64,000 nt of DNA from Thalassospira povalilytica (GTDB lineage Bacteria > Pseudomonadota > Alphaproteobacteria > Rhodospirillales > Thalassospiraceae): positions 372,001 to 436,000 of the forward strand of contig NZ_PGTS01000003.1 in the NCBI RefSeq assembly GCF_002844235.1, read 5' to 3'. Shown piece after piece: positions 1-64,000 of this stretch. Position numbers and translations under genes: made by a program. How positions within the stretch are numbered: the stretch's first letter is position 1; each line of letters starts with the position of its first letter. The notes beneath the pieces are model-generated. The model was not told where the DNA came from. It searched no databases and saw only the letters and a program-made list of their open reading frames with translations.

Positions 1-497
1 AAGACGCGGCGTGGCTGTGATCCGATCGGTTGCAGGGCATAGGCGCGTCTTGCTTCGTTGCGAAGATCGGCAATCATTTTCAAAAGCCTTTCATTGCCGC
101 ATCCACCATACAGGGTTTGGTGGAAATCGCGGTCCAGCTCGGCAAGGGTTTCGGGGTCTTCTTCTTCGAAAAGGTCTTCGTTCAGGCGGCGCGCCTTGCG
201 CAGATTGCTTGCCGTCAGGTTCGGTGCGGACAGCATCAGTGCATTTTGTTCAAGCGCAATGCGGATCTGGCTGAGTTCACGAACGTCTTTCGCCCGGAGC
301 CCGACCACGGCAAGGCTTCTGTCAGGGCGCTTTTCAAGCAGGCCGGATGTCCGCAACCGTTCAAGTGCATGGCGCACCGGCTGGCGGCTGACGCCAAATC
401 GGGCGGCCAGTTCTTCCTGTTTCAGGATCGTTCCGGGGCCAAGATGGCCGGACTGAATTTCGTTTTCCAGGGTCTGGGCGATAATGTTTGTATCCAT
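1..497 (-). CDS. GntR-family (FCD-type) transcriptional regulator, 3' end cut by window edge
   Basis: Reading from an ATG at 497, the protein starts MDTNIIAQTLENEIQSG and continues with a winged helix-turn-helix containing LAARFGVSRQPVRHALERL, the GntR recognition-helix pattern. An all-helical ligand-binding region with LSQIRIALEQNALML and RDFHQTLYGG follows, typical of the FCD subgroup. About 165 codons are visible and the C-terminus lies outside the window. FCD regulators usually sense small organic acids or amino acids, but the controlled pathway cannot be told from what is visible. A 14-bp perfect palindrome lies about 40 bp upstream of the start and may be its own operator. Family assignment is secure; function is unknown. 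Confidence 0.85.
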   Translation of the reverse strand, partial: MDTNIIAQTLENEIQSGHLGPGTILKQEELAARFGVSRQPVRHALERLRTSGLLEKRPDRSLAVVGLRAKDVRELSQIRIALEQNALMLSAPNLTASNLRKARRLNEDLFEEEDPETLAELDRDFHQTLYGGCGNERLLKMIADLRNEARRAYALQPIGSQPRRV

Positions 498-535
498 GGA
501 TCCAAACTGTGTGGATTTTACTGCAAAGTCAAGCT

Positions 536-549
536 GCAACCGCGGTTGC
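536..549. promoter_or_regulatory. 14-bp palindrome upstream of the GntR gene
   Basis: GCAACCGCGGTTGC is a perfect palindrome 39 bp upstream of the regulator's ATG. GntR proteins bind as dimers to short palindromes and often control themselves, so this is a candidate operator. Apart from it, the 498-691 gap holds nothing I recognise. Confidence 0.3.
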
Positions 550-691
550 GCCCTGAAACCGGGGTCGCCAGGGAAACTCGTGGCGCTTATCGGATGTTTG
601 CTCCGTTATTCGATTTTTCCCTGATCCCGACGCGTCATGCGTGTGGGTTTTTGTCTGAATGCGGGGTTGGTACGATTTGATCAGGTCGCGT

Positions 692-3043
692 TTATTCTGC
701 GGGGATGGCGCGCGCTTCGCCCTCGCGGATGGCGCAATGATCGGTGATGAAATCAATGATCCGGTTCTGGGTGTTGTCGATATCTTCGGTCACGATACCG
801 TGGCGTCCGGATGTGACCATCTGAACATCGATTTCCGTTGCCTTGGAGGCAAGGCGACGGATCATGCTTGCGCTGGCCGGGTCGACAACCTGATCGCCAT
901 CGCCCTGAAGAACAAGTGTCGGGCATTCAAGGTCTGGCAAACGGCGCTGCATTTCAGCAACCGCTTGCCGCAACTGGTGCAGGCCGCCGATCGGAATGTT
1001 GCGGTAATTGATGTCGGGATGTTCGGAGTCGTTGGGCCGGAAACTCAGCAATTCCTGTGCTGATGGCATCCATCCCATCAATTTGTTTGCCCCGTATAGC
1101 AACGGCACAAACATCAGATTGCGATTGCGGAATTTAAGCGGTGTTGCGGCCAGAACCAACCCGGCAAGTTTTTCGGGGTGGTTTGCGGCGTGAATGGCCG
1201 AAAGCGCCCCGCCAGTTGAAAAGCCGACAATGATTACCTGTTCGCAAAATGGTGACAGAATCTCGTATCCGCGTCGCACCGATGCCAGCCAATCCGACCA
1301 GGTACGTTTTTGCAATTCATGGGGGGATGTTCCATGGCCGGACAGCCGCACCCCCATCACCGCATAGCCAAGTGCGGACAGTTTATCACCCAGTTCGCGC
1401 AGTTCGGCCGGGGATGCCAGGAACCCGTGGACAAGCAGCACCCCGCAGGCAAATCGTGTCTGCCCGTTGGGCAGAAGCAAATAGGGACGGCTGTCCGCGG
1501 TTGCGGTTTCCTGCTGATTGATTGCGTCGTATTTCGGATCCTTGAACTTGGCCCGATTCCAGGACCACGCCCGGACTTCATCATCAAAACGGCGATGGGC
1601 GATGTCGACCGGGCTTAGATGATCGACTTCGACCCGGGCGCGTTCCAGTGCCTGCCAGGCGGCATGAATCGGCGCCATTTCATTGGCATAGACCATGATC
1701 GGATTGTCCATGCGGATCTGGTCGAAATGGGCCTGTTCCTGCAATTTTGGCAGGAAACAGTATTTCTGATCCCGGCGTTCGATCAGGCCAAGCTGGACAG
1801 CGCTGTCGATAAAGAACCGGATTTGCGGACAATTCAGTTCAAAGATACCGACATAATCGGCCGGGTTTTTCATGCCGCGATGCAGATGGACATTTTCGGC
1901 CTGCTGGATGTTCTTGATTGCCAGATACAGGGTTCTGTCAAAATGACCGATATCGATTTCGGTCACGCCGTCTTCAAGCCACATCATGATCAGGCGTGAT
2001 GCCAGATGGCTGACATTGAGTGTCAGATTGGAATACATCACCGCCATGCAATGATCGCGCAGCGGCTTGATGTGGCGGGTCAGGGCATATTGCGTCACCC
2101 GATCCGTCACCTTTTCAAGTGTCCGTGCCGGTTTGAACAGATCATCAATCGCGCCGGCCTGTGCCACCCGTCTTGCCAGCATGCGCCGGTCCAGCCAGTT
2201 GAAATGCATGCGTGGATCAACCGGATCGCCAAGGCGGATGTCCATATCGGTCTTCTTGAACATCAGATTGCCTTCAATGATCAGTTCTTCGGCCATCTTG
2301 GGGCTTAAGCCGCCGGTAAACATGTCGGCTGCCCGTGCCAGCAGGTTCTGATCCACCCGAAGCGGATGAAAGGTGATATTGGCCGGGAACATCAGTGTCG
2401 GTTTGGCAATGGTTGCGCGAAGATCATCTTCGCTGCAGTCCAGAATGTCGGCCCAGCGCGACAATTCATCGCGCTTGCCCTTTTCAATCAGCGTCGACAG
2501 CCCGATTTTGAAACCGTCAATACAAAGACCAAGCAACGCCGCCCCGGTATGATGGGCGCGTCTTGTATCGGCTGACCGGGAATAGATGCTGTAATCCGGG
2601 CGCTTTGGGTGCGGGCGTTCTTCCGAAAGGACACGCCGGTCCTTGACCATGCCGCCTTCGGGAAAGACAACCACCTTGCCGCCACGAAGGATTTCCTCGG
2701 CCAGAAACGGCAACAGGCGTTCATAGTCATTGGGAACACCGCCGAGCGCGCGCAAATAGCGTGAAAAGGTATTGTCCTGCACGAAAAACTCGCCCGATGC
2801 GATCGACCGGCAATAGACCCCGGTTTCAAGCGCGATCAGAAATTGCGGAATAAAGGTTTCAAACCGGGCAAAATGGTTGAACATGAAAATGTCGCCTTGC
2901 GCTAGATGGTCGCACGGGCCGTGCATCTTGATATTGATGTCGATATTGGCCCTAAGGGCGGTCATCGCGCGAATGGTCCATTCGCACGTTTTGGCATTGA
3001 TCGCGAACTTTTCACGTTCGATATCGCGGAAATCATGTGGCAT
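692..3043 (-). CDS. Fusion of a PlsC-like acyltransferase and an alpha/beta hydrolase
   Basis: The 783-residue protein has two catalytic modules. Residues ~50-280 look like a glycerolipid acyltransferase: NHFARFE at 56-62 occupies block I (normally H-X4-D, here H57-X4-E62) and VVFPEGG around 125-131 is block III. A helical middle region resembles the C-terminal part of large acyltransferases. Residues ~518-783 form an alpha/beta hydrolase with an oxyanion segment LLVHGF (~536-541), nucleophile elbow GFSTGG (Ser609), acid candidates D715/D717 and catalytic His748 in GRHGIV. No signal peptide is seen. A role in membrane-lipid remodelling, with acyl release and transfer in one chain, is inferred. 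It stands alone, with the MFS gene divergent from it. Confidence 0.75.
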   Translation of the reverse strand: MPHDFRDIEREKFAINAKTCEWTIRAMTALRANIDINIKMHGPCDHLAQGDIFMFNHFARFETFIPQFLIALETGVYCRSIASGEFFVQDNTFSRYLRALGGVPNDYERLLPFLAEEILRGGKVVVFPEGGMVKDRRVLSEERPHPKRPDYSIYSRSADTRRAHHTGAALLGLCIDGFKIGLSTLIEKGKRDELSRWADILDCSEDDLRATIAKPTLMFPANITFHPLRVDQNLLARAADMFTGGLSPKMAEELIIEGNLMFKKTDMDIRLGDPVDPRMHFNWLDRRMLARRVAQAGAIDDLFKPARTLEKVTDRVTQYALTRHIKPLRDHCMAVMYSNLTLNVSHLASRLIMMWLEDGVTEIDIGHFDRTLYLAIKNIQQAENVHLHRGMKNPADYVGIFELNCPQIRFFIDSAVQLGLIERRDQKYCFLPKLQEQAHFDQIRMDNPIMVYANEMAPIHAAWQALERARVEVDHLSPVDIAHRRFDDEVRAWSWNRAKFKDPKYDAINQQETATADSRPYLLLPNGQTRFACGVLLVHGFLASPAELRELGDKLSALGYAVMGVRLSGHGTSPHELQKRTWSDWLASVRRGYEILSPFCEQVIIVGFSTGGALSAIHAANHPEKLAGLVLAATPLKFRNRNLMFVPLLYGANKLMGWMPSAQELLSFRPNDSEHPDINYRNIPIGGLHQLRQAVAEMQRRLPDLECPTLVLQGDGDQVVDPASASMIRRLASKATEIDVQMVTSGRHGIVTEDIDNTQNRIIDFITDHCAIREGEARAIPAE

Positions 3044-3350
3044 GTGATGCGATACCCGGTTTGCCTAAGGCAATGGTTTCAAGGACGTTTTATCGGTTCT
3101 GTGCCGATTGTTTTGTCATTTTGATATGTGTCTTTGTGCGTGCCTTTGGAAGGTATGCTACAAGTAATTTGCGAAGAATTAATGTGCTGCGCGTAACTCT
3201 GTCGTGACGGTCGTGGCCTTGATGACTTTCGTCCGGCCACGCGCTTGCCAATGTCTGCCATCACGGCTTTCTGCCGTTCCATCCTGTATTTCCCGACAGG
3301 CCGATGGCCGGATTGCTGTTCTGACTCTCTGACTCATCGCCGGAGCTCCC
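3044..3350. other. Divergent intergenic region, no gene seen
   Basis: This 307-bp gap lies between the acyltransferase/hydrolase gene (leftward) and the MFS gene (rightward). It must carry promoters for both. Its left part is AT-richer, but I could not pick a convincing promoter pair. The short reading frames here overlap the neighbouring genes and show no recognisable protein. Confidence 0.5.
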
Positions 3351-4658
3351 GTGTCGACAACCGCCCCAGATCCGCAAACACCGAAACGGCCCGAAAATCC
3401 CGCACCATCGCAGGAAAAGGCGCGCTCGATCTTTTCGGATCGCAATTTCATCCTGTTTCTGGTCGGACAATGCATCACGACACAAGGCCTGTGGATTCAG
3501 AAAATCGCCATGTCCTGGCTGGCCTGGTCGTTAACGGGATCGGCATTCTGGACCGGTTTGATTGCCGCACTGAATTTTGCGCCGGCCTTTTTTTTGGGGC
3601 CGATTTTCGGGGTCATGGCCGACCGGGTTGATTTGCGCCGGACGGCGATGTTGCTCAATCTTGGGCAGGCCACTGTGTCTTTTGTACTGATGGGTTTGTC
3701 CTATGCCGGGATGATGACTTTGCCCTGGATGATCATGCTTGCGGCGTCGATGGGGATATTGGGCAGTGCAATGACCCCGATCCGCTTGTCGCTGGTGCCG
3801 GTGATTGTCCCGCGTGAATTCATGAGCCGTGCGGTGGCCTATGCCGCGATGAATTTCAATATTTCGCGTCTTGTCGGTCCGGCGGTTGGCGGGGTGGTGA
3901 TTGCGACCTGGGGGACGGGGGCGGCCTTTATGCTGAATGCCATCAGCTATTTGCCGATGGTGTTTGTCATTTCGGTTGTGACCATTCATCAGGACCGCGC
4001 CCCCGATGCCAAAAGCCGGCGAATCCTGGCCGCCCTTGTTGATGGCGCCAGTTATGCGATCCATCACCCGATGATCCGTTCGGTGTTGGCGCTATCATGC
4101 TTTGTGTCACTGGTTGGTACGGGCATGATCGAACTGATGCCGGTTTTCGCCGAAGCAGTCTATGAACGCGGGGTGACCGGCCTTGGTATGATGGCCTCGG
4201 CGGGCGGGATCGGGGCGGTGGCATCGACCTTTATGTTGTCGCGGGTCAAATCAAATGCTGCTGATTTTCAACGCATTACCATTGTCGGTGCTTTTGCAGC
4301 CGCGATTGGCATGTTCGGACTTGGATGGTCGCCCTGGTACGAGCTTGCGGTGGGGTTGATTGCGCTGACCGGGTTCGGGTTGACGGCGGTCGGTGTGGGA
4401 TCGCAAACCGCCTTGCAGCTTACGGTCGATAATAAATTGCGCGGCCGTGTGATGAGCTTCTGGAGTGCGACGAGTTTTGGTGGTATGGCGCTAGGAGGGA
4501 CCATGCTTGGTGCCATATCCGAAGCCGGAAACATCCAGTATACCGCGCGCGGTTCGGGCATTCTGATCCTGTGTGCGGCTTGTGCCGGACTGTGGCGGCT
4601 TTACCGGATTGGTGCATCTGGTCGCCGGTCTGCGCCATCTTCGGATGCAGTGCAGTAA
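3351..4658 (+). CDS. MFS transporter (EntS/MFS_3-like exporter)
   Basis: A 435-residue polytopic protein with about 12 predicted membrane segments. The first half has LFLVGQCITTQGLWIQKIA followed by the cytoplasmic loop signature FGVMADRVDLRRT, the conserved GxxxDRxxRR-type loop 2-3 of the major facilitator superfamily. Its pattern matches the MFS_3/enterobactin-exporter-like group, which usually export small molecules by proton antiport. The start is GTG at 3351, preceded by GGAG at about 8 bp. Substrate is unknown. The CHAP lipoprotein gene follows about 60 bp downstream on the same strand, but no functional link is evident. Confidence 0.8.
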   Translation: MSTTAPDPQTPKRPENPAPSQEKARSIFSDRNFILFLVGQCITTQGLWIQKIAMSWLAWSLTGSAFWTGLIAALNFAPAFFLGPIFGVMADRVDLRRTAMLLNLGQATVSFVLMGLSYAGMMTLPWMIMLAASMGILGSAMTPIRLSLVPVIVPREFMSRAVAYAAMNFNISRLVGPAVGGVVIATWGTGAAFMLNAISYLPMVFVISVVTIHQDRAPDAKSRRILAALVDGASYAIHHPMIRSVLALSCFVSLVGTGMIELMPVFAEAVYERGVTGLGMMASAGGIGAVASTFMLSRVKSNAADFQRITIVGAFAAAIGMFGLGWSPWYELAVGLIALTGFGLTAVGVGSQTALQLTVDNKLRGRVMSFWSATSFGGMALGGTMLGAISEAGNIQYTARGSGILILCAACAGLWRLYRIGASGRRSAPSSDAVQ

Positions 4659-4720
4659 AGGATTATTAAGGCATGGCCCCCTATGGTGGGCGAACGCGAG
4701 TCATTTGGGGAAAATTTCAG

Positions 4721-5290
4721 ATGCGGTTTCTGGGGATTGTAGGTCTATGTTTGGTGCTTTCCGCGTGTTTCAGCACGGGCAATTCCGCAACCCAGTCAAC
4801 CGGCCCCATGCCAAGCGATACGGTCAAAGTGCTTGCCAGCGTCGATGTGCCAAGCTCGCGGCTTAATTCTTTTGCGCCGACCAACAAATTCCTGCAATGC
4901 GTACCCTATGCCCGCGAAGTGTCCGGGATCGAGATTTATGGTGATGCATGGACCTGGTGGGCACAGGCCGGCAAACAGAATTTTCAGCGTGGCAATCGCC
5001 CGCAAGTCGGTGCTGTTCTGGCCCTGCGCAAGACGTCGCGTTTGAAGCTTGGCCATGTTGCGGTGGTTTCGGCAATTCTTGATAACCGCAAGATTCTGGT
5101 CAATCACGCCAACTGGGGCAGTGATTCGCGCACCCGTGGCAAGGTCCATTACCGTCAGCCGGTGGTCGATGTTTCGCCCAACAATGACTGGTCGGAAGTG
5201 CGCATGATGAATACGCTTGGCACATTCGGCAGTGTCTATCCCGCGCATGGCTTTATCTATCAGCCGCAAGAAACTGCGCAGGCCAACTAA
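4721..5290 (+). CDS. CHAP-domain lipoprotein (putative peptidoglycan amidase/peptidase)
   Basis: From the ATG at 4721 the protein starts MRFLGIVGLCLVLSAC, a lipoprotein signal peptide with lipobox LSAC. An upstream in-frame ATG at 4673 would put a charged stretch before this signal, so the internal start is preferred. The mature part has QCVPYARE with the candidate catalytic Cys, then LGHVAVVS with the candidate His and NHANWG, the order expected for a CHAP (cysteine, histidine-dependent amidohydrolase/peptidase) domain. CHAP proteins cleave peptidoglycan peptide or amide bonds. Predicted location is the periplasmic face of a membrane. The protein is about 189 residues. Confidence 0.8.
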   Translation: MRFLGIVGLCLVLSACFSTGNSATQSTGPMPSDTVKVLASVDVPSSRLNSFAPTNKFLQCVPYAREVSGIEIYGDAWTWWAQAGKQNFQRGNRPQVGAVLALRKTSRLKLGHVAVVSAILDNRKILVNHANWGSDSRTRGKVHYRQPVVDVSPNNDWSEVRMMNTLGTFGSVYPAHGFIYQPQETAQAN

Positions 5291-5323
5291 ACCATTTCCA
5301 GCTCAGCATTCCGCAAACAGAAA

Positions 5324-5355
5324 TGGCGAAGCTCCCGCAGATAGAGAGCTTCGCC
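5324..5355. terminator. Hairpin between convergent CHAP and bioB genes
   Basis: TGGCGAAGCTC and GAGCTTCGCCA form an 11-bp perfect stem with a 10-nt loop. No U-run follows on either strand. Further short GC-rich hairpins follow up to about 5410. The position between convergent genes suggests a transcription-end or mRNA 3'-protecting structure. Confidence 0.45.
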
Positions 5356-5433
5356 AGTTGGAAGCGTGCGCCTGGCACGCTCTGAACCCGTGCGGGCGGC
5401 ACGGATTCGGGGGTTGAACTTGTGTTTTGTTGC

Positions 5434-6435
5434 TCAGGCCGCGATGGGGCCAAGGGCGGCAAACAATGCGCTGTCGCTGTTTTCTTCCGGGTTTGGTGTG
5501 GTCAGAAGCTTCTCGCCGTAAAACACCGAATTGGCCCCGGCCATCAAACACATGATCTGAGCTTCGCGGTTCAGTTCCGTGCGTCCGGCCGACAGCCGCA
5601 CCATTGATGTCGGCATGGTAATGCGGGCCGTCGCCACCATGCGCACCAGCTCCAGCGGATCAATCGGATCACGCCCGGCAAGCGGCGTTCCGGCCACCGG
5701 CACCAGCGCATTGATCGGCACGCTTTCCGGATGGGGATCAAATCCAGCCAGAACCGCGAGCATCGATGCCCGATCGCGGATGGTTTCACCCATGCCAATG
5801 ATCCCGCCACAGCACAGATCAATGCCGTGCGACCGCACCGCAGAAAGCGTATCAAGCCGATCCTGATAGGTGCGGGTGGTGATGATTTTTCCGTAAAATT
5901 CCGGGCTGGTATCAAGATTATGGTTATAGGCCGTCAGTCCGGCGTCCTTCAGTTGCTTGGCGTGATGGGGTTCAAGCATGCCAAGGGTAACGCAGGCCTC
6001 CAGTCCCAGCGCATCGACGCCGCGCACCATTTCAAGCACCGCGTCAAACGCCGCCCCATCGCGCACCCGACGCCACGCTGCCCCCATGCAGAACCGATCA
6101 GCCCCGGCATCCTTGGCGCGTTTGGCCGTTTCAATGACCGATGCCGGATCAAGAAGCTGTTCCTTGCCCAGTTTGACCTCGCGATGGTGGGCTGATTGCG
6201 GGCAATAGGCGCAATCTTCGGGGCAACCACCGGTCTTGATTGAAAGCAGGCTGGCCTTTTGCACATGTGACGGATCGTGATGGGCGCGGTGCACGGCATT
6301 GGCCTGCCCGACCAGATCCAGAAGCGGACTGCGATAGATCGCCTCGATCTCCTCGACGGTCCAGTCATGACGAATGGTGCCCGTGGCGGGCGAAACCATA
6401 TCGGGTTGGGGCATATCGGATTGCGTGACTGCCAT
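5434..6435 (-). CDS. bioB: Biotin synthase
   Basis: Radical-SAM enzyme that inserts sulphur into dethiobiotin, the last step of biotin synthesis. [16 protein letters not shown] carries the C-X3-C-X2-C motif for the [4Fe-4S] cluster. [22 protein letters not shown] and the C-terminal [15 protein letters not shown] are all family signatures. The chosen ATG at 6435 has AGG 8 bp upstream and lies just after the bioY stop. An ATG at 6453 would overlap bioY by 14 bp and has no ribosome-binding site. It is the second gene of a bioY-bioB unit under BioR boxes. No bioF, bioD or bioA is in the window. Confidence 0.95.
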
Positions 6436-6439
6436 CGGA

Positions 6440-7021
6440 TCAGCCTGCCACATTGCGGTTTTTCAGGCGGCTTATCGTCGCAAAGCCCAGTGCAACCAGC
6501 GCGATCTTGATCGTGTCACCCAGAATGAACGGGGTAAAACCAAGTGCCAGAACCTTTTCTGATGGAACAAAGGCCGAAAGCCCCGCGAGCCCCAGCAGGT
6601 AAACCGGCACCATGCCCCCCATCATGACAACAAAGCGCCCAAATGCCCCGCGGCCGCGCGCCAGCGCCCCGACCAACCCGGCCGCAACAAGGTAACCGGC
6701 CAGATATCCGCCCGTCGGCCCCATCATATAGGCAATGCCGATGCCGCGTTCGGGTGTCCCGGCAAAAACCGGAAGCCCCACGGCCCCGGCGGCAAGATAG
6801 GTCAGCATGGTGGCAACTGCCATGCGGGGGCCCGTGGCAAGGGCGATTGCCATGATCGCCATGGTTTGAAGCGTCATCGGGACTGGCCAGAACGGAACCG
6901 TGGTCTTGGCGCTTGCCGTGATCAGGGCCACACCGGCCAAAACCGCAACGCTGTTTTTGACGGCTTTGAAAACCGGATTGTCGATCGCAGCAGGGCTGTC
7001 GGGGGTAACAGGATGGACCAT
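6440..7021 (-). CDS. bioY: BioY-type biotin transporter (ECF S component)
   Basis: A 193-residue membrane protein with about six hydrophobic helices. [15 protein letters not shown] and [14 protein letters not shown] match BioY, the substrate-binding S component of biotin energy-coupling factor transporters, which can also work alone in many proteobacteria. The start at 7021 has GAAGGA upstream. bioB follows immediately. Pairing uptake with the last synthetic step under one BioR-controlled promoter suggests use of external biotin or dethiobiotin together with own synthesis. Confidence 0.93.
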
Positions 7022-7053
7022 GATGACGGGTTCCTTCGGCGGTTGTTTTATAA

Positions 7054-7063
7054 TTATCTATAA
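7054..7063. promoter_or_regulatory. BioR operator 1 upstream of bioY
   Basis: TTATCTATAA exactly matches the known BioR box of alphaproteobacteria. It lies 33 bp upstream of the bioY ATG in an AT-rich stretch, placed to block the bioYB promoter. Confidence 0.85.
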
Positions 7064-7191
7064 AATTGAATCTGATCTATTAATTACGACGTCATCCGGG
7101 ATCAAAATCAATCCAAAAATCATCAAATCGGAGGATTTGGACAAGAATTCGGGCAATTGTTAGCTAAATATCTGTAATTATTATGTAAAAA

Positions 7192-7201
7192 TTATCTATA
7201 A
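7192..7201. promoter_or_regulatory. BioR operator 2 upstream of bioY
   Basis: A second exact TTATCTATAA, 138 bp upstream of box 1 and between the bioR stop and bioY. The spacing would allow two bound BioR dimers to loop the promoter, or the boxes may serve two promoters. Confidence 0.8.
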
Positions 7202-7289
7202 AATTTGAAATTATAGACGCGCAAAGGCGATATCGGGGCGCAGCAGCACCCGATTGCCAATCATCAGACCAGAAATTTTGGATTTTTGA

Positions 7290-7940
7290 TCAGATCGCCG
7301 ACAATTTCCGGCTGTTTTTGCCGGGCTTGGTGCCGATCCATTTCACGTGCCGGGCAAGGGTCGCGGCAGCAACATCAAATTGATGTTCACGCAGGGCCCG
7401 CAAGATGGCGCGGTGATCCTGATCGGTCGGGGCTTCCCATTCCATCCGGAAGCCCGAAAACAGGAAACGCGCACTGGCGGCATGAAGATCATCGATGCTG
7501 GCCATCAGGCGCGGCATGCTGCACGGCGCCAGAATGATGCGATGGAAAGCCTTGTTGGCGTCTTCCCACTCGCGGACATCCCTGGCGTTTTCACCGGCCC
7601 GGTTGATGTCTTCGGCAGTATCCAGGATCGCACTGGTCAGGTTCGGGGCGGCATGGCGCAAGGCCAGAACTTCAAGTGATGCCCGCATTTCCGCGACTTC
7701 GCGGACCTCGGCAATATCAAAACTTGCCACCCGGACACCGCGCCTGGGTTCACTGACAACAAGACCCTGTGCCTCAAGCCTGCGGAATGCTTCGCGCACG
7801 GGGACGTGGCTTGCACCAAATTCCTCGGCAAAGTGATCCTGTCGCAACTTTGTGCCCGGTGCAATTTCACCGGCAATGATGCGATCGGCCAAGGCGCGGG
7901 TGATCCGCCCGGTAACGGTGGTGTCGGTCTTTTGGGTCAT
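7290..7940 (-). CDS. bioR: BioR, GntR-family repressor of biotin genes
   Basis: From ATG 7940 the protein starts MTQKTDTTVTGRITRALADRI. The GntR winged helix includes FAEEFGASHVPVREAFRRLEAQG, followed by an FCD-type helical domain (VREVAEMRASLEVLALRHA; ANKAFHRIIL). Length is 216 residues, usual for BioR. The identification rests on fold plus context: it sits directly upstream of bioY-bioB and exact BioR boxes lie before bioY and before bioR itself. BioR represses biotin uptake and synthesis genes in alphaproteobacteria. There is no recognisable Shine-Dalgarno sequence; the BioR box occupies that position. Confidence 0.9.
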   Translation of the reverse strand: MTQKTDTTVTGRITRALADRIIAGEIAPGTKLRQDHFAEEFGASHVPVREAFRRLEAQGLVVSEPRRGVRVASFDIAEVREVAEMRASLEVLALRHAAPNLTSAILDTAEDINRAGENARDVREWEDANKAFHRIILAPCSMPRLMASIDDLHAASARFLFSGFRMEWEAPTDQDHRAILRALREHQFDVAAATLARHVKWIGTKPGKNSRKLSAI

Positions 7941-7944
7941 GATT

Positions 7945-7954
7945 TTATAGATAA
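7945..7954. promoter_or_regulatory. BioR operator 3, overlapping the bioR ribosome-binding position
   Basis: TTATAGATAA, the reverse complement of the BioR box, lies 5-14 bases upstream of the bioR ATG, where a Shine-Dalgarno sequence would normally be. It indicates negative autoregulation and a very short or absent 5' leader. Confidence 0.8.
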
Positions 7955-8034
7955 TTTGACCGGCGGGATTTGTCACTGGAAAGTTCGTGGCCGGGCCAAA
8001 CAATCCAAACCGGAAACACGGCAAATCCGGTCGC

Positions 8035-8067
8035 GAAAAAGCCGGGCCAAAAACGTGGGCCCGGCTT
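8035..8067 (-). terminator. Rho-independent terminator of the Anbu operon
   Basis: Read on the minus strand, AAGCCGGGCC pairs with GGCCCGGCTT over 10 bp with a 9-nt loop and is followed by a run of U. It lies 27 bp after the Anbu stop. Confidence 0.85.
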
Positions 8068-8093
8068 CGGGTTTGGCGGTATATGCGGGCCGA

Positions 8094-8843
8094 CTATTCG
8101 GCCACCAAATCGCAATGCTCGTCTGGCATATCGGCAAAGGCATCGCGCAGGGCGTTCGACCATGCATCGGAAAGTGCACGAAACCCCTGATCATCGGCTT
8201 CGATCCGGCGCAGTTCGGAAAACGCACAGGTGTCATCGGGCAGGACGGCGAGATCAAGCGGCATGCCGACTGACAGGTTGGATCGTAATGTCGAATCCAT
8301 CGACAGCAATACCGCCTTGACCCCGTCCTGAATCGGGGTTTCCGGGGTAATCACCCGATCAAGGATCGGCTTGCCGTATTTATGTTCGCCGATCTGCAAA
8401 TAGGGCGTATCGGTGGTGGCTTCGATGAAGTTGCCCGCCGCATAGACCAGAAACAGGCGCTGTTCCCCGCCTTTGCGCTGTCCACCGACCATGATGGATG
8501 CGGCACTGCTTTCGTGATGCTGTTCAAGCGTGTCGTGGTATTTGTTCTGAACCTTTTGCATTGCTTCGCCAAACAGTTCGGCAACGCGGAACATGCTGGG
8601 CGCACTCAGGATGCAGTTTCCCGGTTCGGTATTCGGGTCGTCGATGGCCTCAAAAAGGGTGCTCATCACCGCTTGTGTGATGGCAAGGTTCCCGGCTGAC
8701 AAGGCAACAATGGCGCGATCACCGGGCACTTCCCAGGTGAACATCTTGCGATAGCGCGAAATGTTATCAAGCCCCGCATTGGTCCGCGTATCGGAAAGGA
8801 AAACCATCCCTTCGTTCAGCATCAAACCGACACAATAGGTCAT
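8094..8843 (-). CDS. Anbu, bacterial proteasome-subunit homologue (Ntn-hydrolase)
   Basis: The 249-residue protein starts MTYCVGLMLNEGMVFLSDTR. Thr2 directly after the initiator Met is the expected N-terminal nucleophile, followed by the proteasome-like SDTRTNAG and KMFTWEVPGDRAIVALSAGN. This is the Anbu (ancestral beta subunit, COG3484) pattern. Anbu assembles into open helical rings and its substrates are unknown. It is last of four same-strand genes (ATP-grasp, alpha-E, transglutaminase-like, Anbu) separated by at most 19 bp, the known Anbu gene neighbourhood, suggesting a peptide- or amide-bond making and breaking system. A terminator follows. Confidence 0.92.
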   Translation of the reverse strand: MTYCVGLMLNEGMVFLSDTRTNAGLDNISRYRKMFTWEVPGDRAIVALSAGNLAITQAVMSTLFEAIDDPNTEPGNCILSAPSMFRVAELFGEAMQKVQNKYHDTLEQHHESSAASIMVGGQRKGGEQRLFLVYAAGNFIEATTDTPYLQIGEHKYGKPILDRVITPETPIQDGVKAVLLSMDSTLRSNLSVGMPLDLAVLPDDTCAFSELRRIEADDQGFRALSDAWSNALRDAFADMPDEHCDLVAE

Positions 8844-8859
8844 TTTCGTTTTGGCCCGG

Positions 8860-9678
8860 CTATTGTTGTGATTGCGCGATGATGACTGTTACATCCAAAT
8901 TTTCGTTCGCGCCACCAGTATGTACACCCCGTATAGGTGTTGCCACCTGGCCATCAAGTCCAGCCCCGAGACGAATATAATAATCGGTCGGGCAGCACCG
9001 GTTTGCCGGGTCAAACCCGACCCATCCGAAGTCAGGAAGATACAATTCCGCCCAGGCGTGGGATGCCTCGTGTGGGTTGCCATCCTGATCGGCAAACAGA
9101 TATCCCGACACATAACGTGCAGGAATGTCCAGATGCCGGGCGGCCGAAATCAGAACATGGGCGTGGTCCTGACAAACCCCCTTGCCGTCGGCCAATGCAT
9201 CGGCGGCGGTTGTATGCACATGGGTTGAGCCCGGTGCATATTCGATGGCATCCGATATTGCCCCGGCCAGGGCATGCGCGCGATCAAGAAGCGGCACATC
9301 CTTGGTCTTTTTGGCGACCTTGTCGGCCAGTTTGCGGATGGCTGCACTGGATTTGGTCATTGGTGTGGTGCGCAGGAACACCCCCGGAAAGGCGCGTTCC
9401 TTGTGGCCGCGCAAAACACCGGCGGTGTCGGTTGTTTCCACTTCGCCGCGAACCACAATCTCGATTGCGTCGACCGGGCCGCCAGCGGTAAGCGTGCTGA
9501 TGACATCGCCATTGCCATCGGTGAATTCCGATCCGATCACACATCCTTCGGCGGTGATTGACCAGTTCAGGATCTTTTGCCCGTCAAACTGCGCCGGGGT
9601 GAGTTTGAGGCTTTGCACGACGTGACGTGCGGGCATTTCATAGCGGTAATTGGTTCTGTGTTCGACCGTCAGGCGCAT
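8860..9678 (-). CDS. Transglutaminase-like cysteine peptidase of the Anbu operon
   Basis: From the ATG at 9678, which leaves a 1-nt gap after the alpha-E stop, the protein starts MRLTVEHRTNYRYEMPARHV, the N-terminal domain usual for bacterial transglutaminase-like proteins. The catalytic triad is visible: Cys in GKGVCQDHAHV, His in ASHAWAELYLP and Asp in GFDPANR. Length is 272 residues with no signal peptide. Members of this family act as proteases or amidases on unknown substrates. Tight coupling upstream and a 16-bp gap before Anbu mean they are co-expressed. An upstream in-frame ATG would overlap the previous gene heavily and is rejected. Confidence 0.9.
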   Translation of the reverse strand: MRLTVEHRTNYRYEMPARHVVQSLKLTPAQFDGQKILNWSITAEGCVIGSEFTDGNGDVISTLTAGGPVDAIEIVVRGEVETTDTAGVLRGHKERAFPGVFLRTTPMTKSSAAIRKLADKVAKKTKDVPLLDRAHALAGAISDAIEYAPGSTHVHTTAADALADGKGVCQDHAHVLISAARHLDIPARYVSGYLFADQDGNPHEASHAWAELYLPDFGWVGFDPANRCCPTDYYIRLGAGLDGQVATPIRGVHTGGANENLDVTVIIAQSQQ

Positions 9679-9679
9679 C

Positions 9680-10627
9680 TTATTGCCCCCCGAAATAATA
9701 GGCGTCGGCAATGGCGTTGGACAGCGCACCATTGCGGGCCTGAAAATCATTGAGGAATTCATGCAGCCCGGTCGAAAAGATTTCGTCCATTTCGCTTTGA
9801 GTCAGAAGCGAATACATCTCGACCGCCTGCCCGTGCACCGGGTGGCGTTGGCCATAATGGCGCGCCAGCCGTTCCAGATGCTGGGTGATCTGTTCCGCAC
9901 AATGGGCAAGGGACCGCGGACTGAACGGATTAAGGATCAAAAAATGCGCGATCCGGTGCGGTGAATAATCATCGCGATAAACCCAGTGGAACGCACGCAG
10001 CGACGATGCCGCCCGCAAAACGGTCGTCCATTGATAGTTATCCACACCATCGCCGACCATGCTGGTTTCGGGCAGAAGCACGTAATATTTCACGTCCAGA
10101 AGGCGGGCAGTGTTATCGGCACGTTCGATGAAAGTGCCCAGACGGATAAAATCATATCCGTCATTACGCAAAATGGTCGAATCCGTTGCCCCGCGAAACA
10201 ACGCGCCCTGCTTTTTGACCCAGTCGATGAATTCCGGCAGTTCATTCTTGGCCAGATTGTGCATCGACGGACGGCGAAGCTCCATCAGCGCGTTGTTCAG
10301 TGCTTCCCACATTTCTGCGGTGATCGCGGTACGCATGGCGCGTGCATTGGCGCGCGCATATTCAAAACAATTGATGATTGATGACGGGTTGTCCCGATTG
10401 AAAATCAGGTAATTGGCGACTTCTTCCTGGCGCAACGGCGCATCGGGATCATATCCCGCCATGCAGCCGGACGCCGAAAGAACCGATTCCCATTCGGACC
10501 GGTTGCCATCGCCAACAGCAGGCATCAGCGCCATGCGATAGCCCATCTCCATCAGGCGGGCCATGTTTTCGGCCCGTTCAACATATCTCGACAGCCAGAA
10601 AAGGTTGTCTGCGGTACGGCTAAGCAT
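9680..10627 (-). CDS. Alpha-E domain protein of the Anbu operon
   Basis: A 315-residue all-helical protein beginning MLSRTADNLFWLSRYVERAEN, the hallmark of the alpha-E family (COG2307). Repeated E/R-rich helices follow, including GTFIERADNTARLLDVKYY and FHWVYRDDYSPHRIAHFL. No enzymatic activity is assigned to this family. It is nearly always beside a circularly permuted ATP-grasp enzyme and a transglutaminase-like protein, as here. A good ribosome-binding site (AAGGG) precedes the start, and the upstream ATP-grasp gene ends 19 bp before. A scaffold or carrier role for the ATP-grasp enzyme is inferred. Confidence 0.9.
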   Translation of the reverse strand: MLSRTADNLFWLSRYVERAENMARLMEMGYRMALMPAVGDGNRSEWESVLSASGCMAGYDPDAPLRQEEVANYLIFNRDNPSSIINCFEYARANARAMRTAITAEMWEALNNALMELRRPSMHNLAKNELPEFIDWVKKQGALFRGATDSTILRNDGYDFIRLGTFIERADNTARLLDVKYYVLLPETSMVGDGVDNYQWTTVLRAASSLRAFHWVYRDDYSPHRIAHFLILNPFSPRSLAHCAEQITQHLERLARHYGQRHPVHGQAVEMYSLLTQSEMDEIFSTGLHEFLNDFQARNGALSNAIADAYYFGGQ

Positions 10628-10646
10628 CTTTCAACCCTTTCCCTTG

Positions 10647-12050
10647 TTAATCGCTCATGATCCAGGTGTCCTTGACCCCGCCACCCTGTGACGAGTTCAC
10701 GACAAGCGACCCTTCGCGCAGCGCCACACGGGTCAGACCGCCCGGTGTCAGGCGAATGTCATCGCCAACAAGACAGAAAGGCCGGAAATCGACATGGCGC
10801 GGCGCAATGCCACTTTCAACAAAGGTCGGGCAAGCCGAAAGCGCCAAAGTCGGCTGGGCGATGAAATCACCCGGATCGGCCTTGATGCGTTCGGCATAGG
10901 CGGCCTGTTCTGCCTTGGTCGATGCGGGTCCGACCAGCATGCCATATCCGCCCGAACCGTGAACTTCCTTGACCACCAGTTCGCCGAGATGCTCAAGCAC
11001 ATATTTCAGGTCATCGGATTTGCCGCACTTCCAGGTCGGAACGTTATTAAGGATCGGTTCTTGCCCCAGATAGAAACGGATCATATCGGGCACATAGGTA
11101 TAAACCGCCTTGTCATCGGCGACCCCGGCACCCGGTGCGGAGCAAATGGCAACCCCGCCTGATCGATAGACATTCATAAGTCCCGGCACGCCAAGCACCG
11201 AGTCCGGTCGGAAGCACAGCGGATCGATATAGGCATCATCAATGCGGCGGTAAATCACATCAACCCGGGCCGGGCCGCGTGTGGTGCGCATGTAAACGCG
11301 GTCTTCCGATACAAACAGATCCTGTCCTTCCACCAGCTCGACCCCCATCTGGTCGGCCAGGAATGAATGTTCGTAATAGGCGCTGTTCATTGCGCCCGGT
11401 GTCAGGACAACAATATTGGGATCGCGGTCGCATTTGGGCGGTGCGATGCTTTTCAGGGTTTTGAGCAACATGTCCGGATAGCTTTCAACCGGCTCGATAC
11501 GCAGGTTTTTGAAAAGCTCCGGGAACATCCGCATCATGATTTCGCGGTTTTCAAGCATGTAGGACACCCCGGACGGGGTGCGGCAGTTATCTTCAAGCAC
11601 ATAGAAATCTTCGGGGCCGGTGCGGACAATGTCGACGCCGACGATGTGACTATAGACCTTGCGCGGTGGATCAATCCCGATTACGGCCGGTTCAAAGGCG
11701 TCATTTTTAAACACCAGATCAGCGGGAATGATCCCGGCCTTGATGATTTCGGCATTGTGGTAAACGTCATAGAGAAACGTGTTGAGTGCCCGGGCGCGCT
11801 GTTTGACACCACGATCGAGCTTGCGCCATTCGCTTGATGTAAAAATGCGCGGGATCAGATCGAACGGGATTAACCGTTCCGGGTCACCGCCTTCGCCATA
11901 GACGGCAAAGGTAATGCCGATTTTGCGAAACAGCGTTTCAGCTTCAAGGCGCTTCTGTTCGAGGACCTCGGGGCCGTTTGCTTCCATCCAGTCAACCAGC
12001 GCGCGATAAGGTTCGCGAACCTGGTCGTCCATCGTCATCTCGTTGAACAT
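10647..12050 (-). CDS. Circularly permuted ATP-grasp type 2 protein of the Anbu operon
   Basis: A 467-residue protein of COG2308. Family signatures are PEDFYVLEDNCRTPSGVSYMLENR, here split as YVLEDNCRTPSGVSY plus MLENR, then GPARVDVIYRRIDDAYIDPL and VVKEVHGSGGYGMLVGP, the nucleotide-binding loop region. ATP-grasp enzymes ligate a carboxylate to an amine via acyl phosphate, so this is the probable peptide- or amide-forming member of the system whose product Anbu or the transglutaminase-like protein could process. The start at 12050 has AAGGGGAG upstream. It is the first gene of the four-gene operon. Confidence 0.9.
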   Translation of the reverse strand: MFNEMTMDDQVREPYRALVDWMEANGPEVLEQKRLEAETLFRKIGITFAVYGEGGDPERLIPFDLIPRIFTSSEWRKLDRGVKQRARALNTFLYDVYHNAEIIKAGIIPADLVFKNDAFEPAVIGIDPPRKVYSHIVGVDIVRTGPEDFYVLEDNCRTPSGVSYMLENREIMMRMFPELFKNLRIEPVESYPDMLLKTLKSIAPPKCDRDPNIVVLTPGAMNSAYYEHSFLADQMGVELVEGQDLFVSEDRVYMRTTRGPARVDVIYRRIDDAYIDPLCFRPDSVLGVPGLMNVYRSGGVAICSAPGAGVADDKAVYTYVPDMIRFYLGQEPILNNVPTWKCGKSDDLKYVLEHLGELVVKEVHGSGGYGMLVGPASTKAEQAAYAERIKADPGDFIAQPTLALSACPTFVESGIAPRHVDFRPFCLVGDDIRLTPGGLTRVALREGSLVVNSSQGGGVKDTWIMSD

Positions 12051-12189
12051 GCATACTCCCCTTATTTACCTTTCGATTAAAGGCGTCCGGGGGTGGCATG
12101 GTCAAGGATGTTCAGGGTTGAAATGGCATATTTTTCGGCAAAAATTTGTTGTGCTGAAAAAATAAACTCGGTGCCCGGGGTGTTTGGTC

Positions 12190-12218
12190 AAAAAACGGGC
12201 GGACTTGGCGTCCGCCCG
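12190..12218 (-). terminator. Rho-independent terminator after cobM
   Basis: On the minus strand CGGGCGGAC and GTCCGCCCG pair over 9 bp around a 5-nt loop, followed by UUUUUU. It ends the cbiX-cobM operon and separates it from the Anbu operon. Confidence 0.9.
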
Positions 12219-12225
12219 GTCGGTG

Positions 12226-12987
12226 TCATGCCTTGGCCGGGCGCAACACATGGGTATGGTCGGCGGCATAAAGCCGGGAATCGGTGAAATCCTTTCGTCC
12301 GAACACTTCACCGACCATGATAAGTGCCGTGCGGGTAATGCCGCTTCCTTTGACCTTGGCGCGGATGTCACCAAGGGTGCCAAAGATATATTGCTGATCG
12401 GGCCAGGTGGCGCGATAGGCAATCACCACCGGGCATTCTTCCCCGTAATGCGGGGTCAGATCGCGCACCACATTGGCCAGGTTGTTGATCGAAAGATGCA
12501 CGGCAAGGGTGGCCCGTGCTTTACCAAGTTCGGCAAGACTTTCGCCATCAGGCATCGCCGATGACCGCATGGCGGTACGGGTCAGGATCACGGTTTGCGA
12601 AATATCGGGCAGGGTCAGTTCCGCACCGATTTCAGCCGCGACCGCGGCATAGGCCGACACACCCGGGGTGATGTCATAGGGGATGCCAAGATCATCCAGA
12701 CGACGGATCTGTTCGGCAATTGCCCCGTAAATTGACGGGTCGCCGGAATGCACACGTGCCACGTCCTGGCCCTTGGCATGGGCTGTTTCAATTTCGGCGA
12801 TGATTTCATCAAGATGCATCGAGGCGGTATCAATCACACGTGCGCCTTCTGGTGCGCTTGTGACGATTTCTTCGGGTACCAGCGATCCGGCATAAAGACA
12901 GACCGGGCATTTTTCAATCAGACGCAAACCGCGTACGGTGATCAGGTCCGGGGCACCGGGGCCGGCGCCAATAAAATGAACAGTCAT
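12226..12987 (-). CDS. cobM: Precorrin-4 / cobalt-precorrin-4 C11-methyltransferase
   Basis: Transfers a methyl group from SAM to C11 of the corrin precursor. VHFIGAGPGAPDLITVRG is the SAM-binding N-terminus of the tetrapyrrole methylase family; YAGSLVPEEI, VARVHSGDPSIYGAI and DITPGVSAYAAVAAEIGAELTLP (in part) are CobM/CbiF signatures. The start ATG at 12987 overlaps the previous stop by one base (TAATG), which implies translational coupling, so the longer in-frame extension is rejected. Length is 253 residues. Because cbiX, cbiG and cbiD are nearby, the natural substrate may carry cobalt (CbiF role). Confidence 0.93.
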   Translation of the reverse strand: MTVHFIGAGPGAPDLITVRGLRLIEKCPVCLYAGSLVPEEIVTSAPEGARVIDTASMHLDEIIAEIETAHAKGQDVARVHSGDPSIYGAIAEQIRRLDDLGIPYDITPGVSAYAAVAAEIGAELTLPDISQTVILTRTAMRSSAMPDGESLAELGKARATLAVHLSINNLANVVRDLTPHYGEECPVVIAYRATWPDQQYIFGTLGDIRAKVKGSGITRTALIMVGEVFGRKDFTDSRLYAADHTHVLRPAKA

Positions 12988-14912
12988 TATTCTGCCTTGT
13001 CGTTTTTCGAGGTACTGAGAACCGGCGCCTTGGCCGCATCCGGGCCCTTTTTGGCATAGCCGCGCGGGGTATAAACCCATTCATTTTCACCGCGCGTGAT
13101 GTGGCGGCTGTTGCTTGATCCGACCAGAACCGTGGTCAGCATATCCACCATGTCGACTTCAAGTTTCGAAAGCGGAACGACTGTGATTTCCTCGTCCGGG
13201 CGGCCCAGCTGACGGCCAAGAACCACCGGGGTATCGGCTGGTCGGTGTTCAAGCAGGATATCACGGGCAACGGCCAGCAAGTCGCGGCGGCGTTTGGATA
13301 CCGGGTTATAGAAGGCAATGACAAAGTCACCCTCGCCTGCGGCCTTAAGACGGCGTAGGATATCTTCACGCGGGGTCAAAAGATCCGAGAGCGAAATCGC
13401 ACAGAAATCATGCCCCAGCGGCGCACCAATACGCGATGCCGCAGCCTGAAGGGCGGAAATGCCCGGGGAAACCTGAACCGCAACCCGGTTCCAGTCGGCG
13501 CGATCTTCGCGGTCCAGCAACTCGAACACCAGGGTGGCAAGCGCATAGATACCCGCATCCCCCGATCCGATCAGGGCAACATCCTTGCCGGTTGCAGCCA
13601 GTTCAAGGGCATGGCGCGCACGGGCCTCTTCAGCGCCAAGGTCGGAATGGTGGCAATCCTTGCCATCAATCAGCGATCCCAGCAGATCAAGATACATCTG
13701 ATAACCAACGATATCGGTCGCGCGCCCGATCAGGGCGGTGGCTTCCGGACTGCGCCAGCCGATCTGACCCGGGCCAATGCCGACAATCGACAATTTGCCC
13801 TGTGCCTTGCCAACCTGCTCGGGGATGATGTCATCCTGTGACAGGGCAATGGCACAGGTGGATTTCTTGGTTTTGTGCTTGGGCACGATCAGCTTGCCAT
13901 TCGGGCCGACGGTGGCAAGGGCCGCACCCTCGGCAACGCCGTGACAGCCGGTTTCGGCAAAGACAACATCAGAAGGCGTTACAAGACGATTTGCCTCGGC
14001 TTCAAGGGTTTGGGCATCAAAGAACCGGGCCGGAACGCCAAGACGGCGGGCCAGTTCATGCACAGCCGCTTCGTCGGCCTTAAGGTCAATCGAACTGACA
14101 CAGGCGATGGCCTTCGGGCTCAGGCACTGACCGGCCAGTGTTTCCATGACAAGGTCATAAAGATCGTCAACCGGGCAGCCGCGTTCACAACCAACCCCAA
14201 GGGCAAGAACCGGCGGGTGATAGGTGATTGCGGTTTCTGCGCCATCACTGATCGCATCGTCATCGGCGCCCTCGCGGGCGGTGGCAGTGATCAATACGCT
14301 GCCATCCTCAGATTGGGAAATGGCACTGTTGGTCAGCCAGGCGCTTGATCCTGCTTCGACCTCAATCCGTGCCGATGCGCCAGCCAAAAGGGCGGCGGTG
14401 GCCGGTTTGACAGTTTCGGGCGTACCCAGTTTCCAGCCCGCGGGCGGTTCATCAAGGGCAAGACCCAGCATCGCATCGCCCGGCGTGGTGATTGCAGCAT
14501 TGCCGCCAAGCCGTTCGGCCAGATCACGGGCAAGGCGGTTGCCGCCATGATGCCCGCCCAAAAGCGGGATGAAAGTATCACCGGCTTCGTCAACGGCAAT
14601 GACGGCCGCATCTTGCCACTTGCCTGCCAGAAGCGGCGCAAGGGCGCGGATCAGAATGCCGGCGGCACAGACGCCGATGATCACGTGATCAGATGAAAAA
14701 GTTTGTTGCAGATGTGCAATGGTATCGTCAAAGGCAATATCGACATCCTTGACCGATACGCGGGTGCGCAGGCCATGGACGCTGGCACCCTGAAGGTTGC
14801 TGGCGATTTTGCGCGCGGTCGGAAGGGCGCGCTGCGTCAGGCAAATCACCGCTATCGGGGCAATGGGGTTGGTCGGCAATGCCGGGCTGTTCGAGCTGTT
14901 ATGGGCGGTCAT
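12987..14912 (-). CDS. cobJ: CbiG-CobJ fusion: cobalt-precorrin-5A hydrolase domain plus precorrin-3B C17-methyltransferase
   Basis: About 641 residues. Residues ~1-370 contain a complete CbiG: an N-terminal CbiG_N part (GVCAAGILIRALAPLL, FIPLLGGHHGGN), a variable middle, and a CbiG_C/CobE part (LALGVGCERGCPVDDL, ETGCHGVAEGAAL). From ~372 a tetrapyrrole methylase domain begins with SIVGIGPGQIGWRSPEA and has VALIGSGDAGIYALA, VQVSPGISALQAAA and VIAFYNPVSKRRRDLL, all CobJ/CbiH. The methylase causes C17 methylation with ring contraction; CbiG opens the delta-lactone in the cobalt-containing route. The ATG at 14912 gives an ATGA overlap with cobI and is preferred over the ATG six bases upstream. 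Confidence 0.92.
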   Translation of the reverse strand: MTAHNSSNSPALPTNPIAPIAVICLTQRALPTARKIASNLQGASVHGLRTRVSVKDVDIAFDDTIAHLQQTFSSDHVIIGVCAAGILIRALAPLLAGKWQDAAVIAVDEAGDTFIPLLGGHHGGNRLARDLAERLGGNAAITTPGDAMLGLALDEPPAGWKLGTPETVKPATAALLAGASARIEVEAGSSAWLTNSAISQSEDGSVLITATAREGADDDAISDGAETAITYHPPVLALGVGCERGCPVDDLYDLVMETLAGQCLSPKAIACVSSIDLKADEAAVHELARRLGVPARFFDAQTLEAEANRLVTPSDVVFAETGCHGVAEGAALATVGPNGKLIVPKHKTKKSTCAIALSQDDIIPEQVGKAQGKLSIVGIGPGQIGWRSPEATALIGRATDIVGYQMYLDLLGSLIDGKDCHHSDLGAEEARARHALELAATGKDVALIGSGDAGIYALATLVFELLDREDRADWNRVAVQVSPGISALQAAASRIGAPLGHDFCAISLSDLLTPREDILRRLKAAGEGDFVIAFYNPVSKRRRDLLAVARDILLEHRPADTPVVLGRQLGRPDEEITVVPLSKLEVDMVDMLTTVLVGSSNSRHITRGENEWVYTPRGYAKKGPDAAKAPVLSTSKNDKAE

Positions 14913-15649
14913 CGCCATGCGTCTCCGCGACGGTGGATCAGGATCATGGAAAAATACGGTGCCTTGGCATCAGCCGGAAGATCGGCCAGCGGCACCATTT
15001 TCTGGGTTTCAAGGGTGGCGCGTTCGATGTAGCGCGCCCGGTCTGTCAGGCCAAGCTCGTTGATGACATCGCGCACCTTGGCGAAATGACGGCCAAGCTT
15101 GATGATCGCAGCCGCATCGGTATTGGCAAGCTGGGTGCGCAGGCGATCTGCATCCAGTGGACCGGGGATGACTTGCAAAACGTCGTTCTTGGCGGCAAGC
15201 GGCGCGCCAAGCTGGGCGGCACAGGCCATCATGGAACTGACACCGGGCACGGTTTTGACCGGATATCCGGCCTCGGCCAGGCGACCAAACAGATACATGA
15301 AGCTGCCATAAAAGAACGGATCGCCTTCGCACAGCACGGCTACGGTTTTGCCCGCTGCCAGATATTCGCCAATCTCGATGGCGGCGGTGTCATAGATCGG
15401 GTCGGCGGGTTTGCCCATTTCGATGCGGATGGCAATTTCAATCCGGCCTTCGGGAATGTGCGGATCGACGATCTGGCGGGCCAGACTGACACCGTCTTCC
15501 AGGGCCGGATAGGCAATCACATCGGCCTGTTGCAGGATGTTATAGGCCTTAAGCGTGATCAGATCGGGCTCCCCCGGTCCGATGCCAAGCCCATAGGCGG
15601 TTCCGGCAACCGGAAGGCCGTTTGATGCGGGAAGATCCGCACTGCTCAT
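14909..15649 (-). CDS. cobI: Precorrin-2 / cobalt-factor-II C20-methyltransferase
   Basis: A 246-residue tetrapyrrole methylase. GLGIGPGEPDLITLKAYN is the SAM-binding start, followed by VAVLCEGDPFFYGSFMYL and KTVPGVSSMMACAAQLGAP, specific for the C20 methylases CobI/CbiL. It adds the C20 methyl that is later lost at ring contraction. Both ends overlap neighbours by ATGA: it starts inside the cobL stop and ends inside the next start. The protein is thus made from the same message as CobL and CbiG-CobJ. Cobalt content of its substrate cannot be judged from sequence. Confidence 0.94.
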   Translation of the reverse strand: MSSADLPASNGLPVAGTAYGLGIGPGEPDLITLKAYNILQQADVIAYPALEDGVSLARQIVDPHIPEGRIEIAIRIEMGKPADPIYDTAAIEIGEYLAAGKTVAVLCEGDPFFYGSFMYLFGRLAEAGYPVKTVPGVSSMMACAAQLGAPLAAKNDVLQVIPGPLDADRLRTQLANTDAAAIIKLGRHFAKVRDVINELGLTDRARYIERATLETQKMVPLADLPADAKAPYFSMILIHRRGDAWR

Positions 15650-16899
15650 GCTTTTACTCCGAGGTAATGGGTGACGGGGGCAAGGTTGCTCCAGCCCCTG
15701 AAATTGCCGCGCGGAACCAATCGGGATACCGACAGGCGCGACAGCGTGCCACCGTTTTCATTATAAAATCGTAATAATTGTTCTTCGCCTTCCAGCGTCA
15801 CCGTGTTGGCCACCAGCCGCCCATGTGCAGGAAGCAGTTTCCAGCAGGCTTCAAGCAACCCGTTACTGGTGATCCCGCCGCCAATAAAAATGGCATCAGG
15901 CCTTGGCAAGCGGTCAGCAAAGGCGATTGCATCTTCAATCGTGCTTTGTTCAATGACCAGTCCCGGTACGCCCAGACGAAGCGCATTCTTTTTGATCATT
16001 GCACAACGTTCGGTGTCACGTTCAATCGCCACCGCCTTGCCCTGCAATCGCATCCATTCAATGGAAATCGAACCGCATCCGGCCCCCAGATCCCACAAAA
16101 CACCCCCGGCAAACGGCGCAAGGGAAGAAAGCGTTTGTGCACGGATTTCCGATTTGGTGATCATGCCATCATGAATGAATGCATCATCGGGCAAACCCGG
16201 TCCCATGGGTAACGGATTGGCTTTGGGGCCGGCTTCAAGATCAATCATGATCAGATTAAGCGGATCGACCGATTTGACATCAGGCATCGAAGTGGCGGTT
16301 GATTGCCAGGTACGTGCCGTCTGGGTGGTAATCCGTTCTTCGGGGCCGCCAAGGCGTTCGCAAACCGACATGCGGCTTTGATCAAAACCGGCTTCGCACA
16401 GCATGACCGCGACCAGTGCCGGGGTTGATCCGTCGGCACTTAGTGCAATCAGTTTGCCATGCGGGCGCAAATGGGCGCGCAGGGTTTCGGGTTCCCGTCC
16501 GTGCAGGGTAATCACATCGCATTCCGCCAATGGCCAGCCAAGCCGCGATGCGGCCAGTGAAATGCTTGATGGGGACGGGATCGCATATATCGGTTCGGGT
16601 CCGAAATATTTAATCAGCGTATTGCCAACCCCGAAATACATCGGATCGCCACTGGCCAGAACCACAGGGTTCTGATCAAGGCAATCTTCGATCAGCGGCA
16701 GGTTGGCTTCAAATGGTGTGATCCATTTGTTTTGGGTTGCGGTGTTGGACCCGGGCAACATGGCAATATGGCGCGTACCGCCAAAAATGATGTTGGCATT
16801 TTCAATGATTTTGCGCGCTATCGGTGACAGGCCGTCATAGCCGTCTTCACCAATGCCGATTACCGTGATGCGCCCTTTAAGCGGGGATTGTTCATTCAT
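15646..16899 (-). CDS. cobL: Precorrin-6Y C5,15-methyltransferase (decarboxylating), CbiE-CbiT fusion
   Basis: A 417-residue two-domain enzyme. The N-terminal ~200 residues are the CbiE methylase (ITVIGIGEDGYDGL, VVLASGDPMYFGVGNTL, PSPSSISLAASRLGW). The C-terminal ~210 residues are the CbiT methylase/decarboxylase with SAM motif LWDLGAGCGSISIEWM and PDAIFIGGG. It methylates C5 and C15 and removes the ring-C acetate carboxylate. It overlaps cobH upstream and cobI downstream by ATGA. The fused form is usual in aerobic-route organisms but occurs in both pathway types. Confidence 0.95.
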   Translation of the reverse strand: MNEQSPLKGRITVIGIGEDGYDGLSPIARKIIENANIIFGGTRHIAMLPGSNTATQNKWITPFEANLPLIEDCLDQNPVVLASGDPMYFGVGNTLIKYFGPEPIYAIPSPSSISLAASRLGWPLAECDVITLHGREPETLRAHLRPHGKLIALSADGSTPALVAVMLCEAGFDQSRMSVCERLGGPEERITTQTARTWQSTATSMPDVKSVDPLNLIMIDLEAGPKANPLPMGPGLPDDAFIHDGMITKSEIRAQTLSSLAPFAGGVLWDLGAGCGSISIEWMRLQGKAVAIERDTERCAMIKKNALRLGVPGLVIEQSTIEDAIAFADRLPRPDAIFIGGGITSNGLLEACWKLLPAHGRLVANTVTLEGEEQLLRFYNENGGTLSRLSVSRLVPRGNFRGWSNLAPVTHYLGVKA

Positions 16900-17579
16900 G
16901 ACAGGCCCGCCTTCTTGCGATCAAGGGTGCCATCGGGTGTCGTTTCGTCATCGCGCGCCAGACGCGCCAGTGCATTGACGGTGGCGGCGGTCACCGCACT
17001 GCCGCCAAACCGGCCGCGCAAGGTGACAAAGGGAATATCCCCGGCATGTTCGATCAGGGCATCCTTGCTTTCAGCCGCCCCGACAAATCCGACCGGCATG
17101 CCGATGAGTGCGGCGGGCTTGGGCAGTCGGCCATTATGAATGGCTTCGAGCAGATGGAAAAGGGCGGTGGGCGCATTGCCGATCGCGATTATTGCGCCTT
17201 CGATATGATCTGTCCATGCCTCGACCGCGGCGGCAGAACGGGTGGTGCCAAGCTGGGCTGCAAGGCCGTGGGTATCACCATCATTCAAGGTGCACAAAAC
17301 CGGGTTTTCCGCGGGCAAAAGGCGGGAAATGATGCCATGGCGGACCATTTCCGCATCACAAAGGACGGGTTTGCCTGTTCTTAATGCCTGTGTGGCGGCT
17401 CCACACAGATCACCAGCAAAGGTAATCTGACCCGCCATTTCGACCATGCCACAGGCATGGATGATACGGATGGCAACAGGACGCTCGGTCTCTGAAAAGC
17501 GCGCAAGGTCTGCCTCGGCCTCGATCGTGGCAAAGCTTTTGGCATAGATTTCCTGCGGATCACGCAGATAGTCAAACAT
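16896..17579 (-). CDS. cobH: Precorrin-8X methylmutase
   Basis: A 227-residue CobH/CbiC enzyme that moves the C11 methyl to C12, giving hydrogenobyrinic or cobyrinic acid. RDPQEIYAKSFATIEAEA at the N-terminus, RIIHACGMVEMAGQI with the catalytic His, LCDAEMVRHGI and the C-terminal GMPVGFVGAAESKDAL are family signatures. AAGG lies about 10 bp upstream of the ATG. It starts 33 bp after cbiX and ends in an ATGA overlap with cobL. No unusual features. Confidence 0.95.
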   Translation of the reverse strand: MFDYLRDPQEIYAKSFATIEAEADLARFSETERPVAIRIIHACGMVEMAGQITFAGDLCGAATQALRTGKPVLCDAEMVRHGIISRLLPAENPVLCTLNDGDTHGLAAQLGTTRSAAAVEAWTDHIEGAIIAIGNAPTALFHLLEAIHNGRLPKPAALIGMPVGFVGAAESKDALIEHAGDIPFVTLRGRFGGSAVTAATVNALARLARDDETTPDGTLDRKKAGLS

Positions 17580-17612
17580 TGCCGCGCCTTTCAGAACTCG
17601 GGGATCGACCGG

Positions 17613-18668
17613 TCAGGAACCGGTCGATTTGTTCGCATCACCATGATCATGGGAATGGCTGTGCCCATGGTCGTGATTATGGCTGTGATCGTGTGCGTGG
17701 TCATGACCGTGATCGTGGCTATGGCCGTGGTGGTGCCCGTGACCATGATGGTGATGATGGCCGTGGCTATGACCATGGCTGTGCCCGTCGGTGCCGATCC
17801 CCATCACATGGTGGTGGTGGCCGACTTGCGGGGTGCCAACATCACCTTCAAATCCGATGATCTGTTCGCGGTACTTGCACAGCTGACAGTTCATGTTGTT
17901 GTCGCCGGTGTCAATTTCGGCAAGACGCTCGGCAAAGCTTTCAAGAACCATCGGGTGATCTTTAAGGTAACCGGCCTTGATGAATTCGACATCGCCGAAC
18001 TCGGCTGCGACTTCGTCAGTATGGGTATAGATACGGTCGATCAGGATACCTGCAAACAGGAAATAGGGGAAAACCACAACGCGTTTGTAGCCCAGTTTCA
18101 TGGCTTCGCGCAGACCCGAATTGACGCGCGGATGGGCAACACCGGAATAGCTGATTTCGGTACGGCCAAATCCCATGCCTTCCTGAAGCATGCGGGCAAC
18201 TTTATAAACGTTTGAATTGGCATCCGGGTCATTGGTGCCCCGCCCGACGACCATCAGAAGGGTTTCCTTGCGCGATACGCTGTCATCCGCATCGGCAAGG
18301 GCTTCTTCGATACGGTCTTTGGCCGCGAGCAGGAGTTTGGGATCAATCGCCAGATCACGACCGAATTTGACATCGATATCGGGATTGTCGTGGGCGAAAT
18401 TGTTTACCTCGCTCGGCAGGTCATTTTTGACGTGGCCGGCGGCAAACAGCATACCCGGAAGGGCATAGATCTTTTTGTGGCCCATGGCTTTGAGCTTTTC
18501 AAAGCCATCACGCAGGATCGGGTGCGCAAATTCGAGAAAGCCGCTTTCGACATCGTAGTCGGCCAGATGGGTCTGTTTCATCGTTTCAACCATGGCGTTG
18601 AACTGTGAAACTGCGCGTTCATCACGCGAACCGTGACCGCAAATCATTACTGCGCCTTTGGGGGACAT
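17613..18668 (-). CDS. cbiX: CbiX-type sirohydrochlorin cobaltochelatase with a long His-rich tail
   Basis: From the ATG at 18668 (AAAGGAG upstream) the 351-residue protein starts MSPKGAVMICGHGSRDERA, with His in CGHGSRD as expected for the metal-binding site. A second CbiX half has VVGRGTNDPDANSN, GVAHPRVNSG and VVVFPYFLFAGILIDRI. Around residue 260 comes MNCQLCKYREQ, a CxxC segment seen in the long CbiX form that can hold an Fe-S centre. The last ~65 residues contain about 30 histidines alternating with G, S and D, a probable cobalt store. It inserts cobalt early, into sirohydrochlorin. It is the first gene of the cbiX-cobM operon. Confidence 0.92.
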   Translation of the reverse strand: MSPKGAVMICGHGSRDERAVSQFNAMVETMKQTHLADYDVESGFLEFAHPILRDGFEKLKAMGHKKIYALPGMLFAAGHVKNDLPSEVNNFAHDNPDIDVKFGRDLAIDPKLLLAAKDRIEEALADADDSVSRKETLLMVVGRGTNDPDANSNVYKVARMLQEGMGFGRTEISYSGVAHPRVNSGLREAMKLGYKRVVVFPYFLFAGILIDRIYTHTDEVAAEFGDVEFIKAGYLKDHPMVLESFAERLAEIDTGDNNMNCQLCKYREQIIGFEGDVGTPQVGHHHHVMGIGTDGHSHGHSHGHHHHHGHGHHHGHSHDHGHDHAHDHSHNHDHGHSHSHDHGDANKSTGS

Positions 18669-19055
18669 AAAAGGCTGCTCCTTTGTCTCTCTTTTGGTGT
18701 TCTTCGCGATGACTTTTGCCATCGCGGTACCCGATGCCACCCCCGTTTTCACCGATTGGCCTGCGGAATGCAAGCGGCAGGTAACAGAAGAAATATCGAA
18801 GGCGGGATCAGAGGCGAAAATACTACTTATGGTGGGCGGGCGGGTCGTTGATATCGAATATCTTGTGGGGCGGTGCGATCTTACGGGGGATGCATGCTGT
18901 TGTGACGATCAATCGTATGATAAAAATAAAAATCGTATGAATTTCTTCTATCAAATCGGGTCAGGCTTGGCAAATGATGGTGTCGCAACAGGGCCTTGTC
19001 CCGTGCCCGTGTCATTGGCATTGACGGTTTGCCGCGCAGATCGCACATTGCGCCG
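18669..19055. promoter_or_regulatory. Divergent cbiX/cbiB region with two direct repeats
   Basis: This 387-bp region holds no convincing gene. AATCGTATGA occurs at 18911-18920 and again at 18931-18940, exactly 20 bp apart, in an AT-rich stretch. Two full helical turns place both copies on one DNA face, as for a regulator bound in tandem. A piece reading ACCTGCC on the minus strand resembles part of a B12 box, but the other riboswitch blocks are missing. Confidence 0.45.
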
Positions 19056-20072
19056 ATGGAACCCGATCTTGCAGATTTTCTTATTCCGGCTTCCGGCTTT
19101 TCCGGACCGCTTTTCACAATACTGGTGCTGGCGCTGGTGTTGGACGCGATCTTTGGCGATTTCCCATGGTTGTTTTCGCGTATTTCCCATCCGGTGGTCT
19201 GGATTGGCAATCTGATTTCGTGGTTCGAAAAGCGCCTTAATCGCAAGGGGCTTGGCAATGCGGACTTGATCCTGCGCGGCGTGGTCACCAGTCTGGCGGT
19301 CATTTTCGTGGCCGGCATGGCCGGTGGTGTAATCCAGATTCTGTCGGACTTTGGCGGTGTCTTCTGGCTGTTCGAGATCTTTCTGGTGGCGGTCCTGGTC
19401 GCGCAAAAGGGCCTTTATCAACATGTCAAAGCGGTCTCGACAGCCCTTAAAACCGATGGACTTGCCGGCGGACGCAAGGCGGTTTCGATGATTGTTGGCC
19501 GTGACCCGGACAAGCTTGATGAAGCCGGTGTCAGCCGGGCTGCAATTGAAAGCTGTGCTGAAAATTTCTCGGACGGGGTGGTCGCGCCGCTTTTCTGGTA
19601 TGCGGTCGCCGGACCGGTTGGTATTTGCGCCTATAAGGCGATCAATACCCTTGATTCGATGATTGGTCACCGCAACGAACGGTATTTGTATTTTGGTCGG
19701 TTTGCGGCCCGGCTTGATGATGTTGCCAATTTTGTCCCGGCCCGGATTGCCGGGGGCGTGATTTGTCTGGCCGCCGTGCTTGGTGCCAAGACCAGCGGTA
19801 AAGCTGCCTGGCAGACGCTTTGGCGTGATGCACGCAAACATAAATCCCCCAATGCCGGATGGCAGGAAGCAGCCTTTGCCGGCGCCCTTGATCTGGCTCT
19901 TGCCGGGCCACGTCAATATGGTGATGAAATCGTTGATGATCCCTATATCGGGTCTGGTCGGCGCGATGCCGGGGCAGCTGATATTGACCGGGCATTGTCG
20001 CTTTATATTGGGGCCTGTCTGATCAATGCGGCTTGGCCGGTTCTGATCAAGGCACTTTGGATCGGGTTATGA
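19056..20072 (+). CDS. cbiB: Adenosylcobinamide-phosphate synthase (CbiB/CobD)
   Basis: Membrane enzyme attaching the aminopropanol (phosphate) arm to adenosylcobyric acid. LVLALVLDAIFGDFPWLFSR is a family N-terminus in the first membrane helix. SMIVGRDPDKLDEAGVSRA, ESCAENFSDGVVAPLFWY and NTLDSMIGHRNERYLYFG are conserved CbiB blocks. The ATG at 19056 is chosen over a TTG 60 bp upstream because the family begins near the first hydrophobic helix; neither has a clear ribosome-binding site. Length is 338 residues. It is divergent from cbiX and overlaps the next gene by ATGA. Confidence 0.92.
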   Translation: MEPDLADFLIPASGFSGPLFTILVLALVLDAIFGDFPWLFSRISHPVVWIGNLISWFEKRLNRKGLGNADLILRGVVTSLAVIFVAGMAGGVIQILSDFGGVFWLFEIFLVAVLVAQKGLYQHVKAVSTALKTDGLAGGRKAVSMIVGRDPDKLDEAGVSRAAIESCAENFSDGVVAPLFWYAVAGPVGICAYKAINTLDSMIGHRNERYLYFGRFAARLDDVANFVPARIAGGVICLAAVLGAKTSGKAAWQTLWRDARKHKSPNAGWQEAAFAGALDLALAGPRQYGDEIVDDPYIGSGRRDAGAADIDRALSLYIGACLINAAWPVLIKALWIGL

Positions 20073-20695
20073 GTGCTGGTTGCGCGATTGATGCGTGCCC
20101 AAGGGGGCCGGAATTTTTAGCTGCCGTGCTTCAAAACCGTTTTAATGCCGAAATCCTTGACCGTACCGGATTGCTGGGCTTCACCGACTGGTGGCTTACG
20201 GCGGGGTGTCTGGCGCAGACCGTCTGGAACCTCAAAGCCGGAAAGGCGCCTGAAACCGGGATTGAGGATTATGATCTTTTTTATTTCGATCCCGACACAA
20301 GTTGGGGTGCGGAGGATCATTTAATTTCCAGATGCGCTGATCTGTTTTCGGATCTTCCGATCCGGATCGAGCTTCGAAACCAGGCCCGGGTACCGATCTG
20401 GTATCGCCAAAAGTTCGGTCTGGAATATGGTGCGGTTCAATCGGCAAGCGGCGGCATTGATCGCTTTGCCTATCAAACTACGGCGATCGGCCTTCGCAGG
20501 GAACTTGACGGCGATTACCGACTTTATGCGCCGTTCGGGGTAGAAGCCGCCCTTGACGGCCGCGTCATCCCAAATAAGGCGCTCCCCATCGCGTCGGTTT
20601 ACGCCGCGAAAGTTGCCAGATGGAAAAACATCTGGCCGCATCTTGATATCATGCCGTGGGTTGAGGGCGGCGATGCGGATATGTGCGACGACTAA
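20069..20695 (+). CDS. Nucleotidyltransferase family protein (NTP_transf_6/DUF925)
   Basis: A 208-residue protein with LLGFTDWWLTAGCLAQTVWN, GIEDYDLFYFDPDTSWGAED and RIELRNQARVPIWYRQKFG, signatures of the COG3575 nucleotidyltransferase-like group. DYDLFYFD would supply the metal-binding Asp pair. The start forms an ATGA overlap with cbiB, so the two are translated together. No substrate is known for the family. Coupling to cbiB could mean a link to cobalamin arm or lower-ligand chemistry, but the family also occurs away from cob genes. It ends 16 bp before the convergent hldE stop. Confidence 0.75.
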   Translation: MSAGCAIDACPRGPEFLAAVLQNRFNAEILDRTGLLGFTDWWLTAGCLAQTVWNLKAGKAPETGIEDYDLFYFDPDTSWGAEDHLISRCADLFSDLPIRIELRNQARVPIWYRQKFGLEYGAVQSASGGIDRFAYQTTAIGLRRELDGDYRLYAPFGVEAALDGRVIPNKALPIASVYAAKVARWKNIWPHLDIMPWVEGGDADMCDD

Positions 20696-20711
20696 GCCAT
20701 TAAAACCGAAG

Positions 20712-22184
20712 TCAGCTATTGCCTTCATTCATCCGTGCAATGGTCGAGGTGGTCGAAAAACCGTCCTCAAGATTGGCCAGCACCACTTTGCCGCCATAGC
20801 TTTGCACAATATCGGCCCCAACCACCTTGTCGATGGTGTAATCGGCCCCTTTGACAAGGATGTCAGGCTTGATCGCTTCGATCAGATTGATCGGCGTATC
20901 TTCACCGAAAATCACCACGCCGCTTACAGTTTCAAGCGATCCGAGAACGGCTGCGCGGGCGGCTTCGGACTGGACCGGGCGGCTTTCGCCTTTAAGGCGT
21001 TTGACCGACGCATCGGAATTCAGGCCGACAATCAGTCGGTCACAATTTGCCCGCGCCTGTTTGAGCAGGCTGAGATGGCCCGGATGCAAAAGGTCAAAAC
21101 AACCATTGGTAAAGCCGACTTTATAGCCCTTGCGGCGCCAGCGTTCTGCGCGATCCACCATGCGGTCAAGCGGCATCAGTTTGGCTTCGCCAATCATCAG
21201 ATCATGGTGATGCAGGGCCGATACCAGCTCGTCGGGATAAACAATGGCCGTACCGATTTTGCCAACCACAATGCCCGCCGCAACATTGGCAATGCGCGCG
21301 GCATCGGCAAGGCTTGATCCTGCCGCAACCGCGGATGCAAGGCAGGCGACCACGGTATCACCGGCCCCCGATACGTCAAAAACTTCGCGGGCCTCGGTCG
21401 GCAGGTGGATGGCTTCGCCATCTTTGGTAACAAGGGTCATGCCATCCTGGCTGCGCGTCAGCAGGACGTTATCAATGCCGCATTCGGTAATGATCTTGGT
21501 GGCGGCCGCAACCGCTTCTTCGTCGCTATTGACGGCAATCCCGGTTGCTGCCTGTGCTTCGGCGCGGTTCGGGGTTACCACGGTTGCCCCGCGATAGATG
21601 GTGTAATCACTGCCCTTGGGGTCAACAATGACCGGTTTTCCGGCCTTGCGCGCGGCATTGATCGCCGCGGCAACCACATCGGCATGCAAGACGCCTTTAC
21701 CGTAATCAGACAGAATAATTGCCGCCACATCCGGTGCGAGTTGGCCTGCAAGGGTCGAAAGGTTGCTGATGGTGGCCGGGGTGATGTCCGATGTGGTTTC
21801 GTTATCAGATCGCAACAATTGCTGGCCGCTTGCGATATAACGGGTTTTGATGGTGGTCGGCCGGTTGCGTTCGGTCTGGATATAGGGCTCGACACCCTTG
21901 TCATTGGCGACATATTCCATGACTTCGCGGCCCGGCAAATCATCTCCGACAAGTGTCAGGAACTGAACCGATGCGCCAAGGGCGGTGGCATTGCGTGCAA
22001 CATTGCCCGCCCCGCCAAGCATTGCGCTTTCGCGTTCGACCCGGATGACCGGGATCGGTGCTTCGGGCGAGATACGATTGACCGACCCATAGACAAAGCG
22101 ATCAAGCATGACATCACCAATGCAAAGGACCTTGGCGTTGGTCAGTTGTTCTACCTGTCGGGCCAGATGGCTGAGATCGGTCAT
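20712..22184 (-). CDS. hldE: Bifunctional heptose-7-phosphate kinase / heptose-1-phosphate adenylyltransferase
   Basis: A 490-residue LPS-core precursor enzyme. Residues ~1-320 are a ribokinase-type kinase (VLCIGDVMLDRFVYGSV, GGAGNVARNATALGA, FDVSGAGDTVVACLASA with the catalytic Asp). Residues ~345-490 are a cytidylyltransferase-like domain with FTNGCFDLLHPGHLSLL, including the HxGH motif. Together they make ADP-heptose precursors from sedoheptulose phosphate. gmhA, the preceding step, lies 56 bp upstream on the same strand. gmhB and hldD are not in the window. Length and domains are normal. Confidence 0.95.
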   Translation of the reverse strand: MTDLSHLARQVEQLTNAKVLCIGDVMLDRFVYGSVNRISPEAPIPVIRVERESAMLGGAGNVARNATALGASVQFLTLVGDDLPGREVMEYVANDKGVEPYIQTERNRPTTIKTRYIASGQQLLRSDNETTSDITPATISNLSTLAGQLAPDVAAIILSDYGKGVLHADVVAAAINAARKAGKPVIVDPKGSDYTIYRGATVVTPNRAEAQAATGIAVNSDEEAVAAATKIITECGIDNVLLTRSQDGMTLVTKDGEAIHLPTEAREVFDVSGAGDTVVACLASAVAAGSSLADAARIANVAAGIVVGKIGTAIVYPDELVSALHHHDLMIGEAKLMPLDRMVDRAERWRRKGYKVGFTNGCFDLLHPGHLSLLKQARANCDRLIVGLNSDASVKRLKGESRPVQSEAARAAVLGSLETVSGVVIFGEDTPINLIEAIKPDILVKGADYTIDKVVGADIVQSYGGKVVLANLEDGFSTTSTIARMNEGNS

Positions 22185-22240
22185 TTGTTCGTATCTTTGT
22201 TCTGTCGTTCTGAATTGTGTTTTGGCAGCCTATGGGCCGA

Positions 22241-22825
22241 TTATTTTTTAGTCAGGCCAAGGGTATGCTCAAGCGCACCGACAAGCATCTGACCGAGCTG
22301 AATGTGCATTTCCTGGATCCGGGCGGTGGTGTTGCTGGGCACAATCATCAGCGGATCGCAAAGATCGACCATGTCGCCACCGGTCTTGCCGGTCCAGCCG
22401 GTTGCAATCAGGCCCATTTCCTTGGCCTTGGCCAGACCAAGATTGACGTTCTTGCTGTTGCCCGATGTCGAAATACCGATCGCAACATCATCAGGATTGC
22501 CAAGGGCTTCGATCTGGCGCGAAAACAGGTAGTCAAACCCGAAATCATTGCCGATCGCAGTCAGGGCAGAACTGTCAGTGGTCAGGGCAATTGCCGGCAG
22601 TGCACGACGGTCGTGGATGTAGCGAACCGTGAATTCGGTGGCGATATGTTGCGCATCCGCAGCTGATCCGCCATTCCCGAAAAACAGAAGCTTGTTACCG
22701 TCATTAAGCGCATCGGTGCAAATTTCAACAAGCTCGACAAACGCATCGCGGGTGGCTTCGCGTGTTTTGTTTACCAGATCAAGATGCTCGTCAAACTCAG
22801 CATCGAAAAAAGCTTTGATATCCAT
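22241..22825 (-). CDS. gmhA: Phosphoheptose isomerase
   Basis: Converts sedoheptulose 7-phosphate to D-glycero-D-manno-heptose 7-phosphate for LPS core. The 194-residue SIS-domain protein has LLFFGNGGSAADAQHIATEF, GISTSGNSKNVNLGLAKA and the C-terminal QEMHIQLGQMLVGALE, family signatures carrying the active-site Glu and His. It heads a gmhA-hldE unit. Two tandem palindromes with a GTTTAAAC core lie 43-72 bp upstream of its start and may regulate it. Confidence 0.95.
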   Translation of the reverse strand: MDIKAFFDAEFDEHLDLVNKTREATRDAFVELVEICTDALNDGNKLLFFGNGGSAADAQHIATEFTVRYIHDRRALPAIALTTDSSALTAIGNDFGFDYLFSRQIEALGNPDDVAIGISTSGNSKNVNLGLAKAKEMGLIATGWTGKTGGDMVDLCDPLMIVPSNTTARIQEMHIQLGQMLVGALEHTLGLTKK

Positions 22826-22867
22826 TGCGCTCTATAATCCCGCAGTAGGTCATGTATTGTGATCAGG

Positions 22868-22897
22868 CTGTTTAAACAGGGTCCTTGTTTAAACAAG
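22868..22897. promoter_or_regulatory. Two tandem palindromes with GTTTAAAC core
   Basis: CTGTTTAAACAG (22868-22879) and CTTGTTTAAACAAG (22884-22897) are perfect palindromes with centres 17 bp apart. They lie in the 335-bp gap between gmhA and the divergent GGDEF/EAL-like gene. The rest of the gap (22898-23160) is AT-rich and shows no gene. They look like paired operators for one dimeric regulator, identity unknown. Confidence 0.5.
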
Positions 22898-23160
22898 AAT
22901 CTGGAATGGTTTTACATCATCGCTATGTGTTGATTGATGTTTTTACCTGACATCTCAAATCGGGCAGAAACTAGCAGCTTGGATGGCGGAAAGCTACGAC
23001 TTATCTGTTTTACCGGATGTCTGAAATTGTCCGATTTTCACGTTTGGTTTCAATAGGTATGAATGATAAATACATAACCTGTTAATCGACAGGCTCTATT
23101 ATGGAACGGGCTTGGTATCGGGGTTGGTTCCGGTAAAACAATAATCTGGTTATTGCATTA

Positions 23161-24390
23161 ATGTCTGATAGCTCACTTCCATCGCCCGAAGCCTTTCTGG
23201 TCGACTATGTGCGACGCCTTGAGCGGCGCAAGGAAGGTGTGGGTGCTATCCATGTGCATTTCTCGAAATTGCAGGCATTCAACCGTCGCGACCACCATAT
23301 TCGCACGGCGATTGTTGCCTTTGAAGAAATCGCGCCGGAAGTCACCGGGCGTATCTTTACCCTGTCCAATCAGGACCTGATTTTCATTTTTGATGCAGCC
23401 GAGATTGACGAGGTCAATGCCGTCATCTTTCGTCTGAAATTCCTGTTCAACGATGATCCGCTGATCAGTGATGGCAAGGATGAAAGCGGTGCGCCGGCAA
23501 GCTTCACCGACTTTTACGATGTCGGGCAGCAGTATAAGGACTTTCTGCATCTGACACAGATGCTGGTGCGTGCCAATGCCAACCGCCCCCGGGTGGTTAG
23601 CAAGGCGGCCGAGCGCCATAACGATCATCCCGATTACGGGGATGATCGCGCCCCGCTGACCCCGAAAATTCTGGGCCGGATTGATGAATCGCTGCGCCGT
23701 GCCGACTTGTCAAACCTGATGCGCCGCCAGGCGATCTGTGCGGTGGTCGGTGATGCGAACCCGACACCGGTTTTCCATGAATTGTTCATTTCAATCAAGG
23801 ATTTGCAGGAAACACTTCTGCCCGATGTCAATGTGCTGTCGAACCGCTGGCTGTTTCAGCATCTGACGGAAATTCTTGATCGGCGGATGCTGTCGCTTTT
23901 GACCCGGTCAAACGATGCGTCCGTGACCGGGTCTGTCAGTATCAATCTTAATGTGTCGACTTTGCTGTCACCCGATTTCCTGACTTTTGACAGCAATGTC
24001 AAAGCCGGTCAGCGGGGCACCATCGTTCTTGAACTGCAAAAGATTGATATCTTTGCCGATCTGGGTGCTTTCTTCTTTGCCCGCGATTTTTGCCGTGACC
24101 GCGGCTATCGCATTTGCATTGACGGCATCAGCCATCTTTCCCTGCCCTATATCAACCGCAACAAGCTGGGCGTTGATATGATCAAGATGATCTGGGATCC
24201 GGATATGGAAAGCATGGATGATGCCCATCGCGAAGCCATGCGCGCCGCAGTCGCTGAATCAGGTGATACACGTGTGATTCTGTGCCGTTGCGACGATGAA
24301 CGCGCGATCAAATTCGGCCATTCGATCAACATCACCATGTTCCAGGGCCGCCACGTTGAACAATTGATGAGCGAGCGGACAAAAAAATAG
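23161..24390 (+). CDS. Degenerate GGDEF/EAL-like protein
   Basis: A 409-residue soluble protein with no close name. The C-terminal half aligns with EAL phosphodiesterase motifs: HELF (E207) at the EAL position, INLN (N262), VLELQK (E291), IDGIS (D321) and MIKM (K342), with spacing close to active enzymes. The second Asp of DDFG is Gly322, and the later catalytic Glu region reads LCRCDDE. MFQG keeps the final Gln. The N-terminal ~100 residues resemble a GGDEF fold in which TLSNQDLIFIF replaces the signature. Likely a c-di-GMP binding or regulatory relic, or a protein-protein regulator, rather than an enzyme. The ATG lacks a clear ribosome-binding site. Confidence 0.6.
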   Translation: MSDSSLPSPEAFLVDYVRRLERRKEGVGAIHVHFSKLQAFNRRDHHIRTAIVAFEEIAPEVTGRIFTLSNQDLIFIFDAAEIDEVNAVIFRLKFLFNDDPLISDGKDESGAPASFTDFYDVGQQYKDFLHLTQMLVRANANRPRVVSKAAERHNDHPDYGDDRAPLTPKILGRIDESLRRADLSNLMRRQAICAVVGDANPTPVFHELFISIKDLQETLLPDVNVLSNRWLFQHLTEILDRRMLSLLTRSNDASVTGSVSINLNVSTLLSPDFLTFDSNVKAGQRGTIVLELQKIDIFADLGAFFFARDFCRDRGYRICIDGISHLSLPYINRNKLGVDMIKMIWDPDMESMDDAHREAMRAAVAESGDTRVILCRCDDERAIKFGHSINITMFQGRHVEQLMSERTKK

Positions 24391-24403
24391 CGCCGGGCTT
24401 CCC

Positions 24404-24448
24404 GACGCTATGATGCCCTAAGCTATGATGCCCGACGCTATGATGATT
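24404..24448. repeat. Three-copy 15-bp tandem repeat
   Basis: GACGCTATGATGCCC, TAAGCTATGATGCCC and GACGCTATGATGATT follow without gaps, between the convergent GGDEF/EAL-like and cobT genes. An overlapping stem (TAGCG...CGCTA) begins at the upstream stop codon. It may be a slippage-prone repeat or act in transcript ending. Confidence 0.6.
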
Positions 24449-24483
24449 GTCTTAAAAGCTTCGATGAAAAGCAATTCGGCCGC

Positions 24484-25518
24484 TTAAGCCTGTTCCTTGC
24501 CGTCAATGCCGGCTTTTTCAAATGTTGCCATGCCGTTATGGCATTCAGCAGCCGAGCGCAGCAGCGGGATCGCCAATGCTGCACCCGACCCCTCGCCAAG
24601 GCGCATGCCAAAATCGATCAATGCCTTTTTGCCAAGCTTTTCAAGCAGGCGAATATGGCCCGGCTCTGCTGAAACATGGCCGACAAGACAGTGATCAAGT
24701 GCATCAGGCCGCATGGAGGCCAGAACCGCCGCCGCCGCACAGGAAACATATCCGTCAAGCAATACCGGCACCCGTGAATAGCGCGCAGCAATAATCGCCC
24801 CGGCCATGGCGGCAATTTCGCGCCCACCAACACAGCGCAAGACATCAAGCCCGTCATGCATCTGGTTTTTATGCAAGATGATGGCATCGCCAACCACCCG
24901 GGTCTTGAGTGTCAGGGTGGCGTCATCAATGCCGGTTCCCCGCCCGGTCCAGTCCCCGGCGTTGCCGCCATAAAGTGCATGGGCAATTGCCGCTGCGGCG
25001 GTGGTGTTGCCGATGCCCATTTCGCCCGGCACAAAAAGATCAAGGCCCTTTTCAATCGCGCTCATGCCAAAGGCCATGGCTTCTGCACAGCCCTCATCAT
25101 CCATCGCCGGTTCCTGACTGAAATCGTTGGTCGGGATTTCAAGTGCAACTTCCATCACGCGGAGTTCTGCATCGACCGATTTGCAAATCTGGTTGATGGC
25201 AGCCCCGCCATTGATGAAGTTTTCCACCATTTGCTGGTTTACGCTTGGCGGAAATGCAGACACGCCCTGTGCCACAACGCCATGACTGCCAGCAAAGACA
25301 GTGACACGCGGCCGAGACATCCGCGGGCGTGATGTTCCCTGCCAGCCCGCCAGCCAAAGGCTGAAATCTTCGAGACGGCCAAGTGACCCGGCCGGTTTGG
25401 TCAGGGTCGGCTCACGGTTGGCAACAGCAGCTTGTGCCTCTGCGTCAACGGCCGGCAAATCGGCCAGAAGACTGCGAATTTCATCAAGGCTTTGGGGCGG
25501 GTGCTTGGGATTGAACAT
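24484..25518 (-). CDS. cobT: Nicotinate-nucleotide-dimethylbenzimidazole phosphoribosyltransferase
   Basis: Activates the lower-ligand base as alpha-ribazole phosphate. From ATG 25518 (GGAG 7 bp upstream) the 344-residue protein has TKPAGSLGRLEDFSLWLAG, FAGSHGVVAQGVSAFPPSVN, FVPGEMGIGNTTAAAAI and LVGHVSAEPGHIRLL, all family signatures, with catalytic Glu expected in the C-terminal region. It is named CobU in Pseudomonas denitrificans. It lies divergently from cobS-cobC, so the ligand-assembly genes share one regulatory region. Confidence 0.95.
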   Translation of the reverse strand: MFNPKHPPQSLDEIRSLLADLPAVDAEAQAAVANREPTLTKPAGSLGRLEDFSLWLAGWQGTSRPRMSRPRVTVFAGSHGVVAQGVSAFPPSVNQQMVENFINGGAAINQICKSVDAELRVMEVALEIPTNDFSQEPAMDDEGCAEAMAFGMSAIEKGLDLFVPGEMGIGNTTAAAAIAHALYGGNAGDWTGRGTGIDDATLTLKTRVVGDAIILHKNQMHDGLDVLRCVGGREIAAMAGAIIAARYSRVPVLLDGYVSCAAAAVLASMRPDALDHCLVGHVSAEPGHIRLLEKLGKKALIDFGMRLGEGSGAALAIPLLRSAAECHNGMATFEKAGIDGKEQA

Positions 25519-25750
25519 TGTGGTCTCCGGCTGGCGGCAAATCGTCAAAAAGCGTGTTCCGCTTGGCTTCTGGAATGGTAAGGATTAGGGTCAGAAACCA
25601 ATCAATTGGTGTGTTTCAGTATCGGCCAACGGTCTGCCGGTCCCGGATCCGGGATGGCTTCGGTTTCGCGGTGGACTGAAGAACCCCAATAAAATCGGCC
25701 CCAAACTAGGCCTATGCGCAACAGATTGCCAGTTCGAAAATCGGAATTTC
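25519..25750. promoter_or_regulatory. Divergent cobT/cobS region with palindromes
   Basis: Within this 232-bp promoter region ACCAATCAATTGGT (25597-25610) and TCCCGGATCCGGGA (25641-25654) are palindromic. Either could bind a regulator of lower-ligand genes. No cobalamin riboswitch is recognisable here. Confidence 0.35.
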
Positions 25751-26602
25751 ATGGTGTCCGAAGATCATAACCAAAACGAAACAAACATGCAAAGCACAGA
25801 TACACCGACAGGTGATCGGCATGATGATGCGGATAAAACGTCTGTTGATGCATCGGTTTTATCCGATTTCTGGCGTGCCATGGCATTGCTCAGCCGGGTG
25901 CCGTTGCCCCCGGTTGGTGATTTCCGTGCGGCTCTGATCGCGCGATCTGTCTGGTGCTGGCCACTTGTCGGACTGGTTCTGGCGGGCCTGGCATTGCTGC
26001 CGGCGATGCTTGTCGATTTTCTGACGGGAAACCCCCTTGTCTATGCGATCTTTGCCATCGCAGCGATGGTATTGCTTAGCGGCGCGATGCACGAAGACGG
26101 CGTTGCCGACTGTGCAGACGGCTTTGGCGGCGGGATGGACCGCGACCGCAAACTTGAAATCATGCGCGACAGTACTGTCGGGACCTATGCGGTTGTCATG
26201 CTGATTTTGACGCTGGGTTTACGGCTGGTTCTGATTACGGCTGCGGCGGATATCGGACAGGCCGGTATCCTGTTTCTGATCATGGCGGTTATTTCCCGTG
26301 CGGCAATGCCGATTGTCATGCGCATATTGCCGCCGGCGCGGGATAACGGACTGGGCAAAGGGGCCGGGCGGCCCGGATGGCTTCCGGTTCTGATCGGGTT
26401 TGCCATTGCCAGCGCTATTGTTCTGGTATTGGGCGGTATCGGTGCGATGTTTGCGGTAATTGTCGGTGTGATGATCGCGATCCTGATTGTTGCAATGGTC
26501 GCCAGATCACAGATCGGCGGGCAGACCGGTGATGTGTTGGGCGCAACCCAAATTTGTGCCGAACTGTTTGCCGGTATCGGCTTCATTGCCGTAATGGCAT
26601 AG
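25751..26602 (+). CDS. cobS: Adenosylcobinamide-GDP ribazoletransferase (cobalamin synthase)
   Basis: Membrane enzyme joining adenosylcobinamide-GDP with alpha-ribazole (phosphate) to finish the coenzyme. The conserved block HEDGVADCADGFGGGMDRDR with its Asp-rich metal site is diagnostic, followed by KLEIMRDSTVGTYAV. Several membrane helices follow, ending QTGDVLGATQICAELFAG. The N-terminus has about 35 extra hydrophilic residues before LSDFWRAMALLSRVPLP; the ATG at 25787 is an alternative start. Called CobV in Pseudomonas denitrificans. cobC follows on the same strand. Confidence 0.93.
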   Translation: MVSEDHNQNETNMQSTDTPTGDRHDDADKTSVDASVLSDFWRAMALLSRVPLPPVGDFRAALIARSVWCWPLVGLVLAGLALLPAMLVDFLTGNPLVYAIFAIAAMVLLSGAMHEDGVADCADGFGGGMDRDRKLEIMRDSTVGTYAVVMLILTLGLRLVLITAAADIGQAGILFLIMAVISRAAMPIVMRILPPARDNGLGKGAGRPGWLPVLIGFAIASAIVLVLGGIGAMFAVIVGVMIAILIVAMVARSQIGGQTGDVLGATQICAELFAGIGFIAVMA

Positions 26603-26671
26603 CCATGAATTTTGCTGATTGATCAAAACGACCATGATTGACTGCCAATGTCCGAACAAACCGGGGAAAGC

Positions 26672-27286
26672 ATGACCAAAATCAAGACAACGCGCTGGTG
26701 GCTGGTGCGTCACGCGCCGGTGCAAAACCCGGAACGTCTGGTCTATGGCCGAAGCGACATGCAGGTTGATCTGTCTGATGAAAAAAAACTGCGTGCGGTG
26801 GCGCGGCACTTGCCCCGCGATGCGGTCTGGATGACCAGCCATCTGTCACGGACGCTTGATACCGCGCTCAAGCTTCAGGAACTGATCGACGAAGACATCA
26901 CCCCGACCCGCGAAAGCGGCTTTGCCGAGCAACATTTCGGGGCCTGGGAGCTTCAGCACTGGAACGACCTTCCGAAAGGCGAAACCACACAATTCTGGAC
27001 CGATTTCGCCCGACAGCAGCCGCCAAATGGTGAAAGCTTTGCCGATATGGTCGAGCGGGTCGGTCCGGTTTTCACCCACGCCACCAGCTATTGGGCGGGC
27101 CGCGACATTGTTGCAGTGGTCCATGGCGGTACCATCCGCGCGATCATGGCCAATGCGCTGGGACTGTCACTTGAAGCGGCTTTGTCATTTCATATCGATA
27201 CGCTAAGTCTGACCAGACTGGAATATATCGACGGAGTGGATCAACCTGGCTGGCGTGTCACCGCGGTCAATCAAAGCTTCGGATGA
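26672..27286 (+). CDS. cobC: Histidine-phosphatase family protein, probable alpha-ribazole phosphatase
   Basis: WWLVRHAPVQNP carries the RH(G/A) phosphohistidine motif at the N-terminus, and VVHGGTIRAIMANAL carries the second active-site His. Between them, SHLSRTLDTALKL and FAEQHFGAWE match the phosphoglycerate-mutase-like CobC group. The ATG at 26672 is preferred because GGGGAAAG precedes it; an ATG at 26648 is in frame. Placement 69 bp after cobS supports dephosphorylation of alpha-ribazole phosphate or of cobalamin phosphate. Length is 204 residues. Confidence 0.82.
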   Translation: MTKIKTTRWWLVRHAPVQNPERLVYGRSDMQVDLSDEKKLRAVARHLPRDAVWMTSHLSRTLDTALKLQELIDEDITPTRESGFAEQHFGAWELQHWNDLPKGETTQFWTDFARQQPPNGESFADMVERVGPVFTHATSYWAGRDIVAVVHGGTIRAIMANALGLSLEAALSFHIDTLSLTRLEYIDGVDQPGWRVTAVNQSFG

Positions 27287-27303
27287 TTTTGACAGAAAAT
27301 AAA

Positions 27304-27334
27304 AACGGCATCGATCCGCTGTGGAACGATGCCG
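27304..27334 (-). terminator. Terminator between convergent cobC and the 27391 gene
   Basis: ACGGCATCG and CGATGCCGT form a 9-bp stem. On the minus strand it is followed by a U-rich tract (UUUUAUUUU), so it mainly serves the minus-strand gene and may stop cobC transcripts too. Confidence 0.75.
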
Positions 27335-27390
27335 TCAGGATGTGGATGCCGTAACCATTTCCGTGCCATAGACCGCCCTGTCCGCGGCAA

Positions 27391-28065
27391 TCAGGCCGTT
27401 TGCAGCTCGGAATTCAGGGGAAGATCTTCAAGCGCATGTTCGGCAAGATAGCGATCAAGCATATCTGCGGTAATGTCATGCTTTTCGCAGATCGCAGTCA
27501 CGTCTTTCAAATAGGCTTCGTAATAGGGCAGCGGACGGCTGCGTGACTTGTTGCGCAATTTGGCGACATGCGGGAAATCTTCACAAAGAGCCGTATTCTC
27601 AATTGCCTGGATGACGTTGTCATCAATGATGGCTGCGGGCATCTTGCGATAGGTCTTTCCACAGGCTGACAGCATTTTGCTGGCGGTGGGGACCGATATC
27701 CCGGGCTGGGAAAGCAATTCGTTCAATTCTTCCTGGCCGAAATCCGAAATCGACATCAACGTGATGAGCGTCGGCAGATCACGCACAAGCAGCGACAGCG
27801 CATTGACGCGGATGCCACGCGCATGAGACCAGATGATGGTGCCGATCACCCCTTTGGAAGCATCAAGTGCAAAGATGCTGCGCACATCGCGGCGCGACAA
27901 TGTAATGTCCGCACCGGTCGCATATTCTTCCAGAAACGTCTGAAAGGCCCGATTGTCGGAATTCAGACGTTCAAGCAGACCAAGCCACATATCCTTGCGC
28001 GAGGATGTGGTCCAGGTTGGTGTGTTCGGATTTCGGATTTTCGATAGTTGTGCAGAAACTGCCAT
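27391..28065 (-). CDS. Unrecognised soluble protein
   Basis: A 224-residue mostly helical protein starting MAVSAQLSKIRNPNTPTW. The preceding in-frame TTG at 28095 is a weaker start; neither has a clear ribosome-binding site. I do not recognise a family. The stretch ISVPTASKMLSACGKTY followed by PAAIIDDNVIQAIE recalls the part of OGG-like DNA-glycosylase folds around a helix-hairpin-helix, but this is a faint resemblance. Codon use is like its neighbours. It is monocistronic with its own terminator, between cobC and the riboswitch-led cobU operon on the other strand, so no function follows from context. Confidence 0.65.
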   Translation of the reverse strand: MAVSAQLSKIRNPNTPTWTTSSRKDMWLGLLERLNSDNRAFQTFLEEYATGADITLSRRDVRSIFALDASKGVIGTIIWSHARGIRVNALSLLVRDLPTLITLMSISDFGQEELNELLSQPGISVPTASKMLSACGKTYRKMPAAIIDDNVIQAIENTALCEDFPHVAKLRNKSRSRPLPYYEAYLKDVTAICEKHDITADMLDRYLAEHALEDLPLNSELQTA

Positions 28066-28314
28066 CTGATTTTGCAAAATTCCAGTTAACCCCAAGAGTT
28101 TGGTGCCGCAATTATGCGGCCCACCGGTTTTGATGTTTTTTGTCCCGGTGATCTTGCTGGAAGGTGATTTGTTACCACTCTAATTCCAGCTTGATAATAT
28201 TATGTTCCCTTAAAGGAGGGCCGGCCTCAAGCAGGCAATTCTTACAAATACTGACCTTCCGGTTAGCTGACCCGTCCGGACAGAGAATGCCCTTTGGGTT
28301 CAAGGGCAAACCTG
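28066..28314. other. Region upstream of the cobalamin riboswitch
   Basis: No gene is seen. It should contain the promoter for the riboswitch-led cobU-cobW-cobN transcript and that of the leftward 27391 gene. An AT-rich part around 28170-28220 is the likeliest place, but no clear -35/-10 pair stands out. Confidence 0.4.
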
Positions 28315-28485
28315 TTAGGTTCGGCGCACCGTTCGGTGATGGGAAATCGGTGCGATGCCGATGCTGCCCCCGCAACTGTATCGGGTTGGGTGATCCGGGT
28401 GGATGTATTGCCATTCACCAGCCACCGGGAAACCGGGAAGGCGGATTGCTTTCATGCCCGCAGCCAGGAAACCAGCCGAATGGTG
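28315..28485 (+). promoter_or_regulatory. Cobalamin riboswitch
   Basis: The conserved blocks appear in order: GGGAA at 28341, CGGTG at 28348, the core GCTGCCCCCGCAACTGTA at 28363-28380, and the B12 box GCAGCCAGGAAACCAGCC at 28460-28477. TTCGGC at 28320-28325 pairs with GCCGAA at 28475-28480 to form P1. Downstream, GGCCTC and GAGGCC (28517-28533) form a hairpin just before the cobU ribosome-binding site, with no U-run, which favours control of translation. Binding of adenosylcobalamin should lower expression of cobU-cobW-cobN. Confidence 0.95.
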
Positions 28486-28549
28486 TCATCATCTTAAATG
28501 ATGGCGACGCAATCGGGCCTCGGTGGGAGGCCATGGCGAGGAATAGAAT

Positions 28550-29077
28550 ATGACCCGGACTGACCCGCCTTGCGGGACACATCTGATTCTTGGCGGTGCG
28601 CGATCTGGCAAAAGCCGGTTCGCCGAAAACATCATCAATGCGGCTGGCGGCGGCACATATATCGCGACCGGTCGGGCATGGGATGATGAAATGGTCAACC
28701 GCATCGACCTTCATAAACAATCACGTGGCGATCTTTGGCAAACGATCGAGGAACCGCTTGATCTTTGCGGTGCACTCGACACCTGCAATCAGCCGGACGG
28801 CAAACCGGTTCTGGTCGATTGCCTGACCTTGTGGCTGACCAACCTGATGCTCGAAGATCGCGATATTGATGCTGAAATCGACCGGCTTTGTGATCACTTG
28901 CCTGGGCTGGACATTCCGGTGTTGCTGGTATCAAACGAAGTCGGTTTCGGGATTGTCCCGGAAAATGCAATGGCGCGGGCTTTTCGCGATCATGCCGGAC
29001 GTCTCCATCAACGTATTGCCGCATTGGTTGATCGGGTGACGCTTGTCGTTGCCGGCATTCCGATGCAGGTCAAATGA
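28550..29077 (+). CDS. cobU: Bifunctional adenosylcobinamide kinase / guanylyltransferase
   Basis: Phosphorylates adenosylcobinamide and adds GMP. LGGARSGKSRFAENI is the P-loop, TYIATGRAWDDEMVNRI the following signature, VLVDCLTLWLTNLM the Walker-B-like block, and LLVSNEVGFGIVPENAMARAFRD the CobU-specific region. The catalytic His of the guanylyltransferase step should be in RIDLHKQSRG. The start has GAGGAA upstream and lies about 65 bp after the riboswitch. Length is 175 residues. Called CobP in Pseudomonas denitrificans. First gene of the riboswitch operon. Confidence 0.95.
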   Translation: MTRTDPPCGTHLILGGARSGKSRFAENIINAAGGGTYIATGRAWDDEMVNRIDLHKQSRGDLWQTIEEPLDLCGALDTCNQPDGKPVLVDCLTLWLTNLMLEDRDIDAEIDRLCDHLPGLDIPVLLVSNEVGFGIVPENAMARAFRDHAGRLHQRIAALVDRVTLVVAGIPMQVK

Positions 29078-29111
29078 CAATTTAAATGATTGAATTTCAA
29101 GGAATTTGAAA

Positions 29112-30152
29112 ATGGCACAATTGGGTAAAATCCCGGCAACCGTCATTACCGGCTTTTTGGGGGCCGGCAAGACAACCATGATCCGCAACATGCTGGAAAA
29201 TGCCAATGGCAGACGCATTGCCCTGATCATCAATGAATTTGGCGATCTGGGCGTTGATCGCGGCATCATCAACGGGTGCGGTATCGAAGGCTGTGCCGAG
29301 GATGATGTGGTTGAACTGGCAAACGGATGTATCTGCTGTACGGTTGCAGATGATTTTCTGCCAACCATTCGTGGCCTGATTGATCGCGATACGCCACCTG
29401 ATCATATCGTAATCGAAACATCTGGGCTGGCTCTGCCCAAGCCGTTGGTCAAGGCGTTCAACTGGCCCGAAGTACGGTCGCGCGTGACTGTCGACGGGGT
29501 TGTTGCGGTTCTTGATGGTGCGGCATTGCGCGACGGACTGTTTGCCCACGACCATCATGCGGTACAGGCCCAGCGCGAGGCTGATGAAAACCTTGATCAT
29601 GAAAGCCCGCTTGAAGAACTGTTTGAAGAACAGCTTCATTGCGCCGACATGGTGGTTCTGAACAAGACCGACCTTCTGACTGACGAAGAACGCACCAAGG
29701 TCGAAGCCGATATCCGCGCTGAACTTAAAAAGCCGTCGGTCAAAATCATCGCGACCGAGCATTCCCGTGTTGAAAACGCCATTTTGCTGGGCCTTGGTGC
29801 TGCGGCCGAGGATGACCTTGATAGCCGCCCGAGCCATCATGATGATGGTCATGAACATGATCATGATGATTTCGAAAGTTTTGTTGTCTCACTTGATGCG
29901 GTCAATGATCCGGCGGCCCTTGAAAAACGCCTGATCGATATCGTGCGTCAATATGATGTTCTGCGCATCAAGGGTTTCCTTGATGTTCCGGGCAAACCGA
30001 TGCGCCATGTGGTTCAGGGGGTCGGTGAACGTTTCCAGCGTTACTTTGACCGTCCCTGGGCGGATACTGAAAACCGCCGTTCCGAACTGGTGGTGATCGG
30101 CTTGCATGGTCTGGACCGTGCCGCGATCGAGGCCGCAATCAAGGCGGCCTAA
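29112..30152 (+). CDS. cobW: CobW, metal-chaperone GTPase
   Basis: A 346-residue COG0523 GTPase. VITGFLGAGKTTMIRNML is the P-loop, ELANGCICCTV carries the metal-binding CxCC motif, LVLNKTDL-like VVLNKTDLLTDEE is the guanine-specificity motif, and a His/Asp-rich loop SHHDDGHEHDHDD lies near residue 240. CobW proteins bind Co(II) with GTP and are thought to deliver cobalt to the CobN chelatase. Location directly before cobN and behind the riboswitch fits that. The ATG at 29112 is chosen over a TTG six bases upstream. Confidence 0.93.
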   Translation: MAQLGKIPATVITGFLGAGKTTMIRNMLENANGRRIALIINEFGDLGVDRGIINGCGIEGCAEDDVVELANGCICCTVADDFLPTIRGLIDRDTPPDHIVIETSGLALPKPLVKAFNWPEVRSRVTVDGVVAVLDGAALRDGLFAHDHHAVQAQREADENLDHESPLEELFEEQLHCADMVVLNKTDLLTDEERTKVEADIRAELKKPSVKIIATEHSRVENAILLGLGAAAEDDLDSRPSHHDDGHEHDHDDFESFVVSLDAVNDPAALEKRLIDIVRQYDVLRIKGFLDVPGKPMRHVVQGVGERFQRYFDRPWADTENRRSELVVIGLHGLDRAAIEAAIKAA

Positions 30153-30180
30153 GCCCATTGGGCACACATAAAACCATATG

Positions 30181-30217
30181 ACCGATACCGGATGTTTTGC
30201 ATCCGGTATCGGTGCTT
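30181..30217 (+). terminator. Strong hairpin between cobW and cobN (partial terminator or attenuator)
   Basis: CCGATACCGGATG (30182-30194) pairs perfectly with CATCCGGTATCGG (30200-30212) over 13 bp around a 5-nt loop. GCTTTTG follows. It lies 28 bp before the cobN start. It has the form of a leaky intrinsic terminator inside the operon, which would lower cobN relative to cobU-cobW. Confidence 0.6.
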
Positions 30218-30244
30218 TTGACGACAGAACAGACGGAATTTCAA

Positions 30245-33200
30245 ATGCATCTTTTGGCAGCACAGCCCGGCATGGTCACCGATGGCAGCGAAGCGGTCGA
30301 TCTTGGTCAGCAACCGGGCGATGTCGTCATCCTGTCTGCGGCCGAGTCCGAGCTTGCCTGCCTTGCCGGCGCACAGGCACGTCTGGCAGATGCGTTTGGT
30401 GATGATGTTCCGTCTTTGCGTTTGGCCAGTCTTTTGCAGCTTGGTCACAATATGTCGGTCGATCTTTATGTCGATGATGTGCTTTGTGATGCCAAATTCA
30501 TCATCGTGCGGATTTTGGGCGGGCGCGGTTATTGGGAATATGGTGTCGAGCAGCTGGTCGCCTTGGCGCGGTCGCGTGATATCCCGCTGGTGCTGTTGCC
30601 CGGTGATGATCAACCCGATGCCGAACTTCTGTCGCTATCCACCGTCAAGGGTGCTGAATATCAGAATATCTGGCGCTACCTGATCGAGGGTGGCCCGCAA
30701 AATGCCGAAAATTTGCTGCGTCTGATCTATGAAAAACTCAATGCAGATGTACTGTGGAACTGGTCGCCAGCCGCCCCGTTGGTCAAGGCTGGCGGATATT
30801 GGCCGGGCATGTCACAGGCCGGTCTTGATGATATCAGATCAAACTGGAAAACCGATCAGCCGGTCACCCCGATCATTTTTTATCGATCACTTGTCCAGGC
30901 GGGAAATCTTGACGTCATAGATGCGCTGGTTACTGCATTGTGCGACAACCATCTCAATCCGTTGCCGATTTTTGTCGCCAGCCTCAAGGACCCGGTGGCA
31001 AGTGCGCTGGTCAGTGACTGGCTTGCGGAAACGAATGCCGATCTGATTTTGAATACGACCGGGTTTGCGCTTTCCGTTCCGGGGTCAGAACGATATGACG
31101 GGCCGTTTGATGCCGTTGATGCGCCGGTCTTTCAGGTGGTCTTGTCCGGTGGCAGCGAAGATGCATGGCGCGATGGTGTGAACGGGCTTGCCGCCCGTGA
31201 TATCGCGATGAATGTCGCCCTGCCCGAGGTCGATGGTCGTATTCTGGCCCGGGCCATTTCGTTCAAGGGGTCGGCGGGTAAGGATGACCTGACCCAGATC
31301 GATCTCGTCAAATATATCCCGGTGCGCGATCGGGTCGATTTTACCGCAAAACTTGCCGCCAACTGGATCGGATTGCGCAAATCTGCCCCGTCAGATCGCA
31401 AGATCGCCATGGTCATGGCCAACTATCCCAACAAGGACGCCCGTCTGGGCAATGGTGTCGGACTTGATACGCCGGCTGGCATGATCGAAACCCTGCGTGC
31501 CATGCTTGAAGACGGATACGCCATCACCGATTTGCCGGCAGACGGCGATGTCCTGATTGCCGCGATCAAGGCCGGGCCGACCAACGATTTCAAGTCCCTT
31601 GCCACGCGTGAGATACGGGTAACGCTGTCCCTGGCGGAGTATCAAGCCGCCTTTGCCGCCCTGCCCAAATCGATCCGAAGCCAGGTGATCGAGGCCTGGG
31701 GCGATCCCCAAACCGATCCGTTTTATCTGCCGGATCAGGAAAGCTTTGCCCTGTCGATCCTGCCGATGGGCAATGTGGTCGTGAGCTTGCAGCCCGCGCG
31801 TGGCTATAACATTGATCCGCTTGAAAGCTATCACTCGCCCGATCTGGTGCCGCCGCATAACTATTTCGCCTTTTACATCTGGCTGCGGCATGTGTTTGGC
31901 GTCGATGCGATCATTCATTTTGGCAAACATGGCAATATGGAATGGTTGCCAGGCAAGTCACTGGCACTTTCCGAGGATTGCTTCCCCGAAGCAGTTTTTG
32001 GCCCGACTCCGCATTTCTATCCCTTTATCGTCAATGACCCGGGCGAAGGCACACAGGCCAAACGTCGTGCCCAAGCGGTCATTCTTGACCATCTGACCCC
32101 GCCCCTGACCCGCGCGGAAAGTTACGGGCCGCTCAAAGATCTCGAAGCATTGGTCGATGAATATTATGATGCTGCTGCGGTCGATCCGCGCCGTTTGACG
32201 ATCCTGAAACGCGACATTCTTGAACTGGCCATTCGCATTGGTCTTGATCGTGATTGCGGTATCGAGGCGGATGAGGATGAAGAAAGTGCCTTGGCCAAGC
32301 TTGATAACTATCTGTGCGAGCTTAAGGAACTTCAGATCCGCGATGGTCTTCATATCTTTGGCAAGGCGCCCGAAGGCGATCTTTTGACCGATCTTCTGGT
32401 CGCGCTGGCCCGCTTGCCACGTGGTGCTGATCACGGGCCGAAGGCATCCCTGCATCGTGCAATTGCCAAGGATATCCTGGCCGACCCGACATTTGATCCC
32501 CTTGATTGCGCCTTTGCCGAATTTTGGCCCGGTGCCAAGCCCGATATCCTTGCTGCCTATGGCACAAAGGATGACAGCGATATTGGCCCGTGGCGGACAA
32601 CCGGCGATACGGTGGAACGAATTGAACTTCTGGCACGGGATCTGGTCAATGGCACCGTCACGGCTGATCCGTCATGGGGTGCTGTTAAGGATGTTGTTTC
32701 CGATATCGAAACAAATATTCGCCCGGCCGTAACCGGTTGTGGTTCGGCCGAGATTTCCGGCATCCTGCGGGGCCTTGCCGGCAAATTTGTTGAACCCGGA
32801 CCGTCGGGTGCACCCACCCGTGGGCGACCCGATGTGTTGCCGACCGGGCGTAATTTCTATTCGGTTGATACCCGTACCGTGCCGACCCCGGCCGCATGGC
32901 AACTGGGCTGGAAATCGGCCGAATTGTTGTTGGAACGCCATGTTCAGGATCATGGTGAATGGCCAAGTGCGCTTGGTCTTTCGGTCTGGGGAACAAGCAA
33001 CATGCGCACGGGCGGTGATGACATCGCCCAAGCCCTTGCCCTGATGGGGGTGCGTCCGACCTGGGACAGTGCATCGCGCCGGGTGACCGGGTTTGAAATC
33101 ATGCCGGCATCGCTTCTGGGCCGTCCGCGGGTTGATGTGACCTTGCGCATTTCGGGTTTTTTCCGTGATGCCTTTCCGGGCCTGATTGACCTGTTTGACA

Positions 33201-34024
33201 GTGCGGTCCGTGCGGTCGCGGATCAAACAGACGAACCCGAAGACATCAATCCGATTGCTGCGCGCATTGCCCGTGAAACCGTAAAGCTCAGGGATCAGGG
33301 CATGACAGCCGATCAGGCCCGCCAGCAGGCCGCATTCCGCGTGTTTGGGTCAAAACCCGGCGCCTATGGTGCGGGCTTGCAGGCGATGATTGACGAAAAG
33401 CTTTGGGAAGACGAAGCCGATCTGGCGGATGCTTATCTGGCATGGGGAAGCTACGCCTATGGCAACGGGGCCGAAGGTGTCGCTGCGCGCAAGCTGTTTG
33501 AAACCCGGTTATCCAATGTTGACGCCATTGTCCATAATCAGGATAACCGTGAACATGACCTGCTGGATTCCGATGACTATTATCAGTTCGAAGGCGGAAT
33601 GACATCGGCGGTACGGAACCTGTCAGGCAAGCAGCCGACGGTTTACCATAGCGACCATTCCCGCCCCGAAAGTCCCAAAATCCGCACACTTGAAGAAGAA
33701 ATCGCCCGTGTGGTCCGGGCGCGTGTGGTCAATCCCAAATGGATCAATGGGGTGATGCGCCATGGCTATAAGGGGGCGTTCGAGATGGCGGCAACGGTGG
33801 ATTATCTGTTTGCCTTTGCCGCGACTGCACGCTGTGTGGCCGATCATCACTTTGACCTGGTCTATGATGCCTATCTTGATGATCCCAAGGTTCGCGATTT
33901 TATTGAAGCCCATAACCCCGATGCCCTGCGTGATATTCGCGATCGCCTGCGCGAGGCAATTGAACGCGGGCTTTGGCAGCCACGCCGCAACAGCGTTTCA
34001 TCCGACCTTCTTGATCGGGCGTGA
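30245..34024 (+). CDS. cobN: Cobaltochelatase subunit CobN
   Basis: A 1259-residue CobN/BchH-family subunit; the usual length is about 1270. The N-terminus MHLLAAQPGMVTDGSEAVDL fits CobN, so the ATG at 30245 is used rather than the in-frame start at 30197. Conserved blocks include ILGGRGYWEYGVEQL, PPHNYFAFYIWLRH, IHFGKHGNMEWLPGKSLALS, LSVWGTSNMRTGGDDIAQAL, GRPRVDVTLRISGFFRDAFP and WINGVMRHGYKGAFEMAATVDYLFAFAATA (in part). With CobS and CobT it inserts Co2+ into hydrogenobyrinic acid a,c-diamide using ATP; those partners are not in the window. Last gene of the riboswitch operon. Confidence 0.95.
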   Translation: MHLLAAQPGMVTDGSEAVDLGQQPGDVVILSAAESELACLAGAQARLADAFGDDVPSLRLASLLQLGHNMSVDLYVDDVLCDAKFIIVRILGGRGYWEYGVEQLVALARSRDIPLVLLPGDDQPDAELLSLSTVKGAEYQNIWRYLIEGGPQNAENLLRLIYEKLNADVLWNWSPAAPLVKAGGYWPGMSQAGLDDIRSNWKTDQPVTPIIFYRSLVQAGNLDVIDALVTALCDNHLNPLPIFVASLKDPVASALVSDWLAETNADLILNTTGFALSVPGSERYDGPFDAVDAPVFQVVLSGGSEDAWRDGVNGLAARDIAMNVALPEVDGRILARAISFKGSAGKDDLTQIDLVKYIPVRDRVDFTAKLAANWIGLRKSAPSDRKIAMVMANYPNKDARLGNGVGLDTPAGMIETLRAMLEDGYAITDLPADGDVLIAAIKAGPTNDFKSLATREIRVTLSLAEYQAAFAALPKSIRSQVIEAWGDPQTDPFYLPDQESFALSILPMGNVVVSLQPARGYNIDPLESYHSPDLVPPHNYFAFYIWLRHVFGVDAIIHFGKHGNMEWLPGKSLALSEDCFPEAVFGPTPHFYPFIVNDPGEGTQAKRRAQAVILDHLTPPLTRAESYGPLKDLEALVDEYYDAAAVDPRRLTILKRDILELAIRIGLDRDCGIEADEDEESALAKLDNYLCELKELQIRDGLHIFGKAPEGDLLTDLLVALARLPRGADHGPKASLHRAIAKDILADPTFDPLDCAFAEFWPGAKPDILAAYGTKDDSDIGPWRTTGDTVERIELLARDLVNGTVTADPSWGAVKDVVSDIETNIRPAVTGCGSAEISGILRGLAGKFVEPGPSGAPTRGRPDVLPTGRNFYSVDTRTVPTPAAWQLGWKSAELLLERHVQDHGEWPSALGLSVWGTSNMRTGGDDIAQALALMGVRPTWDSASRRVTGFEIMPASLLGRPRVDVTLRISGFFRDAFPGLIDLFDSAVRAVADQTDEPEDINPIAARIARETVKLRDQGMTADQARQQAAFRVFGSKPGAYGAGLQAMIDEKLWEDEADLADAYLAWGSYAYGNGAEGVAARKLFETRLSNVDAIVHNQDNREHDLLDSDDYYQFEGGMTSAVRNLSGKQPTVYHSDHSRPESPKIRTLEEEIARVVRARVVNPKWINGVMRHGYKGAFEMAATVDYLFAFAATARCVADHHFDLVYDAYLDDPKVRDFIEAHNPDALRDIRDRLREAIERGLWQPRRNSVSSDLLDRA

Positions 34025-34207
34025 CGCACTTCTTGCCGTGTCCTTTGATTCACAAGAATTTTACCACCGGAACAAGACGGGCAGTTGAAACGTTTCGTTT
34101 TCGCACCATATCTCAATTAACCAACTGTTAATAAGTTGTGAGGGACGGGGCACCCCTGTTGGATCACCTGCCGGGAAGCAGGGTGATCAAAAGGATAGGA
34201 GGCCGCG

Positions 34208-34909
34208 ATGGAGAACAAGACAAACGTTCGTTTGCCTGACTATTTGCAAACTCCCTTGCCTGCCCACAAAGGGCATGCAGATATTATCGACTTCCTGCTT
34301 GCTGATTGCGATATGCCCGACTGGCTGCGCGAAGATTTGCACGGTCAGGGCCGGCATCGTCCCGCCCGCGGGGCCATTCGCGCCGTGCTGGATGTCCGCG
34401 AACGCTTTAACGGGCAACATCGCCCTGTCAGCTTCGAGGAATTCCATGATGGCATGACCGAGCTTGCCCATCATTTGCCCGGTCCCGACCAGACCCGCTT
34501 TGAAATTGATGCCAAGGTTAAAATCTATTGGCGCTATTTGCAGGGCGTGGAACGTCAGGTCTGGCGCACCGCGATTTCAGTTGCCCATATCGCGCTTGAC
34601 CATTTCCCGGTGGTCCGCGAATTCAAATCCCTGATCGAAGAAGTCGTCATCAGTCGCGACTGGCTTGAACGCCGTCTTGAAGTGGTTGAACACAGCTTCC
34701 AGATCTCGGTTTCCCTGCAAAATGAAACCGTGCGCAAGGCACTGATGCGGCTGAAACGCATGTCCCCCGGTGATCGGCTTCAACTGTTTAACAAGGCCCG
34801 GATGCGCCGCCCGGAATTGCGCAATATCGATATGCGCGAACCAGACAAATGGGCCGATCTGGTAACCGGTGACCTTGGCCTGTCCCCCAATCAGGGCACC
34901 ATGTGCTGA
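34208..34909 (+). CDS. Unrecognised helical protein
   Basis: A 233-residue soluble protein preceded by AGGAGG. It is rich in helices and basic residues (WLRRLEVVEH-like WLERRLEVVEH, ALMRLKRMSPGDRLQLFNKARMRR in part) and has no signal peptide or membrane segment. I do not recognise a family. A hairpin at 34162-34188 (GATCACC...GGTGATC) lies in its leader, and an intrinsic terminator follows the stop, so it is transcribed alone. It sits between cobN and cobO, but nothing in the sequence links it to cobalamin. Confidence 0.7.
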   Translation: MENKTNVRLPDYLQTPLPAHKGHADIIDFLLADCDMPDWLREDLHGQGRHRPARGAIRAVLDVRERFNGQHRPVSFEEFHDGMTELAHHLPGPDQTRFEIDAKVKIYWRYLQGVERQVWRTAISVAHIALDHFPVVREFKSLIEEVVISRDWLERRLEVVEHSFQISVSLQNETVRKALMRLKRMSPGDRLQLFNKARMRRPELRNIDMREPDKWADLVTGDLGLSPNQGTMC

Positions 34910-34983
34910 CATTTCCGGGATTTTGACATTGCCCTGGATGGCAAAGCCGTCTTGTCGGTGGGGGAAGCTGCCAAAGGCAGCGG

Positions 34984-35014
34984 AAAAGTGCGGTCATTGG
35001 GCCGCACTTTTCTT
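34984..35014 (+). terminator. Rho-independent terminator after the 34208 gene
   Basis: AAAAGTGCGG and CCGCACTTTT form a 10-bp stem with an 8-nt loop ending in UUUUCUU. About 75 bp after the stop codon. Confidence 0.85.
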
Positions 35015-35134
35015 GTGTCGGGTCTTATGGTGGGTCATCAGATATTCTTCCAATGATCATCCTGTTCGATGTGCTGTGATGTTGTCATCCTGGCCATTGC
35101 TGGGCAAAGTGCGCCTGAGACAACGGGGCACCGG

Positions 35135-35983
35135 ATGACGCGCGCACATAAAATGTTTGGCCTGAAAACCTTTACCCTGGGCATTTTGCTTTCGGGATTG
35201 CTGGTGGCTGGTATCGGGCCGATGGCATCTGATGCGGTTGCAACCCAAAAGAACAGCTGGTCTGCTGTTCCGTTCGGGCCATTTCACTGGCAATTGCAGG
35301 GCGAAATTGCCGATGATGTCACAGCTTCAAAAATCATCGGTGCGGATCTTTATGAAGTCACCGCAGCACAAATACGCGATTGGCGGGAAGCCGGGCTTTT
35401 TCCGGTCTGTTATATCAATGTTGGTGCGCTCGAAGACTGGCGCGAAGATTACGTCGATTTTCCCGAACATGTGGTAGGCAATGCTTATTGGGGATGGAAC
35501 GGGGAATACTGGCTTGATATCGCACGGTTTGAACATTTTGCCGATGTCATGACCGCACGATTTGATCTGTGCCGGGACAAGGGGTTTCTTGGTGTTGAAC
35601 CCGATAATATTGACGGTTACGAGGCCGACCTTTCCAACAAGACAACCGGGTTTGACCTGAAACGAACCGATCAGCTGCGCTATATCCGGTGGCTGATTGA
35701 TCTTGCCCATCAGCGCGGTCTTGCCATCGGACAGAAAAATGCCCCAGAACTGGTCGGTGATCTGGTTGATCAGATGGATTTTGCCATCCTTGAATCAGCC
35801 TTTCGGTTAGGCTTCATGGATGCGTTTGATCCCTATATTACGCGTGGCAAACCGGTCTTTGCCGTGGAATATCGCGAAGAAGGTGCAAATGCCGCACGCT
35901 TTTGTCCGGTTGCCCGCAACCATGGCTTTCAGGGTGTGATTGCAAGTCTTGAACTTGATCAAACCCCGCAAAACTGCCCTTGA
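35135..35983 (+). CDS. Secreted GH114-like (endo-alpha-1,4-polygalactosaminidase family) protein
   Basis: From the ATG at 35135 a signal peptide (KTFTLGILLSGLLVAGIGP, cleavage near SDA or VAT) precedes a TIM-barrel-like domain of about 245 residues. Family signatures are WQLQGEIADDV, FPVCYINVGALEDWREDY, WLDIARFEHFADVM, KGFLGVEPDNIDGYE and LAIGQKNAPELV. The acidic pair in GVEPDNID is the likely active-site region of this family. GH114 enzymes cut galactosaminogalactan-type polysaccharides; bacterial members are mostly untested. It lies just before cobO (54-bp gap) inside the cobalamin cluster, with no obvious functional tie. Confidence 0.8.
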   Translation: MTRAHKMFGLKTFTLGILLSGLLVAGIGPMASDAVATQKNSWSAVPFGPFHWQLQGEIADDVTASKIIGADLYEVTAAQIRDWREAGLFPVCYINVGALEDWREDYVDFPEHVVGNAYWGWNGEYWLDIARFEHFADVMTARFDLCRDKGFLGVEPDNIDGYEADLSNKTTGFDLKRTDQLRYIRWLIDLAHQRGLAIGQKNAPELVGDLVDQMDFAILESAFRLGFMDAFDPYITRGKPVFAVEYREEGANAARFCPVARNHGFQGVIASLELDQTPQNCP

Positions 35984-36036
35984 TCAAAGATGCGCTTTCG
36001 CCGCATTGTGGGGGCGCATATCAAAGGGAAGAAACC

Positions 36037-36663
36037 ATGACCGATAAAAGCCAGCCTGACGTCGATATCAACGCGCGCCACGATGAAAAAATGAAGAAAA
36101 TCAAGGCCGCGCGCGACAAGATGATGGCCCAGAAGATCGATAAAAAAGGCCTGATCATTGTCCATACCGGCAAGGGCAAGGGGAAATCATCCTCGGCCTT
36201 TGGCATGGCGATGCGCTGTGTCGGTCACGATATGAAGGTCGGCGTGGTACAGTTCATCAAAGGCGGCTGGGAAACCGGCGAGGCAAAGCTTTTGAAAAAA
36301 TTCCCCGATCTTTGTGAATTCCATGCCATGGGGGCCGGTTTTACCTGGGAAACCCAGAACCGGGCGCAGGATGTGGCACTGGCGCGTGAAGCCTGGAACA
36401 AGGCATTGGAAATGCTGCGCGATCCAAGCTTTTCCATGGTCATCCTTGACGAGATCAATATCGTCCTGCGCTATGACTTCCTGCCGCTTGATGATGTGCT
36501 TGATGCGCTGTCAAACAAGCTGCCCGATCAGCATATTGTCCTGACCGGGCGCAATGCACCAGATACCCTGATCGAAGCAGCCGATCTGGTAACTGAAATG
36601 ACCATGATCAAACACCCGTTCCGCGAACAGGGGATCAAGGCGCAGATCGGTGTCGAATTCTGA
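36037..36663 (+). CDS. cobO: Cob(I)yrinic acid a,c-diamide adenosyltransferase
   Basis: Adds the 5'-deoxyadenosyl ligand to reduced cobalt in corrinoids. LIIVHTGKGKGKSSSAFGMA is the reversed-orientation P-loop of the CobA/CobO class, followed by VGVVQFIKGGWETGE and MVILDEINIVLRYDFL. The ATG at 36037, with AGGGAAG upstream, replaces a start 57 bp earlier that overlaps the previous gene. Length is 208 residues, with a charged N-terminal helix that closes over the corrinoid. cobQ follows after 57 bp. Confidence 0.95.
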   Translation: MTDKSQPDVDINARHDEKMKKIKAARDKMMAQKIDKKGLIIVHTGKGKGKSSSAFGMAMRCVGHDMKVGVVQFIKGGWETGEAKLLKKFPDLCEFHAMGAGFTWETQNRAQDVALAREAWNKALEMLRDPSFSMVILDEINIVLRYDFLPLDDVLDALSNKLPDQHIVLTGRNAPDTLIEAADLVTEMTMIKHPFREQGIKAQIGVEF

Positions 36664-36720
36664 TCCGCATTGTGATGATCTGTCGTTTCAAACGGCAATG
36701 ATGAAAGTTTTGAAACCGGA

Positions 36721-38265
36721 ATGAACGCGCAATCTGTTCCTGCTTTGATGCTTCAGGGGACCGGATCGGATGTCGGCAAATCAATGCTGGTGGCCGGATT
36801 GTGCCGTGCTTTTGCACGTCGCGGGCTTCGTGTGCGTCCGTTCAAACCGCAAAACATGTCCAACAATGCGGCCGTCACCGACGATGGCGGGGAAATCGGC
36901 CGTGCGCAGGCGCTTCAGGCCCGGGCCGCCGGTGTGCCGACCACGGTGCATATGAACCCGGTTTTGCTCAAACCACAAAGCGATATTGGTGCCCAAGTCG
37001 TGGTGCAGGGCAAAGTGCTGACCAGTGCCAAGGCCCGCGACTATTACCGCCTTAAACGCGATCTTCTGCCAAAGGTGATCGAAAGTTTCGAGATCATGGC
37101 AAATGATGCCGATCTTGTTCTGGTCGAAGGCGCCGGATCCCCGGCCGAGGTCAATCTGCGGGCATCCGATATCGCCAATATGGGCTTTGCCGAGGCCGCC
37201 GGTGTGCCGGTTATTCTGGTCGGCGATATAGATCGCGGCGGGGTGATTGCATCGATCGTCGGGACCCATGCCCTGCTGTCTGATAGTGATCGCAAATGGC
37301 TGCGTGGTTATGTCATCAACAAGTTTCGCGGTGATGTGTCTCTGTTTGCATCGGCAACCGACATCATTGAACAGACCTGCGGCTTAAAAAGTTACGGTAT
37401 CGCAACGTATTGGCCCGGTGCCCATAAATTGCCCGCCGAAGATGGTGTTGCGCTTGAAAAGGCCGGGAAATATCAGCGTAAGCAGCATGGTGTGTCTGGT
37501 CCTGTGATCCGCATTGCCGTGCCGCATTTGCCGCGCATCGCCAATTTTGACGATCTTGATCCGCTTGCCGCCGAGGCAGATGTCGAACTTCTGGTGATCA
37601 AACCGGGTCAGGTGATCCCGGCTGATTGCGATCTGGTGCTGCTGCCCGGATCAAAATCGACCATGGCCGATCTGCGCTTTTTAAAGGAACAGGGCTGGGA
37701 TATCGACATTCTGGCCCACCACCGGCGCGGCGGGGCGGTTATCGGCATTTGTGGCGGCTATCAGATGCTGGGACGCATGGTTCATGACCCCGATGGTGTC
37801 GAAGGCGAACCGGGCAGTGAAACCGGTCTGGGATTGCTTGATGTTGAAACCGTCATGGCTGGTGACAAGACCTTGCGCAAGACTGATGGGCTGACCGTCA
37901 TGTCCCATGCCCCGTCATCCGGGGCGCTGTTTTCTGCCGATGTCGCGGTGAACGGCTATGAAATCCATATGGGCCGAACCGATGGCCCCGATCGGGCACG
38001 GGGCTGGCTGACACTTGCCGGGATTTCCGAACCCGATGGGGCAATCAGCACGGACGGGCGCGTGATGGGATGCTATCTACATGGCCTTTTTGGCAGTGAC
38101 GCCTTTCGTCAGAACCTTCTGGCATCGCTTGGCGGGAAAGATCGTGTCGCCTTGCATGATTTCGAAGCCGGAGTCGATACTGCCCTTGATGAATTGGCCG
38201 ATCATCTCGAAGCCTGTCTTGACCCTGATGGCCTGCTTGAATTGGCCAGAAGCCGGACCAAATAG
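36721..38265 (+). CDS. cobQ: Cobyric acid synthase
   Basis: ATP- and glutamine-dependent amidation of corrin side chains b, d, e and g. The N-terminal half is a dethiobiotin-synthetase-like ATPase: [18 protein letters not shown] and [29 protein letters not shown] is a second family block. The C-terminal half is a class I glutamine amidotransferase with [11 protein letters not shown] (nucleophile Cys) and [10 protein letters not shown] carrying the His. Length of 514 residues is somewhat above the usual ~490. It works after CobO on adenosylcobyrinic acid diamide. Confidence 0.95.
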
Positions 38266-38482
38266 CCGTTTGTCGGACTTTCGATCCGTGTTGTTTGGCA
38301 AAAGGGTGAAAATCACACAACAATTGCGTGGAAGGCCTTTACTTCCGCCCTGTTGCGTGGTTTGACAGATTTCGCAATTCCGGTTCTGAAATGAACTTTA
38401 TGAATTGCCGTATTGCCGATGCCCTCACAGTGCTGGCGGGTCTTTGCAAAACGTTCATCCTTGGTCGGGTATCTTCACGTCT
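38266..38482. other. Gap between cobQ and the GST gene
   Basis: No gene or clear terminator is seen in these 217 bp. It should include the promoter for the GST-methyltransferase pair. Confidence 0.4.
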
Positions 38483-39157
38483 ATGCGTCAGTTATATCAT
38501 TTTTGGCTCTCACCATTTTCGCGCAAAGTGCGCCTGGTCCTTGCCGAGAAAAAACTAGAATTCGAACTGAAAGCCGAACCGGTATGGGAACGGCGTGACG
38601 AATTCCTGTTGCTCAATCCGGCCGGCGAAGTACCCGTGCTTGAGGATGAAGACGGCACTGTTCTGTGTGACTCGACCGTGATTTGCGAATATCTCGACGA
38701 GATTTCTGACGAAGAACCCAGACTGTTTGGATCAAATCCCAAGGAACGTGCGGAGATCCGCCGCCTTGTTGCTTGGTTTGATGGCAAGTTCAATCGCGAG
38801 GTCACCGACCATCTGCTTGGTGAGAAGCTGCTTAAGCGGTTCTTCTCAACCGGCACCCCCGATACCAAGGTCCTGCGCGCCGGGCGCACCAATGCGGCCT
38901 ATCATCTTGATTATATCGGCTGGTTGTTTGAACGCCGGAACTGGCTTGCCGGGGATCACCTGACCATGGCCGATCTGGCGGCTGCGGCACAGGTGTCGGT
39001 GATCGACTATATGGGCGATATCAACTGGTCCAAACATCCGCGTGCCAAGGACTGGTACATGCGGATCAAAAGTCGCCCGTCCATGCGCGACATTCTTGCC
39101 GACCGACAGGCAAGTTTCCCGCCATCCAGTCACTATGCCGAACTGGATTTTGAATGA
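38483..39157 (+). CDS. fzlA: Glutathione S-transferase-like protein, probably FzlA
   Basis: A 224-residue GST-fold protein starting MRQLYHFWLSPFSRKVRLVL. The thioredoxin-like half has FLLLNPAGEVPVLEDEDG and CDSTVICEYLDE; the helical half has RRLVAWFDGKFNREVTDHLL, NWLAGDHLTMADLAAAAQ and ends SSHYAELDFE. The whole pattern, including the conserved acidic-aromatic C-terminus, agrees with FzlA, the FtsZ-binding GST-like protein of alphaproteobacteria needed for constriction; those proteins lack normal GST activity. The NDUFA9-like and YeeZ-like genes nearby fit the usual alphaproteobacterial neighbourhood as I recall it. The methyltransferase gene overlaps its end by ATGA. Confidence 0.7.
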   Translation: MRQLYHFWLSPFSRKVRLVLAEKKLEFELKAEPVWERRDEFLLLNPAGEVPVLEDEDGTVLCDSTVICEYLDEISDEEPRLFGSNPKERAEIRRLVAWFDGKFNREVTDHLLGEKLLKRFFSTGTPDTKVLRAGRTNAAYHLDYIGWLFERRNWLAGDHLTMADLAAAAQVSVIDYMGDINWSKHPRAKDWYMRIKSRPSMRDILADRQASFPPSSHYAELDFE

Positions 39158-39966
39158 CGAATTCATCCAATTCAGATGAATTCTACCCTGCGGGAAGCCT
39201 GAATACGGCAAGTTACGATCTTCGTGCTGATCTTGATCGCAAGTTTTTTGATGATCCCGTTCCATTCTATACCCGTCTTGCAAAAAGCCTTGCGACCGGG
39301 TATGGCGTTCTTGAACTGGGCTGTGGCACCGGGCGTATCAGTGCCGCGATTGCGCGTCTCGGGATTGCGGTAACCGGGCTTGATCTGTCGCCGGCGATGC
39401 TTGATCAGGCACGCGCGAACTATCCCGATATTGACTGGCATCTTGGCAATATGTGCGACTTTGATCTGGGCCGGGTTTTTGATCTTGTCATCATCCCGTT
39501 TCGCGGGCTTCAGGAAGTCACCGATATCACCGATCAAAGACGTGCCCTTGACCGTGCCTTTGCCCATCTTAAACTTGGCGGGGCGCTGGCCCTTGATCTG
39601 ATGGATCCGGATTTGCGCTATTGCCTGCCCGAAGGTGATCCTGATTTTGTCGAACTGCCGGTCTTTCCGATGCCTGATGGTATTGGCAGGCCCGACAGCC
39701 GATTGCGGATCACTGCAATGGAACGCACCAATGATCCCCTGACCCAGCGGTTCAGCGAACATTGGCGGTTTGAGGAAATCGGTCCTGACGGTGATGTGCG
39801 TCGCCGCGAAGAGGCTTGGCATCATCTGCGCTGGATTACACGCAGTGAAATGCGACTGATGCTGGAGCTTTCAGGTTTCATTTCGATAACGGAATTTTCT
39901 GATTTCAACGGCAGTCCGCCGCGATATGCCAGCAATCAGGTCTGGATGGCAAAACGGCCGGACTGA
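39154..39966 (+). CDS. Class I SAM-dependent methyltransferase
   Basis: A 270-residue protein with the SAM-binding motif VLELGCGTGRISAAIARLG, then VTGLDLSPAMLDQARANYP and a motif IV-like FDLVIIPFRGLQEV. The later LKLGGALALDLMDPDL completes a Rossmann methyltransferase. Such proteins may act on small molecules, lipids or RNA; the substrate is not apparent. It is translationally coupled to the fzlA-like gene by ATGA. A bidirectional hairpin terminator overlaps its last codons. Confidence 0.85.
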   Translation: MTNSSNSDEFYPAGSLNTASYDLRADLDRKFFDDPVPFYTRLAKSLATGYGVLELGCGTGRISAAIARLGIAVTGLDLSPAMLDQARANYPDIDWHLGNMCDFDLGRVFDLVIIPFRGLQEVTDITDQRRALDRAFAHLKLGGALALDLMDPDLRYCLPEGDPDFVELPVFPMPDGIGRPDSRLRITAMERTNDPLTQRFSEHWRFEEIGPDGDVRRREEAWHHLRWITRSEMRLMLELSGFISITEFSDFNGSPPRYASNQVWMAKRPD

Positions 39967-39979
39967 TGCCCGGCCGTTT
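39952..39979. terminator. Convergent terminator overlapping the methyltransferase stop
   Basis: AAACGGCCGG (39952-39961) and CCGGCCGTTT (39970-39979) form a 10-bp stem with an 8-nt loop. Flanking A/T bases let it act for both the methyltransferase and the convergent PstS-like gene. Confidence 0.7.
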
Positions 39980-40004
39980 CGAGATGCTTGGATAAATCCG
40001 GCGC

Positions 40005-41036
40005 TTAGTGGGCCGCAAATTTCTTTGATGTGGCCAGGGTTTCCTGACGTTCTTCTTCGGTCAGCGGCACCAGACCGTTTTCAACCAGAAGCCCCTCCTC
40101 GCCAATGACGGCCTCGGACACATAGGTCGATACGAACGCCCCCAATGACCGCACAAGCTGTTCGTGGTCATCCTTGACGTAAAGATAAAGCGCGCGGGAC
40201 CCCGGATAGCTGCCATCAAGGATGGTTTCATAATCCGGTTCAATGCCGTTGATGGTTATGCCGCGAAGCTTTTCACGGTTACGCTCAAGATTGTTAAAGC
40301 CCATCACCCCATAGGATGTCGGATCCTTTTCAAGCTTGCTGATCACAAGGCGGTCATTCTCGCCGGCTTCGATATAGGCACCGTCTTCGCGGATGGTCCG
40401 GCACAACAAACGGAAGCTGTCGGGATCGGATGATTCAAGACTTGCGATATCGGCAAAGGTCGAACAACCCTTATCAAGCAGAAGCTGCCCCATCAGGTCA
40501 CGGGTGCCCGATGTCGGCGGCGGACCATAAACCCGGATTTTCAGATCGGGAAGCGACGGATCGACATCGGACCATTTAACATTCGGGTTGGGAACGCTTG
40601 CGCCATTGACCGGAATGGTCCGTGCGAGTGCCAGATAAAGCTGGCGGGCGGTAAGCGACATAGTCGGAGCTTCACGCGATCCCAGCAAGACAATACCGTC
40701 ATAGCCGATCTTGATTTCACTGATCTTGCGGACCGAATTGGCTGCGCAAATCGCGGTTTCGGACCCGGAAATCGGACGCGATGCATCAACGATATCGGGA
40801 TATTGTTCGCCAACACCGCCACAGAACAGCTTGAAGCCGCCGCCTGATCCGGTGCTTTCGACCACCGGGGCCGGTTCGCCGGTTGTTCTGGCAAAATGTT
40901 CTGCGACCTTGGTGGTCAGCGGAAAAATTGTCGAAGACCCGACAATACGAACCTGATCACGTGCCTGTGCCGCTGAAACAACAGAAACAAGTGCAATAGA
41001 TGCGGCCATGGCAGTCACGGCAAACGTGCGACGCAT
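40005..41036 (-). CDS. PstS-like phosphate-binding periplasmic protein
   Basis: From ATG 41036 (GGGGGA upstream) a signal peptide ending SAAQA precedes a 320-residue solute-binding protein. VRIVGSSTIFPLTTKVAEHF, STGSGGGFKLFCGG, DASRPISGSE and PPPTSGTRDLMGQLL are the phosphate-contacting loops of the PstS family. ABC partners pstC, pstA and pstB are not adjacent. Such stand-alone PstS-like proteins may feed a distant Pst transporter, scavenge phosphate at low levels, or act in signalling. No Pho box was recognised in the 97-bp gap upstream. Confidence 0.85.
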   Translation of the reverse strand: MRRTFAVTAMAASIALVSVVSAAQARDQVRIVGSSTIFPLTTKVAEHFARTTGEPAPVVESTGSGGGFKLFCGGVGEQYPDIVDASRPISGSETAICAANSVRKISEIKIGYDGIVLLGSREAPTMSLTARQLYLALARTIPVNGASVPNPNVKWSDVDPSLPDLKIRVYGPPPTSGTRDLMGQLLLDKGCSTFADIASLESSDPDSFRLLCRTIREDGAYIEAGENDRLVISKLEKDPTSYGVMGFNNLERNREKLRGITINGIEPDYETILDGSYPGSRALYLYVKDDHEQLVRSLGAFVSTYVSEAVIGEEGLLVENGLVPLTEEERQETLATSKKFAAH

Positions 41037-41133
41037 TTCGTCCCCCAAAATGGTGTCCGGTCAAATCCGGGATCACTGATCACCAGACATATACAAAGGA
41101 TGCTGGTTTCGGCAAACCCGGAGCATGATGCAT

Positions 41134-41958
41134 TTAATCTGAACCGGTACGAACATCCATCTTTTCTATATTCGCTTTTGCCGCATCTGCGACAGGGGTT
41201 CCGTTTGAATTTTCTATGACATTTAGCCAGTCGCGTCGCGCCAGGTCATTTTTCCCGGCGATCTGGTACAGTTTTCCGCGTTCAAACAAGGCCTGAACGT
41301 TGTTCGGTTCAATCACCAGTGCATTTTCAACATCGGTCATGGCAAGGTCATAGCTTTCAAGCATTCGCCATGCCGACGCCCGATAGATCAGGACATCTGC
41401 CTGATTGGGATCAAGATCAAGCGACTTGTTCAGATCGTCAATCGCATCCCAATACTGCCCGGCAAGGCCAAGCGCCATCGCGCGGTCGACCCACAATTGC
41501 GGGTTATTGGGCACCAGTTCCAGTGCGCGGCTCTGATCACGCCAGGCAAATTCAAGATTGTTTGCCATCATCCAGGCCTGACCGGCCTGGGCCAGCATGC
41601 CGGCAACAACACCGGGGTCTGCCGTGCTGTCCTTGGCCAGTGCATCAAGCCGGGTTGCGGCTTCTTCATATTTGCCAAGCGATATCAATGCCACAGCAAC
41701 GCAATGGCGTGCCGGTTCTCCGCCACCCATGTCGCGCCAGGCAATAGCACTTTCAAATCCGTCTTCGGGTTTAAGCTGGGCCAGCTTGATGCAGTCCTGA
41801 TATTGCTGCTTTTCCTCAAGCGACAATGTTCCGTTGGTATCTGATCCGGTGCCAGATTGTGCATACAGGTTCGGGGCCGCCCAAATGCTGACGAAACCCG
41901 CCAGGAAAAGCGTGCCGGTGGCGCGCGAAAGGGTCGAAAGGCCGCGAAAATGTGACAT
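41134..41958 (-). CDS. Periplasmic TPR-repeat protein
   Basis: From ATG 41958 (GGAGC upstream) a signal peptide (TGTLFLAGFVSIWAAPNLYAQ, cut after YAQ or nearby) leads a 274-residue protein. At least four tetratricopeptide repeats are visible, for example SRALELVPNNPQLWVDRAMA, GQYWDAIDDLNKSLDLDPN and LAMTDVENALVIEPNNVQAL. TPR proteins mediate protein contacts. The gene precedes the PstS-like gene on the same strand with a 97-bp gap, so they may be co-transcribed. No specific partner can be named. Confidence 0.8.
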   Translation of the reverse strand: MSHFRGLSTLSRATGTLFLAGFVSIWAAPNLYAQSGTGSDTNGTLSLEEKQQYQDCIKLAQLKPEDGFESAIAWRDMGGGEPARHCVAVALISLGKYEEAATRLDALAKDSTADPGVVAGMLAQAGQAWMMANNLEFAWRDQSRALELVPNNPQLWVDRAMALGLAGQYWDAIDDLNKSLDLDPNQADVLIYRASAWRMLESYDLAMTDVENALVIEPNNVQALFERGKLYQIAGKNDLARRDWLNVIENSNGTPVADAAKANIEKMDVRTGSD

Positions 41959-42202
41959 GGCGTCAAAAGCTCCGTTTCTGGCAGGATCGGGTCGATAACA
42001 GCATAGGCACGATGGCAATGATCCACCATGCCCGAATGCCCGTCCGGCCAACAAACATGATGAAAACGGCAAGATAATGATTGTCTTGTATATGGTTTGT
42101 GGCACAAGGTCCCGAAACATCCCGGCAAAAGGTTTTGAACAGCAGGCCTGGCATCGCTACTGTGCGCACAGGGACGATCACCCATCAAATACAGGTGCCT
42201 TG

Positions 42203-43105
42203 ATGACCAATAAGCTGTTTTGTTTCGGACTGGGTTTTTCCGCACGTCTTGTGGCGGACCAATTGCGCGAAGATGGCTGGAAAATTGCCGGAACCACGCG
42301 CAGTGCCGATAAGGCAAGATTGCTTGCAACCCAGGGGATCGAGCCATTTGTTTTTGGGGATGATCAGCCCGTTGACGATATCAGGTCGGCACTGGACGGT
42401 GTTACGCATGTTCTGGTTTCGGCCCCGCCCGGCGGGGAGGGTGACCCGGTGATCCGTCATCATGGCGCCGATCTTGCTGCCCTGCCCGAAGGCACATGGA
42501 TCGGCTATTTGTCGACGACCGGCGTTTATGGCGATCGCAATGGCGGCGAAGTTACCGAAGAAGACGACCTTCTGCCAAGTGGCAAGCGCGGCCGCCGCCG
42601 GGTTGCTGCGGAAAAGGCATGGTTTGATCTGGGGCGTCGGCACGGTCTTTGTGTGCACAGTTTCCGGCTGGCGGGCATATACGGACCGGGGCGCAATGCA
42701 CTTGAAACAGTGCGATCGGGCCGCGCACGCCGGATCGTCAAACCCGGTCAGGTCTTTTCACGCATCCATGTCGAAGACATCGCCCAGACGGTTCTGGCAT
42801 CAATCAGAAAGCCCGATTGTGGCGCTGTTTACAATGTGTGCGATGATGATGCCGCCCCGCCACAGGATGTGATTGCCTATGCTTGCGGGTTGCTTGGCGT
42901 GGATCCCCCGGCCGAAGAAGACTTTGCCACCGCAAAGCTCAGCCCGATGGCCGCAAGCTTTTATGAAGATAACAAACGTGTCTCCAATGCACGGATCAAG
43001 GACGAATTGGGGGTTACGCTGCGCTATCCGGATTACCGGGCGGGTCTGATGGCTCTTTTGGACGGAATATTGGCCAAAATCGACGCCGAGCAGGAAATTG
43101 TTTAA
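42203..43105 (+). CDS. NAD(P)-dependent epimerase/reductase, YeeZ-like
   Basis: A 300-residue atypical SDR-family protein. The N-terminus reads KLFCFGLGFSARLVADQL, with a Gly-rich nucleotide loop of the YeeZ/COG0451 type. WIGYLSTTGVYGDRNGGEVTE carries the S-T-T...Y region typical of these enzymes, and FRLAGIYGPGRNALE and FSRIHVEDIAQTVLASI are further family blocks. The function of YeeZ-like enzymes is undetermined. An ATG 126 bp upstream in frame would begin with non-conserved sequence and is rejected. It is divergent from the TPR protein gene. Confidence 0.8.
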   Translation: MTNKLFCFGLGFSARLVADQLREDGWKIAGTTRSADKARLLATQGIEPFVFGDDQPVDDIRSALDGVTHVLVSAPPGGEGDPVIRHHGADLAALPEGTWIGYLSTTGVYGDRNGGEVTEEDDLLPSGKRGRRRVAAEKAWFDLGRRHGLCVHSFRLAGIYGPGRNALETVRSGRARRIVKPGQVFSRIHVEDIAQTVLASIRKPDCGAVYNVCDDDAAPPQDVIAYACGLLGVDPPAEEDFATAKLSPMAASFYEDNKRVSNARIKDELGVTLRYPDYRAGLMALLDGILAKIDAEQEIV

Positions 43106-43118
43106 CAAAACCGCATTG

Positions 43119-43146
43119 TTGACGCGGATTAAGGGTCGTATATAAC
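43119..43146 (+). promoter_or_regulatory. Sigma-70-type promoter of the NDUFA9-like gene
   Basis: TTGACG (43119-43124) and TATAAC (43141-43146) are separated by 16 bp. This is the best housekeeping promoter match I found in the window. Transcription should start near 43153, giving a leader of about 160 nt. Confidence 0.7.
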
Positions 43147-43153
43147 CCAAGTG

Positions 43154-43206
43154 CCTGCGGACAATCATATCGTCTTCGCGATGGGCACCATATGATTGTC
43201 CACAGG
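43154..43206 (+). repeat. Long inverted repeat in the leader of the NDUFA9-like gene
   Basis: CCTGCGGACAATCATAT (43154-43170) pairs with ATATGATTGTCCACAGG (43190-43206): 16 of 17 bp, one C/A mismatch, with a 19-nt loop that holds a small inner hairpin. There is no U-run after it. It lies at the predicted transcript start, so it would fold as a 5'-terminal hairpin. Confidence 0.7.
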
Positions 43207-43313
43207 ATCGTATTCGGATCGGGCCGGTCTGCTGAACCGGTCGTCACGGCAGTTGGCACCCGCAAGTCCCTGAAAATCCCGGACCTGGTGTCACCGGCAA
43301 GGAGAGAGCAAGC

Positions 43314-44321
43314 ATGGAACGTCGTATCGTAACCGTCTTTGGCGGCACCGGATTTGTTGGACGTCATATCGTCAAACGTCTGCTTGAACGTGACTTTATC
43401 GTTCGTGTTCCGACCAGAAGTTTCGAGCGGGTCAAAAAGCTCAAACCGATGGGGTATCTGGGGCAAGTCGTTCCTGTCCATTGTGATGTCCGCAACGAAG
43501 ACAGCATCAAGGGTGCGATTGACGGATCAGAAGCCGTGATCAACCTTTTGGGCATTCTTTATGAACGCGGCAGCAGCAACTTCCTGAACATTCACGTCAA
43601 GGCGGCCAAACGCATCGCCGAAGAAGCCAAGGCATGCGGCGTTAAAACCTTTGTGCATATGTCGGCGCTGGGCGTTGATAAGAACAGCTCGGCCAATTAC
43701 GCGACATCGAAGCTGGCTGGCGAAAATGCAGTGCGCGAAGTTTTCCCGACTGCCGTGATCTTCCGTCCGTCGGTGATCTTTGGCCCGAATGACAATTTCC
43801 TGAACAAATTCGCGACCATGGCGCGGTTCTCGCCGGTTCTGCCGGTGATCGGTGCGCCGGGCCTGCCGAAGGTCGACCTTGGCGAAGGCAAGGTTGATAT
43901 TCTTGGTGACGGTGGTCCGAAATTCCAGCCGGTTTACGTTGGCGATGTGGCGGATGCCTTTGTTGCTGCTGTTTGCGATGCAGGCCTTGCGGGCAAGACC
44001 TTTGAACTGGGCGGGCCGGAAACCTATTCCTTTATGGGTCTTCTGCGCGACATGTTGCGAATCACCCGTCAGCGCGCGATCCTGATGCCCGTGCCGTTCT
44101 GGCTGGCATCGATCAAGGCATTCTTCCTGCAATTCCTGCCAGTCCCGCCGATCACCCCTGATCAGGTCCGGTTGCTCAAGGTTGATAATGTCGTCTCCGA
44201 AGGTGCGGCCGGCTTTGCCGAATTGGGAATTACCCCCAACAGTCTTGAGGCCGTGGCACCGTCCTATCTGAAACGGTTCTGCCCGCCGCGCAAATCCGGC
44301 GAATTCCGCCGCTTCGTCTAG
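43314..44321 (+). CDS. Complex I NDUFA9-subunit-family protein (atypical SDR)
   Basis: A 335-residue protein starting IVTVFGGTGFVGRHIVKRLL, the Rossmann nucleotide-binding loop. INLLGILYERGSSNFLNIH, VHMSALGVDKNSSANYATSK and FRPSVIFGPNDNFLNKFA are the signatures of the NDUFA9/COG0702-like group. The eukaryotic homologue is an accessory NADPH-binding subunit of complex I; bacterial proteins may act in quinone or lipid metabolism. AAGGAGAG precedes the ATG. It has its own promoter, long leader and terminator, so it is monocistronic. Confidence 0.88.
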   Translation: MERRIVTVFGGTGFVGRHIVKRLLERDFIVRVPTRSFERVKKLKPMGYLGQVVPVHCDVRNEDSIKGAIDGSEAVINLLGILYERGSSNFLNIHVKAAKRIAEEAKACGVKTFVHMSALGVDKNSSANYATSKLAGENAVREVFPTAVIFRPSVIFGPNDNFLNKFATMARFSPVLPVIGAPGLPKVDLGEGKVDILGDGGPKFQPVYVGDVADAFVAAVCDAGLAGKTFELGGPETYSFMGLLRDMLRITRQRAILMPVPFWLASIKAFFLQFLPVPPITPDQVRLLKVDNVVSEGAAGFAELGITPNSLEAVAPSYLKRFCPPRKSGEFRRFV

Positions 44322-44410
44322 GCCGCAGCGTCGACGCAGGAGCCGGGATCAGCGACCCGTCACCGCATGACGATGACAGACCCGGATCAAAACCGGATTA
44401 AAAATCGAAA

Positions 44411-44439
44411 ACCCCGCCAGAAATCTGGCGGGGTTTTTT
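44411..44439 (+). terminator. Rho-independent terminator after the NDUFA9-like gene
   Basis: CCCCGCCAG and CTGGCGGGG make a 9-bp stem with the tetraloop AAAT, extended by A-U pairs, followed by UUUUUU. A textbook intrinsic terminator 90 bp after the stop; the flanking A-run lets it also serve the convergent chemoreceptor gene. Confidence 0.92.
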
Positions 44440-44478
44440 GCTTCATCGGATCGAAACCCGATATCGGGGCAAAACGGA

Positions 44479-46626
44479 CTAGCCGGCGCGAACACGGGCA
44501 ACAAAACCGTTTGCTTCGTCCTGAAGGCACTGGGCCTTGGTCAGAAGTTCTTCGGCTGTGCTGCGTGCATTCCCCGACAGGTTCTGGACGGCTTCGGCCG
44601 AGCGCGAGACTTCTGTCATGTTTTCGGAAACATCGCGCACGCCGCGTGCGGCTTCTTCGGAGCCGTTGGCGATCTCGGCGGTGGCCGATCCCTGCTGGCG
44701 CATGGCAGCTGCGATCGAACTTGAAATCGCATCGACCTCGCCAATGGTGTCGGCAATGGCAGAAATCATCTCGACGGCGGATGCGCTAACCGTGCGCATT
44801 TCATCGATCTGACGGCTGATATCCTCGGTCGCACGCTGGGTCTGGGTCGCAAGGTTTTTGACTTCATTGGCCACAACAGCAAAGCCTTTGCCGGCATCAC
44901 CGGCACGGGCGGCTTCAATGGTTGCGTTAAGGGCCAGAAGGTTGGTCTGATCGGCGATGGTATTGATCAGATCAATCACCTCGCCGATTTTTTCGGCCGT
45001 GTCCGAGAGCTGGCGCACGGTAACATCCGAACGACGGGCTTCTTCCACGGCAGAACGTGAAACTTCTTCGGCCTTGCTGACCTGACGTTCGATTTCGGCG
45101 ATCGACGCAGACAGCTCCTCGGTCGCGGACGAGACCGAACTGACATTTGCCGACGCATTGTGTGATGCGCTGCTGACGTCTGTAGCCCGCGCAACGTTTT
45201 CACCGGCATTCGATGCCATATGGTCAACCGCGTTACGCATTTCCGTGATCTGGCTCAGCAGATCGGTGACAAGGCCATTGACCGAACTTTCAAACCCGTC
45301 GGCCATTTCCAAAAGTGCCGCGCGGCGTTTCTGTTCGGCGCGTTCTTCGTTGGCCTTGTTCTGGGCCCGCAGTTCTTCGGCCTCAAGCGCGTTTTCGCGG
45401 AAGGTTTCAACCGCGCGCGCCATGGCGGCAATTTCATCGCTGCCCTTGTCGGCAACCGGGGTGCGCAGATCGCCATTGGTCAGCCGGTCCATCGCCCTGT
45501 TCAGGCCAATCAGGCGGGCCAGAAGGTTGCGCTGCACATACAGCCAGACAATCAGGATCGAAATAATGATTGCCGCGGCGGCAACCGCCAGCATCACGGT
45601 TTCAGCAACCGTGATGGTTTTGCTGACATCGGCATTGGCGACATCGATCTTGGTGCGCATTTCAGCCAGAAGTTCGTCGGCTGTCTGTCCGATGCCATTG
45701 GCAATCGTTGTGGTTTCTGCCAGCAAATCGTTCAGGGCAACCTGTTGCTCAAGGGCGCGTTGGCGCAATGCAAACAGGTTGGTATCCCCATTGGGATCAA
45801 GACCGGCGGCCAGAATTTCAAAACTTTCTTCCGACTTGGTCTTAAGGTCCTCGACCGGAATTTCGGCGATGCTGGCCGACATCTGGGTGATGATCGGATT
45901 GGACCAGAACTTGACCCGGTCAAGCCCGTCAATATCGGTTGCCGAACTTGCAATGCGCGCCAGATCCGGGATTTTGAGCGCCAATGCCCGTAATTCGGAC
46001 ATGCTTTGTGCGGTCAGGGCATCTTCATCAATCAACTGATCAAGCAGGTCGAAAATTTCGCCTTCTTTGTCTTCCTTGCCAACCAGGCTGTAAAGTTCGC
46101 CGGCATTGTTGGTCAGGGCCATATTCGCATTGGTCGACAATTCACGCGAACTGACTTCAATGGCGTTTGCTGCACGAATGACTTCGTCGAGCAGCGCGTT
46201 CAATTCGTCGCGATTGGCAAATACCGATCCCATGGTTTCTTCAAGGCGACGGATATTGACGATCATATGCCCGGTCTGTTCGGAAAACTGCTGAAGGATC
46301 GTGCCATCAACGCCAAGTGCGGCCAGACCCGCAATGCGATCATTCATCTGGTTTTCAACCGCATCAAGTGTCGCGGTGGCAGCGGCGACCTCGTCCAGAT
46401 TGGTTGCGCTGGCGACCGCGCGGGCAATCTGGATGATCGCGTCACTGCTGACATAAAGTTCCTGACCGCTGACAAGTGCGGGAATTGCCTGGGCTGTGAC
46501 GATCCGCTGCTGGGATTCCGTCATTCGAAAAGAAAAAACCGCCAGTGCGGCGGCACAAACAGCAAGTAAGGCAATGGGGACAATCGCCGCCATTAACCTA
46601 CCGCGCAAACCAACTTTGCCGGTCAT
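44479..46626 (-). CDS. Methyl-accepting chemotaxis protein, membrane-bound
   Basis: A 715-residue chemoreceptor. A first membrane helix lies at ~13-32 ([20 protein letters not shown]), a ~310-residue helical periplasmic sensor at ~33-340, a second membrane helix at ~345-367 ([18 protein letters not shown]), HAMP at ~370-425, and the cytoplasmic signalling hairpin to the end, with tip sequence [20 protein letters not shown]. The large helical sensor domain has no PAS or Cache signature; it is probably a long helical-bundle type. Adaptation Glu/Gln sites should be in the repeated E-rich helices. No che genes are nearby. Confidence 0.93.
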
Positions 46627-46782
46627 GATATTCCCACTCTATGGATTGTTCTGGTTATACGAGGTCAGAACCCGTTTTAAGTCGGAATTCGGCCCCTGAC
46701 GGCTTGTTGCCGTCTTTCGGGCATTATTGAATCAAAGTCACTAATGGTCCAGCGGTGTTTGCGTTGCAATATTGCGAAATTA

Positions 46783-47565
46783 TTATTTATCGAGAAACTT
46801 TTGGACGCTCTCGAGTATAATTTCGCGACTTGTTGCTTGCGTTACCGGTTCGGCACCCGGTCGTTCAATCATGATGACCGGTAAACCGAGATTGCGGGCA
46901 GCCTCGATCTTGGCAAAGGTTGCGTCGCCGCCGCTGTTTTTGCAAACGATCACATCGATATCGTGACGTTCAAGAAGTTCGGTTTCGCTTTCAATACTGA
47001 ACGGGCCACGGGCAAACAGCCATTCCCCATAGGCCAGATCAAACGGATCGCGCGGTGCATCAACGGTGCGCACCAGAAGCCACGTTTTTTCAAGTCCTTC
47101 GAACGCATGCAGGTTCTTGGCCCCACAGGCAATCAGCGCGCGTGTCCCGTGTTGGGGAAGAATACGTGCCGCTTCCTCGATCGAGCGGACCTCGATCCAG
47201 TTGTCGCGATCGGTTTTTTTCCAACCCGGCCGGTAATATTGAATGCAGGGCATGGCAACCGCCTGACAGGCTTGGGCGACATTGCTGGAAATTTCGATGG
47301 CATAGGGGTGGGTTGCATCGATCACCAGATCGATCTGTTCACTTCTGATATAGGAAATGATGCCTTCGGGCCCGCCAAACCCGCCAATCCGTACCGGTAC
47401 ACCGTCCGGAAGGCTTGGCGCGCTGGTGCGTCCGGCCAGCGAAAGCTGCAACCGGATGTCACGCCCGAATTCATGCATCAGGTCTTCGGCAATGCGGTTG
47501 GCGTCCCCGGTGCCCCCAAAAATAAGGATATGTTTCGGGCGTTTGGCAGGGCGGGAAAGCGACAT
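46783..47565 (-). CDS. cobK: Precorrin-6A / cobalt-precorrin-6A reductase
   Basis: Reduces the C18-C19 bond of precorrin-6A with NADPH. HILIFGGTGDANRIAEDL is the nucleotide-binding start, followed by GGFGGPEGIISYIR, LVIDATHPYAIEISSNV and VCKNSGGDATFAKIEAAR, all CobK/CbiJ signatures. ATG 47565 is used; the codon six bases upstream is TTG. Length is 260 residues. It lies 42 bp after cbiD on the same strand. A long open frame on the opposite strand over cobK and cbiD is a composition artefact. Confidence 0.95.
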   Translation of the reverse strand: MSLSRPAKRPKHILIFGGTGDANRIAEDLMHEFGRDIRLQLSLAGRTSAPSLPDGVPVRIGGFGGPEGIISYIRSEQIDLVIDATHPYAIEISSNVAQACQAVAMPCIQYYRPGWKKTDRDNWIEVRSIEEAARILPQHGTRALIACGAKNLHAFEGLEKTWLLVRTVDAPRDPFDLAYGEWLFARGPFSIESETELLERHDIDVIVCKNSGGDATFAKIEAARNLGLPVIMIERPGAEPVTQATSREIILESVQKFLDK

Positions 47566-47607
47566 GGGCAAGTACCTTATTCTCTTTTGATCGGTCCACG
47601 GGATGGA

Positions 47608-48729
47608 TCAGTTGGTTATTTTGGGCCTGAACTGGTCAAAGTCACCAATCCCGTGACGGGCAATAATCATCCCGTCGCGATCGGTAACGACAATTTCGAC
47701 CGCACCGGCGCCATCAAGGGTGGCGCGCGCGGACTCACAGGCCAGACGCGCAATGGTCCTGGCAATATTAACGTTTGCCGCCTGACAAAGTTCCAGCACC
47801 TGTTTGGCCGTATTGGCGGTTTTCACCTGTTCCTGAAGGTCACCGTCCCCCCCGGCAAGCCCGACCGTCTCTGCAAGCTTGGCAAAGTCGACCTGGGACC
47901 GGCTGCTATGAAGGTCAAGATGGCCTTGCGCCAGTTTGACAAGCTTGGCAAAACCGCCGGCGATGCTGATGAACGCGACCGGGTTCTTGCGCAGATATTT
48001 CAACATCCCGCCGACAAAGTCGCCCATATCAAGAATGGCTTCTTCGGGAAGATCGTAAAATGTGCGAATGGCGGCCTCCGATGTTTTGCCGGTCGCCCCG
48101 GCGACATGGATGCGCCCGGTGGCACGGGCCACATCGATCCCGCGATGAATGGAATGAATCCACGCCGAACAACTGAACGGGATCACGATCCCCGTGGTGC
48201 CAAGAACCGACAAACCACCGACAATGCCCAACCGGCCATTCCAGGTTTTGGTTGCAATTTCCTTGCCCCCCGGGATCGATATTTCGATTTCCACATCACC
48301 GGTTGCCCCGAACATTTCACACAGTTCGGTGATCTGGCCGATCATCATTTCGCGCGGTTTGGGGTTGATTGCAGCTTCGCCGGGCGGCAATGGCAAGCCC
48401 GGTTTGGTAACGGTGCCAACCCCGTCCCCGGCGTGAAATGTAATGCCGCTTCCTGGTGTGCCATGGCGGACGGTTGCAATGATTTCTGCGCCATGGGTCA
48501 CGTCCGGATCGTCCCCGGCATCCTTGATCACGCTGGCCCGCGCCCAGCCCGTTCCGCGTTCGGCCTTGACCAGTGCAAAGGACGGCGTTTCACCGCGCGG
48601 CAGGGTAATGGTCACCGGATCGGGAAAATCCCCGGACAGCAAAGCCTGCCACGCAGCACGGGTCGCAGCGGTGGCACAGGCCCCCGTTGTCCATCCCTTG
48701 CGCAGCGGTCCGTCCGGTTTTCTGGCCAT
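47608..48729 (-). CDS. cbiD: Cobalt-precorrin-5B C1-methyltransferase
   Basis: LRKGWTTGACATAATRAA at the N-terminus is the diagnostic CbiD motif, followed by GAGDGVGTVTKPGL-like HAGDGVGTVTKPGLPL, GRLGIVGGLSVLGTTGIV and VAFISIAGGFAKLVKLAQG. ATG 48729 (AGGA upstream) gives 373 residues, normal for the family. CbiD methylates C1 in the oxygen-independent route, replacing CobF, which I do not find here. It is therefore a key marker for the pathway type. First gene of a cbiD-cobK unit, divergent from cobA. Confidence 0.95.
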   Translation of the reverse strand: MARKPDGPLRKGWTTGACATAATRAAWQALLSGDFPDPVTITLPRGETPSFALVKAERGTGWARASVIKDAGDDPDVTHGAEIIATVRHGTPGSGITFHAGDGVGTVTKPGLPLPPGEAAINPKPREMMIGQITELCEMFGATGDVEIEISIPGGKEIATKTWNGRLGIVGGLSVLGTTGIVIPFSCSAWIHSIHRGIDVARATGRIHVAGATGKTSEAAIRTFYDLPEEAILDMGDFVGGMLKYLRKNPVAFISIAGGFAKLVKLAQGHLDLHSSRSQVDFAKLAETVGLAGGDGDLQEQVKTANTAKQVLELCQAANVNIARTIARLACESARATLDGAGAVEIVVTDRDGMIIARHGIGDFDQFRPKITN

Positions 48730-48809
48730 ACGTTGATTTTTCCTGTCAATCTCACTACTGATCCCGGTATGGATCGGTGCGGGCAATGCCGCAACGGGAT
48801 ATTCAATTA

Positions 48810-48827
48810 AACATTATTATTAATGTT
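48810..48827. promoter_or_regulatory. Palindrome in the divergent cbiD/cobA region
   Basis: AACATTA-TTAT-TAATGTT has perfect 7-bp arms and sits in an AT-rich 225-bp divergent promoter region. It could control both cbiD-cobK and cobA. No match to a regulator site that I know with confidence. Confidence 0.4.
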
Positions 48828-48954
48828 GTTTAAAAATTAATACGACAAAATTACGGAAATAAGTTGGACGTATCGTTTGATTGCTGTTTAACATATTCTC
48901 TCAAAGTGGTCCTGCACAGATGGGCCAGATTCCAATGCACAGAAGTATGATATA

Positions 48955-49824
48955 ATGACGGCTCTTGGTCTTGATTTTCCGGTATTTGAACCGGGTTGGG
49001 TATGGCTGGTTGGTGCGGGTCCGGGGGATCCGGGCTTGCTGACGCTTCATGCGGTTAACGCCATGCAACAGGCCGATGTCGTTGTGTATGATGCCCTGGT
49101 TGATGAACGGATTCTCAATCTTTTGCGGGCTGATGCCAAACGCATCTATGCCGGCAAGCGCGGCGGTCGTCCGTCCTCAAAACAGACCGATATCTCATTG
49201 CAACTGGTCGAACTGGCCAAACAGGGTTTGCGTGTTCTGCGTCTTAAGGGCGGCGATCCGTTCGTGTTTGGCCGTGGCGGCGAAGAAGGCATGACCCTTG
49301 TGGATCACAATGTGCCTTTCCGTGTGGTGCCTGGCATTACTGCCGGGATCGCCGGGGCGGCTTATGCCGGTATTCCGACCACCCATCGCGACTGCAATTC
49401 GTCGGTCACCTTTGTCACCGGTCACGGATCAAGCGGCGATGTGCCGGACAATATCAATTGGGCGGCGCTGGCCAAGGGCGCACCGGTGCTGGTGATGTAT
49501 ATGGCGATGAAACATCTGCGCCGGATTTCAGCCGAACTGATGACCAATGGCCGGTCGGGGGATGAACCGTTGGCCGTAATCAATCAGGCAACCACACCCG
49601 ATCAGGGCATTTTGATCACCACCCTTGAAAAGGCCGCCGATGATGTCGAGCGTGCCGGGGTTGAGCCGCCGGCAGTCTGTATTCTTGGCAAGGTGGTCGG
49701 GTTGCGTGATCGTCTGAACTGGCTATCGCCCCAGGATGATGTCAAATCGGTGCGCAATGTCCCGTTTGAACAGGTGCTCGAACTGATCTCGACCCCGTCC
49801 GATCCGCTTAAGGATCAGGGGTAA
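48955..49824 (+). CDS. cobA: Uroporphyrinogen-III C-methyltransferase
   Basis: Methylates uroporphyrinogen III at C2 and C7 to precorrin-2, the branch point to cobalamin and sirohaem. VWLVGAGPGDPGLLTLHAVN, VVYDALVDERIL, RLKGGDPFVFGRGGEEGMTL, VVPGITAGIAGAAYAGIP and THRDCNSSVTFVTGH are all SUMT signatures. Length of 289 residues matches the stand-alone enzyme, with no CysG-type dehydrogenase domain. Precorrin-2 oxidation to sirohydrochlorin, needed if CbiX is used, must come from another gene. Divergent from cbiD. Confidence 0.96.
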   Translation: MTALGLDFPVFEPGWVWLVGAGPGDPGLLTLHAVNAMQQADVVVYDALVDERILNLLRADAKRIYAGKRGGRPSSKQTDISLQLVELAKQGLRVLRLKGGDPFVFGRGGEEGMTLVDHNVPFRVVPGITAGIAGAAYAGIPTTHRDCNSSVTFVTGHGSSGDVPDNINWAALAKGAPVLVMYMAMKHLRRISAELMTNGRSGDEPLAVINQATTPDQGILITTLEKAADDVERAGVEPPAVCILGKVVGLRDRLNWLSPQDDVKSVRNVPFEQVLELISTPSDPLKDQG

Positions 49825-49922
49825 GGCACAGATTAAATCCGTTCCAATGGATTGATATATATCGTTGTCCGTAAGCCCCGTGCTTGTCACAATCGCGCCA
49901 ATCGATTTGACCCGGATGGATC

Positions 49923-50699
49923 ATGGACGAACAACAGGTATTGATCCGCATCCTTGAAAGCGGCTGGGCACAATGTGCTGAAATCCTGCGCGATGATGGC
50001 GGGGTGATTTTGTCTGCCCTGATCGCAGGTTTGGTGGGCAGTGTTACCCACTGTGTCGGCATGTGCGGACCGTTCGTGATTTCACAGGTCACCAGCCGGA
50101 TGGAACAGCTGCCGGTCGACAAGATGACCGAATTGCATCGTCTGACCGGGGCGGCATTACTGCCCTATCAGTTCGGGCGATTGACGACCTATTGCCTGTT
50201 GGGGGGCTTGGCCGGGTTCTTTGCCGATGGCATCACGGCATTGACCCGCATCTGGTGGATCGGTCCGGTTTTGCTGGTGCTGGCCGGGGTGTTTTTCCTG
50301 ATTTTCGGGATCATGGGCCTGTTACCGCATCTGGGCGGGCTATTACCGACGACGAGGGACAGCCGGTGGTGGAACCGGGTTTTTGGTGACCGTTTGCGTC
50401 CGCTTTTTGCCGCACCTTTCGGGTTTCGCGGATATGCCCTTGGCGTGATGCTGGGCTTCATTCCCTGCGGACTGGTTTATGGTGCCCTTGTTCTGGCTGC
50501 GGCCACCGGTGTCGCATTGAACGGGGCGGTGGTGATGCTGGTCTTCGGGCTGGGCACGGTGCCGATGCTGTTTGTGACCGGCTTTGTCGGGCAATATGCC
50601 GCGCGGCGTTTTCGCGGCCTGATGGTGCCGGTCGGGCGTGGCTTGATGATTGTCAATGGATTGATCCTGTTTGCCCTGGCGGCACAGGCGGTGGTTTGA
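49923..50699 (+). CDS. TauE/SafE-like membrane protein (COG2836)
   Basis: A 258-residue protein with about six membrane helices. GLVGSVTHCVGMCGPFVIS is the characteristic HCxGMCG motif of the COG2836 subgroup, and LGFIPCGLVYGALVLAAATG is the second conserved block. Members are found with cytochrome oxidase maturation and copper genes (and resemble the CcdA/UreH fold); the Cys/Met pairs suggest metal or thiol handling. The SCO gene follows about 200 bp downstream on the same strand, supporting a role in copper supply to a haem-copper oxidase. Confidence 0.8.
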   Translation: MDEQQVLIRILESGWAQCAEILRDDGGVILSALIAGLVGSVTHCVGMCGPFVISQVTSRMEQLPVDKMTELHRLTGAALLPYQFGRLTTYCLLGGLAGFFADGITALTRIWWIGPVLLVLAGVFFLIFGIMGLLPHLGGLLPTTRDSRWWNRVFGDRLRPLFAAPFGFRGYALGVMLGFIPCGLVYGALVLAAATGVALNGAVVMLVFGLGTVPMLFVTGFVGQYAARRFRGLMVPVGRGLMIVNGLILFALAAQAVV

Positions 50700-50895
50700 C
50701 CATGCTTGCCCGATTGCCGGCGATCTGTGGGTGGGGCGAAATTCATCGGGTTTATATGGTTTTGCGCCGGGGTGTGAGCTTTCCCACAGTCGCTGCCCTT
50801 GCAGGATTGAACAGGGCATTTATAGTGCCCGGACAGTTTGGAATGCTTAAAGATCGGCCAATCGGGATCGGTCGACGATAAAAGAGGTAGGACGC

Positions 50896-51510
50896 GTGAG
50901 CAAAAAGACGCTTCTGGCAATTCTGGCGATTGCACTGGTTCTGGGGATCGGGCTGACCTATCGGCTGATGATGATGGGCACAGAAACCCAGTCATCGGGT
51001 GCCGCATCGATCGGCGGGTCGTTCGAACTTGTCAATCAGGATGGCAAGACAGTCACGGAAAAAGACTTCGCCGGAAAATATATGCTGATCTATTTCGGCT
51101 ATACCTATTGCCCGGATGTCTGCCCGACCGAATTGCAGGTCATGGGCAATGCTCTTGATCTGATGCCGGACGATCTTGCGAACGAAGTCACACCGGTCTT
51201 CTTCACCGTTGACCCCGAACGTGACACGGTCGAGGCCATAAAGGCCTATGTCCCCAATTTCCATGAACGCATGGTCGGGCTTACCGGCACCGTGGCGCAG
51301 ACATCGGCGGCTGCCAAGACCTTCCGGGTCTATTACGCCAAAGCCATCCCCGAAGGCGAGCCGCAAGATACTGATGCCTATTTGATGGATCATTCTTCCT
51401 TTGTCTATCTGATGGACCGCGACGGCCAGTTCATCCGCCACTTCAATTACGGCACACCCCCCGAAGACATGGCCAAGGGCATTGCCGAAGCGGTTAAAAA
51501 GAACGGCTGA
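50896..51510 (+). CDS. SCO1/SenC family copper chaperone
   Basis: A 204-residue protein with an N-terminal membrane anchor (LLAILAIALVLGIGLTYRLM) and a periplasmic thioredoxin-like domain. IYFGYTYCPDVCPTELQ carries the CxxxC copper site and DHSSFVYLMDRDG the third ligand His. SCO proteins deliver copper to the CuA or CuB centre of cytochrome oxidase. The start is GTG 50896 with GAGGTAGGA upstream. It lies between the TauE/SafE-like gene and cobB. All ligands are intact, so it should be functional. Confidence 0.92.
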   Translation: MSKKTLLAILAIALVLGIGLTYRLMMMGTETQSSGAASIGGSFELVNQDGKTVTEKDFAGKYMLIYFGYTYCPDVCPTELQVMGNALDLMPDDLANEVTPVFFTVDPERDTVEAIKAYVPNFHERMVGLTGTVAQTSAAAKTFRVYYAKAIPEGEPQDTDAYLMDHSSFVYLMDRDGQFIRHFNYGTPPEDMAKGIAEAVKKNG

Positions 51511-51572
51511 TCTTTCCGGAATACTATGATTGCTGGGCGGGGTGGACTATTGTCGCCACCCTGTTACCCAAT

Positions 51573-51600
51573 GATCGCGGGGCCCAGACCGGCCCCGATC
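51573..51600. terminator. GC-rich hairpin between the SCO gene and cobB
   Basis: GATCGCGGGGCC and GGCCCCGATC pair with one bulge around a short loop. No U-run follows, so termination would be weak or Rho-assisted. Confidence 0.4.
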
Positions 51601-51619
51601 CGTGCCGGAGAACCACCAA

Positions 51620-52978
51620 ATGCAAGACCCCGTTCCGGGCATCCTGATTGCCGCCCCGTCGTCAAATAGCGGCAAAACGGTTGTAACGCTGGCGATATTG
51701 CGCGCGCTGACCCGCCGGGGACAATCTGTTGCGGCGGCAAAAACCGGTCCGGACTATATCGATCCGGCTTTTCAGGCCGCGGCTTGTGGCGATCGCTGTA
51801 TCAATCTTGACCCCTGGGCGATGACCCCCGATCAGATCGCATCCCTTGCCGCCGGGCATGCGGCAGGGAAATCATTTCTGATGTGCGAAGGGGTCATGGG
51901 CCTGTTTGACGGGGCGGCCAACGGCGATGGATCAACCGCCGATCTTGCAGCCCAGACCGGCTGGCCGGTGGTGCTGGTGGTTGATGTAAAGGGGCAGTCG
52001 GCCTCTGCGGCGGCGCTGATTTCGGGCTTTGCCAATTTCCGCAAGGATATCACTGTTGCCGCCGTGATCCTTAATCGCGTCGGCAGTCCGCGCCACGCCA
52101 AAATGATCAGGGACGCCTGCGCCAAATATCTGCCGGATCTTCCGATCATCGGTGCGGTGCGCAGATCCGATGATCTGAGCTTGCCCGAACGCCATCTCGG
52201 ACTGGTTCAGGCCGGTGAACATCCCGAGCTTGACGCATTCCTTGACCGTGCTGCTGACATTATCGCAGAAGACATCGATCTTGATGCCCTTGTTGCATTG
52301 GCGGCAGGGAAACAGGATGGTGGTGAACATGGCGAGACTACGGCCCAGACCCCAACGCTGACCCCGCCACTGACCCCACCGCTGATCGCGCCGCTCGGCC
52401 AAAAAATTGCCGTCGCCCGTGACGCGGCATTTGCCTTTTGCTATGCGCATATTCTGGATGGATGGCGTGCAGCGGGGGCGGAAATCAGCTTTTTCTCCCC
52501 GCTTGCCAACGAGGCCCCGGACCCCGCATGTGATGCGATTTATCTGCCCGGCGGTTATCCGGAATTGCATGCAGCAACCCTTGCTGCGGCTGATCGGTTC
52601 AAATCCTCACTGCGCGATGCCGCGGCCCGTGATGTTGTGATCTATGGCGAATGCGGTGGCTATATGACGCTTGGCACCGAACTGATTGATGCCGGTGGCA
52701 CACATCATGAAATGCTGGGTCTTTTGCCACTGGCAACCAGCTTTGCCTCCCGACGTCTGCATCTTGGATATCGCGAAGCCAAGATCGGCATTCCGACCCC
52801 GTTCGGCCCGGCCGGAATGACGGTGCGCGGTCATGAATTTCACTATGCCACGACATTGTCGGAAGACGGGATTCCGTTTTGCCGTATGACCAATGCGCTG
52901 GGGACTGATCTTGGTCCGGCCGGTCTTGTTTCCGGGCGGGTATTCGGATCGTTCTTTCATTTGATCGCCAAGAGTTGA
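51620..52978 (+). CDS. cobB: Cobyrinate / hydrogenobyrinate a,c-diamide synthase
   Basis: ATP- and glutamine-dependent amidation of side chains a and c. LIAAPSSNSGKTVVTLAIL is the ATP loop, KTGPDYIDPAFQAAACG the CobB/CbiA block, and CEGVMGLFDGAANGDGST the next. The C-terminal amidotransferase has VIYGECGGYMTLG with the nucleophile Cys and HEFHYATTL with the His. Between halves is a Thr/Pro-rich linker near residues 240-260. ATG 51620 with GGAG upstream is preferred to a GTG 18 bp earlier. Length is 452 residues. Its product is the substrate of both CobN (metal-free form) and CobO (cobalt form). Confidence 0.95.
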   Translation: MQDPVPGILIAAPSSNSGKTVVTLAILRALTRRGQSVAAAKTGPDYIDPAFQAAACGDRCINLDPWAMTPDQIASLAAGHAAGKSFLMCEGVMGLFDGAANGDGSTADLAAQTGWPVVLVVDVKGQSASAAALISGFANFRKDITVAAVILNRVGSPRHAKMIRDACAKYLPDLPIIGAVRRSDDLSLPERHLGLVQAGEHPELDAFLDRAADIIAEDIDLDALVALAAGKQDGGEHGETTAQTPTLTPPLTPPLIAPLGQKIAVARDAAFAFCYAHILDGWRAAGAEISFFSPLANEAPDPACDAIYLPGGYPELHAATLAAADRFKSSLRDAAARDVVIYGECGGYMTLGTELIDAGGTHHEMLGLLPLATSFASRRLHLGYREAKIGIPTPFGPAGMTVRGHEFHYATTLSEDGIPFCRMTNALGTDLGPAGLVSGRVFGSFFHLIAKS

Positions 52979-53089
52979 ATATTTGCGTCGATAACGTGAG
53001 TTCGCGGGATGCAGCGGGCTATATTAAACTGTATTATCAATGGTCCCGCACATACCCGCACAAATAAGACCGCCCGCATGAGAGAACCC

Positions 53090-53554
53090 ATGACCGACAA
53101 CGATTCCGGCACATTTCCGTCACAGCCCTATTGGGAAACCAAAAAACTTGCCGAAATGTCGCGCGAGGAATGGGAAGCCCTGTGCGATGGCTGTGGCAAA
53201 TGCTGCTTGCACAAGTTGCAGGATGAAGACGACGATTTTGTCTATTACACGTCGGTTGCCTGTCGTTTGCTCGACTGCGAAACCTGCCAGTGCAAGGACT
53301 ACCCAAACCGCACCGTGCATGTTCCTGATTGTGTCCAGCTTTCCAGGGAAAATGTCGATACCCTGAACTGGATGCCATCGACCTGTGCCTATCGTCTGTT
53401 GTCAGAAGGAAAAGGATTGCCTGACTGGCATCCTCTTGTAACCGGCAATCGGGATTCTACATTTATGGCAGGCATGTCGGTACGCGGAATGGTGATTTCC
53501 GAAGATGACGCCCATCCGGATCTGACGCGCTATATCGTGAAATGGCCTGCCTGA
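53090..53554 (+). CDS. YcgN-like cysteine-cluster protein (UPF0260)
   Basis: A 154-residue protein with the conserved cysteine set of the family: LCDGCGKCCLHKLQDED, VACRLLDCETCQCKDYPNR, VPDCVQL and TCAYRLL. The spacing suggests an Fe-S or zinc cluster. WHPLVTGN is a family block. The function is unknown although the family is widespread in proteobacteria. An ATG 12 bp upstream is an alternative start. Monocistronic by spacing. Confidence 0.88.
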   Translation: MTDNDSGTFPSQPYWETKKLAEMSREEWEALCDGCGKCCLHKLQDEDDDFVYYTSVACRLLDCETCQCKDYPNRTVHVPDCVQLSRENVDTLNWMPSTCAYRLLSEGKGLPDWHPLVTGNRDSTFMAGMSVRGMVISEDDAHPDLTRYIVKWPA

Positions 53555-53884
53555 TCCGGGTCCTTGCGGGTCGGCCGGGAAACCATTTTACGAAAAAATT
53601 GTGTTGAGCTATCCTGTCGTATATATATGATTTCCTTGATCAATTATTCCCGCAATGAATGGTTGTTCATTTTGATCTGATGGTAAAAACCGTGCGTATC
53701 AGACGCCAGAGAGTTTTTGACAGCGATATGGGGCATTATCTGCATACAAACGCGCAACAAACGTGCAACAAATCTTAGATAATCAAATACGTATGTGTGT
53801 GGTATCCAAGTTGTTCTCGTGGCACTTGTGACAGTCTGGCTAACTCCGTCGTTATGCATTTGTGTGCTGGGACAGGAAATTTTC
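53555..53884. other. AT-rich intergenic region, no gene seen
   Basis: About 330 bp between the YcgN-like gene and the structured leader of the PAS chemoreceptor. It is AT-richer than the surroundings and must contain the chemoreceptor promoter. A short reading frame on the minus strand has no recognisable protein and poor codon use. Confidence 0.45.
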
Positions 53885-54037
53885 CCGGATTTGGGCTAAT
53901 TTCTATCAATTGAAATCCGGGTTTACGACAGCTCATTCAACGCCCTTCGGGCGCAGGCAAACTATACGAAGGTGGTGGCCTATGGAATTGCCCGTCTGAA
54001 CGGACGGGCAAGAGGGGCCCAGGACATGCGCCTGGGC
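53885..54037 (+). ncRNA. Unclassified structured leader RNA upstream of the PAS chemoreceptor
   Basis: Four stems lie in a row before the GTG at 54058. CCGGATTT (53885-53892) pairs with AAATCCGG (53913-53920). CGCCC/GGGCG lies at 53941-53953. TTGCCCGTC/GACGGGCAA (53988-53996 with 54003-54011) is 9 bp perfect. GCCCAGG/CCTGGGC (54017-54023 with 54031-54037) is 7 bp perfect. A single-stranded purine-rich piece GCAGGCAAACTATACGAAGG joins the second and third. The layout resembles a riboswitch or thermosensor aptamer, but it lacks the GACGCAAAGCC block of the c-di-GMP-I class. Function unknown. Confidence 0.45.
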
Positions 54038-54057
54038 AGAGCGGAAGGACGTGTAAA

Positions 54058-55551
54058 GTGGGTTTCGGTATCTTCAAAGGTGACAACAAGCATGCATTGG
54101 CCGAGGAACAGGTCTCGGCAGCACTGAGTCGCTCGATGGCGCGCATTGAATTCGATGCAAAGGGAAACATCCTGTGGGCCAATGACAATTTCCAGAATGT
54201 GATGGGCTACTCGCTCGAAGAAATCGTTGGTCAGCATCACTCCATGTTCGTGCCCGAAGAAATCGTGCGCTCTGCCGAATATCAGGGGTTCTGGAAAAAA
54301 CTTGGCGCGGGCGAATTTGCCAGCGGCGCCTTCCCGCGCAAACGCAAGGATGGTCAGCTTCTGTGGCTTGAATCGACCTATAACCCGATCTTTGATGATA
54401 AGGGCAAGGTCCTCAAGATCGTCAAATTTGCCAGCGACATTACCGAACGCCGTAACGAACGTGCCCTTTTGCAAAGCGTGTTCGAAGCCATCAGCGCATC
54501 CCAGGCCGTGATCGAGTTTGACCTTCAGGGGCATATTCTCAAGGCCAATGAAAACTTCCTGACGGTGATGGGCTACAGCATGGATGAAATCCGCGGCAAG
54601 CATCACTCGATGTTTGTCGAGGGCGACTATGGCAAATCGTCCGAATACAAAGCCTTCTGGCAGAACCTTAATCAGGGCAAATTCCAGGCCGGCCAGTTCA
54701 AGCGCGTCGGCAAGGGAGGTCGTGAAATCTGGATCGAGGCAAGCTACAACCCGGTTCTCGACGCGGTCGGAAAACCGATCAAGGTGATCAAGTTCGCCAC
54801 CGACATCACCGAACAGACCAAACTTCTGCTTAACCTCAAACAGATGATCGATGGCAACTTTGCCGAGATCGAAACCAACATCGCCAACCTTAATCAGCGT
54901 ACGGCAAACGGTGTTGATGTTTCTGCCAACACCCTGGAACTCACCAAAACGGTCGCCGCCAGCGCCGAACAGATGGCGGCATCGATTTCCGAAATTTCGC
55001 GCAGCATGTCGCAATCGCAGTCGGAAACCGAACGCGCCTTTGACCAGACCGAAACCGCCAATGAAATGACCCAGCGCATGACAGGTGTGGTCGATGAAAT
55101 GGGCAGCATCGTCGAAGTCATTCGCAATATTGCCGGGCAGATCAACCTGCTGGCATTGAACGCCACCATCGAAAGTGCGCGTGCCGGCGAAGCGGGCAAA
55201 GGCTTTGCCGTGGTCGCCAACGAGGTCAAAAACCTTGCCAATCAGGCCGCGCGCGCGACCGAGGATATCTCCCAGGAAATTACCGGCATCCAGTCAATTT
55301 CTGCCGAGGTTGCCCACGCGCTTGAAGTCATTCGCGGATCGGTCGAAACCGTGCGCAACGATGTGACAAACATTTCTTCTGCGGTGGCCGAACAGACCGC
55401 CGTTACCGATAATGTCAGCGTCAATATGCGGGATATGGCCCACACGGTCGAAGGTCTCAGCCGTGATCTCGAAGTGATCCGTGCCACCAGCGACGAAGTG
55501 GCTTCTTCGGTCTACAAAACCCGCGAAGCAGCCGAAGTTCTGGCGCGATAA
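54058..55551 (+). CDS. Soluble chemoreceptor with two PAS domains (BdlA/Aer-like)
   Basis: A 497-residue protein without membrane segments. Two homologous PAS domains lie at ~18-128 and ~140-250; each has the pattern I-E-F-D...G-I-L-A-N-(D/E)-N-F-(Q/L)...M-G-Y-S...G-(Q/K)-H-H-S-M-F-V. A methyl-accepting signalling hairpin occupies ~280-497, tip [20 protein letters not shown] near 363. This arrangement equals BdlA of Pseudomonas aeruginosa, a biofilm-dispersal regulator, and cytoplasmic energy or redox taxis receptors. The PAS domains may bind haem or flavin. Start is GTG 54058 with GGAAGGAC upstream, after a structured leader. Confidence 0.9.
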
Positions 55552-55583
55552 CTGAAATACGATTTGATATCAAATCCTTATCG

Positions 55584-55612
55584 AAGGCAGGGCCAATGTG
55601 CCCTGCCTTTGC
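55584..55612 (+). terminator. Terminator after the PAS chemoreceptor
   Basis: AAGGCAGGGC and GCCCTGCCTT form a 10-bp stem with a 6-nt loop, followed by a weak U tract (UUUGC). It starts 33 bp after the stop. Confidence 0.75.
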
Positions 55613-55744
55613 AGTTCTGTGACAATTTGCCAGTGCCGATTGGGCTAAATCCGGAACAACTTGCTTTGCAGGGCGCAAAATCGCAAGAATAGCCGCCTGA
55701 AATTGGCAAGCTGTGTGGAAAAGACAGGCGGGGCGGTCACGGCA

Positions 55745-56497
55745 ATGACAAGCGATTACATGCGCATTGATGTTTTGGGGGTGGGCGAAGCCTTTGACCC
55801 GAACTTCGCAAATTCATCGGTCGTGGTAACTGCCGCCGATTTCCGTTTGCTGATCGATTGCGGCGCAACCATCGCCGGGCATCTGATGGGCAAGTTTCCC
55901 GATCCTGATGCGATTGATGCCATCTATTTTACCCATATGCATCCCGATCACATTTTCGGACTGGTGCCGGTCATGCTGAACTGGCGTGATGACGGTCGTT
56001 CGAAACCGCTGCATATCCTGTGCAGTCCGCAATTGCGCACCCATCTTGAAAAACTGATGGAGCTCGGATTTACCGGACTGGGATCGGCCTGGCCCTTTAC
56101 GATTATCTGGCACTCGATTCTTGATACCGACATGATCGGTCCGTTTGACTGCAAATTCGCCCGTTCCGATCATAGTGTCCAGAACCATGCCATTTTGCTG
56201 CGCTACGCCAATAAGGGGTTTGCCTATTCCGGGGATGGTAATGTCACCGCCGATACCGCGGCCCTGTTTACCGGTGCGGATCTTGTGTTTCAGGAAACCT
56301 ATCTGACCCGCCATGATCCGCAACATGCCGCGCATTGTGATCTGGAAACCGTGTTGCAACTGGCATCGGACATGCCCGGTGCGCGGTTCTGGCTTTACCA
56401 CATCAAACGCGATGTCCGCGCAGAAATGGCCAAGATCATTCAGGGCAATGAACAGGTCAGGATGGCTGTGCCGGGCGAAGTCATTGAAATCCGCTAG
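55745..56497 (+). CDS. MBL-fold metal-dependent hydrolase
   Basis: From ATG 55745 a 250-residue metallo-beta-lactamase-fold protein. YFTHMHPDHIFGLVP is the HxHxDH zinc motif, FARSDHSVQNHAILL and FAYSGDGNVTADT supply the later His and Asp ligands, similar to the RNase Z-like subgroup (COG1234). WLYHIKRDVRAE near the end supplies the last His. It could be a phosphodiesterase or other esterase; RNase Z itself has a longer exosite arm, not evident here. It is flanked by a chemoreceptor and a heat-shock operon with no clear link. Confidence 0.85.
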   Translation: MTSDYMRIDVLGVGEAFDPNFANSSVVVTAADFRLLIDCGATIAGHLMGKFPDPDAIDAIYFTHMHPDHIFGLVPVMLNWRDDGRSKPLHILCSPQLRTHLEKLMELGFTGLGSAWPFTIIWHSILDTDMIGPFDCKFARSDHSVQNHAILLRYANKGFAYSGDGNVTADTAALFTGADLVFQETYLTRHDPQHAAHCDLETVLQLASDMPGARFWLYHIKRDVRAEMAKIIQGNEQVRMAVPGEVIEIR

Positions 56498-56728
56498 AGC
56501 CGTTTTCGTCTAGATTGAAACGGTTTACTGGGGGCATTCTTCTGGCCTGCAAGGAAAGGATCGCCGTGCGAAGCGGTGCTATGGTCAAGATCCTTGACGC
56601 CGCGCGGCAAAAGAATCTCCCGGCCCGCAGGGTTCGGTTTGGCGATATTTTGCAGCGTTACACCGCTTGAACGATGTCCCGCATCGCGCAAACCCCGCCT
56701 TCTCTTTGGGCTTCGGCCCAAACAAAAT
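56498..56728. other. Gap between convergent MBL hydrolase and heat-shock genes
   Basis: I see no supported gene here. Reading frames on both strands give short, unrecognised proteins. A small hairpin (GGGCTTCGGCCC) lies near 56708. The gap ends in the terminator of the DUF1150 gene. Confidence 0.4.
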
Positions 56729-56758
56729 GATCGGCACCCGGGTGTCCGGGCGCCGATC
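56729..56758 (-). terminator. Terminator of the hsp20-DUF1150 operon
   Basis: GATCGGC and GCCGATC close a hairpin with an inner CCGG/CCGG stem. On the minus strand it is followed by AUUUUGUUU. It lies about 50 bp after the DUF1150 stop. Confidence 0.8.
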
Positions 56759-56806
56759 AAATCGGAAAATGGGAATATATGCGTAGCCGGCCCTGATGGT
56801 CCGGGT

Positions 56807-57073
56807 TTAATGAACCGCGCGCGGTTCCATATCGTGCTGGCGAATGGCCGCATTGGCCACTGCGTGGCTTTCAAATGATGCGATATGGGTACCATCGGCG
56901 GTAAAGACGCCATAGACCAGCTCGTCACTGTCTTCTTCGGCATTGGGAACCTGCCGGACATAGGCAAAGTCGTGAATGCCAAGCATCGCAAAATCAACAT
57001 TCGACAACAGGCCGGTATCCTGCGCGTCGCGCTGGCTGATTTCGGTATCGTGGTTTGCTGTGCGGTCTGTCAT
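56807..57073 (-). CDS. DUF1150 family protein
   Basis: An 88-residue protein with FAMLGIHDFAYVRQVP and YGVFTADGTHIASFESHAVANAAI, the DUF1150 signature. Family members in alphaproteobacteria lie directly after a small heat-shock protein gene, as here (16-bp gap). Function is unknown; a role in the heat-shock response is inferred from this conserved pairing. ATG 57073 has AAGGAG upstream. Confidence 0.9.
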   Translation of the reverse strand: MTDRTANHDTEISQRDAQDTGLLSNVDFAMLGIHDFAYVRQVPNAEEDSDELVYGVFTADGTHIASFESHAVANAAIRQHDMEPRAVH

Positions 57074-57089
57074 GTTAACCACTCCTTGG

Positions 57090-57587
57090 TTAGGCCTTGC
57101 CGTTATTATCGTCGGCAGTGCTGTCTTCGTCTTCGACATTCATGTCGATGGTACGCGATGGAACAGCTTTCTTTTTGCTTGATCCGATTGCGATCTCGCG
57201 CACGACCGGTTCTGGCAAGGGTCTGTTCAAATCAACATGAAGCAGGCCGTTATCCAGATGGGCTCCGACAACCTCGATTCCTTCGGCAAGAACGAAGGAC
57301 CGCTGGAACTGTCGGGACGCGATACCACGATGGATATAGACACGCTCGCTGTCATCTTCGGAATGTTTGCCGCGAATGATCAGCTGGTTGTCTTCTGTGG
57401 TTACGGACAAATCTTCTTCGGCAAATCCGGCGACTGCGACCGTGATGCGCAGCTTGTTTTCACCGATCTGCTCGATGTTATAGGGCGGATAGCCTTCTGC
57501 CTTGGTTTTTGACACCTGATCAAGAACGCGTTCGATCTGATCAAACCCCAGAAGCAAAGGGCTGTTAAACATAGAAATTCGTGACAT
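57090..57587 (-). CDS. Hsp20 small heat-shock protein
   Basis: A 165-residue alpha-crystallin-domain chaperone that holds unfolding proteins. The N-terminus SRISMFNSPLLLGFDQIERVL and YPPYNIEQIGENKLRITVAVAGF belong to the class A IbpA/HspA group. LIIRGKHSED and GLLHVDLNRPLPE mark the crystallin core, and EIAI is the C-terminal I-x-I motif. A charged tail with KKK and acidic residues follows. ATG 57587 lies 8 bp after GGAGG. The leader carries a ROSE-like thermometer. Confidence 0.94.
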   Translation of the reverse strand: MSRISMFNSPLLLGFDQIERVLDQVSKTKAEGYPPYNIEQIGENKLRITVAVAGFAEEDLSVTTEDNQLIIRGKHSEDDSERVYIHRGIASRQFQRSFVLAEGIEVVGAHLDNGLLHVDLNRPLPEPVVREIAIGSSKKKAVPSRTIDMNVEDEDSTADDNNGKA

Positions 57588-57692
57588 TTGCAGCACCTCC
57601 TCAGTCAGAGCGAGTGTGATTAATCTTCAGACCCCACGCCTTTGGCGTTTCGGGCATCCATTTTGTTCGACCCGACGAGTTCGGCACCGAAC
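57588..57692 (-). promoter_or_regulatory. ROSE-like RNA thermometer in the hsp20 leader
   Basis: On the minus strand the leader has GTTCGG..CCGAAC (57679-57692), ACGCC..GGCGT (57636-57648), and finally CACUCGCUC...GAGGAGGUG (57591-57615), where the ribosome-binding GGAGG is held in an imperfect hairpin. UCGCU opposite the Shine-Dalgarno fits the conserved U(U/C)GCU of ROSE elements of alphaproteobacterial small heat-shock genes. Heating should melt this hairpin and allow translation. Confidence 0.7.
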
Positions 57693-57707
57693 GTATCCAT
57701 CTATTCG

Positions 57708-57738
57708 AATAAATGTGATTTTATGCGCGATAGTCAAG
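57708..57738 (-). promoter_or_regulatory. Candidate heat-shock (RpoH) promoter of hsp20
   Basis: CTTGAC at 57738-57733 is followed after 17 bp by CATTTATT at 57715-57708, similar to the alphaproteobacterial RpoH form CTTGAC-N17-CTATATTT. It lies just upstream of the ROSE-like leader. Confidence 0.45.
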
Positions 57739-57826
57739 ACTTGCCTGCTGCATTGCATCCCCTGTCAACCCCGCCAAAACTTATACACAGGAAGCCCACA
57801 GGCTGCTTTGGCAGGAAAGAAAGGAG

Positions 57827-59497
57827 TCACCGCCTGACCTGTGAAAGATCAGGCATTGCATCAAGCGCATAATAGGCCACCGACTGATCCTTGCCGCGCA
57901 ATGCCACTTCGTGCAAAACCGCATTTTCCGGCAAGGGAATCGGGCCGTGATCAAACAGGGTCTTTGAAATCACCAGCGGCACACCATGCCCCTTGGTCTG
58001 GGCTTCAAGCCGGGCGGTGGTATTGATGGTGTCCCCGATCGCGCTGATATTTTCGCGGCCCGGCGGGCCCATTTCCCCGACAATTGCCTTGCCCATATGG
58101 ATGCCGATCCCGATGCGCAACTGATGGGGCAATTCCGACGCCAGATGAATGTTCAGCCCCTCGATCCGGCGCAGCATTTCGGCCGCACCTTCAAACGCCT
58201 GAAGGATGGTTTGTTCGGTATCCTCGCTTTCATGTCCATAAAGCGCCATCAATCCGTCACCGGTAAATTGCGCGTAATAGCCGCCCGTACTGCGCAGGGC
58301 CTCGGTCATTTCGGCAAAAAACTGGTTCAGGATGAACAACACGTCATAGGGCATCTTGCGTTCGCCAAGTTTGGTCGAATCGCGCAGGTCGATAAAGATA
58401 CAGACAACCTGTCTTTCACTGCCCGAAAGGCCGCCGGGGCGTCGCCCGTCGCGTGCGGTAGCGTTGGGGGGCATCAATGGCGCAACCGCAAGATCGTTTT
58501 GCGGACGGATCTGACAGGCCAGCCGCATGCCGCGTGGCGCCTGGATGCTTTTAAGGGCGGCGGCCTCGATCTGGCCGGGTGCTGCCAGCTGATCCAGTCC
58601 CGAACCGCAATGCAGCCGACATGTGGTGCATCGCCCATGCCCGCCACAAACCGATGCCATCGGGATGCCTGCATCGCGAAGGGCCTCAAGTGCGGTCGCC
58701 CCCGGTGGCACGCGCACCGACCGCCCGTTGGGCAGGCTTAACATCGGTCCGCGCTTGACCCGATCAATGGTCTGTCTGATCTGGCGCACTCCGAATGGTG
58801 CCAGTGCCAGCGCGATGGTCAGGATCGTGCAGGGTATCAGGGCATTTTCATAAAATGTAATGGCCGCCTGATTGACGTCGGCGGCTTCGAGTACGCCAAA
58901 AACATATTTGCGCCCGCCTTCTTCGACCCGGCGGATGATTTCGGCACTGGCTGCGCCATAACCCGCAAGCGAAAGTGTGGGGATCAGAATGGCAAGTGTG
59001 CCAAGCGCGTTGCGCCATTTCGGATAGAACGGTTTGACCCGAAGCCAGAAATGAATACCGATACAGCCATGGGTCCAGACCACAATGACCGTGATCGCCT
59101 GAAGGATGCCCTGAAACGGAATGAAAACAGCAAGATCAAGCAACACCCGTTCATATGGTGATCCGACATCAAAGCCCAGATCAATCACCCGGGTCGCAAT
59201 AATGTGACGGAACAGCAAAAACGGAATGCACAGACCAAGGATCATCTGGGCCCATTCCGATTTGCGCAACCGCATTGATCGGCGGCTTGTCAGGCGGCCG
59301 GTCGCCAGGATGAAGTGGGTGATCAGCGACAGCAAAAGCAGGATTTCAAGCGGCGGGAATTGCCAGATCTCGGTCGAGAATTCATCAACCGTTTCCATTA
59401 ATTCGGGCGATACAATCCCCGCGGCATGATTAAGCAGATGGGTCAGGACATAGGCGAACATTGTCAGCCCTGAATATAATCGCAAATTCTGGATCAT
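57827..59497 (-). CDS. Membrane adenylate cyclase with SdhC-like anchor and 2Fe-2S ferredoxin domain
   Basis: 556 residues in three parts. Residues ~1-245 have about six membrane helices with His residues placed as haem ligands (H20, H24, H61, H98, H143, H149), like succinate-dehydrogenase cytochrome b anchors. Residues ~250-345 are a ferredoxin domain with C284, C290, C293 and C328 (CGGHGRCTTC...LACQ). Residues ~362-550 are a class III cyclase: VCIFIDLRDSTKL (metal Asp370), QFTGDGLMALYG and SAIGDTINTTARLE. This matches redox-regulated CyaC-type cyclases, in which quinone/haem redox state controls cAMP formation. ATG 59497 is used. Confidence 0.88.
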   Translation of the reverse strand: MIQNLRLYSGLTMFAYVLTHLLNHAAGIVSPELMETVDEFSTEIWQFPPLEILLLLSLITHFILATGRLTSRRSMRLRKSEWAQMILGLCIPFLLFRHIIATRVIDLGFDVGSPYERVLLDLAVFIPFQGILQAITVIVVWTHGCIGIHFWLRVKPFYPKWRNALGTLAILIPTLSLAGYGAASAEIIRRVEEGGRKYVFGVLEAADVNQAAITFYENALIPCTILTIALALAPFGVRQIRQTIDRVKRGPMLSLPNGRSVRVPPGATALEALRDAGIPMASVCGGHGRCTTCRLHCGSGLDQLAAPGQIEAAALKSIQAPRGMRLACQIRPQNDLAVAPLMPPNATARDGRRPGGLSGSERQVVCIFIDLRDSTKLGERKMPYDVLFILNQFFAEMTEALRSTGGYYAQFTGDGLMALYGHESEDTEQTILQAFEGAAEMLRRIEGLNIHLASELPHQLRIGIGIHMGKAIVGEMGPPGRENISAIGDTINTTARLEAQTKGHGVPLVISKTLFDHGPIPLPENAVLHEVALRGKDQSVAYYALDAMPDLSQVRR

Positions 59498-59671
59498 TGT
59501 GTCCCGCCGGTTGCCCAAACTCTGGTTGCAAATGCTGTGTCGGTCTTTTGGTTTACGGTTTTAACCAAACTACCCTGACAGTATGAAGTCCAATCATAAA
59601 CAAGTTATGTCTGTAATCCCGCCTGAAATAGTGACACGTCCTGTCCGCACCAAAGGCCCGGCAAAACCGCC

Positions 59672-59708
59672 CAAACAAAACGGGCCGCTGTATCAAACAG
59701 CGACCCGT
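59672..59708 (-). terminator. Terminator of the amidotransferase gene
   Basis: ACGGGTCGCTG and CAGCGGCCCGT pair with one mismatch on the minus strand around a 7-nt loop and are followed by UUUUGUUUG. 34 bp after the stop. Confidence 0.8.
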
Positions 59709-59741
59709 GATTGAAGTTCAGTTGTCTGACCGGTTGGGATG

Positions 59742-60467
59742 TCAGGCGGCGTTGCGCACCCGTTGGCGGGTCATGAATTTCACAATCGATTTTGCAAAAT
59801 CAGGACTGCTGATCGGGGTTTCAAGCGATTTCATTGCTGCCTTGTGCACATCTTCGGGAATCAGGTCATGGCGTGATTCCAGCAAGGCCTGCTCATAGGG
59901 GCGCATGAATTCCGGATGGGGCTGGATCGATGCGGCATTGGCGCCATATTGCAAACCGGCATAGGGGCAGAAATCCGAACTCGCCCATACGGTTGCGCCT
60001 TCGGGAATTTCGACGACCTGGTCCTGATGAAACGCATTGATGCGAAGGGTGGACGGGCTGTCAGCCAGCCAGTCTGCATTGCTGGCATCGACGTCATATG
60101 CATGGACGCCAACGCCCCAACCCTTGTCGGATTTGACAACCTTGCCGCCAAGCGCGGTCGCCAGGATCTGGTGCCCGAAACAGATGCCAAATACCGGCTG
60201 ACCTGCACCCACGGCTTCGCGCAGGAAGTCCTGCAGGCGGATCATCCAGGGCGCGTTTTCGTAAACCCCGTGTTTGGATCCCATGACGACCCAGCCATCT
60301 GCGTCGGCAATGGAATCTGGGAATTCATCTTCAAGAACGGTCCAGGTTTCAAACTCAAGGCCGGGGTCAACATCGCCAAGGAGTTTTTCCAACATCTTGG
60401 GATAGCTTTTAAACTCGTCGCGAAGTTCTTCCGGGGCGAACCCGGGTTCAAGAATACCGATCTTCAT
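59742..60467 (-). CDS. Class I glutamine amidotransferase-like protein
   Basis: A 241-residue stand-alone GATase domain. PVFGICFGHQILATALGG carries the nucleophile Cys, and ASIQPHPEFMRPYEQAL the His-x-Glu pair. WVVMGSKHGVYENAPWM is a GuaA-like feature. Such proteins (COG0518) may hydrolyse glutamine or gamma-glutamyl compounds; the substrate is unknown. AAGG lies upstream of the ATG. It has its own terminator. Confidence 0.85.
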   Translation of the reverse strand: MKIGILEPGFAPEELRDEFKSYPKMLEKLLGDVDPGLEFETWTVLEDEFPDSIADADGWVVMGSKHGVYENAPWMIRLQDFLREAVGAGQPVFGICFGHQILATALGGKVVKSDKGWGVGVHAYDVDASNADWLADSPSTLRINAFHQDQVVEIPEGATVWASSDFCPYAGLQYGANAASIQPHPEFMRPYEQALLESRHDLIPEDVHKAAMKSLETPISSPDFAKSIVKFMTRQRVRNAA

Positions 60468-60530
60468 GCGGAAACCTTACATAGACTTCAAAGTGGCGCC
60501 GGGGCCTGTTCTGCTTAGCTTGAACCACTT

Positions 60531-60570
60531 TGCCAAACATCGCCAAACATCGCCAAACACGACCAAAATC
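60531..60570. repeat. 10-bp tandem repeat
   Basis: TGCCAAACAT, CGCCAAACAT, CGCCAAACAC and a degraded fourth copy GACCAAAATC lie head to tail upstream of the amidotransferase gene. The enclosing 338-bp gap (60468-60805) holds no gene. Confidence 0.6.
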
Positions 60571-60759
60571 GCTTCAGGCTAAACAGAGCAGGCTTTAGGG
60601 TCAGTTATGGGATTTTAGCGCTAAAAACAAGTCTGGTGCTGCGAGAATTTAGGTGAATTTTCGCCGGAAATGCGAAACCGCCCGGCAAATTGCACGGGCG
60701 GTTGCACGGTCTGCGATCACGCCGCTGCGGGAGGGCCGCGTCATCCGCAGATCATCCCC

Positions 60760-60790
60760 GGGGAGCTAACACGGGGAGCTAACACGGGGA
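60760..60790. repeat. 13-bp tandem repeat
   Basis: GGGGAGCTAACAC occurs twice in a row and is followed by GGGGA. It lies 16 bp after the end of the sulphur-transport pair and may be a slippage site. Confidence 0.6.
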
Positions 60791-60805
60791 TTTATCCATC
60801 AAACA

Positions 60806-61234
60806 TCAGCTGTTCAGGCGCAATGCCCGGGCACCGGCCATGCCGGCAAGCATGGTGGCGACAAAGATGATGGTGTCCATCTGTCCAAAGGCCAGCGCGC
60901 TAAGGGCGGGACCAGGGCAATAACCCACCAGACCCCAGCCGGTTCCGAACATAAGCCCGCCGACAATCAGTTTGGTCGTGACATTCTTGTTGCTCGGAAG
61001 ATCCATTCCGCCGCCACAAACCGCATCTGATCGCGATTTGGCAAACTGGAAAATCGGCACGGCAACCACAAGGCCACCACCCATGACAAAGGCAAGGCTC
61101 GGGTCCCAGCCACCATCGGCAATCGCCCAGATATCAAGGAAACCAAGCACCTTTTGCGGGTCGATCATGCCCGAAATATAAAGCCCGGCTCCAAACAGCG
61201 TGCCACAGATCAGCGATACGATAATGCGCATCAT
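60806..61234 (-). CDS. YeeE/YedE-like half protein (DUF6691)
   Basis: A 142-residue membrane protein with about four helices. LICGTLFGAGLYISGMIDPQKVLGFL (in part) and GWGLVGYCPGPALSALA are signatures of the second half of YeeE/YedE (TsuA-like) sulphur-compound transporters. ATGA overlap with the preceding gene shows translational coupling, so the two halves probably make one channel for thiosulfate or similar. A longer frame start is rejected on this ground. Confidence 0.88.
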   Translation of the reverse strand: MMRIIVSLICGTLFGAGLYISGMIDPQKVLGFLDIWAIADGGWDPSLAFVMGGGLVVAVPIFQFAKSRSDAVCGGGMDLPSNKNVTTKLIVGGLMFGTGWGLVGYCPGPALSALAFGQMDTIIFVATMLAGMAGARALRLNS

Positions 61235-61665
61235 GCCCCCCCGATCAGATGGCGGGTAACCAGCACCGTCACAAACCCGGCCGCCATAAAGGATAGGGTC
61301 GCGACCAGCGACCGCAACGAAAACCGCGACAGTCCGCAAATGCCGTGGCCACTGGTGCAGCCGCTGCCGATGGTGGTGCCGACACCCACCAGAAGACCGG
61401 CAATCACAATCACCGGAAGCGGGCTTGTGACAATGCTTTGTGCTTCGATCGACGTACCGGTCATCAGAACCAGCGGCCCGGCAATCAGGCCAATGACAAA
61501 GGCCAGACGTTCAAATGCCGATGTGCTGCCCTTTGACGATGACAAAAGACCACCGACAATGCCGCTGATCCCGGCGATCCGGCCATTCAGCAAAAGATAC
61601 AGCCCCGATGCCAAACCGATAAGTCCGCCACCCAGAAGGGCCGAGACAGGGGTAAAGTTTTCCAT
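61231..61665 (-). CDS. YeeE/YedE family protein (first half)
   Basis: A 144-residue membrane protein with about four helices. GLIGLASGLYLLLNGRIAGISG and VGVGTTIGSGCTSGHGICGLSR are the conserved blocks, with Cys residues that can relay sulphur through the pore. The halves correspond to the two repeats of full-length YeeE. Such pairs often accompany sulphide-responsive ArsR regulators (SqrR/BigR) and persulfide dioxygenases, which are not seen here. GGGAAG precedes the ATG. Confidence 0.9.
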   Translation of the reverse strand: MENFTPVSALLGGGLIGLASGLYLLLNGRIAGISGIVGGLLSSSKGSTSAFERLAFVIGLIAGPLVLMTGTSIEAQSIVTSPLPVIVIAGLLVGVGTTIGSGCTSGHGICGLSRFSLRSLVATLSFMAAGFVTVLVTRHLIGGA

Positions 61666-61712
61666 CAGACTTCCCGTTATAAAAAGACTTTACATTCAAA
61701 TATGATAATAAA

Positions 61713-61764
61713 TTGATTTTATCAATCAAAATCGACATTTATTAGCTGTAAAATAGGATTTTAC
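61713..61764. promoter_or_regulatory. Two palindromes upstream of the YeeE/YedE pair
   Basis: TTGAT-TTT-ATCAA (61713-61725) and GTAAAAT-AGG-ATTTTAC (61748-61764) lie in the AT-rich promoter region. The first resembles an FNR box with a 3-bp rather than 4-bp spacer. They may be sites for a sulphide- or oxygen-responsive regulator. The remaining part of the gap to 62104 contains no supported gene. Confidence 0.4.
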
Positions 61765-62104
61765 CGATCCGCGCCCACGCCAGTACGCGTTACTTGACCA
61801 TGACTCCAAGATTTCAAACAGGTGGGCTGTTTTTACGAGCCGGTGCCTGTTTGCCCCATCTTGCCGGGACTGATGATGGCCCGGTCAGCGGTCAAATTCG
61901 GGCCAGTCCACAGTACGGATTCGCTGCCCGACAGGCGGAACGGATCATTTGTCCTGATACAAAAATGGCGATCCGTATTAACACATTGAAATTACATGAA
62001 TTTATCTATCTTGCCAAAATCGCGATTCCGGAAGATATAGCAGCATCTTTGGTTGTGGTTCCGGCTGTTCCTGCCAACCCGTTTTTCGGATATTCAAAAC
62101 TTAA

Positions 62105-63079
62105 ATGAGCAAGGATCGTCTGTCGGCCAGTCGGCGACTTGATGTTGCGCTGGCGCTGGTAGTGCAGGGTGATTATGTCGCGGCAATTGATGTCGCGCGT
62201 GCGGCCCTTTCTGCCGATCCCGAATGGGACGAGGCCCATTTTACCCTGGGCGATATCTATGAACGGGCCGGTGAAAACGACAATGCCGTCGAAGCATTTC
62301 GTCAATATCTGGTTCTTGATCCGTCCGACCGTATGGGGGCCGAAGTGCGTCTGACGTTGCTTGGGGCAGCTGCAATGCGCGACCGGTTGCCGCCAGATTA
62401 CGTGCGTGCGCTCTTTGATGATTATGCGCCGCGTTTTGAAATCAGCCTGCGCGATCGGCTGGCCTATCGCGGCCCGGAACTTCTGTCGGAGGCCGTTCGA
62501 CCGTTTCTGCCAAGCCTGGATCGTCCGCTTGAAATTCTTGATCTTGGATGCGGTACTGGACTGGTTGGTGAAGTTTTTGCCGGTCAATATGACGCGATTG
62601 ACGGGATCGACCTGTCGCCGCGCATGATCAACCGCGCCCGGGCCAAGGGCATCTATCGCACGCTGGTGGCGGGCGATATCACCGATATGCCTGACGATCT
62701 GGGATCCGGCTACGGGCTTGTGGTTGCCGCGGATGTTCTGAATTATCTCGGCGATCTTGCCCCGGCGCTGCGCGCGGCCCACGCCCGGATGAAACCGGGC
62801 GGCTTGATGGTCCTGACCCTCGAACATGGCAAAGTCTTTCCGTTCGATCTCGGCCCGGGCCAACGTTTCCGCCACCATCAGCGCGCAATTGCCGAATGGA
62901 TGGAAGAATGCGGCTTTGAAATCGTCTCCGACGCGCTGGGCACCCTGCGGCAGGAAAAAGGAACCCCGGTCGAAGGCCGCATCATGGTGGCCCGTGCCAT
63001 CAGCGATTTCGCCTTTGTCACCAGCAATCTGGTGGCACCGGGCGACCCGGATCAGGCGTCGGGTCAGACTTTGCATTAA
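62105..63079 (+). CDS. TPR-methyltransferase
   Basis: A 324-residue protein. Residues ~8-85 are two tetratricopeptide repeats (YVAAIDVARAALSADPEWDEA; NAVEAFRQYLVLDPSD in part). Residues ~95-305 form a class I methyltransferase: YAPRFEISLRDRLAYRGPELL precedes EILDLGCGTGLVGEVFA, GIDLSPRMINRARAKGIY and LVVAADVLNYLGDLAP. This matches the COG4976 group, whose substrate is unknown. The start is the ATG at 62105; no strong ribosome-binding site. Confidence 0.85.
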   Translation: MSKDRLSASRRLDVALALVVQGDYVAAIDVARAALSADPEWDEAHFTLGDIYERAGENDNAVEAFRQYLVLDPSDRMGAEVRLTLLGAAAMRDRLPPDYVRALFDDYAPRFEISLRDRLAYRGPELLSEAVRPFLPSLDRPLEILDLGCGTGLVGEVFAGQYDAIDGIDLSPRMINRARAKGIYRTLVAGDITDMPDDLGSGYGLVVAADVLNYLGDLAPALRAAHARMKPGGLMVLTLEHGKVFPFDLGPGQRFRHHQRAIAEWMEECGFEIVSDALGTLRQEKGTPVEGRIMVARAISDFAFVTSNLVAPGDPDQASGQTLH

Positions 63080-63137
63080 GATCGCTGTGCAAAAACTGAC
63101 CCGGTCCTGTTGTCACCGGTTCTCTTTGTCGCCGGTT

Positions 63138-63602
63138 CTAGCCCTTCGGCATGTCACCACGGATGATATAGGCCAGTGCGGCAACCACCTGTTCGGGTTC
63201 GCGGGCAACGCCGTTGGCGGCACCGTCAACTTCTTTCAACGCGTGGTCATGTTCGGCGGGATGCAGGGTGATATAGGGAATGCCAAGTGCGGCGGCATAG
63301 CCGGCATCAAAGGCGGCGTTCCACTGCTTGTATTTCTCGCCAAAGCGGATAACCGCAAGATCAGACCCCGACAGCAGGGTTTTGGTCCGCATGGCGTTAA
63401 GTTGTGCGCCTTTGCGGTCATGCCAGAACTTGTTTTCCTCGGCTCCGAAAATGGCAACACCGCAATCATCGGAATCTTCATGCATGGTGATCGGGGCGAC
63501 CAGTTCGACCGGAAGGCCTGCTTCCTTGACCCCGGCGGCGATGCGTTCGCGCCAGTCGCTATGAATTTCACCCGACAAATAGACGGTCCAGACCTTACTC
63601 AT
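63138..63602 (-). CDS. YtoQ family protein
   Basis: A 154-residue protein with WTVYLSGEIHSDWRERI, APITMHEDSDDCGVAIFG, NKFWHDRKGAQLNAMRT and FGEKYKQWNAAFDAGYAAALG, the YtoQ signature. The fold is related to nucleoside 2-deoxyribosyltransferases; the conserved Glu/Asp residues suggest a glycosidase-type reaction on a nucleotide, but activity is not established. AGGGATAG precedes the ATG. Confidence 0.88.
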   Translation of the reverse strand: MSKVWTVYLSGEIHSDWRERIAAGVKEAGLPVELVAPITMHEDSDDCGVAIFGAEENKFWHDRKGAQLNAMRTKTLLSGSDLAVIRFGEKYKQWNAAFDAGYAAALGIPYITLHPAEHDHALKEVDGAANGVAREPEQVVAALAYIIRGDMPKG

Positions 63603-63697
63603 GTTTCTATCCCTGTTTGATCATGGTGATGGGTTCAATGGCCCATACGGATTGTTCGATTTTACATGTTAGTGCAACAAGCTGGTCCACAAACACC

Positions 63698-63726
63698 AAA
63701 ACCCGCCGCCTTTGGCAACGGGTTTT
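63698..63726. terminator. Bidirectional terminator-like hairpin
   Basis: AAAACCCG and CGGGTTTT form an 8-bp stem with a 13-nt loop. A/U tracts on both sides are part of the stem. It lies between two minus-strand genes and should end transcripts of the truncated gene at the window edge. Confidence 0.6.
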
Positions 63727-63813
63727 GTGGATCAGGATGGTGATCAACGTGGTTGGGCGCGAAGGGGATGCCATCAGCATCCGGATGCGATCACCGTTCT
63801 GATAGGGGCGGCC

Positions 63814-64000
63814 TTAGTGCGGGACCGCCCGGTTATTTTGCCGCGTGGCCATGAACCACGCCATCAGGATTGCCGAACCCATCAGCGCGATGCCGGCAAC
63901 ATCGATCCACAGATTGGCCGGAAAGACCAGAAGGGCTGCGGAAACGCCGAACAATATCCGGTTGGGCATCGAAAGACGCGGACCAATCGGTGCAATGCCC
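63814..64000 (-). CDS. C-terminal fragment of a membrane protein, possibly a TRAP-type fused permease
   Basis: The last 62 codons of a gene that begins outside the window. The fragment reads GIAPIGPRLSMPNRILFG, then two hydrophobic helices (VSAALLVFPANLWIDVAG and IALMGSAILMAWFM) and a polar tail. The short-loop double-helix ending resembles the C-terminus of TRAP transporter 4TM/12TM fusion permeases, but this is a weak basis. The stop codon is TAA at 63816-63814. Confidence 0.4.
   Translation of the reverse strand, partial: GIAPIGPRLSMPNRILFGVSAALLVFPANLWIDVAGIALMGSAILMAWFMATRQNNRAVPH

Follow-up and report, generated by a model that had tools for sequence, protein, structure and literature searches.

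CbiX and CobN, two cobalt chelatases, form a combination that is common among the Alphaproteobacteria sampled, and comparison of the gene sets suggests that one of them replaces the oxygen-using step of ring synthesis and that the other forms part of a distinct unit under B12 regulation. The co-presence of both chelatases has already been published (Shelton et al. 2019). CbiG, CbiD and CobN are commonly taken as signs of an anaerobic or an aerobic B12 pathway, and these readings conflict in the region described here. It lies in a 64-kb stretch of DNA from Thalassospira povalilytica, hereafter the window (NZ_PGTS01000003.1, positions 372,001–436,000 of the forward strand; assembly GCF_002844235.1, genome G000). 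A class sample of 241 alphaproteobacterial genomes was searched for CobN, CbiX, CobG, CbiD and CobF.

Gene content of the region and of the genome

The five genes on which an earlier note had based a mixed pathway (cbiX, cbiG, cbiD, cobN and cobW) were all recovered by profile matches, CbiX by Pfam, and both chelatases do coexist in the window. The minus strand carries cobM/cbiF, encoding the precorrin-4 C11-methyltransferase (12226..13080; TIGR01465, 317 bits, cut-off 260), a fusion of cbiG, both N and C domains included, with cobJ/cbiH (12987..14918; PF11760, PF01890 and PF00590 over cut-off; TIGR01466, 289 bits, cut-off 246), the C20-methyltransferase gene cobI/cbiL (14909..15649; TIGR01467, 206 bits, cut-off 163), cobL, a fusion of cbiE and cbiT (15646..16899; TIGR02467 and TIGR02469 over cut-off), the precorrin-8X methylmutase gene cobH/cbiC (16896..17579; NF006136, 295 bits, cut-off 276) and cbiX in its long two-domain form (17613..18773; PF01903, 164 bits in two stretches; NCBIfam models below cut-offs only). 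Divergent from cbiX is cbiB/cobD (18996..20072, plus strand; TIGR00380, 233 bits, cut-off 166). Further genes encode the DMB phosphoribosyltransferase, CobT in Salmonella naming (24484..25548, minus strand; TIGR03160, 398 bits, cut-off 319), the adenosylcobinamide-GDP ribazoletransferase, CobS in Salmonella naming (25751..26602, plus strand; TIGR00317, 116 bits, cut-off 110), and a CobC-like alpha-ribazole phosphatase (26648..27286, plus strand; PF00300, 119 bits, over cut-off; TIGR03162, 120 bits, below its cut-off of 163).

A cobalamin riboswitch (28317..28494, plus strand; RF00174, 79 bits, gathering score 31.5) lies 5' of three genes of the same strand: cobP/cobU, for the kinase-guanylyltransferase (28550..29077; NF004469, 201 bits, cut-off 161), cobW, for the cobalt-supply GTPase (29106..30152; TIGR02475, 531 bits, cut-off 332), and the long form of cobN, for the large subunit of the late cobaltochelatase (30197..34024; TIGR02257, 1640 bits, cut-off 822; PDB CobN 9uk9, 1598 bits). 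The corrinoid adenosyltransferase gene cobO (35980..36663, plus strand; TIGR00708, 233 bits, cut-off 168) and the cobyric acid synthase gene cobQ (36721..38265, plus strand; TIGR00313, 448 bits, cut-off 310) follow. The set is completed by the reductase gene cobK/cbiJ (46783..47571, minus strand; PF02571, 232 bits; NF005968, 279 bits, cut-off 231), the C1-methyltransferase gene cbiD (47608..48786, minus strand; TIGR00312, 419 bits, cut-off 200), the uroporphyrinogen-III methyltransferase gene cobA (48955..49824, plus strand; TIGR01469, 297 bits, cut-off 185) and the a,c-diamide synthase gene cobB/cbiA (51602..52978, plus strand; NF002204, 507 bits, cut-off 254). Positions 12226–52978 also include genes without evident B12 link (hldE, gmhA, EAL-like, FzlA, PstS-like, TPR, SDR-type and chemotaxis).

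The genome search that the earlier note had proposed found CobS (583 bits) and CobT (841 bits) in G000, so that CobN, CobS and CobT, all over curated cut-offs, form the gene set of the CobNST late cobaltochelatase; the anaerobic-pathway set of CbiX, CbiG and CbiD is present as well. The genome-wide profile search gave no match over cut-off to CobG, CobF or TIGR02485 (CobZ N-terminal or TcuA), the CobG search being taken down to E = 1e-3; two sub-cut-off CobG matches are a nitrite/sulfite-reductase-like protein and NirB. G000 also encodes a CysG-N protein that could serve siroheme; nirB and a gene for nitrate reductase are close by. The proposal that the cell runs each route at its own oxygen tension is not supported, as the genome yielded no known precorrin-3B synthase.

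Comparison with known systems

As in the anaerobic early-cobalt pathway of Bacillus megaterium and Salmonella, CbiX, CbiG and CbiD are present and CobG is not, and the window CbiX has the MxCxxC motif given in the available account of B. megaterium CbiXL. The latter protein reportedly has a His-rich tail. The window differs from this pathway by CobL and the CbiG-CobJ fusion, and CobW, CobN, CobS and CobT are all in the genome. With the aerobic late-cobalt pathway of Pseudomonas denitrificans and Rhodobacter capsulatus it shares the CobW-CobN operon, CobS and CobT in the genome, and CobI and CobH proteins whose best scores are against precorrin models rather than cobalt-precorrin ones; it differs by the lack of any CobG, CobZ-type or CobF protein over cut-off and by CbiX, which lies upstream of cobH at the place of CobG. 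Cobalt-early haloarchaea also have the late chelatase CobN, for which the accessible part of one review suggests a salvage role; their CobN comes with a ChlID-like subunit, whereas that of the window comes with CobS, CobT, CobW and a riboswitch (PMC8305020). The heme de-chelatase HmuS, another class I chelatase homologue, matches the window CobN at 389 bits but takes iron out of heme, according to the portion of its description available (PMC12583661), and the score of the window CobN against structure 9uk9 is the 1598 bits given above.

CbiX takes the place of CobG

CobN is found in 88 of the 241 genomes, among which 59 have a strong long CbiX (E below 1e-70 against the window protein), 26 a CobG beside cobH or cobN, three neither and none both. 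These searches rest on scores for part of the first-look candidates, and CobG was listed up to E = 1e-55, a limit that missed two weak CobG proteins (G072 and G152) recovered by their neighbourhood; similarly weak CobG proteins could be hidden in other CbiX or marker-less genomes. Strong long CbiX occurs in 60 genomes altogether; the only one without a CobN match, G169, has CbiX and ring genes, and this absence may be a gap because the genome is 97% complete. Weaker or fragmentary CbiX matches occur in nine more genomes (G065, G066, G131, G140, G197, G232, G251, G262 and G289); CobG is present in three of the nine (G065 and G289, each with 35% identity in CbiX; G197, whose short match lies in the His-rich tail). 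Three genomes (G263, G292 and G295) have CobG-model matches without CobN. The CobG-model matches of three strong-CbiX genomes (G103, G147 and G226) are ORFs of 587–729 aa with paired NIR/SIR domains, and were set aside as reductases; no mapped cob gene lies near them within the fetched stretch, and those of G103 and G147, the two scanned, have flavoprotein-type neighbours. Both types occur within six family codes (f44, f49, f59, f64, f75 and f108), and Fisher values for the partition overstate independence because the types are phylogenetically clustered.

Among mapped genes, the neighbour of CobG is cobH in 25 of 26 loci and that of CbiX is cobH in 79 of 80 public loci and 23 of 24 G-handle loci, CbiX standing directly upstream of cobH where CobG does. 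Whether cobH is preceded by a strong CbiX or by CobG is a simple criterion that assigns 85 of the 88 CobN genomes to a type. Since CbiX occupies the place of CobG and never strongly co-occurs with it, CbiX exchanges with CobG and not with CobN. In trees of CobH, CobI and CobJ, built from 68 hand-chosen loci and from 35 of these, a single branch (support 100 and 100/100) sets the CbiX-linked clade apart from the CobG-linked one.

One genus holds both types. Its CbiX genome (G207) and its CobG genome (G287) are 81% identical in CobN, 87% in CobW, 82% in CobM and 77% in both CobL and CobK, and only 58%, 55% and 54% identical in CobH, CobI and CobJ, respectively. A stray stand-alone CbiG_C (79% identity) lies between cobL and cobM in G287. 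Judged from these identities, G287 has a gene set of mixed ancestry into which CobG-CobH-CobI-CobJ were swapped.

The window CbiX has the marks of the long form: two CbiX domains, two motif His (GHGSR and GHVKND), a CxxC (MNCQLC) and a His-rich tail. The motif His and both CxxC Cys are conserved in 120–121 of 121 aligned sequences, window included, some being near-identical and some genomes being entered twice. In co-culture with algae, expression of cbiX in a Thalassospira reportedly rises when B12 is limiting (PMC13431280).

Pathway markers

CbiD is present in 17 of the 26 CobG genomes, and CbiG_N occurs together with CobG in six genomes. Because both occur with CobG, they are unfit as early-cobalt markers, the use that the earlier note had made of them; for its suggestion that they accept metal-free substrates, the support is this co-occurrence. 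In comparisons that used varying rows, CobM, CobL, CobK and CbiD do not keep to either the CbiX or the CobG background but cross between the two, and CobF, an enzyme of the aerobic route, stands in for CbiD in four of the 59 CbiX and CobN genomes as well as in the Thalassospira genome G020, apparently a MAG in which contamination is possible. Of that interpretation as a whole, the coexistence of the chelatases, the absence of CobG, CobF and CobZ-type proteins at cut-off and the riboswitch placement are supported; the oxygen-tension option and the marker value of CbiG and CbiD are not supported.

TIGR02485 matches over cut-off were found in nine of the 60 CbiX genomes and in none of the other 51, with at most six candidates scored per genome; CobZ is ruled out by a TcuB neighbour in G007 only among these nine. 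Part of the other Thalassospira genomes also have such matches, and those at L132 and L133 are read as tricarballylate genes, not CobZ, because a separate TcuB gene adjoins both.

The CobN unit

The claim that the riboswitch controls only the CobN operon agrees with its being the sole Rfam match at gathering threshold in the 64-kb window. A riboswitch precedes cobP or cobW in eight of ten further loci scanned in CbiX genomes; the other two (L278 and L316) have none at threshold in the 1.4–2.4 kb covered upstream of cobP, and none precedes cbiX in the seven loci among the ten that hold it. The CobW-CobN operon is usually riboswitch-led, and the riboswitch would probably repress it. Three CobN genomes (G090, G138 and G249) lack the ring markers searched. 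In two, where CbiX, CobG, CbiD and CobF all went unmatched and the neighbourhood is informative, genes of the TonB-receptor, ABC or binding-protein kind adjoin the CobW-CobN unit; one of these two, G138, has a sub-cut-off TIGR02485 match (299 bits). Among the options raised earlier, these uptake-type neighbours and the presence of CobN in 59 of the 60 CbiX genomes favour another role for CobN.

Proposed explanation and alternatives

We give about an even chance to early-cobalt ring building by a CbiX module, with CobNST kept for a separate, perhaps salvage, insertion. The region would then encode two separable modules. The first, cbiX-cobH-cobL-cobI-cbiG/cobJ-cobM with cobK-cbiD, would build the corrin ring without CobG: CbiX is predicted to load sirohydrochlorin with cobalt, and contraction of the cobalt-bound ring, by oxygen-independent chemistry, would fall to the CbiG-CobJ fusion with its partners. 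This module occupies the place of cobG-cobH-cobI-cobJ in other Alphaproteobacteria. The second, riboswitch-cobP-cobW-cobN followed by cobO-cobQ, with cobST elsewhere, would ensure B12-regulated late cobalt insertion and finishing; it is common to CbiX-type and CobG-type genomes and occurs also in a few genomes without the tested ring-building markers. The substrates of CobNST in CbiX-type genomes would be metal-free corrinoids from some source other than a CobG route of the cell, perhaps imported.

For an optional salvage role one would expect CobN to be less constant in CbiX genomes than it is, which counts against this explanation. This constancy would fit late insertion, in which CbiX enables CobG-independent ring contraction, by a transient metal or another activity, and CobNST then supplies the cobalt of B12 to a metal-free ring. 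So would the replacement of CobG, not CobN, by CbiX in both position and presence, and the closeness of CobM, CobL, CobK and CobN across the type change in one genus; the crossing of CobM, CobL, CobK and CbiD between types and the four genomes with CobF for CbiD, like G020, are likewise consistent with a route that is metal-free after CbiX. We nevertheless regard late insertion as unlikely: chelatase residues are kept in CbiX, and neither a ring contraction free of both cobalt and oxygen nor an enzyme that takes cobalt out of a corrin is known to us. The CbiG reaction is moreover stated to be cobalt-dependent in the part of the review at hand (PMC8305020). A third B12 route of CbiX-type Alphaproteobacteria, with a CbiX cassette replacing the CobG step only, a metal-free or metal-indifferent ring and final cobalt from CobNST, has a correspondingly small chance.

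Rather improbable is an oxygen-dependent metal-free pathway in which the work of CobG falls to an unrecognised precorrin-3B synthase and CbiX serves as siroheme ferrochelatase or cobalt store. That a non-homologous protein can take over from CobG has a precedent in CobZ, in the excerpt available (PMC7242693), and Paracoccus CbiX, also an alphaproteobacterial class II chelatase, is a siroheme ferrochelatase whose role its authors extend to Alphaproteobacteria in the accessible text (PMC4063343). The nine genomes with TIGR02485 would agree with such a synthase, but G000 and the other 51 lack it over cut-off, with at most six candidates scored per genome in the class sample, and it is CbiX that trades places with CobG within the operon. 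The window CbiX lies in a ring-building operon and has its motif His in the N-terminal half instead of the C-terminal region as in the Paracoccus enzyme; its PDB matches include SirB 6jv6 (93 bits) and none named as that enzyme at E up to 10 (judged by name, in a PDB copy that may lack the chain). The CysG-N protein near nirB also argues against this reading, and a Paracoccus-type ferrochelatase is an unlikely main role for CbiX on these features. A conserved unknown oxygenase was not found in 48 CbiX-type loci, where the two commonest extra families near cob genes, Ysc84 and an aminotransferase, are both absent from the window, the commonest occurring in nine loci and the next in eight. That CobN is a redundant leftover is very improbable. 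Early insertion alone should suffice, and G169 has no CobN match, but CobN is otherwise retained throughout the strong-CbiX genomes, cobW adjoins it in the window, its dN/dS is 0.08 (one species pair, window versus G007), and 96% of the residues at 150 columns invariant in 18 CobG-genome CobN rows are kept in 28 CbiX-type rows. The CobN tree comprised 54 of 55 rows, L248 being too short.

Implications

The genus of G207 and G287 provides a natural swap experiment that makes two questions testable: the reason for keeping two cobalt chelatases, and whether ring synthesis does without oxygen chemistry in the marine Alphaproteobacteria that are said to be a B12 source for algae.

Cobalamin genes in the window and its genome

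HMM scans of the window (contig C3, 372001–436000, of a 4.44-Mb genome with a stated completeness of 100%) recovered the B12 genes named in the earlier note, together with their neighbours. CbiX is of the long type (motifs GHGSR, GHVKND and MNCQLC, His-rich tail) and is up to 98% identical to Thalassospira records, and CbiG carries both its N and C domains, fused to CobJ/CbiH. The single cobalamin riboswitch of the window precedes cobP-cobW-cobN. Genome-wide, CobS and CobT both exceed their cut-offs on another contig, so that the CobNST set is complete. The CobG, CobF and CobZ N-terminal models have no over-cut-off match in the genome; the two weak matches of the CobG model are NirB and a protein resembling nitrite/sulfite reductases. 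Near nirB and a nitrate reductase gene, a CysG-N protein is encoded (194 bits, cut-off 62), and siroheme therefore need not depend on cbiX. A dN/dS of 0.08 for the CobN of the window (0.04 for the CbiX core), from one pair, with the congeneric genome G007, indicates purifying selection.

Between cobC and the riboswitch lies an ORF of 234 aa (27391–28095, minus strand) that matches no Pfam or NCBIfam family and was found by tblastn in Thalassospira loci. Between cobN and cobO (34208–35983, plus strand) are a GH114 gene and an ORF of 233 aa that matches no family, both also present in G007 (locus L318; GH114 55% identical). A DsbD_2-type membrane protein and a SCO1/SenC gene separate cobA from cobB (49923–51510, plus strand); SCO1 also adjoins cobB in loci L032–L034 and L138.

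Alternation of CbiX and CobG

Among 241 alphaproteobacterial genomes sampled class-wide (completeness at least 90%), 88 have CobN, 60 have a strong match to long CbiX (E below 1e-70) and 59 have both. With E up to 1e-55 allowed, the CobG model has matches in 30 genomes, 27 of them with CobN, and the surroundings were examined in these 27. The matches of genomes G103, G147 and G226 lie away from cob genes and were read as NIR/SIR reductases. Those listed for G113 and G116 also lie away from cob genes, and a second CobG homologue adjoins cobH or cobN there; neighbourhood revealed two more homologues (G072, G152). This reading leaves 26 CobG genomes, and the 88 CobN genomes comprise 59 with strong CbiX, 26 with CobG, three with neither (G090, G138, G249) and none with both. 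Weak or fragmentary CbiX matches occur in three of the CobG genomes (G065, G197, G289). In loci L240, L241 and L242, over-cut-off matches of the NCBIfam CobG model resemble NIR/SIR reductases, and such matches are a source of false aerobic-pathway calls.

The two genes also share an operon position. Of the 26 CobG loci, 25 have cobH as the next mapped gene downstream (in G116, where the contig ends, CobG adjoins cobN). CbiX is likewise followed by cobH as the next mapped gene in 79 of the 80 public loci (cobL in L026) and 23 of 24 loci of the coded genomes (cobB in L272).

The earlier note had taken CbiG and CbiD as early-cobalt markers, which is not borne out because both occur in CobG genomes. 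CbiG_N accompanies CobJ in six of these (G088, G278, G197, G287, G047, G039) and is fused to it in the one scanned with Pfam. CbiD and CobF occur in 72 and 13 of the 88 CobN genomes, never together (55 and 4 in CbiX genomes, 17 and 9 in CobG genomes); CbiD was raised as a possible stand-in for CobF in a Methylobacterium study (PMC3621897). Within the genus, CbiD is found in 28 of 29 genomes, CobF replacing it in G020, which has no CbiD match. In G020 (L129, L131), CobF, CobH and CobK homologues lie together on another contig, and the cbiX operon lacks cobH. TIGR02485, which models the CobZ N-terminal part or TcuA, exceeds its cut-off in 19 of the 241 genomes, including nine of the 60 CbiX genomes; CobZ is thus no general answer in CbiX genomes, and may apply in those of the nine other than G007.

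Phylogeny and a probable natural swap

In the CobH+CobI+CobJ tree (68 rows), a single branch with support 100 parts CbiX-type from CobG-type rows, and families f44, f64, f75 and f108 have rows on both sides; a careful method with 35 rows gives the same branch (100/100). In single-gene trees, CobI and CobJ require one change of type, CobH and CobB two, CobM and CobL three, CobK four, and CbiD and CobA five, counts taken on differing row sets (26 rows for CobB) and exceeding in several cases those forced by the starred branches. The CobN tree needs six changes for CbiX-type rows, and CbiX, CobG and marker-less genomes share its long-CobN part.

Genomes G207 (CbiX, CobF) and G287 (CobG, CbiD) share one genus code. 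Their CobW, CobN, CobO, CobQ, CobP, CbiB, CobA, CobM, CobL and CobK are 77–87% identical, and their CobH, CobI and CobJ only 54–58%, those of G287 being nearer to the CobG-type G088 (78, 71 and 62%). A CobH-I-J tree in which both genomes group is rejected (p-AU 9e-71, for a pair picked after the first tree was seen). In the place between cobL and cobM that cobI and the cbiG-cobJ stretch occupy in G207, G287 has a stand-alone CbiG_C ORF (132 codons) that shares 79% identity with the corresponding domain of the G207 fusion. CbiX is likely the ancestral state, as G103, of the same family, is a CbiX genome. We infer that G287 lost CbiX, CobH, CobI, CbiG_N and CobJ and acquired a CobG-CobH-CobI-CobJ set. 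Near relatives of one CobM, CobL, CobK and CobN therefore stand in both settings, and CbiX exchanges with CobG rather than with CobN. A full-text search limited to open-access literature found no description of this alternation or cassette swap.

Riboswitches at the CobN module

An Rfam scan of ten further CbiX-genome loci (L302, L305, L310, L276, L278, L315, L022, L301, L304, L316) found a cobalamin riboswitch in eight, each before cobP or cobW, and none in L278 and L316, although these loci include the 2.4 and 1.4 kb preceding cobP. None precedes cbiX in the seven loci holding it (the first seven listed). The riboswitch also precedes cobP-cobW-cobN in CobG-type loci L311, L312 and L314. Of the genomes with neither marker (no CobG match at 1e-55, and none for CbiX, CbiD or CobF at the thresholds applied), G249 has a riboswitch leading cobW-cobN-cobO; in G138 it heads genes for a TonB receptor and an ABC ATPase, then cobP, cobW and cobN; and G090 has two, one ahead of cobW-cobN-cobO and one ahead of a TonB receptor gene, a gene for a periplasmic binding protein lying between. 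In G138 the best TIGR02485 score, 299 bits, is below the cut-off. CobW was shown to raise B12 production under limiting cobalt in E. coli with cobNST (PMC7895991).

Roles of the two chelatases

The co-presence of both chelatases is already in print (Shelton et al. 2019). In 120–121 of 121 aligned CbiX sequences, two motif His and the two Cys of CxxC are conserved. CbiX is similar to cobalt chelatases of the long type and alternates with CobG, an oxygenase. The simplest account is that cobalt enters early and that the ring is contracted without oxygen. If CbiX inserts cobalt early, CobNST needs another substrate, and may act in corrinoid salvage. Near-constant CobN retention and the easy crossing of downstream enzymes between types stand against this account, and a late-insertion route is possible. 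In an algal co-culture (PMC13431280), the B12 genes of a Thalassospira are expressed broadly, cbiX, cbiM and cobQ are among the few regulated, cbiX is up under B12 limitation, and the account of these genes does not mention cobN.

The 1.4-Mb genome G169 (L290) has CbiX, CobH, CobL, CobI, CbiG, CobJ, CobM, CobK and CbiD, and no CobN match; this gene set would fit the salvage reading, unless the lack of CobN is an assembly fault. The CobN loci with uptake genes beside them point to a salvage role of CobNST, which would resemble that suggested for CobN in haloarchaea (PMC8305020).
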